A DNA stretch of 50,671 nt from Clostridia bacterium (GTDB lineage: Bacteria; Bacillota; Clostridia; Oscillospirales; Acutalibacteraceae). This document shows positions 1 to 50,671 of the stretch, piece by piece. The translations under genes and the position numbers were made by a program. Position 1 is the stretch's first letter. Every line of letters starts with the position of its first letter. The stretch covers positions 1 through 50,671 of the forward strand of contig JAFSDM010000009.1 of NCBI GenBank assembly GCA_017436225.1, given 5' to 3'. Under the pieces are notes generated by a model, which was not told where the DNA came from, did no database searches, and worked only from the letters and a program-made list of their open reading frames with translations.

Positions 1-138
1 AGATTTTAAAAAGTGTGGATTTTAGTTCAATTGAGGCACAAAACGCAGCCAATACTACCGTATTGGCGAGTATTTTAACGAAAAGTGAGCAAAAATCCAC
101 CGTTTTAAAACGCGGTTCGGGTTTGACTGCTCACCCTA
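1..138. repeat. Left copy of a 138-bp inverted repeat
   Basis: This segment is the reverse complement of 50492-50629 with a single mismatch (position 100 against 50530). It contains a small internal hairpin, CCAATAC-tacc-GTATTGG, at about 49-66. The copy starts at the very edge of the window and may extend further left. A plus-strand frame is open from position 3 to a TGA at 159-161 that overlaps the next gene's ATG, so the segment could also be read as the tail of an upstream gene. The near-identical copy at the other end makes a dispersed non-coding or very small coding repeat more likely. There are no terminal inverted repeats or transposase. Confidence 0.9.
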
Positions 139-157
139 AGGAAAGGTATGCTGTTAA

Positions 158-1348
158 ATGATTGAACGCCCGCTTCAAATAGGGAAAATAAAATTAGAAA
201 ATCGCGTGGTGTTACAGCCTATGGAGGGCTGTGACTGTAATTTCGACGGCAGCCCGAGTGAGCTTACCTGTGAGAAATATTTTAAGGCGGCAAAAAGCGG
301 CGCAGGTGTTATTTGGTTTGAGGCAAACGCCGTTTGCCCCGAGGGCAGAACTAATCCAAGGCAAATGATGCTAACAAAAGAAAATCTGCCAAAATTCAAA
401 GCTCTTTTAAGTCAAATGCGAGAAACAGCAAAGACCGAATGTGGTGTTGCGCCGATTTTTATTTTACAGCTCACCCATTCAGGCAGGCAGAGCATTACCC
501 CAATGATAGCCTACCGCAATCCCGTATATGAAGAAAAACGCCCCGTAACAGATGCCAATATTGTAACCGATGAATATCTTGATACCCTACCCGAAAAATA
601 CGTTACTTCGGCGCTTCTTGCGGTTGAGGCAGGCTTTGATGGCGTTGATGTAAAATCCTGCCACGGATACCTGTTTCAGGAGCTTTTATCGGCATTTAAC
701 CGCAACGGCAGGTACGGCGGGAGCTTTGAAAACAGAGCCAGACTATACTTTGAGTCGGTACGCGCCGTAAAAAATGCAATTCCAAGCGATATTCTTTTAA
801 CCACTCGCCTTAGCGTTTCAGATATGGTGCAAAAGCCTTATGGCTTTGGAACTACCGAGCAAAACGAGCTTGACCTCACAGAGCCCGATATGCTTATTGA
901 AAAGCTTGTTGAGGAAGGAATACAAATATTAAACGTTACGGTGGGAAATCCGTACTATAATCCCCACGTTAACCGTCCATACAGAAAGGGCGGATACCTA
1001 CCTCCCGAAACGGCAAAAACAGGGCTTGAGCGGTTTGAATACATAGAAAAGCACATAAAAGAAAGGTTTCCGACCCTTACGGTTGTTGGCTCGGGTCTTT
1101 CATACTACCGCGATGACCTTTTTGAGCAATCAGAGCGTCAGCTTAGCGAAGGAATTTGCGATATGGTAGGCTATGGCAGAATGTGGCTTGCATATCCCCT
1201 ATTTTTGAAGGATTATTTAAAGGGTGTATTCAGTCCCCAAAAATGCTGCCTTGCCTGTTCAAAATGCACCGAGCTTATGAGGGCTAAGCAGGTTTCGGGC
1301 TGCGCAGTATTTAATGATTATTACAGAAAGCTTTATAAGGAGATATAA
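158..1348 (+). CDS. Old yellow enzyme-family NADH:flavin oxidoreductase with C-terminal Fe-S cysteines
   Basis: A 396-residue FMN-dependent TIM-barrel reductase. The opening segment (RPLQIGKIKLENRVVLQPM), the conserved QLTHSGRQS, the FDGVDVKSCHGYL block and the late VGYGRMWLAYP segment are typical of the family. The C-terminus has C-x2-C-x2-C-x11-C (about residues 368-385), resembling the 4Fe-4S site of 2,4-dienoyl-CoA reductase and BaiCD-type enzymes. The FAD/NAD domain of those longer proteins (about 640 residues) is missing, so electrons must come from a separate partner, perhaps the flavoprotein two genes downstream. The start is supported by AAGGAAAGG about 11 nt upstream. This is the first gene of a five-gene operon. 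The substrate is unknown; an alpha,beta-unsaturated carbonyl compound is the family expectation. Confidence 0.88.
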   Translation: MIERPLQIGKIKLENRVVLQPMEGCDCNFDGSPSELTCEKYFKAAKSGAGVIWFEANAVCPEGRTNPRQMMLTKENLPKFKALLSQMRETAKTECGVAPIFILQLTHSGRQSITPMIAYRNPVYEEKRPVTDANIVTDEYLDTLPEKYVTSALLAVEAGFDGVDVKSCHGYLFQELLSAFNRNGRYGGSFENRARLYFESVRAVKNAIPSDILLTTRLSVSDMVQKPYGFGTTEQNELDLTEPDMLIEKLVEEGIQILNVTVGNPYYNPHVNRPYRKGGYLPPETAKTGLERFEYIEKHIKERFPTLTVVGSGLSYYRDDLFEQSERQLSEGICDMVGYGRMWLAYPLFLKDYLKGVFSPQKCCLACSKCTELMRAKQVSGCAVFNDYYRKLYKEI

Positions 1349-1350
1349 AA

Positions 1351-2082
1351 ATGAAGGTTGCTATTGTAACAGGTATTGCGGGAGGAATAGGAAAAGCAAG
1401 CGCATTATTGCTTGCCAAAAACGGATATACCGTTGTGGGAATGGGCAGAAGTGACTCTCCCGACCTCTCAGATTTTTCAGGGCTTGATATTACCTACCTT
1501 TCGGGAGATATTTCTTCCCCCAAGGACAGAGCAAATTTGTTTAACGCCGCCATAGCCAAGGGTGATATTGCCGTTTTGGTAAACGTTGCGGGGGTTGCCC
1601 CAAAGGTACGTAACGATATTTTGGAAATGACCGAGGAAAGCTATGACTACGTTATGGGAATCAATACAAAAGGAACCCTGTTTTTAACCCAAGCGGTAGC
1701 AAATCAAATGGTAAAGCAGGGCAAGGGCGGTTCAATTATAAACATTTCCTCCTGTTCTGCCTACACAAGCTCAACCAGTCGCGGAGAATACTGTATTTCT
1801 AAGGCGGGTGTGAGTATGATTACCAAGCTTTTTGCCGACAGGCTTGCAAGCGAAGGAATTACCGTAAACGAAATTTGCCCCGGTATTATTGCCACGGGAA
1901 TGACTCAGGCGGTTAAGAAAAAATATGACAACCTTATTGCGGACGGTCTTGTTCCGCTTGGCAGATGGGGTGAGCCCTACGATATTGCAAAAGCGGTTGT
2001 CGCCCTTTGCGACGGAACCCTTGGGTATATGACAGGTGAGTCCCTAATTCTTGACGGAGGCATGCACATAAGAAGACTATGA
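1351..2082 (+). CDS. Short-chain dehydrogenase/reductase (SDR)
   Basis: A 243-residue classical SDR of normal length. The N-terminal nucleotide-binding motif TGIAGGIGKAS matches TGxxxGIG, VNVAG is the NAG-type motif, and the active site has Ser in NISSCSAY with YCISK supplying the catalytic Tyr and Lys. The C-terminus (GYMTGESLILDGGM) is the usual SDR end. It starts 2 nt after the preceding gene behind an AGGAGATATAA ribosome binding site and overlaps the next gene by 4 nt. It presumably interconverts an alcohol and a ketone in the same pathway as the neighbouring ene-reductase. Its substrate cannot be read from the sequence. Confidence 0.92.
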   Translation: MKVAIVTGIAGGIGKASALLLAKNGYTVVGMGRSDSPDLSDFSGLDITYLSGDISSPKDRANLFNAAIAKGDIAVLVNVAGVAPKVRNDILEMTEESYDYVMGINTKGTLFLTQAVANQMVKQGKGGSIINISSCSAYTSSTSRGEYCISKAGVSMITKLFADRLASEGITVNEICPGIIATGMTQAVKKKYDNLIADGLVPLGRWGEPYDIAKAVVALCDGTLGYMTGESLILDGGMHIRRL

Positions 2083-3869
2083 AAACTAATTACCACACCT
2101 TAATTATTGGTACGGGCTGCGCAGGCTTTAACGCCGCCGACCGCCTGTATGACTTCGGAATAAAGGATATTGCAATTATCACCGAAGGAAGATTTATGGG
2201 AACCTCGCGGAATACGGGAAGTGATAAGCAAACCTATTATAAGCTTTCGCTTTGCGGTAACGATGCAGACAGTGTTCGGGATCTTGCCGATACCCTTTAT
2301 TCGGGCGGGGGCGTTATGGGTGAACACGCGCTATGTGAGGCGGCATATTCAACCCGCTGTTTTATGCGCCTTGTAGAGCTTGGCGTTCCCTTTCCCACAA
2401 ACGAATTTGGTGAATATGCAGGGTATAAAACCGACCACGACCCCCGTACCCGAGCCACCTCTTGCGGACCGCTTACCTCAAAATATATGACCGAAGCCTT
2501 AGAACGCTCGGTTATATCCAAGGGGATTGAAATCATAGATTTTCAGCGCGTAATAAAGATAATAACTAAAAATAACGCCGTTACGGGCGTAGCCTTGGCA
2601 AACACCGTAACAGGAGATATTTCGGTTATCGCTTGTAAAAACGTTATACTTTGCACGGGTGGTCCTGCCTGTATTTATAAAAACACCGTTTACCCCGAAA
2701 GTCAGCACGGCGCTATCGGACTTGCTATTGATGCGGGAGCCGCTCTTTCCAATATGGAGCAATGGCAGTACGGTATAGCAAGCATAAAATTCCGTTGGAA
2801 TCTTTCGGGTAGCTATCAACAGGTGTTGCCACGGTATATATCGGTAGACAAAAACGGTAATGAAAATGAATTTCTTTATGAAAAACTAGGCGCCGATTCC
2901 CTTGGGTTTATCTTTTTAAAGGGCTATCAATGGCCGTTTGATACAAAAAAAGCAGACGGCTCCTCGATGGTTGATATTCTTGTTGCCGAGCAAATAAAAA
3001 TGGGCAATAGGGTATACCTTGATTTCACCAAAAATCCCAAAGGCTTGGAAAACGGCTTTGACCCTCTCCCGAAGGAAGCATACGACTATCTTAAAAGGTC
3101 AAAAGCCCTTTTGGGAACACCCATAGAGCGTCTTGAAAAAATGAACATAGGCGCTATTGAGCTTTACGCCGACCACGGGATTTGCTTATATAAGGAGCCT
3201 TTGGAAATTGCCGTTTGTGCGCAACACTGTAACGGAGGTGTTGCGGTGGACGCAAACTGGCAAAGCGAAATAAACGGGCTGTACGCTGCAGGTGAAGCGG
3301 CAGGCACCTTTGGGGTTTACCGCCCGGGCGGAAGCGCACTTAATTCCACACAGGTTGGAAGTCTCAGGGCTGCAGAGCATATATCGAAAAAAGCTTTAAC
3401 GGCAAGCTATGAGCCACACTACGCCTTACCAAGCATAAAATACGGATTATCTAACCTTGCCGAAATAAAAGATGCTTTAAGTTCCAAAATGAGCCAAGTT
3501 GCCGATTTTGACAGAAGCACAAAGGGTATGGCGGCTTTGTTTGAAAGAATATCCATACTCTGCAATGAGTTTTTTGAAAGGGCAACAATTAAGGATACAT
3601 CTGAAATAGCAGAGCTTTTTAAGCTTTATGATATGGCGCTGACCCAACGCGCTACCCTATCGGCAATGCTATGCTCTGCAAACGCTATCGGCACACACGG
3701 TTCGGCGTTTGTAGACCGCAAACCGCAAAAAAACCCAGACCTTAAAATAAAAACCCGCACAATAACAAAGGGGGCGGAGTCTCGGCAATCACCGGTATCG
3801 CCTATGCCAAGCCCTGAGCTTTGGTTTGAAACACTTTTAGCAAAAAGCAAAAAGGAGAATAAAAAATGA
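2079..3869 (+). CDS. FAD-binding oxidoreductase, fumarate reductase/succinate dehydrogenase flavoprotein family
   Basis: A 596-residue soluble flavoprotein. It opens with a Rossmann dinucleotide-binding segment (LIIGTGCAGFNAADRL) and has the internal GGPACIYKNTVYPESQHGAIGLAIDAGA block of the FAD_binding_2 family. The late segment INGLYAAGEAAGTFGVYRPGGSALNSTQVGSLRAAEHI is the conserved FAD-binding end. A C-terminal helical region like that of fumarate reductase/L-aspartate oxidase follows. No signal peptide or haem-binding CxxCH is present, so it is not a periplasmic flavocytochrome. It overlaps both neighbours by 4 nt (ATGA), implying translational coupling. It may reduce or dehydrogenate the same intermediate as the OYE-like enzyme; the actual reaction is unknown. 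Confidence 0.87.
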   Translation: MKTNYHTLIIGTGCAGFNAADRLYDFGIKDIAIITEGRFMGTSRNTGSDKQTYYKLSLCGNDADSVRDLADTLYSGGGVMGEHALCEAAYSTRCFMRLVELGVPFPTNEFGEYAGYKTDHDPRTRATSCGPLTSKYMTEALERSVISKGIEIIDFQRVIKIITKNNAVTGVALANTVTGDISVIACKNVILCTGGPACIYKNTVYPESQHGAIGLAIDAGAALSNMEQWQYGIASIKFRWNLSGSYQQVLPRYISVDKNGNENEFLYEKLGADSLGFIFLKGYQWPFDTKKADGSSMVDILVAEQIKMGNRVYLDFTKNPKGLENGFDPLPKEAYDYLKRSKALLGTPIERLEKMNIGAIELYADHGICLYKEPLEIAVCAQHCNGGVAVDANWQSEINGLYAAGEAAGTFGVYRPGGSALNSTQVGSLRAAEHISKKALTASYEPHYALPSIKYGLSNLAEIKDALSSKMSQVADFDRSTKGMAALFERISILCNEFFERATIKDTSEIAELFKLYDMALTQRATLSAMLCSANAIGTHGSAFVDRKPQKNPDLKIKTRTITKGAESRQSPVSPMPSPELWFETLLAKSKKENKK

Positions 3870-4600
3870 GCTTTAATTTAGGACTTTGCTCTATATCCTT
3901 TAGAAAAAATTCACCCGAAGAAATATTAACAGCTATGAAGGACGCAAAGCTTTCGGTAATAGAATGGGGCAGCGACCTTCACTGCCCACCCGAAAAAGCA
4001 ACAGAAATTGCCGAGCTTACAAAAAAATACGGGATTAAATGCTCATCCTACGGAACCTACTTTCGCCTGGGCGTTACCCCAATTAATGAGCTTGAAAATT
4101 ACATAGCCGCCGCCAAAATCTTAGGCACAAATATTTTAAGACTGTGGTGCTCATACAAAAACGCAAACGAGCATACCGAAGAAGAGAAAGATAAGCTTTT
4201 TAGTCTGTGCAAAACCGCCGCAAAAATAGCCGAAGAAAATGATGTAATACTTTGTATGGAGTATCATAACCGTTCCTACACCAATACCTGTCAATCGGCT
4301 TTGGAGCTTATGCAAAGGGTAAATTCCAAGCATTTTCTTTTGTATTGGCAGCCAAATCAGCACCTAAGCGAGGAAGAAAACCTTAAAGCCGCAGAGCTTA
4401 TTGCTCCCTACACGGTTAATATTCACGTATTTAACTGGAAGGGTGATGAAAAATATCCTCTTGCTTTGGCAAAGGACACTTGGAAAAGCTACCTCAAACT
4501 CTTTAAAACAGAAGGCTCTCTGCTTTTGGAATTTATGCCCGATAACCAAATAAACTCTTTAAAAACTGAAGCGTTGACACTAAAGGAGCTTGTAAAATGA
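3866..4600 (+). CDS. Sugar phosphate isomerase/epimerase-like TIM barrel (AP endonuclease 2 family)
   Basis: A 244-residue protein of the xylose isomerase-like TIM-barrel superfamily. Visible signatures are the N-terminal strand LGLCSISF, the beta-2 segment VIEWGSDLHCP, the central Glu in ILCMEYHN (a metal-ligand position), HVFNW near residue 190, and a terminal Glu in LLLEFMPDN. It is slightly shorter than many family members (about 260-290). Members include epimerases, dehydratases, inosose-processing enzymes and C-glycoside lyases. In this operon it probably acts on a sugar-derived or cyclic polyol acid. It overlaps both flanking genes by 4 nt. The family is confident; the function is not assigned. 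Confidence 0.85.
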   Translation: MSFNLGLCSISFRKNSPEEILTAMKDAKLSVIEWGSDLHCPPEKATEIAELTKKYGIKCSSYGTYFRLGVTPINELENYIAAAKILGTNILRLWCSYKNANEHTEEEKDKLFSLCKTAAKIAEENDVILCMEYHNRSYTNTCQSALELMQRVNSKHFLLYWQPNQHLSEEENLKAAELIAPYTVNIHVFNWKGDEKYPLALAKDTWKSYLKLFKTEGSLLLEFMPDNQINSLKTEALTLKELVK

Positions 4601-5553
4601 AAAAAATATATATGAGCGAAAACGAGCAAAAAGTAAGAGAGGTTTTTGGCACAAGCGAAAGGGTTTACACCAAGAATGACATAATAAATAATCCCGAAGA
4701 ATTTAAAAACACCGAATTTATTTTTTCAACCTGGGGAATGTCCGTTTTTAAACAAGAAGAGGTAAAATCCCTTCTGCCAAATCTAAAGGCGATATTTTAC
4801 GGCGCAGGCTCGGTGCAATACTTTGCAGAGCCCTTTATAAAAAGCGGTGTTAAGGTATTTTCCGCTTGGGCGGCAAACGCCGTTCCCGTTGCAGAATACA
4901 CCGTTGCGCAGATTATTCTTTCAAACAAGGGCTTTTTCAAAACAATGCGCTATAAGGACCGCGCCGAAGCTTTAGCAACCGCCCACAAATTTAAAGGAAA
5001 CTATAATCTTAAAATAGGAATTATAGGCGCGGGTATGATAGGCAAGCTTGTTATAAAAATGCTTAAAGGCTATAATTTAGAGGTTTTGGTTTTTGACCCG
5101 TTTTTACCCGATGATACAGCCTTAGAGCTTGGGGTTGAAAAGGCAAGCCTTGAAACGGTTTTTAAGGAATGTCAGGTTGTTTCAAACCATCTTGCAAATA
5201 ATGCCGAAACAAAAGGTATGCTAAACGGCGCTCTTTTTGAAAAAATGCTGCCCTATGCTACCTTTATAAACACAGGCCGCGGAGCACAGGTTGTAGAAAA
5301 GGACCTTATAAGCACTCTTAAGGCAAGACCCGACCTTACAGCTTTGTTAGATGTAACCTTCCCCGAGCCGCCCGAAAAGGACAGTGAGCTTTACACCCTT
5401 GAAAACTGTATTTTAACCCCTCACATAGCGGGAAGCTTTGGCAATGAGCTGCAAAGAATGGCAAGCTATATGGAAACGGAATATAAAAACTTTTTGGAAA
5501 ATAAACCCTGCAAATATGAAGTAACCGAAGAAATGCTAAAAACCATGGCTTAG
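4597..5553 (+). CDS. D-2-hydroxyacid dehydrogenase (NAD-dependent)
   Basis: A 318-residue D-isomer-specific 2-hydroxyacid dehydrogenase of usual length. The NAD-binding domain is inserted in the middle, with GIIGAGMIG near residue 150. The catalytic triad is visible as Arg in INTGRGAQ, Glu in VTFPEPP and His in LTPHIAGS. It is the last gene of the operon, overlaps the preceding gene by ATGA, and is followed by a good intrinsic terminator. It would reduce a 2-keto acid or oxidise a D-2-hydroxyacid with NAD(H). Close relatives act on glyoxylate, hydroxypyruvate, phosphoglycerate and related acids; which applies here cannot be determined. Confidence 0.92.
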   Translation: MKKIYMSENEQKVREVFGTSERVYTKNDIINNPEEFKNTEFIFSTWGMSVFKQEEVKSLLPNLKAIFYGAGSVQYFAEPFIKSGVKVFSAWAANAVPVAEYTVAQIILSNKGFFKTMRYKDRAEALATAHKFKGNYNLKIGIIGAGMIGKLVIKMLKGYNLEVLVFDPFLPDDTALELGVEKASLETVFKECQVVSNHLANNAETKGMLNGALFEKMLPYATFINTGRGAQVVEKDLISTLKARPDLTALLDVTFPEPPEKDSELYTLENCILTPHIAGSFGNELQRMASYMETEYKNFLENKPCKYEVTEEMLKTMA

Positions 5554-5563
5554 CTTAAAGCTG

Positions 5564-5612
5564 AAAAGGCTGCAATAGAAGCAAATTTAAAACTTCTATC
5601 ACAGCCTTTTTT
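5564..5612 (+). terminator. Intrinsic terminator after the plus-strand redox operon
   Basis: AAAAGGCTG (5564-5572) pairs with CAGCCTTTT (5602-5610), and inside it ATAGAAG (5575-5581) pairs with CTTCTAT (5593-5599). The stem runs into a T tract. It lies just after the hydroxyacid dehydrogenase stop codon and closes the five-gene unit. Confidence 0.85.
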
Positions 5613-5632
5613 AACCTAATGCAACTTACAAC

Positions 5633-5668
5633 AACGGGGAGCCCTAAAAATTTTTAGGGCTCCCCGTT
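5633..5668. terminator. Perfect 36-nt palindrome, probable bidirectional terminator
   Basis: AACGGGGAGCCCTAAAAA (5633-5650) is followed immediately by its exact reverse complement (5651-5668), with no unpaired loop. A T-rich run follows on the plus strand (TTAATTTTTT). The palindrome ends 6 nt from the stop codon of the minus-strand leucine-rich-repeat gene, so it can also end that long minus-strand locus. It sits between two convergent transcription units. Confidence 0.75.
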
Positions 5669-5674
5669 AATTTT

Positions 5675-7540
5675 TTATTCTTTAGTGTCTGATTCGGTAT
5701 TATCTGTTTGTTGTTCTTCGTTGTTTATAGTTTTGCGAAGTCTCTCGCGCTCCATAAGGGCTTTTCTTTTGCCCTGCATATTAACAATTAAAGCAATGAT
5801 GAATATGATAAGCGCTAAAACCGCTATACCACCAACAACCGTCCATGTAAACTGCTTCATTGTCATGCCCAAAAAACCGCGTACTTCGGTAATTTTATAT
5901 TGTTCGGTAATGGGAACGTAATTTTCAAGCCAATCATCTTCATTAGGTGTTTGATTATAGATTATTACCTCATCACTTGATATACCACTAACGTTAAGCG
6001 CTACTATATAGCGTCTGCCCGAGTTGATATTCGCCATACGGTAGGGCGCAACACCATCTGTGCCGACCGTTACACTCTGCAAACGCTCCAACTCAGCTAA
6101 GAATGGCTTTTCGTAAAGGGATGCCACCTGACGAGCGGCGGTGGGGTCGATGTAAAGTTCAACCGTTGTTGGAAATTCAAAACGGTCCTCAAAGGAGAGC
6201 CAATAACTAACCGCACTGCCTAAAACGTTTTTATGGCTTTTAGAGGGGTTCTCATATCTGGTAAGGGTATATTCCATATCGTAGCTCTTTTTAAAGGTGT
6301 AGCCCTTTAACATACTACAATCTATGCTCCAATTACTTCCGCTTGGTGTGCGAATATAAAGCATAATATTTTTGCCTGCCAAATTTTCAAGCACTTTTCC
6401 GTAAAGCAACGAATCTTCTAAAATCATAACGTTAGCTGTAAGGGTAACATCACTGCCTATTTGTTCTTTTAAAAGGCCCTGCTCAAACACCTGATTTTTA
6501 AGGGTTTCGAGCACTTCGTTCCAGCCTTTTTCATTGCTAACCGAAGCGTTTACCTTAATTTCAGCTTCCCTTTCATCGCCAAGTGTTGTTTCGTTTATAA
6601 TTGGGCGAGAGATAATTGTTTCGGTTTGAATTTCGGAATTTTCAGAAGAGGTTATTTCGGTTTGAATTTCAGAACTTTTATCACCATCGGTTTCAAAAAT
6701 TTTATCACCAACCTGTGGTGGCTGTTCAGGCGAAGAATTAATCTGGTCGTAGGTGAACATATTTAAATCTTCGTTAATGTCTTCTAAAAGACTTTTTTTA
6801 TCTTCTTCGGTTCCGTTGTGATAAATTTCGGTAAAGGCTTCGCATCTGGCAAAGGCGGAATCGCCCAACTCCTTCATTTCAGAAGGGAGGGTTACCCTTT
6901 GCAAACGTGAGCAACCGTAAAAGGTCCATTCGGGAAGCTTTTGTAGAGGGCATAGAATTTTAACCTCTAGCAAGGATTCGCAATAGGCAAAAACCGAACC
7001 GCCCATACTTTCTAACCCTGCGGGCAGAGTAACGCTCTGCAAGGAAGCGCAACGGTAAAAAGCCGCATAACCAATGGTTTTAAGGCTTTGAGGCAAAATT
7101 ATATTTTTAATGGCAAAGCAACGAGAAAATGCGTACTCACCTATTGATTCCACATTTGAAAGGTAGACCGACTGCATAGCAGAACAGCCTGCAAAAGCCA
7201 TATTGCCTATGGTTTCAACATCTTCCGGAATGTTCACACCAACTAAAGCAGAGCAATCATAAAAAGCGAGATTGCCAATGGAGGTAATATCTGAATCGAG
7301 ATTTAACCTGTAAATCTCGCTACGATAAGAATACCACGGTGCGGGATTTTTTTCGGTAAAATTAGGAATACTGTCACCCTCTACCGTAAGCACGCCGCCC
7401 GATAAGGACCACTCCATATCATCCAGCTCACCCGAAGCCAGCGGTGCGGCAGCTGCGGTTAAGGTGATAAAGCCCATACAAATTAAAATTGTTAAAATCA
7501 TTGCCAAAATGCGACAAAATATATTTTTTTGTTTTAACAC
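5675..7540 (-). CDS. Membrane-anchored BspA-type leucine-rich-repeat surface protein
   Basis: A 621-residue protein starting with GTG behind AAGGAGG (7553-7559). Residues 1-32 form a Sec signal peptide (ILAMILTILICMGFITLTAAAA). Roughly residues 60-245 carry tandem BspA/TpLRR-like units of the form hxxIGxxAFxxCxxLxxVxLPxxhExIG. A Ser/Thr/Glu-rich linker with repeated SSEIQTE-type stretches follows, then a mixed domain. Near residues 563-587 there is a transmembrane helix (VVGGIAVLALIIFIIALIV), ended by a basic stop-transfer and an acidic cytosolic tail. There is no LPxTG sorting motif. It is the last gene of the 33-kb surface locus, so it may be an adhesin or scaffold for the fibres encoded upstream. 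Confidence 0.85.
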   Translation of the reverse strand: MLKQKNIFCRILAMILTILICMGFITLTAAAAPLASGELDDMEWSLSGGVLTVEGDSIPNFTEKNPAPWYSYRSEIYRLNLDSDITSIGNLAFYDCSALVGVNIPEDVETIGNMAFAGCSAMQSVYLSNVESIGEYAFSRCFAIKNIILPQSLKTIGYAAFYRCASLQSVTLPAGLESMGGSVFAYCESLLEVKILCPLQKLPEWTFYGCSRLQRVTLPSEMKELGDSAFARCEAFTEIYHNGTEEDKKSLLEDINEDLNMFTYDQINSSPEQPPQVGDKIFETDGDKSSEIQTEITSSENSEIQTETIISRPIINETTLGDEREAEIKVNASVSNEKGWNEVLETLKNQVFEQGLLKEQIGSDVTLTANVMILEDSLLYGKVLENLAGKNIMLYIRTPSGSNWSIDCSMLKGYTFKKSYDMEYTLTRYENPSKSHKNVLGSAVSYWLSFEDRFEFPTTVELYIDPTAARQVASLYEKPFLAELERLQSVTVGTDGVAPYRMANINSGRRYIVALNVSGISSDEVIIYNQTPNEDDWLENYVPITEQYKITEVRGFLGMTMKQFTWTVVGGIAVLALIIFIIALIVNMQGKRKALMERERLRKTINNEEQQTDNTESDTKE

Positions 7541-7588
7541 CTTGCCCGTGATCCTCCTTTTTTAAATTTAACATTATTTTATAATGGT

Positions 7589-8266
7589 TTATTGCTCGTT
7601 TGTCTCTGTGTATTGCTTGTCAATTTTATTCTTTGCAGCCACTAATATCCAAATTAGTCCGCAAACAACTGCAACTATAGACCATATATTTCCCATTGGT
7701 AAAAGTGTTTCTGTGTAATCGGGTAATTCTCTGAACCAATTTAGGCAAAATCTGCAAGAGCCATAAAGCACTAAATACCATGCATATAATTGATTTCTTT
7801 TTTTGCCCTTTTTAAACCATACAAACAATATAATAAACAAACCTATAGCCATTAACATTTCTGCCATACGACTAGGAAAATAAACGGTTCCGTTTTGTGT
7901 TTCAAAAAGAGGTCTACCCTTGCAACAACCTGAAATATAGCAATGCACCTTCATAACGGCAGACATAAGACATTCGCCAACGGCACACATATCTAATAAC
8001 AAACCGTACGGCGCACGTAAAATAATAGCCACCAAAGAAAATACAATAGGTACTACAAAAACCGCTCCGAAAAAGGAAATTCCACCGAAAGACCCTGTTT
8101 CAATATAGTACATTAACATTGTTCCAAGCGTTCCTACGAGCGTTAAGATAACCGAAATTAACCCACACTTAAACGCAGATATATTTTGTTTCTTGCCCAT
8201 TGCCCAAATTGGGAAAAACATAAAAAGCGTTCCTATAGATAGGAATATTAAAATCTTTATTGGCAT
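7589..8266 (-). CDS. Prolipoprotein diacylglyceryl transferase (Lgt)-like integral membrane protein
   Basis: A 225-residue polytopic protein with about seven hydrophobic segments. It shows Lgt-like blocks in order: SFGGISFFGAVF, a helix ending CAVGECLMSAVMKVHCYISGCCKG, PSRMAEM, and a late RFCLNWFRE. The canonical Lgt signature GRxGNFxNxExxG is replaced by the GCCxG form, and the protein is shorter than true Lgt (about 260-290), so it is a paralogue rather than the housekeeping enzyme. An AGG ribosome binding site precedes ATG. It lies between a secreted fibre-like protein and the terminal LRR protein, suggesting lipid modification or membrane handling of surface components. That role is inference. 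Confidence 0.7.
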   Translation of the reverse strand: MPIKILIFLSIGTLFMFFPIWAMGKKQNISAFKCGLISVILTLVGTLGTMLMYYIETGSFGGISFFGAVFVVPIVFSLVAIILRAPYGLLLDMCAVGECLMSAVMKVHCYISGCCKGRPLFETQNGTVYFPSRMAEMLMAIGLFIILFVWFKKGKKRNQLYAWYLVLYGSCRFCLNWFRELPDYTETLLPMGNIWSIVAVVCGLIWILVAAKNKIDKQYTETNEQ

Positions 8267-8298
8267 TTTTCTTACCTCATAAAAATGATTTAAGCCAT

Positions 8299-8323
8299 GC
8301 CCTGACCTTTTTGCGGTCAGGGC
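8299..8323 (-). terminator. Hairpin between the 1534-residue surface gene and the Lgt-like gene
   Basis: GCCCTGACC (8299-8307) pairs with GGTCAGGGC (8315-8323) across a 7-nt loop, 13 nt after the stop codon of the large surface gene. On the minus strand the stem is not followed by a strong U tract, so it may act as a processing or stability hairpin or a leaky terminator rather than a full stop. Confidence 0.5.
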
Positions 8324-8335
8324 TTTGCTTATTTA

Positions 8336-11300
8336 TTATCTTGTACAAGTAAGTGACAACTGCTTCTCAACAGGTAGAGTAAAGGTATAAGATATATCGT
8401 TATTATCTGTTAAAATAATTTGGGTTCCCTTAGCATTAGTTCCAATATATGTTGGGTTATTACCTCCGCTTCCAACTGCCTGTTTGCTTGTAACACTTGT
8501 AGAACTAAAGGTAAAGGTCATGTCTGAAGCTGTGCCGGCGCTTTTAATTACAAATGAGCCTGACTTAAATTTATTACCTGCACTTACAAGTTCTACGGTT
8601 ATATAAGAAGCATCAAATCCATTACAGTCACAACCGGAGCTCTTTGCCTCAAAATAGCAAGTAGCAGAAAGTCCGTCAGCACTTATGGTATTGGATTTAT
8701 TTTCAGTCTCATCAGCTCCGGGTGATTTTTGCACCTTAAAGGACGTTCCTACCGCGGGATCAGTTTCTGTGAATTTTACTGTAGGCGCAACCGAGAATAC
8801 AGTATAGCTTGGTGCGTTACCGGCGTTAATATTTTCCTGAATAACAACCTGTTTTCCGCTTTCATCTTCAAGAGTGATTTCTACCTTGCCATCTGTTTTA
8901 TACATACCTGCTATAGAAATATTTTTTGTATTTTCATTAGGCTTGATGGTATATTTGCTTCCGTTATTAGAAAGAAGCTCATATGATGTTTGAGCGGTAG
9001 AAGTAAGGTTGGTCCAGCTTGCAGAATCCATTGTGTAACTACCAAAAGTATTAGTTACCGTTCCGCCACTAGCTGGTTTTGCGCTAGTTGAATCAAAGCT
9101 GTAATTCAACTTAATTTTAGTAACATTAATTCCATAATCGCTGAGCGGCTTTTTAGCGCTGCCTGCGGTAATATCAAGCTCTAAATTACCAAGCGTATGG
9201 GTAGTTCCGAAGGTGGCAGTTACCTTTCCATCGGTTTTACCAAATTCCTTGCTGGTATTAAGCGCTGAATCGCTAAACGCCACGTTAATATCACTAACTA
9301 CACGAATTGTAGTTTCGGTTGTTTCGCCCTCGGCGGTAATATCATCTATTGTCCACTCAAGCCACTTAATGTAGTAATTATCTGCTACTGTATAAAGCGG
9401 TTTGGTTTCTGTTGCGGTATCGGGACCGTTTTCAATAGAACCATCATAAAGGGTATTATCCCTACCACCGTAAACGTTGGTCATATAAAGTCTATCTAAG
9501 GTCCATGTACCGCTCTGACTTCCTTCTATAATCGGTAAAACAAAGGTGAATACCTGTTCATCGCCCTCATCTGACATAACACCGCGAACGTAATAGGTTG
9601 TGCCTGATTCATTTTTAAGTGCCGCATCTAATGTTGCCGAATCGGCATTCTTCATACGAACGGCGAATTTAGCAGAATTATTAAGCGCAAATACCTCGCC
9701 AAAGCCCTCTTTACTTACATACTTAGGCGGATTAGAGGAAATAGCGGTAATGGTAGGTGCTATAGCCGCCTCATTAAGGCTATTGTTTTCGCCCTGAACA
9801 TCAATAGAAACGTAGCTATAATTATAAATACCCGCCTTTGATAAACGGAAAATGCCCTGATAGGCTTGCGCCGAAGGGTTCCATACCATTTTTTCGCTTA
9901 AGCCCTGCTCTTGCACGCCAGAGCCGTTGTTGGAATAATAGAGCCATACGTTGTCTAAACCGCCAATACGTTCACCGCTGTCATCCTTAATGATTAGGGA
10001 CATATTTATATCACGGATTTCATCGGTTTCAAGGGCAAAGTTAGTATGGTCTGCATAAACGCTGGCAGTAAGTCCAAGATAAAGCTTAAGTGAGATATGA
10101 TTTCTTTCCTCCAAGCCGAAATACTGATCATCTAACTCAAGGTAATCCATAACGTAATCACCTGAAGTTCTAAAGTCGGCTGTACCAACCCATTCACCGC
10201 CAACCTTGCGTGTGAAATAAACGGTAGTACGGTTACCCGTATCCTGATGGATAAAGGCGCCCTTAACCGAAGTGGGCAATTTTTTAGGGTCGTTACTTGC
10301 AAAAGTAAGGCTTAAAGAGGTTTCATAGTTTTTATTGGTAGTCATAAAGGTTTTGCCATTATCAACACAGGTTAAACTGTTAATGGTAAAGCCTTCAACC
10401 GAGAATACAAGAGGTTCGTGCGAAAGTTCATAAGCAACGCCATCTAGGAATACTTCTCTAAGTATATACCTACCCGGCGATTCAAAGGTATGTTGCCCGA
10501 CCCACTTGCCCTCGGCATTCACCTCGAATACCATTTTGGTCTGTCTAATACCCTGAGTGCTATTGATTTCACGAAGGAAGTATGCTTCTACTCTTGAAGG
10601 AGTGTAACCATCAACGGTAACAACTACGGTTTTTGTAAGTAATGCGGGGGTAGGTGTATCAAAAGGAACGGTGGTATCGCCTTCCATTACTGCTGATACA
10701 CTGCACTTGGATTCCATAAGAATTGGGTCATCCATTGCATCTAAATCTGCAGTAGTGCCAAACTGAAGGTTAAGCTGACCTTGAATTTCGCCTGCTGCTA
10801 AAACCTGATCGTTGGTAAGACCAACACCATCCAAATAAACCAGGGCGGAAATAAAGGTTGCTTCATTTTGATTAAGACTTGTGATGGTATAAATTGGGTT
10901 GCCATCACTACCTGTGATGGAATTACTTGTGGTAGAAAGCACAAGAGGTACGGTTACTTTACCGGTTGCCTCAAAGCGATTATCTACATCCATATAAGCA
11001 GTAGCAAGTAAGTTGCCGTTTTGGTCTACAAATGCTATACGGAAATGTCTAAGAAGCTGTAAAGATTTTTCCTGATCTTCAGGGGATGATGCATAGAAGG
11101 TATAGCAGCTACCTGCGCCCTGAGTTGTGCTATCTCCATCTAACATAACGTTTTCTGAAGAATCCCATACTCTGTTTACTCCGTTATATCCAACAACGTA
11201 TTTGACCGTTTCTTTTAAAAGGGTAGCGTTGGTTATTTCTTCAGTGGTGCCCATTGCATCGCCCGGTACACCATATTCTAGGTCATAGTAATAGTAGGTA

Positions 11301-12940
11301 TCGCCTTCTAAATAGGCAGAATACTGCTCACCATCAAAGGTTATGGTATAAATATTATAGGATTTATTGTTAATTGTTCTTGTAACAATTTCTTCTCGCT
11401 CCTCATAAACGGGGCTACCTTGAAGTATTAAATGAGAATTAGCAGCGTTTGTACGAACAAAGAAATCTAAAGCCAAGCCAAAGGTATCTTTAGCCATTGG
11501 GTCGGTACCTTTAAAGTTGGTTGCACCTGAAATAGCCTGATTATACTCTGTCGCAAGCATAAATTTTTCTGTATTTTTAGGGTTGGAAGCATAGGTTATA
11601 ACGGTACCTGACATCTTTTTAGACATACCGTAAACGGATACCTTTAAAGAGATGCTTTTTGACTGAACCTTGGTTCCTGAAAGTTGGTCAACGTCTTTAA
11701 GGTAACCCGACTGCACCTCTACAACAACACTGCTTTTACCTGCAAGGTCCAGAATTGCAGAACCACCCAAGCTACCTAAAGCGGTGCCATCAATCTTAGA
11801 AGTAGCAATATTTACAACGTTATTTACTATAGGATAAAGTTCGGGCTTTTTATCTTCTTCGGCCGTTGTTGCTAGATTTTCCCAAACAACATCGGTACGA
11901 CCGCGCAAAGCATCTAGCTTTGCAATATCTGTTTTAAGGTTTGTGTATTTAGTGCGAAGGGTGGTAAGCCAGTTTTTATTAGCGGGAACAACTGCGGCTT
12001 CGCCCTTATCGTTCTTTGTGGCAATTTTAGCATTAAGTTCTGTTTGAGCTAAGTTGAGCAACTGATCGCCTGTGAATTTATTAGCCTCATAATACCCATT
12101 ACCCATACGGCGTATAAGCTGAATATTATAAGTTTCTGCCAAGGCATCGGCAATAAGTTCCATATTGCCCTTGAGCATTGTCATCATTTCATAGATTGAA
12201 TCTAGATGCTCGGGGTCGATTTTGATTTCTTTTTCAGCGCTACCAAGTTTTTGGTTTACCATTTCCTGTACGTATTGCTGCATTAAGACACCAAGGTCAT
12301 CAATCTGAGAAGAAGTCGCAATATTTTGCAGGTCAGTTTGAGCCGATTTAATTTTAATGTTTGCACTGTCAACACGATTTGCCAATGCAGTATCACCGCC
12401 AGCATCACCATAGATTACAGATGCAATAGTGCGAACACCGTAATTTACGTTTTGAGCCAAAAAGCTCTGAGTTGCGGCATCCCAACCGGCAAAAGCAAAG
12501 TCACTCTCTAAAGTGTCTACACGACCGTCTGCGCCATAACCCGCTGCATAAAGTGGGCTTTCTAAAAGAGAGTTGGTATTAAGGGTTGCAGGACGTAAAA
12601 CGATATTTTCCAAACCGTATACAGGGTCGCCCAAGTTAATAAGGTTACCCCACGTAATGTTTTTGCGCAACAAGTCCTTGCCGCTATCTCCTACCGCTGA
12701 ATCTTCAGGCAAGGTTATTTCGGCGCCATTTGCTAAGGCAATTTCCAAGTTACCATTAGCGGTAATTGTGGTGTTCATTCCCTTTATTTCAGGATTTGTA
12801 GAAAGCACAATCCAAGCAAAAGATGATGATACCATCATAACCACTGCAACCAATAATAAAACTAAGGCAGCACTAACCTTCTCCCGCATATGCGGAAGTT
12901 GCGCTTTGTATTTATTTATAAGTCGTTCAGTCTCTCTCAT
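8336..12940 (-). CDS. Giant SipW-type secreted surface protein (1534 aa), paralogue of the 672-aa protein
   Basis: A 1534-residue protein. After a basic N-terminus, residues 22-39 form a hydrophobic helix ending in SSSFAWIVLST (38-48), the small-residue/aromatic junction seen in SipW-dependent substrates. The first roughly 790 residues parallel the 672-residue protein at 24495-26513: both have ANGNLEIAL, ITWGNLI(N/D)L, YGADGRV/YGSDGRV and a closing LNLQF segment. The C-terminal half (about 740 residues) is extra and contains several beta-rich Ig-like stretches with recurring GxW-type openings. There is no C-terminal anchor, repeat array or catalytic motif. The start is fixed by GGAGG 6 nt upstream of ATG. 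It is probably an exported fibre-associated or tip/adhesive subunit; the family is not recognised beyond the signal motif. Confidence 0.8.
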   Translation of the reverse strand: MRETERLINKYKAQLPHMREKVSAALVLLLVAVVMMVSSSFAWIVLSTNPEIKGMNTTITANGNLEIALANGAEITLPEDSAVGDSGKDLLRKNITWGNLINLGDPVYGLENIVLRPATLNTNSLLESPLYAAGYGADGRVDTLESDFAFAGWDAATQSFLAQNVNYGVRTIASVIYGDAGGDTALANRVDSANIKIKSAQTDLQNIATSSQIDDLGVLMQQYVQEMVNQKLGSAEKEIKIDPEHLDSIYEMMTMLKGNMELIADALAETYNIQLIRRMGNGYYEANKFTGDQLLNLAQTELNAKIATKNDKGEAAVVPANKNWLTTLRTKYTNLKTDIAKLDALRGRTDVVWENLATTAEEDKKPELYPIVNNVVNIATSKIDGTALGSLGGSAILDLAGKSSVVVEVQSGYLKDVDQLSGTKVQSKSISLKVSVYGMSKKMSGTVITYASNPKNTEKFMLATEYNQAISGATNFKGTDPMAKDTFGLALDFFVRTNAANSHLILQGSPVYEEREEIVTRTINNKSYNIYTITFDGEQYSAYLEGDTYYYYDLEYGVPGDAMGTTEEITNATLLKETVKYVVGYNGVNRVWDSSENVMLDGDSTTQGAGSCYTFYASSPEDQEKSLQLLRHFRIAFVDQNGNLLATAYMDVDNRFEATGKVTVPLVLSTTSNSITGSDGNPIYTITSLNQNEATFISALVYLDGVGLTNDQVLAAGEIQGQLNLQFGTTADLDAMDDPILMESKCSVSAVMEGDTTVPFDTPTPALLTKTVVVTVDGYTPSRVEAYFLREINSTQGIRQTKMVFEVNAEGKWVGQHTFESPGRYILREVFLDGVAYELSHEPLVFSVEGFTINSLTCVDNGKTFMTTNKNYETSLSLTFASNDPKKLPTSVKGAFIHQDTGNRTTVYFTRKVGGEWVGTADFRTSGDYVMDYLELDDQYFGLEERNHISLKLYLGLTASVYADHTNFALETDEIRDINMSLIIKDDSGERIGGLDNVWLYYSNNGSGVQEQGLSEKMVWNPSAQAYQGIFRLSKAGIYNYSYVSIDVQGENNSLNEAAIAPTITAISSNPPKYVSKEGFGEVFALNNSAKFAVRMKNADSATLDAALKNESGTTYYVRGVMSDEGDEQVFTFVLPIIEGSQSGTWTLDRLYMTNVYGGRDNTLYDGSIENGPDTATETKPLYTVADNYYIKWLEWTIDDITAEGETTETTIRVVSDINVAFSDSALNTSKEFGKTDGKVTATFGTTHTLGNLELDITAGSAKKPLSDYGINVTKIKLNYSFDSTSAKPASGGTVTNTFGSYTMDSASWTNLTSTAQTSYELLSNNGSKYTIKPNENTKNISIAGMYKTDGKVEITLEDESGKQVVIQENINAGNAPSYTVFSVAPTVKFTETDPAVGTSFKVQKSPGADETENKSNTISADGLSATCYFEAKSSGCDCNGFDASYITVELVSAGNKFKSGSFVIKSAGTASDMTFTFSSTSVTSKQAVGSGGNNPTYIGTNAKGTQIILTDNNDISYTFTLPVEKQLSLTCTR

Positions 12941-12958
12941 TTTTAACCTCCGTGAAAA

Positions 12959-14173
12959 TCAACGATAATCTACAAAAAATCGAACTACTGATTGATTAAA
13001 ATTAAAACCGTTGTACGATTGCTTAATAACTAACTGATATGTCCCCGCGGGTTGCAAACCGGTTGGAACACTGATTTGAAATTTACCGCCATCATCATTT
13101 TGGGTAACGGCAATTTTTAAGTTTTCACTTTGTGCGATTTTGCTATAAACACCATTAGACAACTTTTGAAGCTCCCAGCTAAACTGAACGCCGCTTGTCT
13201 GCCCATCGTTCCATTTAGAATCTTTTAAACCGCTGGGCTCTGAAACTGTTACGGTAAACGGCTTGTTTTTATTTACAATGGGCTCTTTGCTTACCGATAA
13301 AGTTAAAGGATCTTTTTGCGATTTTACAGAAAAGCTTATTTCTGACTGATGCTCATAAGAACTACCAATGGTTATTTTATACGGATTTGCGGTGCCGCCG
13401 TTACGGTCAATCAAAATTTCCTCCGCCGAGCTGGTAGTACGCGGACAATAAATAACGCTGTTTCTAACCAAGGCAACGCCCTGCGGATAGGTTTTATTAT
13501 AATAACGAGTTCCTTTAGCAAAGCTACCACTGAGATTTCCACCCTGCGCTACGTAGGTTCCACTTGCGCTGGAAGGAATTACAAAGGAAAGGTGAAAAAG
13601 ATTGCTTGTTAAAGAACCTTCGGATGATTCAAATTTAGGTGCCGAAGTTGCTCCCGAGCAGAGCGCATCAGGATTTAAGGCAATAAGATAACGCGCAGAT
13701 TTTGTAGGTTTTGTGGCGCCTTCGGGAGTCCACTCAACATTCATATATGCAACGCCGCTACGTTGCTGCGCCGAAATAATTAAAGAAAATGGAAGGTCTA
13801 TGCGGCCATCCTTTTCATCAACCTGAACTACGGAAGTAAAGGAAGAATTTACCTCTAATGCAATATCATTTTTTTGCGCAGTTGTGCCATCAAAAGAAAA
13901 GGTCATTTTACCTTTAAGAGCGCCCGCTTGTTGCAAAACAACGGTAGACTCTAAGTCGTCGCCGCCCTGCTCCCAACATCCAAAGTCATAGATCTTGCAA
14001 ATTTCTGCCACGGTAGATGGATTGTTTGCTTCTCCATACAAGGTGGAAATAACTCCGCTAAACTGATAACGGGCAGATGCAACTCCAATAAAGCTTAATC
14101 CAATGCCAAGCATTAGAAATAGGCTTATAGCAACAATCGCAATATGGAGTTTTTTGTTTTTGTGCTCTGCCAC
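12959..14173 (-). CDS. SipW-type signal-anchored surface protein (404 aa)
   Basis: A 404-residue exported protein starting with GTG behind AAGGAG. Residues 10-32 form the hydrophobic segment, followed by GVASARYQFSG, a variant of the small-residue/aromatic cleavage region found in its neighbours. The mature part is Ser/Thr/Gly-rich and predicted beta-rich, with an Ig-like C-terminal region (residues about 290-400, ending VVRFFVDYR). No enzymatic motif is visible. It is separated by 12 nt from the 172-residue gene upstream and 18 nt from the giant gene downstream, so co-expression is likely. It is best described as a minor surface subunit of unknown family. Confidence 0.75.
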   Translation of the reverse strand: MAEHKNKKLHIAIVAISLFLMLGIGLSFIGVASARYQFSGVISTLYGEANNPSTVAEICKIYDFGCWEQGGDDLESTVVLQQAGALKGKMTFSFDGTTAQKNDIALEVNSSFTSVVQVDEKDGRIDLPFSLIISAQQRSGVAYMNVEWTPEGATKPTKSARYLIALNPDALCSGATSAPKFESSEGSLTSNLFHLSFVIPSSASGTYVAQGGNLSGSFAKGTRYYNKTYPQGVALVRNSVIYCPRTTSSAEEILIDRNGGTANPYKITIGSSYEHQSEISFSVKSQKDPLTLSVSKEPIVNKNKPFTVTVSEPSGLKDSKWNDGQTSGVQFSWELQKLSNGVYSKIAQSENLKIAVTQNDDGGKFQISVPTGLQPAGTYQLVIKQSYNGFNFNQSVVRFFVDYR

Positions 14174-14185
14174 TGTTTAGTCTCC

Positions 14186-14704
14186 TTATTTTTCTACTAA
14201 CATTAGCCTTAGCATCGCTTGTTCAGATGCACCTTGCACCGTTATGCGCATACTTTTGGCTTCATTTGTTTGAAAACTTAACTCTCCGTTTGCGGTTTGA
14301 AAAGTATATTCAGAGCCGCCACCCATTTGAGAGTATAAGATAGTGCCTTCAGAAATTGCTTCTCTACTAGCCGTATATGTGGTTGAATCCACCGTTAGAC
14401 TAACGGTTGCAGTTTGATTAAAGCCTTCGGTTGCGGTAAGTCGCAAATATGCGGCAAGATTTGACCTAGCCTTTGCCGATTTTGAAAGAGTAAAGTCTAA
14501 AACCATACCGTTTGAAGTTTTTTGCCAACCGTTTTGCGATGAAATTGAATAGCTACCCGTTTGGGCTAAAGTTTTAGCCTGAAAGGTGAAATTTTTTTCT
14601 ACCGCTGATTTATATCTTGAATAGGTTACGCTAGATAAAACCGCCGCAACCATAAGCAAAACAACAAGGCAGATAATTTGAACTTTTCTTTTTGTTTTAA
14701 GCAT
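14186..14704 (-). CDS. Small SipW-type surface protein (172 aa)
   Basis: A 172-residue protein with a basic start (MLKTKRK), one hydrophobic helix at residues 8-25 and the junction SSVTYSRYKS. A compact beta-rich mature domain of about 135 residues follows, ending in an MRITVQG...AMLRLMLVEK strand pair. Its size and organisation resemble TasA/camelysin-type subunits, although the primary sequence match is weak. An AAAGGGG ribosome binding site precedes ATG. The short length and position among larger paralogues suggest a minor subunit or cap. No catalytic residues or Cys are evident in the mature part. Confidence 0.72.
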   Translation of the reverse strand: MLKTKRKVQIICLVVLLMVAAVLSSVTYSRYKSAVEKNFTFQAKTLAQTGSYSISSQNGWQKTSNGMVLDFTLSKSAKARSNLAAYLRLTATEGFNQTATVSLTVDSTTYTASREAISEGTILYSQMGGGSEYTFQTANGELSFQTNEAKSMRITVQGASEQAMLRLMLVEK

Positions 14705-14725
14705 TTTATCCGCCCCTTTTGCTTA

Positions 14726-16837
14726 TTACTGATTTTTACTAACTACAAAACGACCATCTTTTTGACTGCAGGAATAATCCTTTGCGGTAAATGCCGAAAC
14801 ATCGTGACTAAAGCTACCGCCTGTTATTTCAACCTTATATTTAGGGTTGTTTAACTCATAAACCAAGACTGCGTTTTGGTGATGAGAAGTGAAAGACGAC
14901 TCTCCGCCGATTGTTACTGTGGTGGGGTAGTCATAGCCTGTTTCAACATATAAAGCCGCTCCAACATCGGAAAAACCATTGCCTTCAAATTTTGGTAATT
15001 GAATGGTTGACTCAGGATTATCTATCTTTAATGCTTCAACGGTGCTATCTATAACGGTTATGAAACCACCTTTAACAACAAGGGGCGTAATGCCTTCAAT
15101 TTTGGTTGATTCAACCAAAAGTTTGCTTTCCTTTTGGGGATGATAAATACCCGCATAGGTAGCTTTAATAGAGCTGTTTTTCACCGTTATATTGGTACCA
15201 AAATTACCTGCGGCTAAAACGCTACCATTACCAACAATACCGTAGTCTCCGGTGCTTACAATATCGGTGTTTTCTATATTAAGATAAGTATATGCGTTTG
15301 TAACACTACCGTTACCCTTTATAAACACGCCCGAATCGGAACAACTAATAGAGCAGTCTATAATATTCATAACAGTATCGGTGTTTTTAGCGGTTTGGTC
15401 GGCAACCCAAATGGCATCGCCCACATCACAAATGGTAATCCCGCTAAGCGCAACCATACTTCCTTCGGCGGTGATGAGCGCACCTGTATGGGATTCATTA
15501 CCCGCAATGGTGCCATTCATCATACTTAATGATGAGCCTTCCTTCATTGCTATAATTGTGCCTGTAAGATTGGTAGTAATGGTGTTTTCTGACAAGTTAA
15601 TAATCTTTTGTTTGCCGTTTGTTATATCAATTTCTTCGTGGATTTCAATATCGCTTGAAAGAACCACCATATTATGTGTGTCGTCGGTTAAAGCGGTGCG
15701 TAATTCTTCTTCAGTGCTTACGGTTACAGAATTTAGCTTCTTTTGTTCAGCTAAAATATGCAAGTTAGTATTGAACTGCCTTTTTGCTTCGGCACTCGTA
15801 TTACCCAAATTGGTATCTACAACACTTTCATACTCTATTTCGCTAAGAGTACATAAGTATATCCAAACGCCGCTTCCATTTTCATCCACCGAAACGGGAT
15901 AATAAACCTTGCCATCGGAAGTGATTTTTGCCGCGCCGTATTTTCCTGCATAACCATCAGTAGCGGTTATTTTATTTAAAAAGGAAGAAAGGCTTGTTGT
16001 ACCGTCAACCGTTTGAAGTTTGTCATCCTTAAATGTAGCCGACTCAAAATCATAAACAATAGGTCGGAGATATTCGTTAACTGAGGCGGAATCGGCAGTA
16101 ACCGTTCCGTTAAAATAATAGCCCAAAACGTCATAAACCCATTCCCACATTAAAGGGGAAGCGCTATTTTCGTTTAAAAATAGCTTTTGCTTAGCAAGTA
16201 CGGTGTATGAATACTCTTCTGCGCTATTAACGTAAACTTTATTTACCGTTTCTTCATTACGAACAACGGTATCCTCAACGTAAAAATAAACGCGTTTGCG
16301 CATATCGGCAATATCGTTATATAAAGGAACCTTGCTAACGCTAAAGCTAACGTCAATAAGACCCTCGCTGGAATTATAAACCTCTACATCAAGGGCACCT
16401 TTTTCACCCGGAGCGATATTCGCAAGTTGATTTTTAAGATTAATGTTTTCGTCCATACCCCATTCTGTAACGTTAAAAACAAGGCCTGTGGACTGAATAA
16501 CATTGGTGTGCCAAGCGGCAGTCATAGCAAAAACCATAACGCCTGTTAGCACTATTGCAACGCCCGAAAGTAATAGCTTACCAAGCATTGAACGCTTGAT
16601 TTTTTCTTGAGGTGTTTCGTTTTCACTACCAAAAAGTATTTTAACCGAAACAAATTCCCAAGCCTTTAAAGCCTTTTGTTTAATAGCCTTCAAAAAATTG
16701 CTTACGGACTTCTTTTTTTCATTTAAGGGAAGCTTTAAAAAGCTTTTAGTTTTCGCCAGTAGATGCAGCTTTCGTGCCTTCGCTATCCAACTGCGGAGCA
16801 TCGCTATTAACTTTTCCACAGTTGTTTTGAACATCAT
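14726..16837 (-). CDS. Signal-anchored surface protein with right-handed beta-helix domain (703 aa)
   Basis: A 703-residue protein with an unusually long basic, helical cytosolic N-terminus (residues 1-85), a transmembrane segment at 87-107 and the junction AMTAAWHTN. A beta-rich domain like that of the neighbouring subunits follows. Residues about 385-640 form a parallel beta-helix of the pectate-lyase superfold type, with short repeated strands such as TYLNIENTDIVSTGDYGIV and TNITVKNSSIKATYAGIYH. No pectate lyase catalytic set can be recognised. The start ATG has AAGGAG 7 nt upstream, so the 92-nt overlap with the signal peptidase gene is real and out of frame. The beta-helix suggests glycan binding or structural length. 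Confidence 0.78.
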   Translation of the reverse strand: MMFKTTVEKLIAMLRSWIAKARKLHLLAKTKSFLKLPLNEKKKSVSNFLKAIKQKALKAWEFVSVKILFGSENETPQEKIKRSMLGKLLLSGVAIVLTGVMVFAMTAAWHTNVIQSTGLVFNVTEWGMDENINLKNQLANIAPGEKGALDVEVYNSSEGLIDVSFSVSKVPLYNDIADMRKRVYFYVEDTVVRNEETVNKVYVNSAEEYSYTVLAKQKLFLNENSASPLMWEWVYDVLGYYFNGTVTADSASVNEYLRPIVYDFESATFKDDKLQTVDGTTSLSSFLNKITATDGYAGKYGAAKITSDGKVYYPVSVDENGSGVWIYLCTLSEIEYESVVDTNLGNTSAEAKRQFNTNLHILAEQKKLNSVTVSTEEELRTALTDDTHNMVVLSSDIEIHEEIDITNGKQKIINLSENTITTNLTGTIIAMKEGSSLSMMNGTIAGNESHTGALITAEGSMVALSGITICDVGDAIWVADQTAKNTDTVMNIIDCSISCSDSGVFIKGNGSVTNAYTYLNIENTDIVSTGDYGIVGNGSVLAAGNFGTNITVKNSSIKATYAGIYHPQKESKLLVESTKIEGITPLVVKGGFITVIDSTVEALKIDNPESTIQLPKFEGNGFSDVGAALYVETGYDYPTTVTIGGESSFTSHHQNAVLVYELNNPKYKVEITGGSFSHDVSAFTAKDYSCSQKDGRFVVSKNQ

Positions 16838-17525
16838 TCTGCATCTCCTTTCTTAACTCTTCTTCAACCTTTTTATAAAGTTCTGTATATTCCTGCTCGG
16901 AAATCGGCTCAGGATTTTGGCTTTTTTGTTCATCTAACTGCTTATTCGCAGCAACAATGGCTTCCTTCATATTTTTAATAGCATCTTTAAAAATCCATAT
17001 TGCTATTAAAACAACCGGAAGAATAATACATGCTAAAAATCCGAAATCACTGGTTAAAAAACGAATTATTTCTGCCATTTTGCTCCCATCTCCTGTATAG
17101 TTAGTAACACGGCCTATTAGTTGTTTTTCGCTCACCAAGGTTGCATCCACAATCGGATTTGCATCACCCTTAGTTTGCAAAGCAATAGTACCATCGGGAT
17201 TTGTATAAATCGCAATAACACGGTGGGTAATAATCTTAGGTCCCTGTCCAATTTCGTTAGACCTAAAGCAAATTATATCATTTTCTTTAATTTCTTCAAT
17301 CTCTACCTGCTTTGAAGTAAGCAGTGCGCCAACGGGAATTTCGGGCTCCATACTTCCCGTTACTACGCGGAAAACACTAGTTCCAAAGAAAGAAACGTAG
17401 CCCGTTGAAAGGCTTTGAAGTGTGAAAAACAAACAACAGGCAACGGCGATAATGAGTAACAAGGTGGAAAAGCCTGAGATTAAGCGAATCTTTAACCTGC
17501 TTTGTATTTTTTTTAATATATTCAC
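16746..17525 (-). CDS. SipW-like (Ser-His, archaeal/ER-type) signal peptidase I with cytosolic tail
   Basis: A 259-residue membrane peptidase. Transmembrane segment 1 is at residues 15-36. The nucleophile Ser58 is in VTGSMEPEIPVGA, and the catalytic His101 is in IITHRVIAIY in place of the bacterial Lys. The third box is KGDANPIVD (119-127). Transmembrane segment 2 is at about 160-179. This is the SipW class that processes TasA/camelysin-type exported proteins. A charged C-terminal extension of about 80 residues is predicted in the cytosol and is not needed for catalysis. The start is GTG with GGGAG upstream. It lies between the 443-residue subunit and the beta-helix protein, both probable substrates. 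Confidence 0.9.
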   Translation of the reverse strand: MNILKKIQSRLKIRLISGFSTLLLIIAVACCLFFTLQSLSTGYVSFFGTSVFRVVTGSMEPEIPVGALLTSKQVEIEEIKENDIICFRSNEIGQGPKIITHRVIAIYTNPDGTIALQTKGDANPIVDATLVSEKQLIGRVTNYTGDGSKMAEIIRFLTSDFGFLACIILPVVLIAIWIFKDAIKNMKEAIVAANKQLDEQKSQNPEPISEQEYTELYKKVEEELRKEMQNDVQNNCGKVNSDAPQLDSEGTKAASTGEN

Positions 17526-17555
17526 ACGCCATCTTCTCCCTACCTAAAGCCAAAC

Positions 17556-18887
17556 CTAGCTGTTGCTACCTGCCAATTCCAAATTCAAAAGTATTCCGCC
17601 ACTTGCCTTAGTGTTAGAGCAGTCAACGTCTTGACCTTCTGTCCAAACAAACATTCTAATGCGCTGTGGCACGTTTTTTTCAAGTTCAATAATAATAACG
17701 TCATCGGTTGCACCGGCGGAAGAAATACCGCTAAAAAGTTCGGGGTCAACAATGCCGTTTTTATCAGCGGCACGAATTAAATCATTAGTTCTTTTAATGA
17801 AGGCACCTTTTTCTAAAAGAGTACCACACTGATAACCCAAATAATTGCGATAAAATTCGTTTGCCATTTCTTTGGTATCATCAGAGTGAGTTCCCTTTAA
17901 ATATGCCTGAAACATCTGGTCTAATAAATATTGGTCATCGGTTTTAGTCCAATTTGTTGCTCTTTGAACGGTTGTATTGCTCGATACGTCAACCGGTCCG
18001 ATAACGCCATTCACATTACCTATAGGGCGGGTTATAATATAGCTACCATCGGGGCAGAGCTTGTATTCAAGACCATCGCTGGAAGGTGTATAAACACCGT
18101 TTTCATTATGGCGGTCGGCATTTGGCTCATAAATGGTAAAGTTTGAAGGATAACTGTTTGGATAGTTTCCTTTTTCGCTGTAAATTCCCTTTAAATAGCG
18201 ATACTTATCATCATATTCGCCGCTTTTGGTATACTCGTTCATGGAAAAATCTGTAACCTTTTGGTCGTTTGCCAAAAATCCAACTCTGGCATAAGTGGCG
18301 GCTCCTTGAGCAGAAAAGTCTAAAGTGTGACCGCCTGATTTATTTTCTATAGGGGTGGGAAGGCCTACTAAATAGCTGCCGCCGTTACCCGCACCTGCAG
18401 AAACTCTTAAACTGCATCGCGATGGAGAAACCACCCAAAAATCTATATAAGCATAGCCTCCCTGCACCACGCGGTTATCGGGCAACTGGGCTAAATTACC
18501 ATAAAGAAGTGAATTATCTAAAAGATATTTATCTTCTTCGTTTGCACTGCCGCTTTCGGAGTAATTTGGAAAATACCAATTAACACCATCGGCGGTTGAA
18601 ACGGGGGCAAGTTCTACTAATTCACGCAGATATTCATAACCTGCCGCCTTAGAAAAATTTAAGGTATCGGAAAAGGCGCCCGGGTAATGCACTTTTTCGC
18701 CTTCTACCGTTTTTGTTACATCGGGAGCAATTAAAATGGTGTTTTTGCCGCCGATGTTAATTTGCAAACCCGAAACGGAAGGCGCAGCAGAAAGACTTAA
18801 CCACGCGTAAGAAGATGCTACAACAACCACCAAAGCAATAACCACCAAAACAGCAACCGTGATTAGCTTAATAAAATTTTTGTTCAT
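17556..18887 (-). CDS. SipW-type surface protein with C-terminal WxEGxDxDCxN motif (443 aa)
   Basis: A 443-residue exported protein. Residues 7-24 are hydrophobic, followed by ASSYAWLSLSAAP, a clear SipW-type junction. The mature region includes a Gly/Ser-rich beta part. Its last 40 residues contain FVWTEGQDVDCSNTKASGG, the same motif found near the C-terminus of the proteins at 23212-24219 and 26619-27626. All three also have an INxxPN/YEPNADxH-like segment in some form (here TIYEPNADRHNENG). The start codon overlaps the previous stop by one base (TAATG), implying translational coupling to the coiled-coil protein gene. It is a likely structural subunit of the same assembly. Confidence 0.82.
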   Translation of the reverse strand: MNKNFIKLITVAVLVVIALVVVVASSYAWLSLSAAPSVSGLQINIGGKNTILIAPDVTKTVEGEKVHYPGAFSDTLNFSKAAGYEYLRELVELAPVSTADGVNWYFPNYSESGSANEEDKYLLDNSLLYGNLAQLPDNRVVQGGYAYIDFWVVSPSRCSLRVSAGAGNGGSYLVGLPTPIENKSGGHTLDFSAQGAATYARVGFLANDQKVTDFSMNEYTKSGEYDDKYRYLKGIYSEKGNYPNSYPSNFTIYEPNADRHNENGVYTPSSDGLEYKLCPDGSYIITRPIGNVNGVIGPVDVSSNTTVQRATNWTKTDDQYLLDQMFQAYLKGTHSDDTKEMANEFYRNYLGYQCGTLLEKGAFIKRTNDLIRAADKNGIVDPELFSGISSAGATDDVIIIELEKNVPQRIRMFVWTEGQDVDCSNTKASGGILLNLELAGSNS

Positions 18888-20662
18888 TATGCATTCCTCT
18901 TAAACGGGCCATTGTTCTTACGGCGCAAACGTCTGCTTTCTTCAAACTGCTCACGCTCAGCATTTAATTTGCTAATATAGTCGCGTCTTAACTGCTGCTG
19001 CTGTGGCAGGTCTGCTTTGAAATTATTTACAACAACAAAAATCGACTCTAAATCCTTTTTGTCTTGCTCAAGTTGTTCGGCAAGCTTCTTTTGCTCTTGC
19101 TCTAAGGCAAGACGCATTTCTTCCTGCCTTGCAAGTTCTAAACGCTCTTTTTCTTCCAACTCGCGACGGCGTTTAAGCTCGGCTCGCTCTAAGCGGCGTT
19201 TTTCTGCCGCTTTAATATCTTCTACCGCATCGCCAAAATCAGAAAGCTCTGCCTTTTTAACCTTTTGAGCAGCATTTTCACGCGCTTCAAGCTGGTCGGG
19301 CAAGGCTTTTATAAATTTTTCTATTTCCTTGCGGTATCTTGCCGCTTGGCGACGGTCTTCATTTTGTTGCTCTAGCTTTTGTATTCTTAGGCGCTCTTCC
19401 TCCGCCTCTTTTTCACGGCGAAGGCGCTCTTTTTCGTCCTCTTTTTCACGGCGAATGCGCTCTTTTTCAGCCTCTTTTTCAAGGCGGATGCGTTCTTCTT
19501 CCTCTTTTTTCTTGCGTTGCTGTTCTTCAACAAGTCGGCGGCGTTCCTCCGCCTCTTCACGCATTAACTGCTCTTTTGTAAGGGTTTCAATAAGAACCTT
19601 GCGCACCTCAACGTCGGGAAGGTCGTAATCTTCGGTTAATTCTTCTACAATTTCACGAATAAACTTGGGTTTAAGCGTACGCTTACGCTGTTTTAACGGA
19701 GCAGGAATACGACGGTCTTTTTCGTTTTCCAAATAACCTTTAAGCACAATGTACTGATACATTATGTTATGGAAAAGGTCCTTTTGGAACTGCTCTGAAA
19801 TATTGGGATTTTGCTCGGTAATTTTAACGGCATAACCTACGTCGTCATACTGTTTTAAAAATTCCCAAAGTTTACTTATAGCCTTGTAGTGCGGATTTTT
19901 CTTTAAAACGTTGGTTTTTACAACGGCGCCCTTAACCCTGGGAAGACGTGCCATCTGCTGAGCAAAAGGAGTATTCATAAACATAGTAAGAACTCTGTAA
20001 AGTCTTGCTACACTTGAAAGCATATCACCATTTTTTTCTTCAGTTTCTAAAATGCTTTCCTTCTCTTTAATATGCATAAACATATCAAAATGGATAGTTT
20101 CACTAGCACATTCAAGGTCGGACTGCATTTTAAGCTTTGCACCAAATTCATCGCCCATAACGTCAAAAAGGGCATCGTAACGAATGCGCACAAAGTGATG
20201 CGCCGCTTCTAAAACGGTGTAAACAAATCTGTTTTCATAAAGCTCGTTAGAATCATCGCGGAGCTTTTGCATTAACTTATTTGGTTTAACGTCATGTGTT
20301 TCATAATCATAAGAAGAAACAAGGTTTCCGTGCTGTGCAAGGTGGCGAACAACGTCCTGACCACCCCTTTTTGCGTGAGCAACGTTTACAATAAGCTCTT
20401 CTTCCTTAATTACGTTACGTGGATTGGATATAATGTTTTGAAAAGCGCCTAAGGCTTCATCAACAGCATCAACCCATTTAGGATCGATTATCTTTTCGCT
20501 GCGGCGGTTGGAGAACTGAAATTCATTTTCCGCCTTTTCAATCATATCCATAAAAAACTCGTAGAAATCAGAGCTGGCCAAGGTGCGAATAACTCCACGG
20601 GCATACTTTTGATAAATGGCATCAATAGATGCTGATTTTTTTGAAGTGTTTTTTTCAGCCAT
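18887..20662 (-). CDS. Cytosolic helical/coiled-coil partner of the AAA+ ATPase, possibly DUF2357-like
   Basis: A 591-residue soluble protein without signal or membrane segments. Residues 1-350 are a folded helical domain with NELYENRFVYTVLEA (139-153) and KTNVLKKNPHYKAISKLWEFL (249-269). These resemble the DUF2357/McrC-side partners of McrB-like ATPases, but I see no convincing PD-(D/E)XK nuclease residues. From about 365 to 470 it becomes a highly charged coiled coil with an exact 11-residue (33-bp) repeat encoded at 19405-19503, and a second coiled coil follows to about 560. It is 40 nt downstream of the ATPase gene and coupled to the 443-residue subunit. It is probably an adaptor linking the ATPase to the membrane machinery; the DUF2357 assignment is tentative. 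Confidence 0.65.
   Translation of the reverse strand: MAEKNTSKKSASIDAIYQKYARGVIRTLASSDFYEFFMDMIEKAENEFQFSNRRSEKIIDPKWVDAVDEALGAFQNIISNPRNVIKEEELIVNVAHAKRGGQDVVRHLAQHGNLVSSYDYETHDVKPNKLMQKLRDDSNELYENRFVYTVLEAAHHFVRIRYDALFDVMGDEFGAKLKMQSDLECASETIHFDMFMHIKEKESILETEEKNGDMLSSVARLYRVLTMFMNTPFAQQMARLPRVKGAVVKTNVLKKNPHYKAISKLWEFLKQYDDVGYAVKITEQNPNISEQFQKDLFHNIMYQYIVLKGYLENEKDRRIPAPLKQRKRTLKPKFIREIVEELTEDYDLPDVEVRKVLIETLTKEQLMREEAEERRRLVEEQQRKKKEEEERIRLEKEAEKERIRREKEDEKERLRREKEAEEERLRIQKLEQQNEDRRQAARYRKEIEKFIKALPDQLEARENAAQKVKKAELSDFGDAVEDIKAAEKRRLERAELKRRRELEEKERLELARQEEMRLALEQEQKKLAEQLEQDKKDLESIFVVVNNFKADLPQQQQLRRDYISKLNAEREQFEESRRLRRKNNGPFKRNA
19405..19503 (-). repeat. Three tandem 33-bp units encoding an 11-residue coiled-coil repeat
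   Basis: Units 19405-19437, 19438-19470 and 19471-19503 are near-identical at DNA level, each beginning CCTCTTTTTC on the plus strand. On the coding strand they give EKEAEKERIRR-type hendecads. The in-frame length suggests recent expansion of the coiled coil. Confidence 0.85.
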
Positions 20663-20702
20663 GACCTGCTCCTTTCCAGAGTATACTTAAACTCTTAATA
20701 TT

Positions 20703-22289
20703 TTAGTTTGCGTTCTTTTTAAGGCTTTCTATATATTCCTTGCTGATTTTCATTGCATTTTTACCGAAAACCTTATCAAGATAATTGCTAAAGCGGTTAA
20801 GTTCATCACGCATAAAGCCAAGACTTAAAGATTCAAACTTACGCAAAACTTTTTTAGCAACTATAAAGTCGGTTGCTTCTATCTCGGTACCACCACAAGC
20901 AATATAACAAGGAACAAAATCACGAATTTGCTTCATAACACGATTACCAAAAGCCAAACGGAAGTTTTTAATAAGATACTCGTTTACAAGTTCGAGCTTA
21001 TCTAAAGTTTCTTGTGAGATAGGATACTTCTTTTTAGCTTCGGCAAACATAGCGTTAATGTGGTCGGTGCTAATATAAATAGGATTGGTTTTTTCACATT
21101 CAAAGGCTTCAGCACGGCTATCCAAATCAATAGGAATAGCACGGTCATACACCTTATCGGCCACCGCAAAGGTGGAGTCATCGTTATTGATGGTACCAAC
21201 AAACCAAAGGTTATTGGCAATTGAAAGTTTACCGCCCTTAATTAAGCAGGGGTCATTATCCCACATAGCTGTAACAAGGTCTATGTTCCACTCACTTTCA
21301 AGCGGCATTTCCAAAATTGATAAAATTTCTGCAAAATAATATTCCACACGGGCAATATTCATTTCGTCCAGAATAACCATATGAGGATCACGATAATAGT
21401 TTGCCTCATAAACGGCTCTAAGAAAATCGGTTTCAGTATAGGTTTTAGTAAATTCATTAAAGTAACCGTAAAGCTCGGTACGCTCACGCCAAGAAGGCTG
21501 AACCGAAACAACGGTAGTATCCTTTTGAACAAACTTACCAAAAGCATAGGGCAAAGATGTTTTACCTGTACCTGAAATACCTTGTAAAATTACAATTCTT
21601 GAAGTTCCGAGCGCCGCAATAAAAAAGCGGATAAGGTCTATCTCGTAATAAAGACCGAGCTCTGAAGCGGCATAGTTACGGAACCGCTCACAAAATTCTG
21701 CTAAAGTAATTTGATAGTCATAAACGGGAGGGCGATATTCGGTTTTATAGTAATTATCAACCGAAGTAAGACGGAAAAAGCGGCTATCTGCAGGATCAAC
21801 ACAGGGCGACTGGAATGTGTTGCGATTTGTGGAAAGCGCAGTGCTATCACTCTGCTCTTCGGTCTTTTCTTCATAAAGAGAATCCATCATAACTTCTTCG
21901 GGCTTTATGCCGAGTTCGGCAACCTTAAGGGATAATAGCTTATCCTTTTCGTAGTTGGCGCGAATAAGGTCACGTTGAAGTTGACGCACCTGACGAACAA
22001 CCTCATCATGCTTTTTAACAGGCACTCTAAAACGGAAAACGTGGCGGAATAATTTAATAAGCATCACAATTATCCAAATGGTGAGCGCAAGTAAAATTAA
22101 ATGGGTTATAAGGAGTAAAATCCAGTCCATTGTGCCAAAATCAGGCGAATGTTCCTTTATGAGCTTAACTCTCATAGGAAAATTAAGTAAATAATTAAAG
22201 AAGTTAAGAACGGAAAGCAAGACTTCCCAAATTGCTTGGAAAATCCTGCCTATATCCTCATAAAAATAGCGAAAGAAATTATCTAACAC
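20703..22289 (-). CDS. Membrane-anchored McrB/MoxR-like AAA+ ATPase
   Basis: A 528-residue protein starting GTG behind GAGG. An amphipathic segment (about 15-37) and a transmembrane helix (about 55-80, MDWILLLITHLILLALTIWIIVML) anchor the N-terminus, followed by a coiled coil (about 93-125) and a linker. The AAA_5-type ATPase has Walker A GISGTGKTS (237-245), Walker B VILDEMN followed by IARVEYYFAEILSILE (305-327), sensor FVGTIN (363-368) and the arginine region KVYDRAIPIDLD (379-390). The DEMNxARVEYYF form is typical of McrB-like ATPases paired with DUF2357 proteins. A transmembrane anchor is not expected of a DNA restriction subunit. Its place amid fibre and signal peptidase genes suggests it powers assembly or export. 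Confidence 0.85.
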   Translation of the reverse strand: MLDNFFRYFYEDIGRIFQAIWEVLLSVLNFFNYLLNFPMRVKLIKEHSPDFGTMDWILLLITHLILLALTIWIIVMLIKLFRHVFRFRVPVKKHDEVVRQVRQLQRDLIRANYEKDKLLSLKVAELGIKPEEVMMDSLYEEKTEEQSDSTALSTNRNTFQSPCVDPADSRFFRLTSVDNYYKTEYRPPVYDYQITLAEFCERFRNYAASELGLYYEIDLIRFFIAALGTSRIVILQGISGTGKTSLPYAFGKFVQKDTTVVSVQPSWRERTELYGYFNEFTKTYTETDFLRAVYEANYYRDPHMVILDEMNIARVEYYFAEILSILEMPLESEWNIDLVTAMWDNDPCLIKGGKLSIANNLWFVGTINNDDSTFAVADKVYDRAIPIDLDSRAEAFECEKTNPIYISTDHINAMFAEAKKKYPISQETLDKLELVNEYLIKNFRLAFGNRVMKQIRDFVPCYIACGGTEIEATDFIVAKKVLRKFESLSLGFMRDELNRFSNYLDKVFGKNAMKISKEYIESLKKNAN

Positions 22290-22312
22290 AATTCATTACC
22301 TCAAAAGCCGTT

Positions 22313-23134
22313 TTATTCGCTTTTTTCTGAATCAGCCGAAGCACTTTCAGCTTCTTTTTTTGCCTGTTCCATCATTTCTGCGCGGATTTTTTCACGAAGC
22401 TCAGCTTCAAGTCGCTCGCGCTCGGCCTGTTTTGCAGCTTCATCGCGAGACTTCTGCTCTTCAATTAAATCTTCGGTGCGTCCACGCTCCTGCTCAAAAC
22501 GAATTCTGCTCTTAACGTTCTGATACTCAAATAGTACGCGGAAGAACTGAATTAACTGATAAAGCAAGAATATTAAAACAGGAATAACAACAACGATTAA
22601 GAAGCCTGTGCTTGTTTGTAAATAGTCAAAAACCTTACCTACACCGGGAATGCGGAATGAATATTTACCAACGATTTCTGCTTCGTGAACGGTTAAGGTA
22701 TCGACAGTGGTGTTGTTATCACCCTTTGTAGCGAAAATTAAATATCCGTTACCATCATAAATCTCTACAATACGGTGAGTATTGAGTACGCGTTCGCCAT
22801 CAATAACTGTCCAATAGGTTATGATGTCTTGGGGTTTAAGGGTTGCTGGGTCCTTAACAGCGGTGTCAACAACTAAGTCGCCGGGCATTAAGGTGTCATA
22901 CATTGAGTCGGTTTGTATAGAAAATAAGCGCAAGCCCAAAATACTTGGAACGCCACTACCCGAAGTAGAAACGTAGGAAACATAGGTTGCCATAATTGCC
23001 AAAAGAATAGCAATTACCAAAACAACGTTGATTACGGTGTTTAAAACCTTGCTTTTTTTGGTGGGCTTTTTCTCTACTTGCTCATTTGCCACGCCTTCTG
23101 CCTTAATGGATTGGGTCTCTTTTTTTATACTCAT
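22313..23134 (-). CDS. Second SipW-like (Ser-His) signal peptidase I with coiled-coil tail
   Basis: The start is set at the ATG at 23134 (273 residues), because AAAGGAGAGG lies just upstream; an in-frame TTG at 23158 would include that site. Transmembrane segment 1 is at about 31-51. The catalytic Ser77 is in IQTDSMYDTLMPGD, His120 in NTHRIVEIYD, and the third box KGDNNTTVD begins at 137. Transmembrane segment 2 follows (LIVVVIPVLIFLLYQLIQF). The roughly 70-residue cytosolic tail is strongly charged and coiled coil (ERERLEAELREKIRAEMME). It is diverged from the other peptidase in the locus, so the two may handle different substrates. It is 23 nt upstream of the AAA+ ATPase gene. Confidence 0.9.
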   Translation of the reverse strand: MSIKKETQSIKAEGVANEQVEKKPTKKSKVLNTVINVVLVIAILLAIMATYVSYVSTSGSGVPSILGLRLFSIQTDSMYDTLMPGDLVVDTAVKDPATLKPQDIITYWTVIDGERVLNTHRIVEIYDGNGYLIFATKGDNNTTVDTLTVHEAEIVGKYSFRIPGVGKVFDYLQTSTGFLIVVVIPVLIFLLYQLIQFFRVLFEYQNVKSRIRFEQERGRTEDLIEEQKSRDEAAKQAERERLEAELREKIRAEMMEQAKKEAESASADSEKSE

Positions 23135-23179
23135 AAAACCTCTCCTTTTATTATCCAAGCACTTTTTTAGTGCTAAATA

Positions 23180-23200
23180 AAAACAACTCTTTGTTGTTTT
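23180..23200 (-). terminator. Hairpin plus U tract between the 335-residue subunit and the second peptidase
   Basis: AAAACAAC (23180-23187) pairs with GTTGTTTT (23193-23200) over a 5-nt loop. On the minus strand the stem ends in GTTGTTTT followed by TATTT. It follows the stop of the 335-residue gene by 11 nt. A second small hairpin, AGCACT/AGTGCT (23158-23174), comes next. It probably attenuates transcription, giving more subunit than peptidase. Confidence 0.65.
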
Positions 23201-23211
23201 AATTCCAAATT

Positions 23212-24219
23212 TTACTGAATAGGCACTAAGCCTGAACCACTGTCGGCACTTGCCTCAAACTGAATGTTTGCGGTAAGCTGTGCTCCGCTACCAAGCGCAT
23301 TTACACAGTCTATATCCTTGCCTTCCAGCCATATATAAACATCTATTTTAACCTTTTCATCTGATGAAAGTTCAAATAGTTCTTTTTCTTCTTCAAATTT
23401 GCCTGTACTCCAAGATAAAACACCACGTTGAACGGGTTTTTGCTCTTTCCAGTTAAAAGCCGATTGGCGAATTAACTGCGAAGGCGGTACAAGCTCTTCT
23501 CCCCCATCTAACGAAGGAGTATTTAAAACACCGCTACTGCCGTTTATATGAGCATCGGCATTTGGTTCGTATATAAAAAAGTTGCTATCATCTTTTTCGT
23601 TGCCGTAACTATCTAATTTTGTGATTTTAAAGCCAATACGGGTGGCGTACTGTGCGCCAAGACCACCATCGGTATGAATTTTTTCATCATTCTGCCACAG
23701 TGGTGTACCTATTAAATAGGTGCCTGTTAAATTTTCCCCATCAGCCGTATTTAAGCCTTCTTTCAGACTTACCGAAACGTTCTGCTCGGTGCGCCCGTAA
23801 ACCGTGAACTTAACGTAATGACCATCACGGCTATTTGTATCCTTTTCATCGGATAACTCTACGCCAATATCTATAATGCGTCCATCTGTACCCATTAAGG
23901 CGGTATAAAACCGTTCCTGCTCGTTTGACCAGGTTACAGGGGTTAAAATTGCATCAACATCAACAACATCTGTATAGTTTAACTGCTGTTGCCAGTCCTC
24001 TTCCTTCGCATCTGCCGACCAGGCAAGTTGCAAACCATAACTGCTGTTAATAGTCATCTCCATATCGCTAACTTTAGGGGTTTTACTTGTTCCAAACCAG
24101 GTGTACGTTGCTACAACACATAGGGGAATCAGTACAAGCACCAACAAAAGCAAAGCGATAATTAAAAAGCGTTTTTTTCTTTGCTGCTCGCTATGCCAAA
24201 TTTGCTGCTTTGGGCTCAA
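23212..24219 (-). CDS. SipW-type surface protein with C-terminal WxEGxDxDCxN motif (335 aa)
   Basis: A 335-residue exported protein. The start is TTG (24217-24219), justified by an excellent AGGAGGAA site 5-6 nt upstream. Residues 18-37 form the hydrophobic segment, followed by VVATYTWFGTSKTPKVSDMEMTINSSYGLQLAW. That combines a SipW-type junction with a segment equivalent to APEVKG...NGNLEIAL in the larger paralogues. The body contains FFIYEPNADAHINGSSGV, matching TIYEPNADRH in the 443-residue protein. Near the end, VYIWLEGKDIDCVNALGSGA is the shared C-terminal motif. It is probably a fibre subunit processed by the peptidase encoded directly downstream. Confidence 0.82.
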   Translation of the reverse strand: MSPKQQIWHSEQQRKKRFLIIALLLLVLVLIPLCVVATYTWFGTSKTPKVSDMEMTINSSYGLQLAWSADAKEEDWQQQLNYTDVVDVDAILTPVTWSNEQERFYTALMGTDGRIIDIGVELSDEKDTNSRDGHYVKFTVYGRTEQNVSVSLKEGLNTADGENLTGTYLIGTPLWQNDEKIHTDGGLGAQYATRIGFKITKLDSYGNEKDDSNFFIYEPNADAHINGSSGVLNTPSLDGGEELVPPSQLIRQSAFNWKEQKPVQRGVLSWSTGKFEEEKELFELSSDEKVKIDVYIWLEGKDIDCVNALGSGAQLTANIQFEASADSGSGLVPIQ

Positions 24220-24354
24220 AACCGTTCCTCCTTCCTAAAAACAGCGATACAAAGATGCACTGAAACTCTAAACATCTCAAAAATTTAAAACCTAATTCAA
24301 AAAACCTATATTTAAAAGGTGATTTTTTTAAAAAAATATACGCAACAAACCAAG

Positions 24355-24385
24355 CCCATTAAAATTCTTTGCATTTTTTAATGGG
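24355..24385. terminator. Hairpin in the 275-bp gap between two surface genes
   Basis: CCCATTAAAA (24355-24364) pairs with TTTTAATGGG (24376-24385). A TTTTT run follows on the plus strand, but there is no plus-strand gene. On the minus strand, the direction of the locus, it is a hairpin without a clear U tract. Together with the hairpin at 24445-24476 it fills much of the gap. I see no other gene in 24220-24494. Confidence 0.5.
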
Positions 24386-24444
24386 TTTTTAGCGGTTTTA
24401 GGGTGAAATTTGCTCTAACCAAATTTCTTCCATAAAGCCGTATG

Positions 24445-24476
24445 CTCCCGCCCACGATTTTGGTCGTAGGCGGGAG
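24445..24476 (-). terminator. GC-rich hairpin just downstream of the 672-residue surface gene
   Basis: CTCCCGCC plus ACGA (24445-24457) pairs with TCGT plus GGCGGGAG (24464-24476), with one C/A mismatch and a 6-nt loop, 19 nt past the stop codon. No U tract follows on the minus strand. It could be a partial terminator or an mRNA-stabilising 3' structure for an abundant transcript. Confidence 0.55.
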
Positions 24477-24494
24477 TAACTTTATAAAATTTAA

Positions 24495-26513
24495 TTAGTT
24501 TCCTTTAGAATAATTTTCTAAATTACTGTTGCTCATAGGAGTTAAGGTTGCACTGCTTGCAAACTGGAGATTAAGTTTGCCGTTTAAGTTAGCTGCAACA
24601 CCTGCATCACCATTATCAATAACGTCGCCGTCAAGATATACTAAAGCAGTTACCTTTTTAATCTCGTTAGCAGTAAGAGCGGTTAAAGCAACGCTTTCAT
24701 CCTTAGTGGTATCTGCGGTGTCATCATCAAGGAAATCACCAACAGCCAAAGCACTAGGTATATTATTATTAGCAGGATTAACAGTGAAGTCAGCTAATTT
24801 AAGATCTAATTTATACTGATCACCGGAAACGGTACCGTTTTCGGTATCTAATTTAGCTACACCGAAGATTTCACCGGAAGTTGTATCATAGAATACAACA
24901 CGGACACCTTCTGCTAAGCCATCAATCTTATCTTTTGTGTACTCACCGCTAATGGTGAATGCCATATTGCTGCCTGCGCCCATTAATTCAGCGTTATCGT
25001 TATCGCTATAAACGCGGTTTGCAGCGTTAGTTTGGAGCTCTAAGTAAGAATCGGTAGCATTGGTGCGGAAAAGTAAATCAACTGTGTAACCGTAGGTATC
25101 GGTTAAAGCTTTTTCTGCGCCTGGTTGAGCACCGGGTATAACGGAATCTTTAACAAGAACATGAACACCGCCTAAAAGACCGGTAGCGCCGTATTGGCCC
25201 TTAACTTCAACAGGTTTTTTTACGCCACTAAGGTTAACACCTTCAACAACTACGCCTTCAGGGAAGGAGATTGTGCCGGTGTAGTTACCAACGAAATCAG
25301 CGATATCTGCGAAAACACCACTACCTGTAGCAAAGGAGAATGTCAAGCCGTCACCGCTAAGAACTTCTTGCATAACTCTATCACGAGCGCCATCTGTATT
25401 GTTCTTTACGGACATAACATCTTCGCCACAAATTTCAATACCGGTAGTGTTTAAGATTGCGCTAACTGAAGCTGAAACTTCGCCCCAAGTGCTGTCGCCA
25501 CTTGCAGGAAGAGCTGCCTCTGCACTTTCAAGAGCAACAAGAATATCATCGTTATCATCAATTACGTCAGTAATCTCAGTAAATCCGGTTAAATCTACGC
25601 CTTGTTCATCTTCTAAATATGTAAGAGTTTCAGAAGCGGTCTTGTTGCCGATAGTATTAACAGCAAGTTCCCATGCATCATCAGTAATATCTTGAGCGGT
25701 AAGAACAACCATCATAGCAGATTTAAGAGAAGCATCGATAGCTGCAGAAGCATTTTTTAACTTTGCAATCAAGTTTTTAAGTACGGCGATATCGGCTTCG
25801 GCAACAACTGCATCGTCACCGCTTGACAAATTGTTGATAGCAAGACCTGCTAAATCACCGGAATAAAGGTTGATAGCACCTAAAGCTTCGTTTCTAGCAG
25901 TTAAACGATTGCTTTCAACAGCGTTTTTGTAGTTACGACCTGCGAATTCACGCTCAGACATATTAGAAGCGGAACCGATAGCGTTTACACCTGCATAAGT
26001 AGGAGTTTCAAGAGCCATAAAGCCGGTGTTCATTTCATATTTACCAAGTAAAGTGTTTGCAGAAAGGTTCATAACGCGACCGTCGGAACCATAAATAGCA
26101 TATGCTAAAGGTGAAAATCTATTTGCGATGTAACCTTTACCATCTGTAATGGTAGCATTCAAACGGGAAGGATAAAGAACAATATCGCCTAAACCGTAAG
26201 AAGCACCGGATAAATCGATTAAGTTACCCCAAGTAATGTTTGAAACTGTAGCATCTGCGGTAGTATCAATAGAAGAACCTTCATAGCTGGCAGGTTCGCT
26301 GTTACCGTATACAGTATCATATGTACCAAGAGCAATTTCCAAGTTACCGTTAGCGCCAACGTTAGTGGTAATACCCTTAACTTCAGGAGCTGTAGATAAG
26401 GTGAACCATGCGTAGGTTGATGAAATGGTCATAATGCAAGCAACCAAAAGCATTGCTGTAGCTGCTACTAACTTTTTACGAGCAGACTGCATTGTAGATT
26501 GTTTTGAGTTCAT
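24495..26513 (-). CDS. SipW-type surface protein, probable major subunit (672 aa)
   Basis: A 672-residue exported protein. Residues 14-31 are hydrophobic, then SSTYAWFTLSTAPEVKGITTNVGANGNLEIAL gives the clearest SipW-type junction in the window. The mature protein is Asp/Ala/Ser/Thr-rich with few aromatic residues, almost no Cys and repeated NxxxxL stretches, as expected of an abundant structural surface protein. It matches the N-terminal half of the 1534-residue protein in order and motif. It has its own -10-like TATAAT and a 5' hairpin upstream and two hairpins downstream, all consistent with high, separate expression. The name TasA-like refers to the signal and general character, not to a proven homology. 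Confidence 0.82.
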   Translation of the reverse strand: MNSKQSTMQSARKKLVAATAMLLVACIMTISSTYAWFTLSTAPEVKGITTNVGANGNLEIALGTYDTVYGNSEPASYEGSSIDTTADATVSNITWGNLIDLSGASYGLGDIVLYPSRLNATITDGKGYIANRFSPLAYAIYGSDGRVMNLSANTLLGKYEMNTGFMALETPTYAGVNAIGSASNMSEREFAGRNYKNAVESNRLTARNEALGAINLYSGDLAGLAINNLSSGDDAVVAEADIAVLKNLIAKLKNASAAIDASLKSAMMVVLTAQDITDDAWELAVNTIGNKTASETLTYLEDEQGVDLTGFTEITDVIDDNDDILVALESAEAALPASGDSTWGEVSASVSAILNTTGIEICGEDVMSVKNNTDGARDRVMQEVLSGDGLTFSFATGSGVFADIADFVGNYTGTISFPEGVVVEGVNLSGVKKPVEVKGQYGATGLLGGVHVLVKDSVIPGAQPGAEKALTDTYGYTVDLLFRTNATDSYLELQTNAANRVYSDNDNAELMGAGSNMAFTISGEYTKDKIDGLAEGVRVVFYDTTSGEIFGVAKLDTENGTVSGDQYKLDLKLADFTVNPANNNIPSALAVGDFLDDDTADTTKDESVALTALTANEIKKVTALVYLDGDVIDNGDAGVAANLNGKLNLQFASSATLTPMSNSNLENYSKGN

Positions 26514-26548
26514 CTTTTTTTACCTCACTTTTTCAAATTACGTGTTTT

Positions 26549-26564
26549 TTCTCCCGCCGGAGAA
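26549..26564 (-). other. 5' leader hairpin of the 672-residue surface gene
   Basis: TTCTCC (26549-26554) pairs with GGAGAA (26559-26564) over a 4-nt loop. If transcription starts about 7 nt downstream of the TATAAT at 26571-26576, this hairpin forms at the extreme 5' end of the mRNA. Such structures often protect mRNAs from decay. Confidence 0.4.
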
Positions 26565-26570
26565 TTAAAT

Positions 26571-26576
26571 ATTATA
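26571..26576 (-). promoter_or_regulatory. Possible -10 element upstream of the 672-residue surface gene
   Basis: The minus strand reads TATAAT here, about 58 nt upstream of the ATG, but no acceptable -35 box is present at 16-18 nt spacing. It is a candidate internal promoter within the 33-kb locus, perhaps needing an activator. Confidence 0.35.
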
Positions 26577-26582
26577 TCTTAC

Positions 26583-26618
26583 ACTTTTTAACGGTGGGTT
26601 AGAGCCACCTTAAAAAGT
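26583..26618 (-). terminator. Long hairpin immediately after the 335-residue signal-anchored gene
   Basis: ACTTTTTAA plus GGTGG (26583-26597, one extra C) pairs with CCACC plus TTAAAAAGT (26605-26618), starting 1 nt past the stop codon at 26619. The stem is about 14 bp. It separates the regulator/anchor pair from the putative major subunit gene and may attenuate read-through. Confidence 0.55.
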
Positions 26619-27626
26619 TTAGGACATCTGGTTTTCAGTGTCAAGCAGTTCAAAATCCATTTGAAGTCCTATATGGGCACCGATTAAATCATTTGTGCAA
26701 TCGGGGTCATCACCTTCAAGCCACATTACAACGGTGTACTTATGAACTTCATCCTGCTTAACGTTTTTTAACACCTTTTCGCAAATGATATCATCTTGCT
26801 TAAAGGGATAAGGTTTCAAACGGTAATAGGTGCGCCCCGAACGCTCTGCAATAACTGAATATTGGTCGGCGGGAAGACCTTTATCGGAATAGGGGATTTC
26901 CCTATATCCATATCGATTATTATCTTCCGCGGGTAAACATTCTTTACCGCCTGTGGTGGCGTTTTTTTCGGCATAAACTACTGGTTTGCCATCTTCAAAA
27001 AGCATTACCCAAATAGCTTTTGATGCATCCAAGCTTTCAGAATTTATTGAAAGGGAGAGAGCACAATCTGCCGCGCCTTCGCCACGCTTTGCAATATAAA
27101 AGGTATGAGCAAAATAGTTAGAACCATTATGCGAACCATCTATATCGTTTAAATTATTTGGTAAATCGGTAATGGAAATACAGGGTGCATCTTCAACCGG
27201 TTCGCTGTAAATTCGGGAAGTGGGATTTGCAAAATCTACTGTATTGCAAAGCTCAAAGCCTTGGTCTACTAAACTATCGGCTAAATTTATTGTAAAGTGA
27301 CCGCGCATTTCAGTGACCATTGAATAGCCGTATAACGCGGCTAAAACCAACGCCGCCGCGGCAAACAACATTCCAAGTGCACCGCGATGCCATAACCATA
27401 ACCAAAAAGCCAAAAATCTGCCTTTATCAAAATAAAGACCTAAACTTGAAGCGGTTGCTTCAAAATCGCGACGGGAATATATACCCTGCTCACGCATTTG
27501 CCTTCGCAAGTCTTTACGGCCTTTTTTTATTTCGGCAATTTCATCACGAGTAAGCAGAATACCCGCGCGCCTTTTTTTAAAAAAAGAAGGATAATCTGCA
27601 GGGTTTTGAGACCTTAGCTGACTCAT
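26619..27626 (-). CDS. Signal-anchored protein with cytosolic N-terminus and WxEGxDxDCxN motif (335 aa)
   Basis: A 335-residue protein. Its first 80 residues are basic and cytosolic (TRDEIAEIKKGRKDLRRQM, then a folded segment ending RFLAFWLWLWHRG). The transmembrane segment is at 82-103, and the extracellular part ends with YTVVMWLEGDDPDCTNDLIGAHIG, the motif shared with two other subunits. There is no obvious small-residue/aromatic cleavage junction after the helix (YGYSMVTEMRG), so it may stay membrane-attached and act as the base of a fibre or as a sensor. The ATG overlaps the stop of the HD-GYP/EAL gene (ATGA), and GAGG lies within that gene. This tight coupling suggests the two proteins work together across the membrane. 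Confidence 0.78.
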   Translation of the reverse strand: MSQLRSQNPADYPSFFKKRRAGILLTRDEIAEIKKGRKDLRRQMREQGIYSRRDFEATASSLGLYFDKGRFLAFWLWLWHRGALGMLFAAAALVLAALYGYSMVTEMRGHFTINLADSLVDQGFELCNTVDFANPTSRIYSEPVEDAPCISITDLPNNLNDIDGSHNGSNYFAHTFYIAKRGEGAADCALSLSINSESLDASKAIWVMLFEDGKPVVYAEKNATTGGKECLPAEDNNRYGYREIPYSDKGLPADQYSVIAERSGRTYYRLKPYPFKQDDIICEKVLKNVKQDEVHKYTVVMWLEGDDPDCTNDLIGAHIGLQMDFELLDTENQMS

Positions 27627-29074
27627 AACTGTACCTCACGCTCACGCAATAAGCATTCGCGGATAACTGCATCTTCATCCACAGTTTCACCGTTTAGGTG
27701 ACTGCAAACACCGCAAACTCCACTTTCGATTAACCAATTAAGGTGCTGATGCTCATTACAACAAGCGAAAACTTCAATATTACGGTCTTGTAATGCGCGT
27801 ATGTCAGAAGCGTAGATAGGCTTTGTGCTGGTTTCGGGTGAAAGTCGCACGTGGTTAAAGCCCCACTCCTTAAGCATTGCGGGAGAAATAGATTCAGGAT
27901 GATAGTTATCAAGCACCAAAGAAACACCGTTTTTAAGATAACGGCGAATAATTTCGGTTTCGCCTTTATTGGCATTTAAAACTTTTTCTTCGGGGATAGC
28001 AATTAAAAGTTTTGAACGGTCTATAGGTTGGTGAGCAAAAAGCTCTTCAAACCTTTTTAAATGATTTTCCTTGCAGAAAAACTGTGAAAACATTGGTATT
28101 AACAAACCTTTGAATTCAAGTTTGCAATTTTGCATACGAAGCACCATATCTGCCGCTTCATAGAGAAGATAAAATGCTACGTCTGCTATGAGATCGGTAC
28201 GCTCAAGCCGAGGAGCAACCGAATTCATATCCTCATACTGATCCGCTTTAACAGCGAACCAAGGAATTGCCTCATAGGCTTTTAGGGTGGACTCGCCACC
28301 TGTCATTCCTCTAAATTTTAATCCCATTGGACGACCTTTGGCTTTTTTAACCAAAGGAACCGTTAAGGGAAGTTTCATTGTGTAATGAATGTATTTATTA
28401 AAAACATTTTGAATTTTAGAACGTGCAGATTTAAATACTGCGCACAGTTCAGGCGAAAACGCCTTACCGCTTTGCTCTAAGATGGCATTAAAGGCTTCGG
28501 AAAAGGGGTTTTCCGATTTAAAGTCTGCCGAAAGGTGATCAAACTCTTTTGCAATGCCAACTATTTGAGCAATGGGGCTAATATCATCTTTAGTGAGTCC
28601 TTCGGGGTAGCCTGTACCATCAAAACGTTCCATATGCTGCTGACAGCTTTCGCGAATCATAAGCCAAGGAATATTTTGTGTTGGTGGCTCTCCCTCGCCC
28701 TTGTAACGCTTGTTGCCGTTACTCGCCTCTTGAAGTTCAGCAACGAGCATACGACCGGCTTGAGTGTATTTACGGTAAAGCTGTTTTTCTTCTAAAGAAA
28801 AGGCTTCACTATAAATTTGATATTCTTCAGGGACTAAAGCTTTACCTAACTGATGATACATACCGCATTTGTAGGCAAGTTCCGCGTAGGTCGATTGCAT
28901 TCTCTCCGACCCACCGGATTGATGCAATCCAAACCCTGCCGCACAGGCTTCTAAAAAAATCGCCTGAGTGTACCCAGCAATTCTAACCGATTGCTGTCGT
29001 ACAACGGGGCAAAGGCCCCTAAAGGCCTCCTCCCACGTTTCAAAGGTTTTTCGCATATTGCTTTGCTGCATCAC
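27623..29074 (-). CDS. Degenerate HD-GYP plus degenerate EAL protein, putative c-di-GMP-type receptor
   Basis: A 483-residue cytosolic protein. Residues about 25-190 follow the HD-GYP layout, but HDIGK is YHQLGK (Asp lost, 73-78). The helix normally carrying the next His reads YRKYTQAGRML, and HHExxDGxGYP is HMERFDGTGYPEGL (147-160), so several metal ligands are missing although the GYP loop remains. Residues about 255-480 match an EAL fold: AYEAIPWF (267-274) in place of EALxR, ERTDLI, IPMFSQFF in place of NLS, and VLDNYHPES in place of the DDFGTG loop. Both domains are probably inactive, suggesting nucleotide sensing. It starts GTG or ATG (29074/29071) behind GAGG and is coupled to the membrane protein downstream. 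Confidence 0.78.
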   Translation of the reverse strand: MMQQSNMRKTFETWEEAFRGLCPVVRQQSVRIAGYTQAIFLEACAAGFGLHQSGGSERMQSTYAELAYKCGMYHQLGKALVPEEYQIYSEAFSLEEKQLYRKYTQAGRMLVAELQEASNGNKRYKGEGEPPTQNIPWLMIRESCQQHMERFDGTGYPEGLTKDDISPIAQIVGIAKEFDHLSADFKSENPFSEAFNAILEQSGKAFSPELCAVFKSARSKIQNVFNKYIHYTMKLPLTVPLVKKAKGRPMGLKFRGMTGGESTLKAYEAIPWFAVKADQYEDMNSVAPRLERTDLIADVAFYLLYEAADMVLRMQNCKLEFKGLLIPMFSQFFCKENHLKRFEELFAHQPIDRSKLLIAIPEEKVLNANKGETEIIRRYLKNGVSLVLDNYHPESISPAMLKEWGFNHVRLSPETSTKPIYASDIRALQDRNIEVFACCNEHQHLNWLIESGVCGVCSHLNGETVDEDAVIRECLLREREVQL

Positions 29075-29097
29075 TAATCTTACCTCAAACCAAACGA

Positions 29098-30267
29098 TTA
29101 ATCATCGTTTATATCGTAATCAATTAATGGAGTATTGTCAGTAAAATTCTTTTTGCGACGTTTGAAATAGTAAATTCCAAAACCAACAAGACCAAGATTG
29201 ATAACAAAGCTAACGATAAATAAGATCAACCAAAGTTTATGTAACCAGATGTTACAGTAATCATCTGTAGGATTAACCTCAACTGGTGTATCTACGCCTA
29301 TGATTTCGCCTTTGCCTAATTCTTCAAGCTTTGCTTTGTAAGCAGCAAGCGCATCTTTAAGTTCTTTAGTTGCTAATGCAACAGCTTCATCATTACCGTT
29401 TTTGAGTGCTTTTTCTGCGGCTTCAATAGCAGCAACTAATCTATCGCTTAATGCTTTAAGCTCATCTTTTGCTAAGAAATCTTTAGCCTCTTTAATGAGA
29501 GCGCTTAAATCTTCATCGTATAAACGAACAAGATTTGCGATAGCTTTTTTAAGGTTGCTTGCAGCGGTGTTGATTTCGGCCTGAGTGCTTGCTTTAAGAG
29601 CAGCTTTTGCTGCAGCTAAAGCAGTTTGCATATTTGCCCAAGAATCTGCGCTGTAATCGCTCTCGGTAAGACCGTTTGCGATAGAGATTTGCTTCTTTAA
29701 AGATGTAAAATCTAAACCGGTGCTGGCAGGTTTAGAAGTAGTGGTAGGTTTAGAGCTGGTAGGCTTAGAAGAAGTAGTAGGCTTAGAAGAAGTAGTAGGT
29801 TTAGAAGAAGGATCTACCTTCTTTTCAATTACCTGAACGGTTACTGATTTATTTAAACCATCTTTAAAATCATTACCTGTTTTGTCATCTACTCTTAAGT
29901 AGTCAGAGAATGTAACGGTGCAGGTGTCGCCAACCTGTGCATCTGCACTGATTTTAGCGGTAAGAGTAACAACAAACTCTACTTTTTCGAAATTACTAAG
30001 TATAAATTTAGTAGCAGTAATTGGTCCGTAGGGGGAATTTCCGGGAGTTACAGAAGAGAACATTGAACGGTTGCTATATTTAATGCTACCATCCAAACCG
30101 AAACAAGCGCCCTCGGAAAGCTTGATTGTAACGGTCTCACCGGGTGCTGCTTTGATGGTTTGAGCAGAGGGTGTGGCGGCAGCTTGTGCCACCATACCCA
30201 AACTAAACATACTTGCAAGCATTACCACAATGAGAACGACAGAAAATAGCTTTTTAATATTTTTCAT
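29098..30267 (-). CDS. Membrane-anchored surface protein with cohesin-like and FIVAR domains
   Basis: A 389-residue protein with a signal peptide (1-30, ending AQAA). Residues about 32-150 form a beta-sandwich-like region with PGETVTIKLSEG, an SVTPGN turn and VGDTCTVTFSDYLRVDD, reminiscent of a cohesin. A Ser/Thr/Lys/Pro linker of repeated SSKPTT follows. Residues about 186-248 (LTESDYSADSWANMQTALAAAKAAL...) are a clear FIVAR domain, then a helical Ala/Leu/Lys/Glu-rich spacer to about 320. A transmembrane helix (about 342-366) with a basic KRRKK stop and a short acidic tail anchors it. The neighbouring 2680-residue protein ends in a dockerin, which makes the cohesin reading attractive but unproven. 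AGGAG precedes ATG. Confidence 0.75.
   Translation of the reverse strand: MKNIKKLFSVVLIVVMLASMFSLGMVAQAAATPSAQTIKAAPGETVTIKLSEGACFGLDGSIKYSNRSMFSSVTPGNSPYGPITATKFILSNFEKVEFVVTLTAKISADAQVGDTCTVTFSDYLRVDDKTGNDFKDGLNKSVTVQVIEKKVDPSSKPTTSSKPTTSSKPTSSKPTTTSKPASTGLDFTSLKKQISIANGLTESDYSADSWANMQTALAAAKAALKASTQAEINTAASNLKKAIANLVRLYDEDLSALIKEAKDFLAKDELKALSDRLVAAIEAAEKALKNGNDEAVALATKELKDALAAYKAKLEELGKGEIIGVDTPVEVNPTDDYCNIWLHKLWLILFIVSFVINLGLVGFGIYYFKRRKKNFTDNTPLIDYDINDD
29740..29820 (-). repeat. Low-complexity SSKPTT linker repeats
   Basis: Repeats of GTAGTAGG(C/T)TTAGAAGAA units on the plus strand encode successive TTSSKP units, a flexible, probably wall-spanning linker between the cohesin-like and FIVAR domains. 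Confidence 0.75.
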
Positions 30268-30294
30268 TGGTCATATCTCCTATTGTTCAGTAAA

Positions 30295-33200
30295 TTACTT
30301 TGTTTGTGAAACATATCCGTTTTCATCCCAGAGTACGTACTTGGTTTCGCAAAGTACTGTATCACGAGAATTGAGCTTACCGTCAAAGTTCATATCAGCA
30401 GCCATTGCGCTGTAACCTTCAAGTGAAAGCTCATCAACGTAAGCAAGTTTCATTTGTAATACGTCACGAGAATTGAGTATACCGTCGCAGTTGGTATCAC
30501 CCATAATAACGATATTATAGGTAACGCTTACTTCAACGCCATCCTTATTTGTTGCAACTACCTTTACGGTATCGCCTGTGCAAACAAGTTCATTGTTACC
30601 GCGAACGAAAGAGTCACTGCCGTACTTGTAGATAGAAATATTGTACTTAGAAGCATTATCTATCTTGAAGTAAACTTCAGCAAATTCCTTAGCGGTGAAG
30701 CCTGCGGGATTAACGTCTAAGTAGATTAACTTATTATCAGCATCTACCTTAGCACCGCGGATGATACCATCTTCGGTATCTACGTTGGGTTCAGGAATAT
30801 GAATCTTAGGTAATTTAGCTAATTCTTTTTGCTCTACGAATACTTCGCCGCAAACAGAACAGTGTGAACCTTCTGTTAAACCGGTTTCAGTTTCTGTAGG
30901 AGCCTTAGCAGGATCAATAACCTTGGTATGACCTGTAGCAGGGATTTCGGTTTGTTCTGCAAATACCTCACCGCAGACAGAACAGTGTGAACCTTCTGTT
31001 AAACCGGTTTCAGTACAGGTAGGCTCTTTTGCAGCATCGGTAACTATTGTGTGACCGAGTGCAGGAAGCGGAATGGGCGCGATAAACACGTGTCCACAAC
31101 CGTTAGGACAAACTACGGAGCTAGTGTAACCGTCTTCGGTACAGGTAGGTGCCTTGCCCTCAACAATAATCATACCGTGGCCGGTAGCAGGAATTACTTC
31201 GCCTTGCTCTACCATTTCGCCGCAGACAGAACACTTAGAAGCGTTTGCAACACCATCTTCGGTACAGGTAGGCGCTTTATTGTAATCTTCAAGAGTATGA
31301 TGAGCTTTGATTACTTCTTGTGCTTTAACAACGTATCCGCACTTAGTACATATCTCACCATCGGTTAAACCGTTTTCGGTACAGGTAGCTGGATAACCCT
31401 TAACGGTTTCGGTTGTGCCTATGTGGTTAGTAGCAGCAACGCGATCGGTTACATAGGTGTCGCCACAGTTGCCGCAAGTGTGGAGTGTATAACCTTCCTC
31501 GTAGCAAGTGGGTTCAACAACTGTTTCGGTGTAAGCGTGACCAAGAGGACTGATAGGCTGTGGTTCTTTGCCATCTTTATACTTATGACAGTTCTTACAC
31601 CACTCACCTTCTGTAGAACCGGGGTTCTCACAGTCAGGAGCTACTGCAGGAATGATTTCCCACTCATGCTGTCCGCCTTCGATAGCGTAAACAAACCAAT
31701 TATCAACCTTAGTGCAGATAACTTCAGAACAGAATTCTTCACTGTTACAAATAATGCTGGCAGCGATATCTTCATCTGTTGTTAAGGTAGTATTACCATC
31801 TACAAACTCTAAAGTCATGCCTGCGAAGTCAATATTCTTTGCATTTACAAGCTTAAATGCTACTGCAGGTAAAACAACGTTTTTATCAAGAACTACAGGT
31901 TTATTGATGTAGATTGTTGCACCCTCGCGAGCTGCTGCGAATGCTTCTGCCAAACTATCGGTATTGAGATAGATAATACCGGATTCATCCTTAACGGTGA
32001 TTGCTTTTTCCTCTGCAAAAAGAACAAGGGTCATCTGTGCATAGGTGTCAGGTTTATAGGTGTAAGCATATTTGTAAGTAGCATATTCACCACTAACTTT
32101 AATTGAAGCAAGTGAAGCGTTGCCGCCGCTTATATCAAAGTGGTCAACTACTGTTGATACAACCTTACGAGCGAGTGTGTAAAGTGATTCTAACTCAACT
32201 GCGTCATTAGCAGTAATGCCTAAAGCTTTAAGAACGGAGCTGAAGCTCATGCTCTTTGTAGCCTTAAGAGCTGCAGTAATTTCAGAAGCGGTTGCAGTTT
32301 CTATTGCTTTTTGTAATGCAATAGCAGAATTGCTTGTTTGATAATACTTAATTGCTTCAACCAATTCGGCTCTCTTAGCTCCCTTAGCGTTGTAAGCAAG
32401 GAATGAACCGATGATTACAGGATAGTTAACGTTCTTAGAAAGGTCTATTACAGCATCAGCTCTAGCTGCGCCGATAGCGCTGAAGCCTTTGCTATCATAA
32501 GTGACGTCTTCGATTTCAACTTCAAGTGCGTTGAAGGAAACTACGTTATCAAGCTCTCTGAGAACTTTAATCATCTTAGTTTGATGATCTGCAGGAACAT
32601 CATCATCAAGTAAAACGTTAAGATGTGTGATTTGCTTATTATCTGTTGCAGCTTCAACATTGAAGGAGAAGAATGCATCGTCACCTTCGCCTTCCAACTT
32701 CATGAAAGGATTAAATGCTGCATTTTGAATTGTGTAGCTTACTAATGGAGTACCGTTTTCTAAAGCGTCAGCTAATGCGCCGAAATCGGTTACATCATCC
32801 ATGAACTGAGTTGCGAAAGCAGAAGCGCCTTCGCAATCGAATACTTCAACAGCCTTGCCGATAAGTACAGAAAGGTCGTTGAGAGATTCGGTAACATTGT
32901 GGAGGTTAAGACTGTAAATTACATTACCGTCGATAACCAGTTCGGAACAATGGTAGTAATTGAACCAAAGTTTGAAGAGAAGGTCGGTTGCCATAACCTT
33001 TGCAGCAGCCTCGTCAAGTGACATATAGTCTGTGCCAAGGTAAAGGTTAAGTTCGCCATTTTCTTCAGCAATATTGAAGATGCCGTTGGTAACAACGTTT
33101 TCTTTTAAATAGTAGCCTGCTTCAAGATATTTTTCAGCGCCACTGAGATATTTACCTGCGCTTAAGGTGAAGTTTCCGCCATTGGCAATGAGCTTGCCAA

Positions 33201-36200
33201 CTACGCTGCCGCAATCCTTAGTTCCAAGAGTGCTATCAACAACAGAAACATTGCCCTTTGCGGTAATATCGCCGCTAATTGTACAACCGTTAAGGTTGAG
33301 AATTATATCGTTATTGATTGTCATGTTACCGTGAACGTTAGAAATAAGAATAACAACACCATTGTCGCTTACCTTGCTGATGTCAGCAACGATATTTCTG
33401 CTCATATAGTATTTGTTAACAATTCCGCTAGCTTTAATATCAAGAACCATTGCTTGATATTCGGTTTCACGGTTTTTAAGTTCAACTGCTACAGGAAGGG
33501 CTAAGCCGGTATCCTTTTCAGCAATCATAGAAGACATATCGCCTAAGTCAATCTTGTTATTTAATAAAACATCAAGTGCTTCATAGGTTAATACGCCGTT
33601 ATATTTGCCACCGTTGGAGCTACCTTCGAAAGCGATGCTATCGAATAAGTGGTCAAATGTGTTGTAGAAGAAGTCGATTAAAGCACGGTTTGCTTCGGTA
33701 TCAAAATCGGCGATTGCAGAATAGAAACCTGTTTGCTCAATAGTATTGATAAAGGTTTCAGAAGAGATACCCTCGGTATCAAACACAGGAGCAACAAGAT
33801 CATAGAAGTACTCTAAAAGATCTTTAAGCTCATAGTCTTGGAGAGAATCAAACTCAACTTGGCCAACAATTAACATAGAAGCCAAGAAGTAAGCGTAAAC
33901 GCTGTCAGGAGCGTTAACTGCTACGTTAACTGCGCCTTCTTTGAAGTTAAGGTTAAGGTAAGGACGGATTTGCTCGATGCCCTTTTTAACCTTCTTAAGA
34001 AGCTCAGCCTGGCTATCGAAATCCTGATAGGTTACGTAGAATGCTGCGCTGGTTGTGTTGTTGATGTTTACACCATATTGCATAGTGCTTTCCATCAATT
34101 TACCACCAAACTGGTCAACATTGTTGATAACCGCATTATCAAGAACGATCTTATTATCTTTAGCACCGATAACGGTTGCGCCGGCTAACTTCATCTCTTT
34201 GATGTTGCCGTTAGCATCAATCATATTTGCGATAGAATCAAAGCCGAGATTGCTGTTTACTAACATATTAATAATAGTCTGAATGTAAAGCTTCATCTCG
34301 TTATCGCTGTTAAGACCGAATAATGGGCTTCCGTTAAGACCAACGTAAGAGAGATCTTGAATAAGATTGGTCATTTCACTTGCAAGTGCTGCAGGAGAAA
34401 GTGTACCGTAATCATTTGTAATACGAAGTACGATAGAAAGATTGCCGTTAGCATCTTCTACAGGAATGAATGCTACTGCTAATTTACCGCCAGAAACTAA
34501 GCCACCGTTAGCAAAAGCATTATTTAATTTACCAACAAAGTTGATTAAGTTCTCTCTGTTGATGTCAATAAGCTCGCGAGTGATAACCAACTCTGCATTA
34601 GCACCGAATAAAGCATCGATAGCTACGATGTCGGTACCTAATGAGTAATTCTCTAAAGCACCGGAAAGAACTTCCACGGTAGTAGTGCCATAGGTGTATT
34701 TGTATTTAAGACCTGCAACACCTGTGCCGGGGAGGATAATTGTATAAGCATCAAAAGCGTAAAGAACCTGCTCTGCTGCGCCTTCAACCTTAACTGTGTA
34801 GGTCTTAGGACGAAGAACAGAAGTGTAAACGGTATCTTCTTCTTTTAATACAACTGCTGAAGTTGGGAGATTTTTCTCTGCAACGTAATACTTATTATTA
34901 GGAATAGTTGCGAGAAGCTCGTTATACATTGCTTCAAATGCAACGGCAGAGATTTCTTTGCCTTGTGCACCAAAAGCTTCCTTCTTAAAGGTTTCAACTA
35001 CACCATCGTTCTTATTAAGAACCTGAATTTCAACTGCGTAGCTAGTAAGACCGGGAGCGCTTGCAGAAACGTTTGCCTCTAAAACGAAGGTGTTATCAGC
35101 AACGTTGTGAGAGGAAGTAGAGCCTTCGCCCTGAACTGTTGCTAACAAGGCATCAACAAATGAGCTCTTAGTATTAACTAAAGCGTTAACAGGCTTTAAG
35201 GTTGTTGCGCTAAGCATATTTAATACTGCTTCAACCTTAGGTGACTGGCTTTCCATTCCCATACTTACGATAGTATCTTGAACGGCAGCGTCGTTCCAAA
35301 CCTTTGGTAAAAGCTCATTAATAAGTGCAATTTGCTTTTGAATATTAGCAGCGTTTTCGCCCTTATAATAATAAGCAATACCGTCTTTTTGATATTGTGT
35401 TAAGTATTCATAGAGATAGGTTGAACCTGTAGTAGGATTGATGCATTCATCGGTGAGTTTTGCAAGAGCCTCTCTAGCTTGGGCGCTCATACCGGAAACC
35501 ATAGTGCCGATACTACCTAAAAGGGTATTGTTAACGGTACCAAGGTTGCTATAGAAGCCGGGAGCAAGGAACTGATCTAAGTCTGCCTTTTGCTCGGCAA
35601 CATCTTTTTCTAAGGTGTTGGCGATATTTAAGAATTCTTTAACTGTAGCAAATTCTACTGCATCAACAGAAAGCTGATATGCGATTTGTACACTTGAGAA
35701 CTCTTTATCACATTTGAAGGTTGCCTCATATACAGTGCCAACCTTTGTGAAGGTGAAGGAAATATCACTTCCGCTACCCTTTACAACGTAAGCAGAAACA
35801 GGAATCCACGCAGCATCACTACCAACGATACCTGCACTCATAGGTTCTGCTACTACTTTATATTCATTATCAGAGCCAACGATAGCGGTAACTTTTGCTA
35901 ATTTGTCTGAACTATCGGGGGTGCGATAATAAATTTTTTCATTCTTTTCATCCTTAAAAGCATCGCTGTTAAGAACGTTCTTTTCTTTATCGCTTAAAGC
36001 AGTACCAACAAACTTACCTGCAGCGATGAGCTGTGCAACCTTCTTAGAAGCGAGTGCTTTACCTTCTTTACGGGTAACTTCAATATCTTTTACGATGCGA
36101 ACAACGGTGTTTTCACGGTGAGCAACGCCATCAATCTTATATTCATAAGATTTAGAAAGCTCTGCGGGACGTGGTAAGAGCCAGTTGTAACCATAAGGCA

Positions 36201-38337
36201 CTTCAGTAACTGTTGTACCTTCGGTGTAGTTTTCGTTAATTTTATATTTTTTAGGACTATAAGTAATGGTGTAAGTAACGTCGTCAAGTAAAGCTTCAAA
36301 GGAATCAATTTCGTTTCCTTCTTTATCTTTAATTACAACGGTACGGTAGTAGTTTGCTTCACCAACGTTATACTCTTTATCCCAATTACCAAGTGTAGAT
36401 TTTTCAATGCCGGATGCTTCAATAGCTGCAAAAACATCAGATGCAGCTACACCCTTATCCATTGGGAAGTTAATGCTTCCAACTTCAAGAGAAACGAGTT
36501 CTTCAGAGTTTTGAGAATTTAAAGGAACAACAGCAGCTGCTACGTTTACATTAACAACGTATTGGTCAACCATTGCAGAAATAACGGTTTCACAAGCAAG
36601 TAGCTTCTCTTTAATAGCAACATCACTATGGTCTTGTGCATAAAGTTTCTTCTTAACTGAATCGTATGCTGCTTTTACTACAACGTCTAAAGCCTGATAC
36701 TCTTCGTCAGTAACGCCATCTTTGAGTAATTTCTTGCCAATGAATTTCCATTCCTGATTTTCGTAATCAGCAACAAAGCCTAAAACGTCGCCTAAGCCAA
36801 CGCTACCGTTTGCACCGGTAACAATGTCTTCAACCTCAGTTGCTTTAGCAAGAGCGGTCTCAGCATATACGTCTAAATCAGCCTTTTTGGCAAGTAAGGT
36901 TGCTACTGCTTCGTCACCCTTAGCATAGATGGTGCGGATTGCTTCTTCAAGTAAATCCATAGCGCCAATGCCATCGGTACGAATCATTGCAGCAAAGCTT
37001 GCAAGGGTAGGATTGTTAGTGCTAACACTAATATTCTCTACTTTTGCTGCCTGTTGCTCTAAAAATACACGCTTAGCTTCGATCTCAGTATAAACAGCAT
37101 TATCCTTACGGGTTTTGCCCTTAAGAGAATCAAAATCAGATTCTTTAATGTATAAAGAAGCAAGTGGCATTTCATTGATTTTCTTAATTAACTCTGCAAT
37201 AGCTTTGTTAATAAGCTCTTGAACAGCATCTTCAACAACACCTGCTAACTCATTAGCGGCGTTATCAATTTTATTCTTTGCATCAGCAATGGTGCCTTCA
37301 CCGGTGCCGGTTGCAAGATTTTTTAACTGATCTGCTAAGCCTAATAACTCATCGCTATTATCTACGATACCTTCCATTTGTGAATAGAACCAAGAAATGT
37401 CGCCTTTAAGCTGAGCGCCGCTTTCCATCATATACTGAACCTTGCTTTTTGCTGTGTTATAAGCATCAAGATCCAAGGAAAGCGTAGAACGGCTGCCGTT
37501 TTTATCATAATCAGCTAAAATGTTTCCAAGATATTTCTTAACGTTGGAATCACCACTTAAGCCAATAGTATAACCTGCAGCAAAATCGTTCTTAAGGTTA
37601 TTGATGAAGGTGTTAAAGCTATCAAGCTGCTTTAACTGATCCATACCTTCCATGTTTTCAAGCGCACTGAAATCAACAGAATATGTAATACCATTGTAAA
37701 GAACACGGAGATCTTCCATTTTTTCTTCAATAGCATTAACAGCTAATTTTAATGCACTTGTGGAGTTGATCTGTGAATAACCCTCTGCAAGATAGTAAGG
37801 AGTATTGAGTAATAATTTCTGATCTGCCTCAGCCACAGGAATCATAAGAGCATAAGTCACCTCTGCTCTGTATGAGTTGGCGGGCTTTTTGAAATTACCA
37901 ACGTATACGTCACCACTCTTGTTAAGAGTAACCTTAATGTCGGTACCTGCAGTGCCATCTAAATTGGTGTACTTAATCACCGCTGAAGTTGGCTCCCAAG
38001 TAAAACCATCGACAGTGTAAGGTTTAGCGGTTACGGTTTGTGCATCTGCATCTACCGTTACCAAGCCTTCGTCATTATCTGTTGGAATTGCCACTGAATA
38101 GGTTGCTCCGGCAATGGCTGAGTTAGCTAAGATAGCCTTCTCTTTGTCATTAAGCTCGGTGTAGTTGTTAGCAACCAACTCTCCGGCAGTTCCGGTCCAA
38201 ACATTGTCAAGCTGGGCATTAATGGTCTCATCAGAATTAACCGCAAATACTTGGGTTACTCCAATGCTGGTAACAATCATCAATACCGACAACAACAACG
38301 CTGTGGATTTTTTGAGAAATCTTTTAAGGTTCCCCAT
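30295..38337 (-). CDS. Giant secreted modular protein (2680 aa) with Cys/His repeats and C-terminal dockerin
   Basis: The largest gene of the window. Residues 1-32 are a Sec signal peptide (LLSVLMIVTSIGVTQVFA). Two related modules (about 33-200 and 760-920) contain ELNDKEKAIL/ALSDKEKNVL followed by beta strands and long helical parts, showing an internal duplication of several hundred residues. A parallel-strand section (near 1690-1760, with DIILNLNGCTISGDI) follows. Seven tandem units of H-x(7-10)-P-x-C-x3-G-x(6-8)-C-x2-C-G are encoded at about 30830-31665; the last has PTETETG, losing one Cys. The final 68 residues form a type I dockerin with two calcium loops, DTNCDGILNSRD and DMNFDGKLNSRD. 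No glycosidase catalytic domain is visible. It is probably a matrix or scaffold protein attached through its dockerin. Confidence 0.85.
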   Translation of the reverse strand: MGNLKRFLKKSTALLLSVLMIVTSIGVTQVFAVNSDETINAQLDNVWTGTAGELVANNYTELNDKEKAILANSAIAGATYSVAIPTDNDEGLVTVDADAQTVTAKPYTVDGFTWEPTSAVIKYTNLDGTAGTDIKVTLNKSGDVYVGNFKKPANSYRAEVTYALMIPVAEADQKLLLNTPYYLAEGYSQINSTSALKLAVNAIEEKMEDLRVLYNGITYSVDFSALENMEGMDQLKQLDSFNTFINNLKNDFAAGYTIGLSGDSNVKKYLGNILADYDKNGSRSTLSLDLDAYNTAKSKVQYMMESGAQLKGDISWFYSQMEGIVDNSDELLGLADQLKNLATGTGEGTIADAKNKIDNAANELAGVVEDAVQELINKAIAELIKKINEMPLASLYIKESDFDSLKGKTRKDNAVYTEIEAKRVFLEQQAAKVENISVSTNNPTLASFAAMIRTDGIGAMDLLEEAIRTIYAKGDEAVATLLAKKADLDVYAETALAKATEVEDIVTGANGSVGLGDVLGFVADYENQEWKFIGKKLLKDGVTDEEYQALDVVVKAAYDSVKKKLYAQDHSDVAIKEKLLACETVISAMVDQYVVNVNVAAAVVPLNSQNSEELVSLEVGSINFPMDKGVAASDVFAAIEASGIEKSTLGNWDKEYNVGEANYYRTVVIKDKEGNEIDSFEALLDDVTYTITYSPKKYKINENYTEGTTVTEVPYGYNWLLPRPAELSKSYEYKIDGVAHRENTVVRIVKDIEVTRKEGKALASKKVAQLIAAGKFVGTALSDKEKNVLNSDAFKDEKNEKIYYRTPDSSDKLAKVTAIVGSDNEYKVVAEPMSAGIVGSDAAWIPVSAYVVKGSGSDISFTFTKVGTVYEATFKCDKEFSSVQIAYQLSVDAVEFATVKEFLNIANTLEKDVAEQKADLDQFLAPGFYSNLGTVNNTLLGSIGTMVSGMSAQAREALAKLTDECINPTTGSTYLYEYLTQYQKDGIAYYYKGENAANIQKQIALINELLPKVWNDAAVQDTIVSMGMESQSPKVEAVLNMLSATTLKPVNALVNTKSSFVDALLATVQGEGSTSSHNVADNTFVLEANVSASAPGLTSYAVEIQVLNKNDGVVETFKKEAFGAQGKEISAVAFEAMYNELLATIPNNKYYVAEKNLPTSAVVLKEEDTVYTSVLRPKTYTVKVEGAAEQVLYAFDAYTIILPGTGVAGLKYKYTYGTTTVEVLSGALENYSLGTDIVAIDALFGANAELVITRELIDINRENLINFVGKLNNAFANGGLVSGGKLAVAFIPVEDANGNLSIVLRITNDYGTLSPAALASEMTNLIQDLSYVGLNGSPLFGLNSDNEMKLYIQTIINMLVNSNLGFDSIANMIDANGNIKEMKLAGATVIGAKDNKIVLDNAVINNVDQFGGKLMESTMQYGVNINNTTSAAFYVTYQDFDSQAELLKKVKKGIEQIRPYLNLNFKEGAVNVAVNAPDSVYAYFLASMLIVGQVEFDSLQDYELKDLLEYFYDLVAPVFDTEGISSETFINTIEQTGFYSAIADFDTEANRALIDFFYNTFDHLFDSIAFEGSSNGGKYNGVLTYEALDVLLNNKIDLGDMSSMIAEKDTGLALPVAVELKNRETEYQAMVLDIKASGIVNKYYMSRNIVADISKVSDNGVVILISNVHGNMTINNDIILNLNGCTISGDITAKGNVSVVDSTLGTKDCGSVVGKLIANGGNFTLSAGKYLSGAEKYLEAGYYLKENVVTNGIFNIAEENGELNLYLGTDYMSLDEAAAKVMATDLLFKLWFNYYHCSELVIDGNVIYSLNLHNVTESLNDLSVLIGKAVEVFDCEGASAFATQFMDDVTDFGALADALENGTPLVSYTIQNAAFNPFMKLEGEGDDAFFSFNVEAATDNKQITHLNVLLDDDVPADHQTKMIKVLRELDNVVSFNALEVEIEDVTYDSKGFSAIGAARADAVIDLSKNVNYPVIIGSFLAYNAKGAKRAELVEAIKYYQTSNSAIALQKAIETATASEITAALKATKSMSFSSVLKALGITANDAVELESLYTLARKVVSTVVDHFDISGGNASLASIKVSGEYATYKYAYTYKPDTYAQMTLVLFAEEKAITVKDESGIIYLNTDSLAEAFAAAREGATIYINKPVVLDKNVVLPAVAFKLVNAKNIDFAGMTLEFVDGNTTLTTDEDIAASIICNSEEFCSEVICTKVDNWFVYAIEGGQHEWEIIPAVAPDCENPGSTEGEWCKNCHKYKDGKEPQPISPLGHAYTETVVEPTCYEEGYTLHTCGNCGDTYVTDRVAATNHIGTTETVKGYPATCTENGLTDGEICTKCGYVVKAQEVIKAHHTLEDYNKAPTCTEDGVANASKCSVCGEMVEQGEVIPATGHGMIIVEGKAPTCTEDGYTSSVVCPNGCGHVFIAPIPLPALGHTIVTDAAKEPTCTETGLTEGSHCSVCGEVFAEQTEIPATGHTKVIDPAKAPTETETGLTEGSHCSVCGEVFVEQKELAKLPKIHIPEPNVDTEDGIIRGAKVDADNKLIYLDVNPAGFTAKEFAEVYFKIDNASKYNISIYKYGSDSFVRGNNELVCTGDTVKVVATNKDGVEVSVTYNIVIMGDTNCDGILNSRDVLQMKLAYVDELSLEGYSAMAADMNFDGKLNSRDTVLCETKYVLWDENGYVSQTK
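30830..31665 (-). repeat. Seven Cys/His-rich tandem units within the giant protein
   Basis: Units begin at His (HEWEII, HAYTET, HIGTTE, HHTLED, HGMIIV, HTIVTD, HTKVID), each about 40 residues with PxC...C..CG. The last two units are nearly identical at protein level except that PTCTETG has become PTETETG. The four-ligand pattern could bind zinc or form disulfides. Confidence 0.8.
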
Positions 38338-38477
38338 TTTCGCATCGACCTTTCTAACATTATATTTACCACATTGCTTTACCGCCTAACAAACAACCTT
38401 TTAAAGTCATTTATTTATGACAATATTCCCCTTTAAAATTATAAAAAGGGACAATGAGGGTATTATGATACACTATA

Positions 38478-38506
38478 ATTTTAGCACACAATTTTCATAA
38501 TAGCAA
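38478..38506 (-). promoter_or_regulatory. Candidate sigma-A promoter for the 33-kb surface locus
   Basis: On the minus strand TTGCTA (38501-38506) and TAAAAT (38478-38483) are separated by 17 nt. The predicted start near 38471 gives a leader of about 130 nt before the ATG of the giant protein. In the 323-bp gap 38338-38660 I otherwise see only the MetH terminator and AT-rich sequence. Confidence 0.5.
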
Positions 38507-38603
38507 GGGTAATTTGTTTATTTTTTTATAAATTTTTAATAAGTTTGTGACATATGCCGAAAATTACCTAAAAAAACACATAAATATATACATAAAATGA
38601 GAA

Positions 38604-38631
38604 AAAATCGGGGCAAAAATACCCCGATTTT
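38604..38631 (-). terminator. Intrinsic terminator of the metF-metH operon
   Basis: AAAATCGGGG (38604-38613) pairs with CCCCGATTTT (38622-38631) over an 8-nt loop. On the minus strand the stem runs into TTTTTTCTC. It follows the metH stop codon by 30 nt. Confidence 0.88.
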
Positions 38632-38660
38632 CCATAAATTGTTATTAGTTTAACATACTT

Positions 38661-41057
38661 TTAGGTTTTTAGAAGCTCCCCAGCGTAGCGTACGCCCTCC
38701 ATAGCGTCTTTTGCGTACTTATCGGCGCCTATTTTTTCGGCATATTCCTTGGTTAAAACCGCTCCGCCGACAATCACCCTGCAAAAGGGCGCTTTTTTCT
38801 TTATAAGAGCTATGGTTTTTTCCATTTCGCAAACGGTGGTTGTCATTAAGGCGCTAAGACCAACCACCTTGGCGTTAAGCTCTAAAACCTTTTCTAAAAT
38901 CACTTCGGCGGGGACATCCTTGCCTAAATCCACCACCTTAAAGCCGTAATTTTCAAAAAGAAGCTTTACAATGTTTTTGCCAATATCGTGAATATCGCCG
39001 CGAACGGTAGCAATAACAATGGCGTTTTGCTCGTTTGCGGTTTCTTTTTGTGGTGCGGATGCCTTAATTACCTCAAAAGCCGCCTTTGCCGCCTCAGCGC
39101 TCATTAAAAGCTGAGGTAGATAAATGTGCTTTTCCTCATACCCCTTACCCACCACGTTAAGCGCGGGAATAATTTCGCTGTTTATTATATCAAGAGGCGA
39201 GCGGGTTAAAAGCAGCTGCTTGGTGGCTTCCGCCGACCTTTCCCTTAAGCCCTTTATAATTGCACCCTGACAGTCGGAATAACTGCTTTCTAATGTATTG
39301 GCGCTTTTTGTTTCCGCCGTGACGCTTGTTACAAACTGCTCGGCAGAGGCTATGTATTCATTACAGTTTTCATCCAAGCCTTTAAGGGCGTTATAGGTGT
39401 AGTAGGTTTTCATCATATCTGCCGAATAGGGGTTCATAATGGCGGCAGAAAGTCCGTTTTCCAAAGCCAAGGCGAAAAATGTGCCGTTTATGGCGTCGCG
39501 GTTCGGAAGTCCGAACGAAATATTCGAAACGCCGAGCGAGGTGTGACAACCAAGCTCATTTTTAATCTTCCTCACAGCCTTTAAGGTTACGGCTCCCGCA
39601 TTATTATCGGCGCTTATAGTAAGGGCAAGGGGGTCAAAAATAATGTCCTTTTTATCTATGCCGTAGCTTTTTGCGGCCGAAAGAATTTTTTGAGCAATTT
39701 CAAAACGTTCTTCAGCAGTTGCAGGAATACCGTTTTCATCAAGAGTGAGCGCAACAACCACACCGCCGTATTTTTTAACGAGCTTAAAAACGCTGTCGAT
39801 GCTTGCCCTTTTACCGTTTACAGAGTTTATCATAGCCTTGCCGTTATAGCGTCGAAGAGCCTCTTCCATAGCAGCAATATCAGAAGTATCTATTTGAAGG
39901 GGAAGATCTGTAACCGCCTGAAGCTCACAAACGGCAGTTTTAAGCATTAAAGCCTCGTTAATTTCGGGCAGACCAACGTTTACGTCTAAAATATCTACCC
40001 CTTTTTCCTGTTGCTTTACGCCTTCAGACAAAATGTAGCTTATATCATTTTCCAAAAGTGCCTGTTTAAAGCGTTTTTTGCCTGTAGGGTTAATTCTTTC
40101 ACCGATTAAAACGGACTTTTTCCCAAATTCCACCGAATGGGTAAAGCTGGAAACTACGGTTAAATTTTTTGGTGTGATTTCTACGGGGGTAAGGTCTTTG
40201 ATTTTATCACAGAGCGCATTTATATATTTCGGGGTGGTGCCGCAGCAACCGCCAACAACACGAACTCCTTTTTTTATAAGGTTTACAACCTCCAAAGAAA
40301 ATTCATCTACAGTAATGTCAAAAACGGTTTTGCCGTTTTCACTTCGGGGAAGCCCCGCATTTGGCTTTAAAATTATCGGAACCGATGCTTTTTCTAAAAG
40401 AGTTTCAATAACGCCTTTAAGCTGGGCGGGACCGAGTGAGCAGTTGGCTCCAATGGCATCGGCGCCCATACCCTCAAGCATTGCAACCATAGCATCGGGG
40501 GTGGCTCCCGTCATAAGCTTTTTGTCTTCGTTATATGCGTTTGAAACCAAAACGGGTAAATCACAGTTTTCCTTAGCGGCTAAAAGGGCGGCTTTGGTTT
40601 CATAACTGTCGTTCATTGTTTCTATAAAAATCAGGTCTACGCCGTATTTCACGCCAAGGCGAACGGTTTTTGCGAAAATTTCTACCGCATCTTCAAAATC
40701 AAGGTCGCCAAGCGGCTTTAAAAGCTTACCCGTGGGTCCAATATCAAGCGCTATGAAGCGTTCTTTGGTGTTATCTGCCTGCTCTTTTGCCTTCTTTGCA
40801 TTTAAAACGGCGGCTTTTACAATTTCTTCAAGCTCGGCATCGGAAAATTTAAGTGAATTTGCGCCAAAGGTGTTGGTGCTAACCACGTTGCTTCCCGCAT
40901 TATAATAAGCTTTGTGAATATCTGTAATTTCTTCCGCGTGGGTTAAATTCCACCTTTCAGGATATTCGCCCAGCTTTAAGCCGCGCTCCTGAAGCAGGGT
41001 TCCCATACCGCCATCAAGACAGACTATATTCTCTTTTAAAAAATCTTTAAATTTCAT
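38661..41057 (-). CDS. metH: Cobalamin-dependent methionine synthase lacking the reactivation domain
   Basis: A 798-residue methyltransferase that transfers a methyl group from 5-methyl-THF to homocysteine via cobalamin. The domains in order are: a homocysteine-binding barrel (1 to about 290, zinc Cys in GANCS and GGCCGTTP); a pterin-binding barrel (about 315-575, IGERINPTGKKRF, DILDVNVG, INSVNG); a helical cap (about 590-680); and a B12-binding Rossmann domain with GDIHDIGKNIV supplying the axial His and VGGAVLT near the end. Full-length MetH (about 1200 residues) also has a SAM-binding activation domain, which here is encoded by the next gene upstream. It is the last gene of the metF operon, with an AGGGG ribosome binding site. 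Confidence 0.96.
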   Translation of the reverse strand: MKFKDFLKENIVCLDGGMGTLLQERGLKLGEYPERWNLTHAEEITDIHKAYYNAGSNVVSTNTFGANSLKFSDAELEEIVKAAVLNAKKAKEQADNTKERFIALDIGPTGKLLKPLGDLDFEDAVEIFAKTVRLGVKYGVDLIFIETMNDSYETKAALLAAKENCDLPVLVSNAYNEDKKLMTGATPDAMVAMLEGMGADAIGANCSLGPAQLKGVIETLLEKASVPIILKPNAGLPRSENGKTVFDITVDEFSLEVVNLIKKGVRVVGGCCGTTPKYINALCDKIKDLTPVEITPKNLTVVSSFTHSVEFGKKSVLIGERINPTGKKRFKQALLENDISYILSEGVKQQEKGVDILDVNVGLPEINEALMLKTAVCELQAVTDLPLQIDTSDIAAMEEALRRYNGKAMINSVNGKRASIDSVFKLVKKYGGVVVALTLDENGIPATAEERFEIAQKILSAAKSYGIDKKDIIFDPLALTISADNNAGAVTLKAVRKIKNELGCHTSLGVSNISFGLPNRDAINGTFFALALENGLSAAIMNPYSADMMKTYYTYNALKGLDENCNEYIASAEQFVTSVTAETKSANTLESSYSDCQGAIIKGLRERSAEATKQLLLTRSPLDIINSEIIPALNVVGKGYEEKHIYLPQLLMSAEAAKAAFEVIKASAPQKETANEQNAIVIATVRGDIHDIGKNIVKLLFENYGFKVVDLGKDVPAEVILEKVLELNAKVVGLSALMTTTVCEMEKTIALIKKKAPFCRVIVGGAVLTKEYAEKIGADKYAKDAMEGVRYAGELLKT

Positions 41058-41075
41058 ACCATTACCCCTAAAGGT

Positions 41076-41654
41076 TTATTTTAAACCAACAAACGCCGTA
41101 ACGGATTTTGTTGGAAACATTAACATACCATCACTTAAGGTTATTCCAAGCTTTCTTTCGGGTAATAAAACCGAAAAGATTTGTTTTTGGCACGAAAGCT
41201 CAAGGTCGCCGTATCCCGGGCTAAAGCGCGGCTTTGCCTTTGCCGAATATGCTTTTTCCATATCGGCGCAGAACAAATTGCAAAGTGCCTCTGCCCGCTC
41301 AGAGCCTATTGCCTGAAAAACAAGAGCCTTTGTGGGCGAAATTTTGCCGTACTTTGCTATAAGTCGGTCAATCTCCACACCAACGGTTGCGGCAAAAAGA
41401 ATTATCCGTCTGGAGCCGTTTAGATTTTTTGCCAAATCCTTAGATTTAAGCCTGAAAACGCTGAAATCACACTCATTTTGGTTTATTGCAACCGAAAGCT
41501 CACAGTAGCAAACCCTATATTTTAATCTGTCGCCAAGCTCCTTTAAGCAGTCACAAATAAGCTCTGATGTTTGTTCGCTTTTGTCACCGCCAAGATACCG
41601 TAAAATCTCTTTTTGGTTTATGGGCGGCGCGCTATATGTTTTAGTAAAAACCAT
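41076..41654 (-). CDS. Stand-alone MetH activation-domain protein
   Basis: A 192-residue protein matching the vitamin B12-dependent methionine synthase activation domain. Characteristic parts are ILFAATVGVEIDRLIAKYG, QAIGSERAEALCN, and RFSPGYGDLELSCQKQIFSVL, where the R-x-SPGYG loop is the SAM-binding signature; the C-terminal LSDGMLMFPTKSVTAFVG follows. It would let SAM-dependent reductive methylation restore inactive cob(II)alamin on MetH. The domain is split off from MetH, an arrangement known in Firmicutes and Thermotogae. It sits 3 nt after metF and 18 nt before metH, so stoichiometric co-expression is expected. Confidence 0.9.
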   Translation of the reverse strand: MVFTKTYSAPPINQKEILRYLGGDKSEQTSELICDCLKELGDRLKYRVCYCELSVAINQNECDFSVFRLKSKDLAKNLNGSRRIILFAATVGVEIDRLIAKYGKISPTKALVFQAIGSERAEALCNLFCADMEKAYSAKAKPRFSPGYGDLELSCQKQIFSVLLPERKLGITLSDGMLMFPTKSVTAFVGLK

Positions 41655-41657
41655 AAC

Positions 41658-42521
41658 CTATTTACCTATTATATCGCTTAAATTCTCGTTAATTTTTCTT
41701 GCAACCTCAGGCTTGTTCATTGAATAAACGTGAACGTTTGTAATGCCGTTTGCAAAAAGGTCTATAATCTGGTCGGTAGCGTAGGCAATGCCCGCCTGCA
41801 TCATAGCCGCAGGGTCGGTGCCGAATTTATCTACAAGACTTTTAAATCTTTGCGGGATAAAAGAACCCGAAAGTTTAATTGCGCGCTCCAGCTGATTTGC
41901 ATTGGTAATGGGCATAATGCCGGGGATAATAGGCACCGTGATACCCGCTTCGCGTATTTTATAAAGAAAATTATAGAGCAAATTATTATCAAAAAACATT
42001 TGGGTGGTTAAAAAATCGCAGCCTGCATCTACCTTTTCCTTTAAATATTTAATATCTTCCTTTTGGTTTTGGCTTTCGGGGTGAATTTCGGGATAACAGG
42101 CACCGCCAATACAAAAGCTTGGGTCAAACTCTTTTATATCACGAACAAGCTCTATTGCGTGGTGGTAATCACTAAGGGTGTTACCTTCGGGAATGTCGCC
42201 TCTAAGAGCCATTATGTTCTCGATGCCTGCGTTTTTAATATCCTCTATTCTTTTTCTTACCGTTTCCTTAGTGGAAGAAACACAGGTAAGATGCGCTAAA
42301 GAGGGTACGCCAAGCTCCTTTTTAATGCGATTTGCAATTTTAAGGGTATATTCGCTTGTGCCGCCGCCCGCGCCGTAGGTAACGCTCATAAAAGCGGGAG
42401 ATAATTTTGCAATTTCTTCAACCGCCGACTCTACGCTTTCAAAGTTTGAATTGGTTTTAGGCGGAAAAACCTCAAAAGAAATTGATAAGGTATCTTTTTT
42501 GAGTAGTTGGGAGATTTTCAT
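41658..42521 (-). CDS. metF: Methylenetetrahydrofolate reductase
   Basis: A 287-residue FAD-dependent TIM-barrel enzyme that reduces 5,10-methylene-THF to 5-methyl-THF, the methyl donor for MetH encoded in the same operon. Family blocks visible are SISFEVFPPKTN (Glu near residue 17), FMSVTYGAGGGT, HLTCVSSTKE, NIMALRGDIPEG, and CDFLTTQMFFDN followed by IPIIPGIMPITN. The length is typical (about 280-300). It is the first gene of the operon, with AAAGGAG upstream of ATG and a good promoter at 42548-42576. Confidence 0.96.
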   Translation of the reverse strand: MKISQLLKKDTLSISFEVFPPKTNSNFESVESAVEEIAKLSPAFMSVTYGAGGGTSEYTLKIANRIKKELGVPSLAHLTCVSSTKETVRKRIEDIKNAGIENIMALRGDIPEGNTLSDYHHAIELVRDIKEFDPSFCIGGACYPEIHPESQNQKEDIKYLKEKVDAGCDFLTTQMFFDNNLLYNFLYKIREAGITVPIIPGIMPITNANQLERAIKLSGSFIPQRFKSLVDKFGTDPAAMMQAGIAYATDQIIDLFANGITNVHVYSMNKPEVARKINENLSDIIGK

Positions 42522-42547
42522 ATTCTCACTCCTTTGATTTAACTTTT

Positions 42548-42576
42548 ATTATACCACACCGAAACTAAAAAGTAAA
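42548..42576 (-). promoter_or_regulatory. Sigma-A promoter of the metF operon
   Basis: On the minus strand TTTACT (42571-42576), a 17-nt spacer and TATAAT (42548-42553). The start lies about 20 nt before the metF ATG, leaving no room for a riboswitch. Confidence 0.75.
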
Positions 42577-42614
42577 TTAATAAAAACAAATTATACGCCG
42601 CTCCCCCCACAATC

Positions 42615-42643
42615 TTGACTTTAAAGGCTTATTTTGATATAAT
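42615..42643 (+). promoter_or_regulatory. Sigma-A promoter of the potassium uptake operon
   Basis: TTGACT (42615-42620), a 17-nt spacer and TATAAT (42638-42643). The predicted start near 42650 supports translation from the ATG at 42712 rather than from 42658. Confidence 0.8.
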
Positions 42644-42711
42644 TTTCTGGAATAAGAGTGAAAAACGGATTGAAATTTTTGTTTTTACCTTTAAAATATG
42701 GAGATATAACG

Positions 42712-44070
42712 ATGAAAAAACAAAGACCGAAAATATCCACAACCCATATTATACTGCTAAGCTTTTTAATAGCAATACTAGTAGGCGCTCTGTTGCTTTC
42801 ACTGCCTGTTAGCTCCGCCGACGGAAAGGCAAAGCCATTTTTAGATGCGCTTTTTACTGCCACAACCTCCACCTGTGTTACGGGGCTTGTTGTAGTGCCT
42901 ACCGTTTCGGCTTGGAGTATTTTTGGGCAGATAGTTATACTCATTTTAATTCAAATCGGCGGTTTGGGCGTTATAACAATTATGTCCGGACTTATGATAA
43001 TGCTTCACAAAAGAATTGATTTTGGCAACAGACTTCTGCTTCAGGACTCCTTTAATCTTAATTCACTTTCGGGTCTTGTGCGCTTTGTTAAACGAGTGGT
43101 TAAAGGCACCTTTATTATAGAGGGCATTGGCGCTCTTGCTTATATGACCGTATTTATACCCGATTTTGGATTAAAGGGGATTTGGATTTCTGTTTTTACT
43201 TCCGTTTCGGCTTTTTGCAACGCCGGTATTGATATAATAGCCGAAAACAGTCTTTGCGATTATGTACTAAACCCCGTAATAAACCTTGTTACCTGTCTGC
43301 TTATTGTTTTAGGCGGTATTGGATATGTTGTTTGGTGGGATGTGCTTCGCGTACTGAAAACGGTTAGAACAAAAAGAATTAAGCTTTTAAGAGACCTTAC
43401 TCTGCACACAAAAATCACCCTTTTTACAACCTTTATTCTGATTTTTTCAGGTGCATTTTTAATTTTAATTTTTGAATATAACAACCCAAAAACATTAAGT
43501 GATTACACACTTTTACAAAAAATTGAAGTTGCGATTTTTCAATCGGTTACGACCAGAACGGCAGGCTTTGCAACCCTGCCGCAAGAAAATCTTACAAATC
43601 CATCTTCAATAGTTTGTTTACTTTTAATGTTTATAGGCGGCTCACCCGTAGGTACGGCGGGCGGTATTAAAACCGTTACCTTTACCGTGCTTGTAGCTTC
43701 GGCTATCGCTTCCATTCGCGGCAAAAGTGATACCGAAATATTTGGCAGAAGTCTTACAAAGCAAATCGTTAGTAAGGCTTTGGCGATAACCACTATGTCG
43801 TTTGCTATTGTGTTTACCTCCACCGTTTTGCTTTCAGCCGTTACAAACGCGCCTGCTTTAGATATACTGTACGAAACGGTAAGCGCAACCGCAACGGTAG
43901 GTCTTTCAAAAAATTTAACATCTACTTTAAACGCACTTGGCAAACTGATTATAATATTTACTATGTATCTTGGCAGAGTGGGTCCAATTTCGCTGGCATT
44001 TGCCTTTAAAAGGCGTAGAGATAATCAAAATATAATTAAAAACCCGATTGAAGAAATAAGCGTGGGATAA
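42712..44070 (+). CDS. ktrB: Potassium uptake channel subunit KtrB/TrkH
   Basis: A 452-residue polytopic membrane protein. The ATG at 42712 is chosen because GGAG (42700-42703) precedes it; an in-frame ATG at 42658 has no ribosome binding site and lies at the transcription start. Four pore-loop repeats are visible through their filter-like segments (TSTCVTGL, SAFCNAGID, VTTRTAGFAT, SATATVGLS), each with a Gly corresponding to the single conserved filter Gly. GGSPVGTAGGIKT is typical of the family. It mediates K+ (often Na+-coupled) uptake, gated by the cytosolic RCK protein encoded 12 nt downstream. Confidence 0.93.
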   Translation: MKKQRPKISTTHIILLSFLIAILVGALLLSLPVSSADGKAKPFLDALFTATTSTCVTGLVVVPTVSAWSIFGQIVILILIQIGGLGVITIMSGLMIMLHKRIDFGNRLLLQDSFNLNSLSGLVRFVKRVVKGTFIIEGIGALAYMTVFIPDFGLKGIWISVFTSVSAFCNAGIDIIAENSLCDYVLNPVINLVTCLLIVLGGIGYVVWWDVLRVLKTVRTKRIKLLRDLTLHTKITLFTTFILIFSGAFLILIFEYNNPKTLSDYTLLQKIEVAIFQSVTTRTAGFATLPQENLTNPSSIVCLLLMFIGGSPVGTAGGIKTVTFTVLVASAIASIRGKSDTEIFGRSLTKQIVSKALAITTMSFAIVFTSTVLLSAVTNAPALDILYETVSATATVGLSKNLTSTLNALGKLIIIFTMYLGRVGPISLAFAFKRRRDNQNIIKNPIEEISVG

Positions 44071-44082
44071 GGAGATATTTTT

Positions 44083-44733
44083 ATGAGTATTAGCAAAACC
44101 TATGCAGTATTTGGTCTTGGCAGATACGGCAGAGCCGTAGCAGAGGAGCTTGTAATGAGTGGAGCAGATGTTTTGGCGGTTGATATTAACCAAAACAACG
44201 TTAATAACGCCATTGAAACCATACCCGTTTGCAAATGCGCCGATGTTACCGAGCCCGAAGTAATTAAAAGGCTTGGCATTTCAAACGTTGACGTTGTAAT
44301 TATTGCTATGGCAAGCAATCTTGAGGGTAGCGTTATGGCAATTACCCTTTGTAAAGAGGCGGGCGTACCAACCGTTATTGTAAAATGCGGCAGCGAAATG
44401 CACCAAAAGATTTTACTTAGAGTTGGCGCAGATAAGGTTATTTTCCCCGAAAAGGAGTCGGGCACACGACTTGCAAAAAATCTGCTGACCTCAGGCTTTA
44501 CAGAAATGATAGAATTATCTGACAAAGTTGCTATGGTGGAGCTTGACGTTAAGGATGAGTGGGTTGGAAAAAATTTAATCGAGCTTAGTCTTCGCAAAAA
44601 ATATTCCATTAACGTGGTTGCCATTAAAAACGGCAAGGAAATAAGCACCTCTGTTGACCCCTCCCTCCCCTTGGAAAAGGGTATGAAGCTTATTGTCATT
44701 GCAAACACCGAAAAGCTTCAGAAATTAAAATAA
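44083..44733 (+). CDS. ktrA: Potassium uptake regulatory subunit KtrA (RCK protein)
   Basis: A 216-residue cytosolic protein with an RCK_N Rossmann domain (YAVFGLGRYGRAVAEEL, acidic residue in LAVDIN, nucleotide-binding pattern GxGxxG) and a C-terminal RCK_C domain (about 135-216, VAMVELDVKDEWVGKNLIELSLR). Its length fits KtrA (about 220) rather than the double-domain TrkA. It forms the ring that gates KtrB and binds ATP/ADP and often c-di-AMP; whether c-di-AMP binds here cannot be read. AAGGAG precedes the ATG. Confidence 0.93.
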   Translation: MSISKTYAVFGLGRYGRAVAEELVMSGADVLAVDINQNNVNNAIETIPVCKCADVTEPEVIKRLGISNVDVVIIAMASNLEGSVMAITLCKEAGVPTVIVKCGSEMHQKILLRVGADKVIFPEKESGTRLAKNLLTSGFTEMIELSDKVAMVELDVKDEWVGKNLIELSLRKKYSINVVAIKNGKEISTSVDPSLPLEKGMKLIVIANTEKLQKLK

Positions 44734-44753
44734 TTTACAATTCATAAGCATAA

Positions 44754-44787
44754 AAATGCGGAAGAAGTTTTTACTTCTTCCGCATTT
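44754..44787. terminator. Bidirectional terminator between ktrA and the SPFH gene
   Basis: AAATGCGGAAGAAG (44754-44767) pairs perfectly with CTTCTTCCGCATTT (44774-44787) over a 6-nt loop, flanked by A-rich sequence on the left and T-rich on the right. It separates convergent units. Confidence 0.88.
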
Positions 44788-44810
44788 GTTTTAAAAGACA
44801 CTTATTTTTA

Positions 44811-45764
44811 TTAGTCACAGCAAGGGTCGGGCTTTTTGGCTGGAGCCTTTTCTTCGGCTGCGGGCTTAGTTGTATCGCCAAGACCTGAGGTTTCGGAGAA
44901 TAAAACATTAGCCTTTGTCATATCCACTGCATCGCTTGGGATAATGATTTTAGAAGCCTTACCGTTAGACATAGCAACTAATGCTTCGTACTTTTTCATT
45001 TCTAAAACGGCAGAATCAACCTGTGCGTTTTTAAGCTCGCGAAGACCATCGGCTTCTGCCTTTTTGGAGAGGTAAATAGCCTTTGCTTCACCTTCTGCGC
45101 GGGCAATTCTGGCGTCACGCTCACCCTCGGCGGCAAGAATCATAGCCTGCTTGTCACCCTCGGCACGGGTAATTGCGGCGGCTTTGTGACCCTCAGCCTG
45201 AAGCAAGGTTTCACGGCGGTCACGCTCTGCCTTCATCTGCTTTTCCATAGCGTTTTGAATTTCGGCAGGGGGGATAATGTTTTTAAGCTCAACTCTATTA
45301 ACCTTAATACCCCATTTATCGGTAGCTTCATCCAAAATTTCGGTCATCTTGGCATTGATAGTATCACGGGAAGTCAGGGTGCCGTCAAGCTCAAGCTCAC
45401 CTACTATATTACGAAGAGTGGTTGCAGCAAGGTTTGAAAGGGCAGAAATAGGATTAACTGCGCCGTAAGCATAAAGCTTAGCATCGTAAACCGCATAGTA
45501 AATAACGGTATCAATTTGCATTGTAACGTTATCCTTAGTAATAACGGGCTGTGGTGGTGAATCAAGCACCTGCTCTTTTAAGGTTACACGCTTTGCTACA
45601 CGCTCAATAAGCGGAATTTTTACGTGAATACCTGCAGACCAAGTTGTTTTGTACTTACCTAAAAGCTCAATAACAAACTCGTGCGCCTGTGGAACGATTT
45701 TAATGTTGGCAATAATAATTACCAAAATCACTACTAAAACTACACCTAAAATTTCCATTTTCAT
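44811..45764 (-). CDS. SPFH/band 7 (stomatin/QmcA-like) membrane protein
   Basis: A 317-residue protein with one N-terminal membrane helix (about 4-22, ILGVVLVVILVIIIANI). The SPFH domain follows (IVPQAHEFVIELLGKYKTTWSAGIHVKIPLIERV, then VTMQIDTVIYYAVYDA), and then a long Ala/Glu-rich coiled coil (about 175-255, AEGHKAAAITRAEGDKQA). The C-terminal tail is short and ends in CCD. Such proteins form cage-like microdomain assemblies and often partner with proteases or NfeD, but no NfeD is adjacent here. It overlaps the aminotransferase gene by 4 nt, with AAGGGGAG upstream. Confidence 0.92.
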   Translation of the reverse strand: MKMEILGVVLVVILVIIIANIKIVPQAHEFVIELLGKYKTTWSAGIHVKIPLIERVAKRVTLKEQVLDSPPQPVITKDNVTMQIDTVIYYAVYDAKLYAYGAVNPISALSNLAATTLRNIVGELELDGTLTSRDTINAKMTEILDEATDKWGIKVNRVELKNIIPPAEIQNAMEKQMKAERDRRETLLQAEGHKAAAITRAEGDKQAMILAAEGERDARIARAEGEAKAIYLSKKAEADGLRELKNAQVDSAVLEMKKYEALVAMSNGKASKIIIPSDAVDMTKANVLFSETSGLGDTTKPAAEEKAPAKKPDPCCD

Positions 45765-46972
45765 ACTCCCCTTTTACTGTTATAATTTTTCAAAAAGTCG
45801 CCGATTTCATTTATTGCCCAGTTTAATTCATTTGCTTCGGGTAATAAGATAATGCGAAAATGGTCATTATCCTGCTGTAAAAAGCCTGTGCCCGGAACCA
45901 AAAGAATTTTCTTTTCGAGCAATAACTCACGAACAAACTTTTTATCGCTGTCAAGACCCGCTTTAACTCTTGGAAAAATGTAAAAAGCGGCATCGTTTTT
46001 AACGTATGAAAGACCTTCGATTTTATCAAGCGCTGCCCATGCGGCTTTACGTTGTTCGTAAAGTCTGCCACCTTCTTTAAGCATTGCTTTTGTGTACTCG
46101 GTATCCTTAATGGCGGCGGGAATAATGGTCTCCATAATGGCGTTTGCCGATAAACGAATGGCAACAACCTTCATAATTCCTTCGCGAATTTCACTTCTTA
46201 CCTTTTCGTTACCGCTAAGCACCATCCAACCGCATCTGAAACCGCAAAGGCAGTGCGATTTTGAAAGGCCGCTCATTGTAATTACCGGTACATCGGGCGC
46301 AACGGTTGCAAAGGGAATGTGTTTTTTACCTTCAAAAACTAATCTGTCGTAAATTTCATCAGACAAAACTATAATGTTATTTTGTCTTGCAATTTCGGCT
46401 ATTTCTTTTAAGATTTCTTCGGAATAAACAACGCCCGTTGGGTTGTTTGGGTTAATAACAACCATACATTTGGTTTTAGGTGTTACAAGGCTTTTAATAT
46501 GGTCAATATCGGGGTTCCAACCGTTTTGCTCATCGCATTTATAATAAACCGTCTTAGCGCCTGAAAGTTCGGTTTGCATTGACCAAAGTGAATAGGTTGG
46601 CATAGGTAAAAGAATTTCATCACCGGGATTAAATAAAACGGTGGATAAAATTGAACCGATTTCACTAACGCCGTTACCTATAAAAACATCATCAAGCGTA
46701 ATATCCTTAATACCGGTTGAAAGGTGATAATCTAAAATAGCCTGACGGGCGGTAGCTGCGCCTCTGGGGTCGCTGTAGCCAACCGCTCTGTCGGGGTTTT
46801 CCATAAGAGCCGCTCTTACACTATCGGGCATACCAAAGCCAAAGGTTGCAGGGTTGCCTGTATTAAGCTTTAATACCTTTATGCCCTTGCTTTCAAAATC
46901 TAAAGCGGTGTAGTAGTTTTTACCGCGTATATCAGACTCTATTGTTTTTATTCTTTCTGCGCAAAAATCCAT
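45761..46972 (-). CDS. PLP-dependent aminotransferase, class I/II (alanine/aspartate type)
   Basis: A 403-residue fold type I aminotransferase. The start is placed at the ATG at 46972 because AGGAG lies 7 nt upstream and the promoter at 47001-47029 lies inside the longer open frame. Motifs are LKLNTGNPATFGF, the NNPTG substrate box (VVINPNNPTGVVYS), DEIYDRLVF with the cofactor-contacting Asp and Tyr, the PLP lysine in MSGLSKSHCLCGFRCGW, and the terminal Arg in DHFRIILLP. The length and motifs fit AlaA-type alanine or broad aspartate-family transaminases. It is coupled by ATGA to the SPFH gene. Confidence 0.9.
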   Translation of the reverse strand: MDFCAERIKTIESDIRGKNYYTALDFESKGIKVLKLNTGNPATFGFGMPDSVRAALMENPDRAVGYSDPRGAATARQAILDYHLSTGIKDITLDDVFIGNGVSEIGSILSTVLFNPGDEILLPMPTYSLWSMQTELSGAKTVYYKCDEQNGWNPDIDHIKSLVTPKTKCMVVINPNNPTGVVYSEEILKEIAEIARQNNIIVLSDEIYDRLVFEGKKHIPFATVAPDVPVITMSGLSKSHCLCGFRCGWMVLSGNEKVRSEIREGIMKVVAIRLSANAIMETIIPAAIKDTEYTKAMLKEGGRLYEQRKAAWAALDKIEGLSYVKNDAAFYIFPRVKAGLDSDKKFVRELLLEKKILLVPGTGFLQQDNDHFRIILLPEANELNWAINEIGDFLKNYNSKRGV

Positions 46973-47000
46973 TGTGATTCTCCTAGGTATATTTTGACTA

Positions 47001-47029
47001 ATTATATCACACTTTTTTTCAAAAGTAAA
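47001..47029 (-). promoter_or_regulatory. Sigma-A promoter of the aminotransferase-SPFH unit
   Basis: On the minus strand TTTACT (47024-47029), 17 nt, and TATAAT (47001-47006), about 30 nt before the chosen ATG. Confidence 0.75.
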
Positions 47030-47092
47030 CAAAAAGAGAAAATTTTTTTAAAAACTACAAATAATATGACAAATTCAAGAGGATTTACAAAA

Positions 47093-47119
47093 CAACCGAC
47101 GGGGTTTGCCCGTCGGTTG
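47093..47119 (-). terminator. Terminator of the fumarase operon
   Basis: CAACCGACGGG (47093-47103) pairs with CCCGTCGGTTG (47109-47119) over a 5-nt loop, 8 nt beyond the beta-subunit stop codon; the minus strand continues TTTTG. Confidence 0.82.
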
Positions 47120-47127
47120 CACTTATT

Positions 47128-47688
47128 TTACCTGAATTTTGTGCTAAGATAATTTGCTTTTCCGATTTCGTAAAGGTTGTTGCCCTCACTGTCAATAACA
47201 ACTATAACGGGGAAATCCTCTACCTCCAGTCGGCGGATAGCCTCGGCGCCAAGGTCCTCATAAGCTATGACCTCGGATTTTTTTATACATTTGCTAAGCA
47301 AAGCTCCGCAACCGCCTATGGCGCCAAAGTAAACAGCGCCGTGCTTTTTCATAGCCTCAATAACCTCTACCCCTCTTTTTCCTTTGCCTATCATACCCGT
47401 TTGACCCAATTCAATAAGTAAGGGGCTGTAAGCATCCATACGGTATGAGGTTGTAGGACCTGCCGAACCGATTGCCTCGCCCGGCTTTGCGGGTGTTGGA
47501 CCCACAAAATAAATAATACTATCCTTAACATCTAACGGCAGAGGCTTATTTTCAGCTATAAGCTCACACAAACGCTTGTGGGCGGCATCGCGAGCGGTGT
47601 ATATAACGCCCGAAATCAGACAGCTATCCCCCGCTTTTAGCTTTTTTACATCATCACGGGTAAAGGGTGTTTTAATTTTAACCGACAT
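47128..47688 (-). CDS. Class I fumarate hydratase, beta subunit
   Basis: A 186-residue protein corresponding to the C-terminal domain of class I fumarase or L(+)-tartrate dehydratase. Family motifs are GDSCLISGVIYTARDAAHKR, FVGPTPAKPGEAIGSAGPTTSYRMD, GMIGKGKRG, and VYFGAIGGCGALLSK. It combines with the alpha subunit to hydrate fumarate to malate. The ATG directly abuts the alpha-subunit TAA, with GAGGTG upstream. Fumarase is more likely than tartrate dehydratase in a Clostridia core genome, but the two cannot be separated with certainty by eye. Confidence 0.9.
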   Translation of the reverse strand: MSVKIKTPFTRDDVKKLKAGDSCLISGVIYTARDAAHKRLCELIAENKPLPLDVKDSIIYFVGPTPAKPGEAIGSAGPTTSYRMDAYSPLLIELGQTGMIGKGKRGVEVIEAMKKHGAVYFGAIGGCGALLSKCIKKSEVIAYEDLGAEAIRRLEVEDFPVIVVIDSEGNNLYEIGKANYLSTKFR

Positions 47689-48528
47689 TTAAAGCACCTC
47701 CGTTTTATGCCTTGTTACATGGCAGTTGATATTAACCGCTACGGGAAGCCCCGCAATATGGGTTGGAAAATATTCAATATTTAAAGCAAGAGCGGTGGTT
47801 TTACCGCCAAAGCCCTGAGGTCCAATGCCAAGGGCGTTAATTTCTTCAAGCAGTTCCTTTTCTAAATTGGCATAAAATGGATTTTCGTTAGGCTGATTTA
47901 CGGGGCGAATTAATGCCTTTTTGGCAAGATATGCCGCCTTATCAAAGGTTCCGCCAATACCAACGCCGACAACTATTGGCGGGCAGGGATTAGGTCCCGC
48001 CTGCTCAACCACCTGTTTTACAAAATCCTTTACACCCTGTAAGCCATCAGACGGGCGAAGCATGGCAATCTGACTCATATTTTCACTGCCAAAGCCCTTG
48101 GGGGCTACGGTAATTTCCAATTTATCGCCGCTAACCATTTCAAAATATATCATAGCGGGGGTGTTGTCTCCCGTGTTTACCCTGTTAATAGGGTCGCCGA
48201 CAACGCTCTTGCGGAGAAAACCCTCGGCATAGCCCCTACGCACACCCTCATTCACTGCTTCGGTGATATCGCCGTTTATATGAAGGTCCTGACCTATTTT
48301 AAGAAAAACGCAAGCCACACCCGTATCCTGACAGATGGGCTGATTTTTACTATCGGCTATGTTGTAATTTTCAATTATAAGGTCTAAAATCTCCTTTGCC
48401 TGAGGCCACGGCTCCTCGGCGGCGGATTTTTTTATACAATCCTTAATATCCTCACAAAGATGACAGTTTGCCTCAATGCAGAGCCGTTTAACGGCTTCGG
48501 TAATAAGATTTGAATTAATTTCTCGCAT
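47689..48528 (-). CDS. Class I fumarate hydratase, alpha subunit (4Fe-4S)
   Basis: A 279-residue subunit holding the oxygen-sensitive iron-sulfur cluster. Cluster-ligand Cys positions appear in PICQDTG, AGPNPCPP and NINCHVTRH. GDPINRVNTGDNTPAMIY and the terminal PQGFGGKTTALALNIE are conserved. The length (about 280) is standard for the split enzyme. AAAGGAG precedes the ATG. It is transcribed after the small Cys-rich gene 10 nt upstream and immediately before the beta subunit, so the enzyme is made as a matched pair. Confidence 0.93.
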   Translation of the reverse strand: MREINSNLITEAVKRLCIEANCHLCEDIKDCIKKSAAEEPWPQAKEILDLIIENYNIADSKNQPICQDTGVACVFLKIGQDLHINGDITEAVNEGVRRGYAEGFLRKSVVGDPINRVNTGDNTPAMIYFEMVSGDKLEITVAPKGFGSENMSQIAMLRPSDGLQGVKDFVKQVVEQAGPNPCPPIVVGVGIGGTFDKAAYLAKKALIRPVNQPNENPFYANLEKELLEEINALGIGPQGFGGKTTALALNIEYFPTHIAGLPVAVNINCHVTRHKTEVL

Positions 48529-48538
48529 AATTTCTCCT

Positions 48539-48793
48539 TTATTTTTTTGCTAATTCTTGTATATCGCAGAATTTTGATAATATGTAGTCCTTGGCGTTTT
48601 TCATATGAGGAATAAGGCAGTTTGAACAATCCTTTATTCCATCGGCGGTGTAGCAAAAGTTACCCCCGCATTTATCACCCAAGGCATAAAGAGGGCAGTA
48701 GCAAAACATACAGTTAAAATAATCGCCCGACGTTTTGTGGCAAGGAAAAAATTCACATTTTTTATTTTGGAAATAATCGGAACAGTTCTTCAT
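48539..48793 (-). CDS. Small cysteine-rich (zinc-binding-type) protein
   Basis: An 84-residue protein starting at the ATG at 48793; the longer frame to 48895 runs through the promoter. It has ten Cys, arranged as NKKCEFFPCHK, NCMFCYCPLYALGDKCGGNFCY and KDCSNCLIPH, matching the cysteine-rich small domain family (PF04071-like) found in many anaerobes, often near cobalamin or metal-enzyme genes. It is 10 nt upstream of the fumarase alpha subunit in the same operon, so it may help metal or Fe-S handling; the function is unknown. AGGA precedes the start. Confidence 0.82.
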   Translation of the reverse strand: MKNCSDYFQNKKCEFFPCHKTSGDYFNCMFCYCPLYALGDKCGGNFCYTADGIKDCSNCLIPHMKNAKDYILSKFCDIQELAKK

Positions 48794-48821
48794 AAAAATC
48801 CTACGTTCCCCCTTTTTATTT

Positions 48822-48850
48822 ATTATAGCACCATTAAATAAAAAGAGCAA
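48822..48850 (-). promoter_or_regulatory. Sigma-A promoter of the Cys-rich/fumarase operon
   Basis: On the minus strand TTGCTC (48845-48850), 17 nt, and TATAAT (48822-48827), about 29 nt before the ATG at 48793. It is divergent from the SHMT-like gene promoter. Confidence 0.72.
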
Positions 48851-48922
48851 GGCAAAATCCTTCGGATTGGATAAAAATAAAGCATTTCTGCCCAATAGTT
48901 TCCCAATATGGTCGCCAAGGAA

Positions 48923-48951
48923 TTGACAGGTTATGACATATATGTTATTAT
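48923..48951 (+). promoter_or_regulatory. Promoter of the SHMT-like gene
   Basis: TTGACA (48923-48928), 17 nt, and TATTAT (48946-48951); a TATAAT at 48949-48954 would need a 20-nt spacer. The spacer contains the palindrome ACATATATGT (48936-48945), a possible operator. Confidence 0.7.
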
Positions 48952-48959
48952 AATTTCGT

Positions 48960-49045
48960 AAAACGCATCCATCAATAGATGATGGGATGCATACGATATG
49001 ACTACCGTAGAGTGTGTTCTAAAACGAAAATGCCAGATGCGTTTT
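48960..49045 (+). promoter_or_regulatory. Structured leader with competing stems upstream of the SHMT-like gene
   Basis: AAAACGCATC (48960-48969) can pair perfectly with GATGCGTTTT (49036-49045). GCATCCATC (48965-48973) can instead pair with GATGGGATGC (48981-48990, one bulge). The two pairings share bases 48965-48969 and exclude each other, as in riboswitches and attenuators. I could not match the loop sequences to the ZTP, THF, glycine or SAM classes. The ribosome binding site AAAAGGATG lies just downstream. Confidence 0.5.
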
Positions 49046-49073
49046 GATCGAAAAAGAAAAGGATGATTTATAA

Positions 49074-50327
49074 GTGAATTACAAGTTAGATAATGTACAA
49101 TTGCACGATCCGGAGCTATACAATCTCATTCGAAGAGAAGAGCATCGGCAGGAAACTACATTAGAAATGATTGCGTCCGAGAGCATACAATCCCCCCAAC
49201 TTCTTGAAATTAACGCGTGTGCATTTAACAATAAGACGGTTGTAGGTGCCTTGGGCGGCCAGCATATTGCTGGATCAGAAGTGGCTGATCAGCTTATCAG
49301 CTTAACTGCGGAACGTGCCTGCAAGCTTTACGGTGCTGAGCACGCAAACATTCAGGTCTATTCCGGATCAACCGCAAATTATGCTGTTTATGCTGCATGT
49401 TTGGAAATTGGTGATCAGGTGCTAGCAATACGTTCTGATCACGGCGGCCATGCAACACATGGCTCCTCCGATAATATTGCGTCGAAAATGTATCGGTTTG
49501 CATTTTATTCCGTAACGAAAGATACAAACCTGATTGATTATGATGAATTGGAGCGGATGGCGCATGAACTGCGCCCAAAGCTGATTGTTGGCGGCGGCAA
49601 TACCTATTCTCAATGTGTCGATTATGCACGCATTGCCAGTATTGCTAAGAGTGTGGGCGCATATTTTATGTTTGATATGGCTCATTATACCGGCCTTGTT
49701 GCGGCGGGATTAATGCCCAGTCCCGTTCCCTATGCCGATTTTGTTACCGGCTCTACTACAAAGACGATTTGCGGTCCCCGTAGCGGATTTATCCTTTGCA
49801 AAAAAGAGTATGCAGAAATGATAGATCGAGGTGCGTGCCCACAGATCGTAGCTTCGCTGCATCTGCAGACTATGGCGGCAATGGCACATGCATTTGAGTA
49901 TGCTACCAGACCGGAATTTAAGCGCTTAATGCAAAGAACTGTGGATAATGCACAAGCACTCTGTCGTGCTTTACAGCAGCGTGGCTTTAAAATCGTTACA
50001 GATGGTACGCTTTGCCATTTAATGGTTATCGATATGCGAAATCGAAACATTTCCGGCAAAGAATTTGTTCAGGTTCTTGAAAAAATTAAACTTAGTGTCA
50101 ATCCGGTTCCGGTGCCTTATGATCCGTCGCCCGTTCGTAACGGTATCAGAATTGGCTGCACTGTCAGTGCTCAGCGTGGAATGGGCTCTGCACAGATGGA
50201 GCAAATTGCGTCCATCATTGATAGAGTCTCCCGTGATCCATATAATGAAACGCTTCTTGCTGAGTGTGCAAAAGAGGTTCAGACTATCACTGAACAGTTT
50301 CCGTTATATGGTCAGTATGATGCCTGA
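49074..50327 (+). CDS. Divergent serine hydroxymethyltransferase-family PLP enzyme
   Basis: A 417-residue fold type I PLP enzyme starting GTG behind AAGGATG. SHMT hallmarks present: TLEMIASES (29-37), SDHGGHATHG (121-130, PLP-stacking His), FDMAHYTGLVAAGLMPSPVPYADFVTGS (200-227), the PLP lysine K230, GPRSGFILC, and NGIRIG near residue 368 with the carboxylate-binding Arg. Departures: the KYAEGYPGKRYYGG active-site loop is replaced by NNKTVVGALGGQHIAG, His before the lysine is Thr (STTKT), and the FPGLQGGPH segment becomes CPQIVASLH. Because the Tyr/Glu of the folate site are altered, it may not be a housekeeping GlyA; an aldolase or alternative hydroxymethyltransferase is possible. It stands alone next to the right-hand repeat. 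Confidence 0.8.
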   Translation: MNYKLDNVQLHDPELYNLIRREEHRQETTLEMIASESIQSPQLLEINACAFNNKTVVGALGGQHIAGSEVADQLISLTAERACKLYGAEHANIQVYSGSTANYAVYAACLEIGDQVLAIRSDHGGHATHGSSDNIASKMYRFAFYSVTKDTNLIDYDELERMAHELRPKLIVGGGNTYSQCVDYARIASIAKSVGAYFMFDMAHYTGLVAAGLMPSPVPYADFVTGSTTKTICGPRSGFILCKKEYAEMIDRGACPQIVASLHLQTMAAMAHAFEYATRPEFKRLMQRTVDNAQALCRALQQRGFKIVTDGTLCHLMVIDMRNRNISGKEFVQVLEKIKLSVNPVPVPYDPSPVRNGIRIGCTVSAQRGMGSAQMEQIASIIDRVSRDPYNETLLAECAKEVQTITEQFPLYGQYDA

Positions 50328-50379
50328 GATAAACGAAGCTTGAACGCTTGTGACGTTTGATGCTTTAGTTCAGCAAATT

Positions 50380-50412
50380 GCAAGTGGTATTGTTTCCCGT
50401 CTTGCGTTTTTT
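50380..50412 (+). terminator. Weak terminator candidate after the SHMT-like gene
   Basis: GCAAG (50380-50384) can pair with CTTGC (50401-50405), followed by GTTTTTT. The stem is short with a 16-nt loop. Nothing else is recognisable in 50328-50491. Confidence 0.3.
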
Positions 50413-50491
50413 GTAGGATTTACGAGTATTTAAACAAAGTAGAGCAAAAAATATGTGTTTCAAAACCTGGTTCAAGTTTAAGTGCTTTGGC

Positions 50492-50629
50492 TAGGGTGAG
50501 CAGTCAAACCCGAACCGCGTTTTAAAACGATGGATTTTTGCTCACTTTTCGTTAAAATACTCGCCAATACGGTAGTATTGGCTGCGTTTTGTGCCTCAAT
50601 TGAACTAAAATCCACACTTTTTAAAATCT
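50492..50629. repeat. Right copy of the 138-bp inverted repeat
   Basis: This is the reverse complement of positions 1-138 with one difference (50530). Sequence beyond 50629 no longer has a visible partner, because the left copy begins at the window edge. The last 42 bases show no gene. Confidence 0.9.
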
Positions 50630-50671
50630 TTGACCTCAAAGAGAGGAGATTTTGGAGGATTTTTATTCGAT

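What the first reader, a model, noticed from the sequence alone, without database searches (positions are those of the whole stretch)
5675..38337. Possible undescribed surface-fibre assembly locus built on SipW peptidases, a membrane AAA+ ATPase and a c-di-GMP-type regulator
Seventeen consecutive minus-strand genes combine eight proteins with SipW-type or related signal anchors, two Ser-His signal peptidases, a membrane-bound McrB-like ATPase with a coiled-coil partner, a degenerate HD-GYP/EAL protein, a cohesin-like/FIVAR anchor, a giant dockerin protein, an Lgt-like protein and an LRR protein. In Bacillus, SipW plus TasA suffices for matrix fibres; I know of no described system that adds an AAA+ ATPase and such a regulator. 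The gene order and motifs are seen; joint function is inference.
Basis: partly seen in the sequence, partly recalled or inferred. Interest (0 to 1): 0.9.

Follow-up and report, generated by a model that had tools for sequence, protein, structure and literature searches.

The report
Restriction-derived ATPase coupled to surface-protein peptidases
A gut bacterium carries a gene set in which a relative of a DNA-restriction enzyme seems to have been rebuilt as a membrane device that works with special signal peptidases to put proteins, probably fibres, on the cell surface, next to a cyclic-di-GMP-type switch; a 2024 paper named the core, but we found no study of what it does.

Summary
In detail: 17 minus-strand genes at 5675-38337. 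The 591-residue protein is a DUF2357 (McrC N-terminal) homologue. The ATPase is a membrane-anchored, McrB-like NTPase with the NxD motif. With SipW-type peptidases beside them they match 'CoCoPALM', named in a short passage of Bell et al. 2024 (PMC11090510) and deferred there. The core is thus known by name, not by function.

New here: (1) SipW-type peptidases accompany the pair in 20 of 24 order-level genomes and 78 of the 80 closest named loci; (2) 7 of 77 DUF2357 proteins are fused to the peptidase; (3) a c-di-GMP-type regulator lies upstream in 49 of 80 loci, as HD alone, EAL-like alone or, as here, both fused; (4) a membrane-anchored protein shares its ectodomain with the SipW-type subunits; (5) this genome's only SipW-type peptidases over cut-off, and only hits to the subunit profile, are in this locus; (6) a sister branch lacks peptidases and sits beside transglutaminase surface proteins.

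Best reading: one envelope machine that matures and assembles surface subunits.

The parts
30295..38337 (-). DOC: 2680-aa secreted protein, signal peptide, C-terminal dockerin; first gene of the unit
   Evidence: PF00404 26.9 bits, cut-off 22.9; homologue first in the locus in G038, G192, G131, G103
29098..30267 (-). FIVAR: surface anchor, signal peptide, weak cohesin-like domain, FIVAR-like repeat, C-terminal membrane segment, short cytosolic tail
   Evidence: PF07554 24.9 bits, below cut-off 29.2; tail TPLxDYDI shared in 4 of 7 aligned, near-match in a fifth; cohesin chains E 0.077-0.092
27623..29074 (-). HD-EAL: fused HD-GYP-like and EAL-like domains, HD motif changed to HQ
   Evidence: PF13487 E 2.8e-16, PF00563 E 8.5e-10; alignment; position conserved
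26619..27626 (-). S335a: membrane-anchored protein (segment 82-100) with an ectodomain homologous to the SipW-type subunits
   Evidence: upstream of the ATPase in 73 of 80 loci; profile comparison 97.4%
24495..26513 (-). S672: SipW-type signal-anchor surface subunit; followed by a 275-base gap
   Evidence: sequence; matches subunit profile A4 over its first 75 positions
23212..24219 (-). S335b: SipW-type surface subunit (motif ATYTWF in the anchor)
22313..23158 (-). SipB: SipW-type Ser-His signal peptidase with charged cytosolic tail
   Evidence: TIGR02228 80.3 bits; NF046067 100.7 bits, below its cut-off
20703..22289 (-). ATPase: McrB-like AAA+ NTPase with N-terminal membrane segment and coiled-coil-like stretch, NxD motif (GTINNDDST)
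   Evidence: PDB McrB E 1.5e-6 with family profile; motifs; membrane segment
18887..20662 (-). CC591: DUF2357 (McrC N-terminal) protein with long charged coiled-coil-like tail, no nuclease seen
   Evidence: PF09823 in 14 of 21 homologues, best E 2.1e-14; the window protein alone does not hit it
17556..18887 (-). S443: SipW-type surface subunit
   Evidence: matches subunit profile A4 at E 8.7e-69; it is itself a row of A4
16746..17525 (-). SipA: second SipW-type Ser-His signal peptidase; overlaps the next gene by 92 bases; fused to DUF2357 in 7 other loci
   Evidence: TIGR02228 78.1 bits; fusions
14726..16837 (-). S703: anchored surface protein, hydrophobic segment at residues 88-106
   Evidence: homologues in G142, G038, G192, G103
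14186..14704 (-). S172: small surface protein with related signal anchor
   Evidence: homologues in G038, G192, G103
12959..14173 (-). S404: surface protein with related signal anchor
8336..12940 (-). S1534: large SipW-type surface protein
   Evidence: N-terminal part matches subunit profile A4 (E 8.0e-15); homologues in G038, G192, G131, G103
7589..8266 (-). LGT-like membrane protein, divergent second copy
   Evidence: PF01790 61.2 bits; lgt equivalog TIGR00544 40 bits, below cut-off 118.9; better Lgt elsewhere in the genome
5675..7540 (-). LRR: BspA-type leucine-rich-repeat protein with signal peptide and C-terminal membrane segment
   Evidence: PF13306 E 2.8e-57
38602..38633 (-). terminator-like hairpin (14 pairs, T tail) between metH and the locus, suggesting a separate transcription unit
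   Evidence: consensus scan; 23 such sites found in the region, 17.0 expected

Best explanation
The locus encodes one envelope machine of the CoCoPALM kind. Shown by sequence: a membrane-anchored McrB-like NTPase with intact motifs; a nuclease-free DUF2357 partner; two SipW-type Ser-His signal peptidases; secreted subunits with SipW-type anchors; a membrane-anchored protein carrying the same ectodomain; and a c-di-GMP-type regulator, all in an order conserved across families. Inferred: the NTPase forms a ring under the membrane, as McrB does; DUF2357 activates it, as McrC activates McrB; the DUF2357 tail holds the peptidases at the ring; the anchored ectodomain protein seeds or tethers the product; and NTP turnover, gated by the HD/EAL protein, couples subunit cleavage to assembly of a surface polymer. 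In the extended variant in this window, dockerin, FIVAR and LRR proteins probably attach or decorate it. The ancestor would be an McrBC restriction module that lost its nuclease.
For: Synteny: peptidase with the pair in 20 of 24 order-level genomes, 10 of 13 further class-level genomes, 78 of 80 named loci (the sets overlap, at least 3 loci are shared). Fusion of DUF2357 and peptidase in one open frame in 7 of 77, cultured R. albus and R. flavefaciens among them. Regulator upstream in 49 of 80, 46 of 61 where 6 kb or more of upstream DNA was held; domains confirmed by Pfam. NxD motif 78 of 78, Walker A and B 77 of 78 each. Ectodomain homology 97.4% against at most 0.5% for six unrelated comparisons and 5.9% for the best of 30 shuffles. 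Closed set in the own genome. PDB McrB hit; DUF2357.
Against: No structure, expression or microscopy. Subunits do not hit the camelysin/TasA family Pfam model, and a small profile test found only the signal-peptide region in common. 15 of 61 loci with 6 kb or more upstream have no regulator by my models. Two of 80 loci show no peptidase (L096 begins at the ATPase; L099 has flanks). Four of 24 order-level genomes keep ATPases without a peptidase. The co-inheritance test (Spearman 0.59-0.69, 0 of 999 permutations) does not correct for species relatedness. FtsB homology of the N-terminus was not seen by Pfam.
Confidence: 0.68

Rival explanations
1. The system is an anti-phage defence, as its McrBC ancestry suggests, with the surface proteins as receptor shields or as cargo released on infection.
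For: McrB and DUF2357 ancestry; patchy distribution: 25 of 245 order genomes, and within the own family (f1) only G043 and G118 besides the window's genome.
Against: No nuclease or HEPN gene was recognised in the window locus, and no nuclease family appears among the Pfam hits of 21 DUF2357 homologues; fixed linkage to secretion genes. PADLOC was not searched.
Confidence: 0.12
2. The SipW-type peptidases mature a set of separate surface proteins (adhesins, scaffoldins) and no polymer forms; the ATPase acts as a secretion or quality-control factor.
For: Very unequal subunits (172 to 1534 residues); dockerin, FIVAR and LRR proteins point to adhesion; no TasA-family match.
Against: Characterised SipW clients recalled or read do polymerise (BsaA in C. 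perfringens, passages); one anchored protein shares the subunits' ectodomain, as a fibre base would.
Confidence: 0.25
3. Two unrelated gene sets lie side by side: a SipW surface cluster and a McrB-like pair.
For: The sister branch shows that the ATPase family can exist without peptidases.
Against: Linkage in 78 of 80 named loci, seven gene fusions and conserved order across families.
Confidence: 0.03

Closest known systems
[quoted passage not shown] 2024, eLife, PMC11090510 (passages, outline and section 7 seen; its supplement not seen)
   Same: NxD McrB-like NTPase with an N-terminal membrane and coiled-coil part, McrC (DUF2357) homologue with coiled coil, signal-peptidase-family genes
   Different: The passages I saw name the clade and defer its study. 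Not described there: the surface subunits, the anchored homologue, the HD/EAL regulators, the peptidase fusion, the extended dockerin/FIVAR/LRR variant, the transglutaminase branch
Bacillus SipW-TasA-TapA and C. perfringens SipW-BsaA matrix systems (BsaA: passages of PMC7395162; B. cereus TasA/CalY/CapP: abstract and outline of PMC13082335; TapA recalled and in listing)
   Same: SipW-type peptidase in an operon with secreted subunits; BsaA forms filamentous polymers and needs SipW for export
   Different: No AAA+ NTPase or DUF2357 is mentioned in what I read; subunits here are not recognised as TasA/camelysin; two peptidases instead of one
McrBC restriction enzyme
   Same: McrB-like AAA+ domain and McrC N-terminal domain encoded side by side
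   Different: Membrane anchor, NxD instead of NxxD, no nuclease found, linked to secretion genes
PcdA of S. aureus, a McrB-family protein co-opted for cell division (preprint PMC10602043, passages seen)
   Same: Precedent for a McrB relative leaving defence
   Different: PcdA has lost its McrC partner and most NTPase motifs; here both are kept
Type IV pili and sortase pili (recalled)
   Same: Surface polymers; type IV pili use an ATPase at the membrane base
   Different: No prepilin peptidase, secretion ATPase or sortase was recognised in the 17 genes by Pfam or NCBIfam

Membership tests
CoCoPALM | McrB-like NTPase with NxD motif | tested here: met
   GTINNDDST in the window; GTxNxD in 78 of 78 full-length homologues; PDB McrB hit
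CoCoPALM | N-terminal FtsB-like transmembrane and coiled-coil part on the NTPase | tested here: inconclusive
   Membrane segment 57-75 found and a charged conserved stretch after it; no FtsB/DivIC family among Pfam hits of 19 members
CoCoPALM | McrC homologue (DUF2357) next to it | tested here: met
   PF09823 in 14 of 21 homologues; found in 77 of 80 loci, directly next in 75
CoCoPALM | Association with signal-peptidase-family proteins | tested here: met
   Two in the window; 78 of 80 loci
CoCoPALM | Coiled coils on both McrB and McrC homologues | tested here: inconclusive
   Long charged heptad-like stretches seen in alignments; no coiled-coil predictor was run
CoCoNuT | McrC nuclease or an associated HEPN or other nuclease | tested here: not met
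   None among Pfam/NCBIfam hits of the locus
McrBC restriction system | PD-(D/E)xK nuclease on McrC | tested here: not met
   No McrC nuclease family among the Pfam hits of 21 homologues; no fold test was possible
TasA/camelysin (PF12389) matrix subunits | Sequence match of the secreted subunits to the family | tested here: not met
   No hit in the window or in the whole own genome (G000 none); profile test shares only the signal region, on a two-sequence profile
TasA/camelysin (PF12389) matrix subunits | TasA-like fold and polymerisation | not testable with these tools
SipW-type (Ser-His) signal peptidases | Ser-His catalytic pair and archaeal/ER-type profile | tested here: met
   TIGR02228 over cut-off; Ser and His 158 of 158; below the stricter NF046067 cut-off
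c-di-GMP phosphodiesterase | Intact HD-GYP or EAL catalytic residues | tested here: not met
   For the window protein by inspection of the alignment: HD is HQ, and EAL residues are incomplete. HD-only relatives such as L103 keep HD and HHE...GYP

The most novel reading that the evidence does not exclude
A class of surface-polymer machine in which a signal peptidase is a mechanical subunit: a McrBC-derived NTPase ring, its DUF2357 activator and SipW-type peptidases form one complex, so that subunit cleavage and assembly are powered and timed by NTP turnover and switched on the cytosolic face by c-di-GMP through HD/EAL receptors. The sister branch with transglutaminase proteins would be a second cargo class of the same engine.
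Probability: 0.35. Interest if true: 0.87.

Novelty: new variant of a known kind. Interest (0 to 1): 0.68.

Why it matters
If right, part of a restriction enzyme was turned into an engine for building the cell surface, with its activator tied to a peptidase. It would give gut and rumen Clostridia, including cultured R. albus and R. flavefaciens, an unrecognised surface organelle that may serve adhesion to fibre, and it would give the named but unstudied CoCoPALM clade a concrete, testable function. It also offers a case where a degenerate HD-EAL protein can be compared with its separate HD-only and EAL-like-only relatives in the same gene position.

Tried and rejected

TasA membership: rejected on sequence. 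The comparison profile held only two sequences, so this is a weak negative.

A shared motif between peptidase tails and DUF2357 tails: looked for and rejected. The peptidase tails share a motif (a Glu in 128 of 132 aligned; my letter pattern in 44 of 158, against 0.7 on average in shuffles), but DUF2357 tails show it in 1 of 77, no more than shuffles.

Regulator in the order-level set: only the HD-EAL model was used there, so the 49 of 80 count rests on the named loci; the HD and EAL models were built from those same loci.

Rows set aside: G148 (29% identity inside a 1023-residue frame) left out of the 24; short fragments and the second copies in G103 and G143 were not counted as genomes; the two phylum-level matches were not followed.

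Not done: PADLOC search, coiled-coil prediction, a species-corrected co-inheritance test, the supplement of the CoCoNuT paper (no look-ups allowed).

Full report
OBSERVATION. The 17 frames are present, all on the minus strand, in the stated range. FIVAR is just under its cut-off, and 'cohesin-like' rests on sub-threshold PDB matches. A terminator-like hairpin at 38633-38602 separates the locus from metH (a consensus scan whose number of terminator-like sites, 23 against 17.0 expected, is modest).

WHAT THE TWO UNKNOWN CORE PROTEINS ARE. The window ATPase alone gives only weak AAA_5. A profile of 19 homologues hits E. coli McrB among solved structures at 1.5e-6. It keeps Walker A, Walker B and a GTxNxD motif (77, 77 and 78 of 78 full-length homologues). 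It has one membrane segment at residues 57-75. The 591-residue protein alone hits no informative family, but 14 of 21 homologues hit DUF2357, the N-terminal domain of McrC (best E 2.1e-14). No nuclease was found on it.

PRIOR ART. Bell et al. 2024 (PMC11090510; [quoted passage not shown] A search for 'CoCoPALM' in the held library found the term with this meaning only in that paper and its preprint; the other 8 of 10 listed papers come from other fields (listing). A search for McrB with SipW found one unrelated paper. So the ATPase, DUF2357 and peptidase core is named, and I found nothing further on it in this library, which lacks most subscription journals.

ONE SYSTEM. In 245 genomes of the order the ATPase occurs in 25, of which I set one distant match aside; DUF2357 occurs in 23. 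In 20 of these 24 genomes SipW-type peptidases lie with the pair, and the anchored protein S335a is seen in 18 of those 20. In the class sample 15 of 291 genomes match, 13 of them new, and 10 of the 13 have the peptidase; G434 belongs to the transglutaminase branch, G450 has the pair without peptidase, and G344 is a fragment. In a phylum sample 3 of 299 match, the own genome included; the two others match only part of the ATPase and were not followed. The sets overlap; at least three loci are the same. Pairwise distances of the parts correlate (Spearman 0.59-0.69 in seven comparisons, 0 of 999 permutations reach them), with no correction for species relatedness.

PHYSICAL LINK. In 7 of 77 DUF2357 proteins a complete SipW-type peptidase follows in the same open frame, with 163-197 bits to the peptidase model. 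They include R. albus 8, R. albus KH2T6 and R. flavefaciens YRD2003. In the separate form the two genes are neighbours, as in this window save for one subunit gene between them. Such fusions usually mean that the parts work together (established reasoning; inference here).

REGULATOR. Three forms lie upstream of S335a: HD alone in 10 loci, EAL-like alone in 26 (a few are longer proteins with weaker scores), HD and EAL fused in 13, in all 49 of 80, or 46 of 61 loci with at least 6 kb upstream. Pfam confirms EAL in 19 and HD_5 in 13 of 29 aligned. The window form has lost key HD residues by inspection, while HD-only forms such as that of Lachnospiraceae 10-1 keep them. Elsewhere a PilZ protein and an HD protein flank the system (G368). 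The recurrence of c-di-GMP-type domains in different forms suggests control by c-di-GMP; binding is untested.

SUBSTRATES. The SipW-type subunits share a C-terminal pattern WxEGxDxDC, and S335a, which is anchored by an internal segment, shares their ectodomain: profile comparison 97.4% (E 1.3e-11) without the membrane parts, against at most 0.42% for six unrelated comparisons and 5.87% for the best of 30 shuffles. S335a is therefore a candidate base or seed (inference). In the own genome (87.8% complete) the only peptidases over the TIGR02228 cut-off are these two, a third weak match lying elsewhere, and the five hits of the subunit profile are all in this locus. So peptidases and clients form a closed set.

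WHAT SPEAKS AGAINST FIBRES. No camelysin/TasA match in the locus or the own genome, although 29 of 147 order genomes have such proteins. After removal of the signal region nothing is shared with the two camelysin-like sequences I could read. C. perfringens BsaA, whose export needs SipW, forms filamentous polymers (passages of PMC7395162), which makes polymers plausible, not shown.

SISTER BRANCH. In G076, G130, G143, G166 and G434 ATPases of this family lie without SipW-type peptidases. In the three of these whose neighbours I scanned, a transglutaminase-core surface protein is near (G076, G166, G434), with MBG-type repeats in G166. DUF2357 was not found in G166. This suggests an engine used for more than one kind of surface product, and argues against a purely peptidase-bound role.

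EXTENDED VARIANT. The window's full set (dockerin protein, FIVAR anchor, HD-EAL, subunits, LRR) recurs in G038, G192, G131 and G103, with some members missing in G131, and partly in G142 whose contig is short. The ATPases are about 70% identical although these genomes belong to other families of the order, while of the own family only G043 and G118, besides the window's genome, have the ATPase, at 43-48% identity. This points to horizontal transfer of the variant or to much loss (inference).

MECHANISM. Shown: parts, motifs, order, fusion, ectodomain homology. Inferred: ring formation, activation by DUF2357, tethering of peptidases, coupling of cleavage to assembly, gating by c-di-GMP, polymer as the product. 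PcdA of S. aureus (passages of PMC10602043) is a precedent for a McrB relative leaving defence.

VERDICT. A new variant of a named, unstudied kind.

Noticed in passing
L067:13744-21086, L065:646-5343, L172:2262-10182: Sister branch: ATPases of the same family (two flanking DUF2357 in G076 and G434) beside transglutaminase-core surface proteins, with no SipW-type peptidase in the stretch read.
   Followed up: partly
window 29098-30267 and homologues in A6: The FIVAR anchor proteins share a short cytosolic tail (TPLxDYDI, 4 of 7 aligned, a near-match in a fifth) after the membrane segment, a possible docking tail.
   Followed up: no
window 22313-23158, 16746-17525 and 156 other peptidases: The cytosolic tails of the peptidases carry a conserved charged motif with a nearly invariant Glu (128 of 132 aligned).
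   Followed up: partly
L146:14581-15282 and many Ruminococcus loci: Two small genes (about 150 and 75 residues) follow the fused or separate peptidase in the R. albus-like loci; the pair of L146 matches no informative Pfam family.
   Followed up: no
L173:11541-14435: A PilZ protein and an HD-domain protein lie upstream of the system in G368, another link to c-di-GMP.
   Followed up: partly
window 24220-24494: A 275-base gap follows the subunit gene S672, the longest in the locus; a place for partial termination or RNA processing was not found by the simple scan.
   Followed up: partly
window 30295-38337, C-terminal third: The dockerin protein holds repeated cysteine-paired modules (pattern TCTExG...CxxCG) before the dockerin.
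   Followed up: no
window 7589-8266: A divergent second Lgt-family protein in the locus; the genome's better-scoring Lgt is on another contig.
   Followed up: partly
window 158-5553 and 38661-47032: Flanks are metabolic genes: FMN oxidoreductase, SDR, FAD protein, TIM-barrel and 2-hydroxyacid dehydrogenase on the left; methionine synthase, MTHFR, TrkH, SPFH protein and aminotransferase on the right.
   Followed up: no
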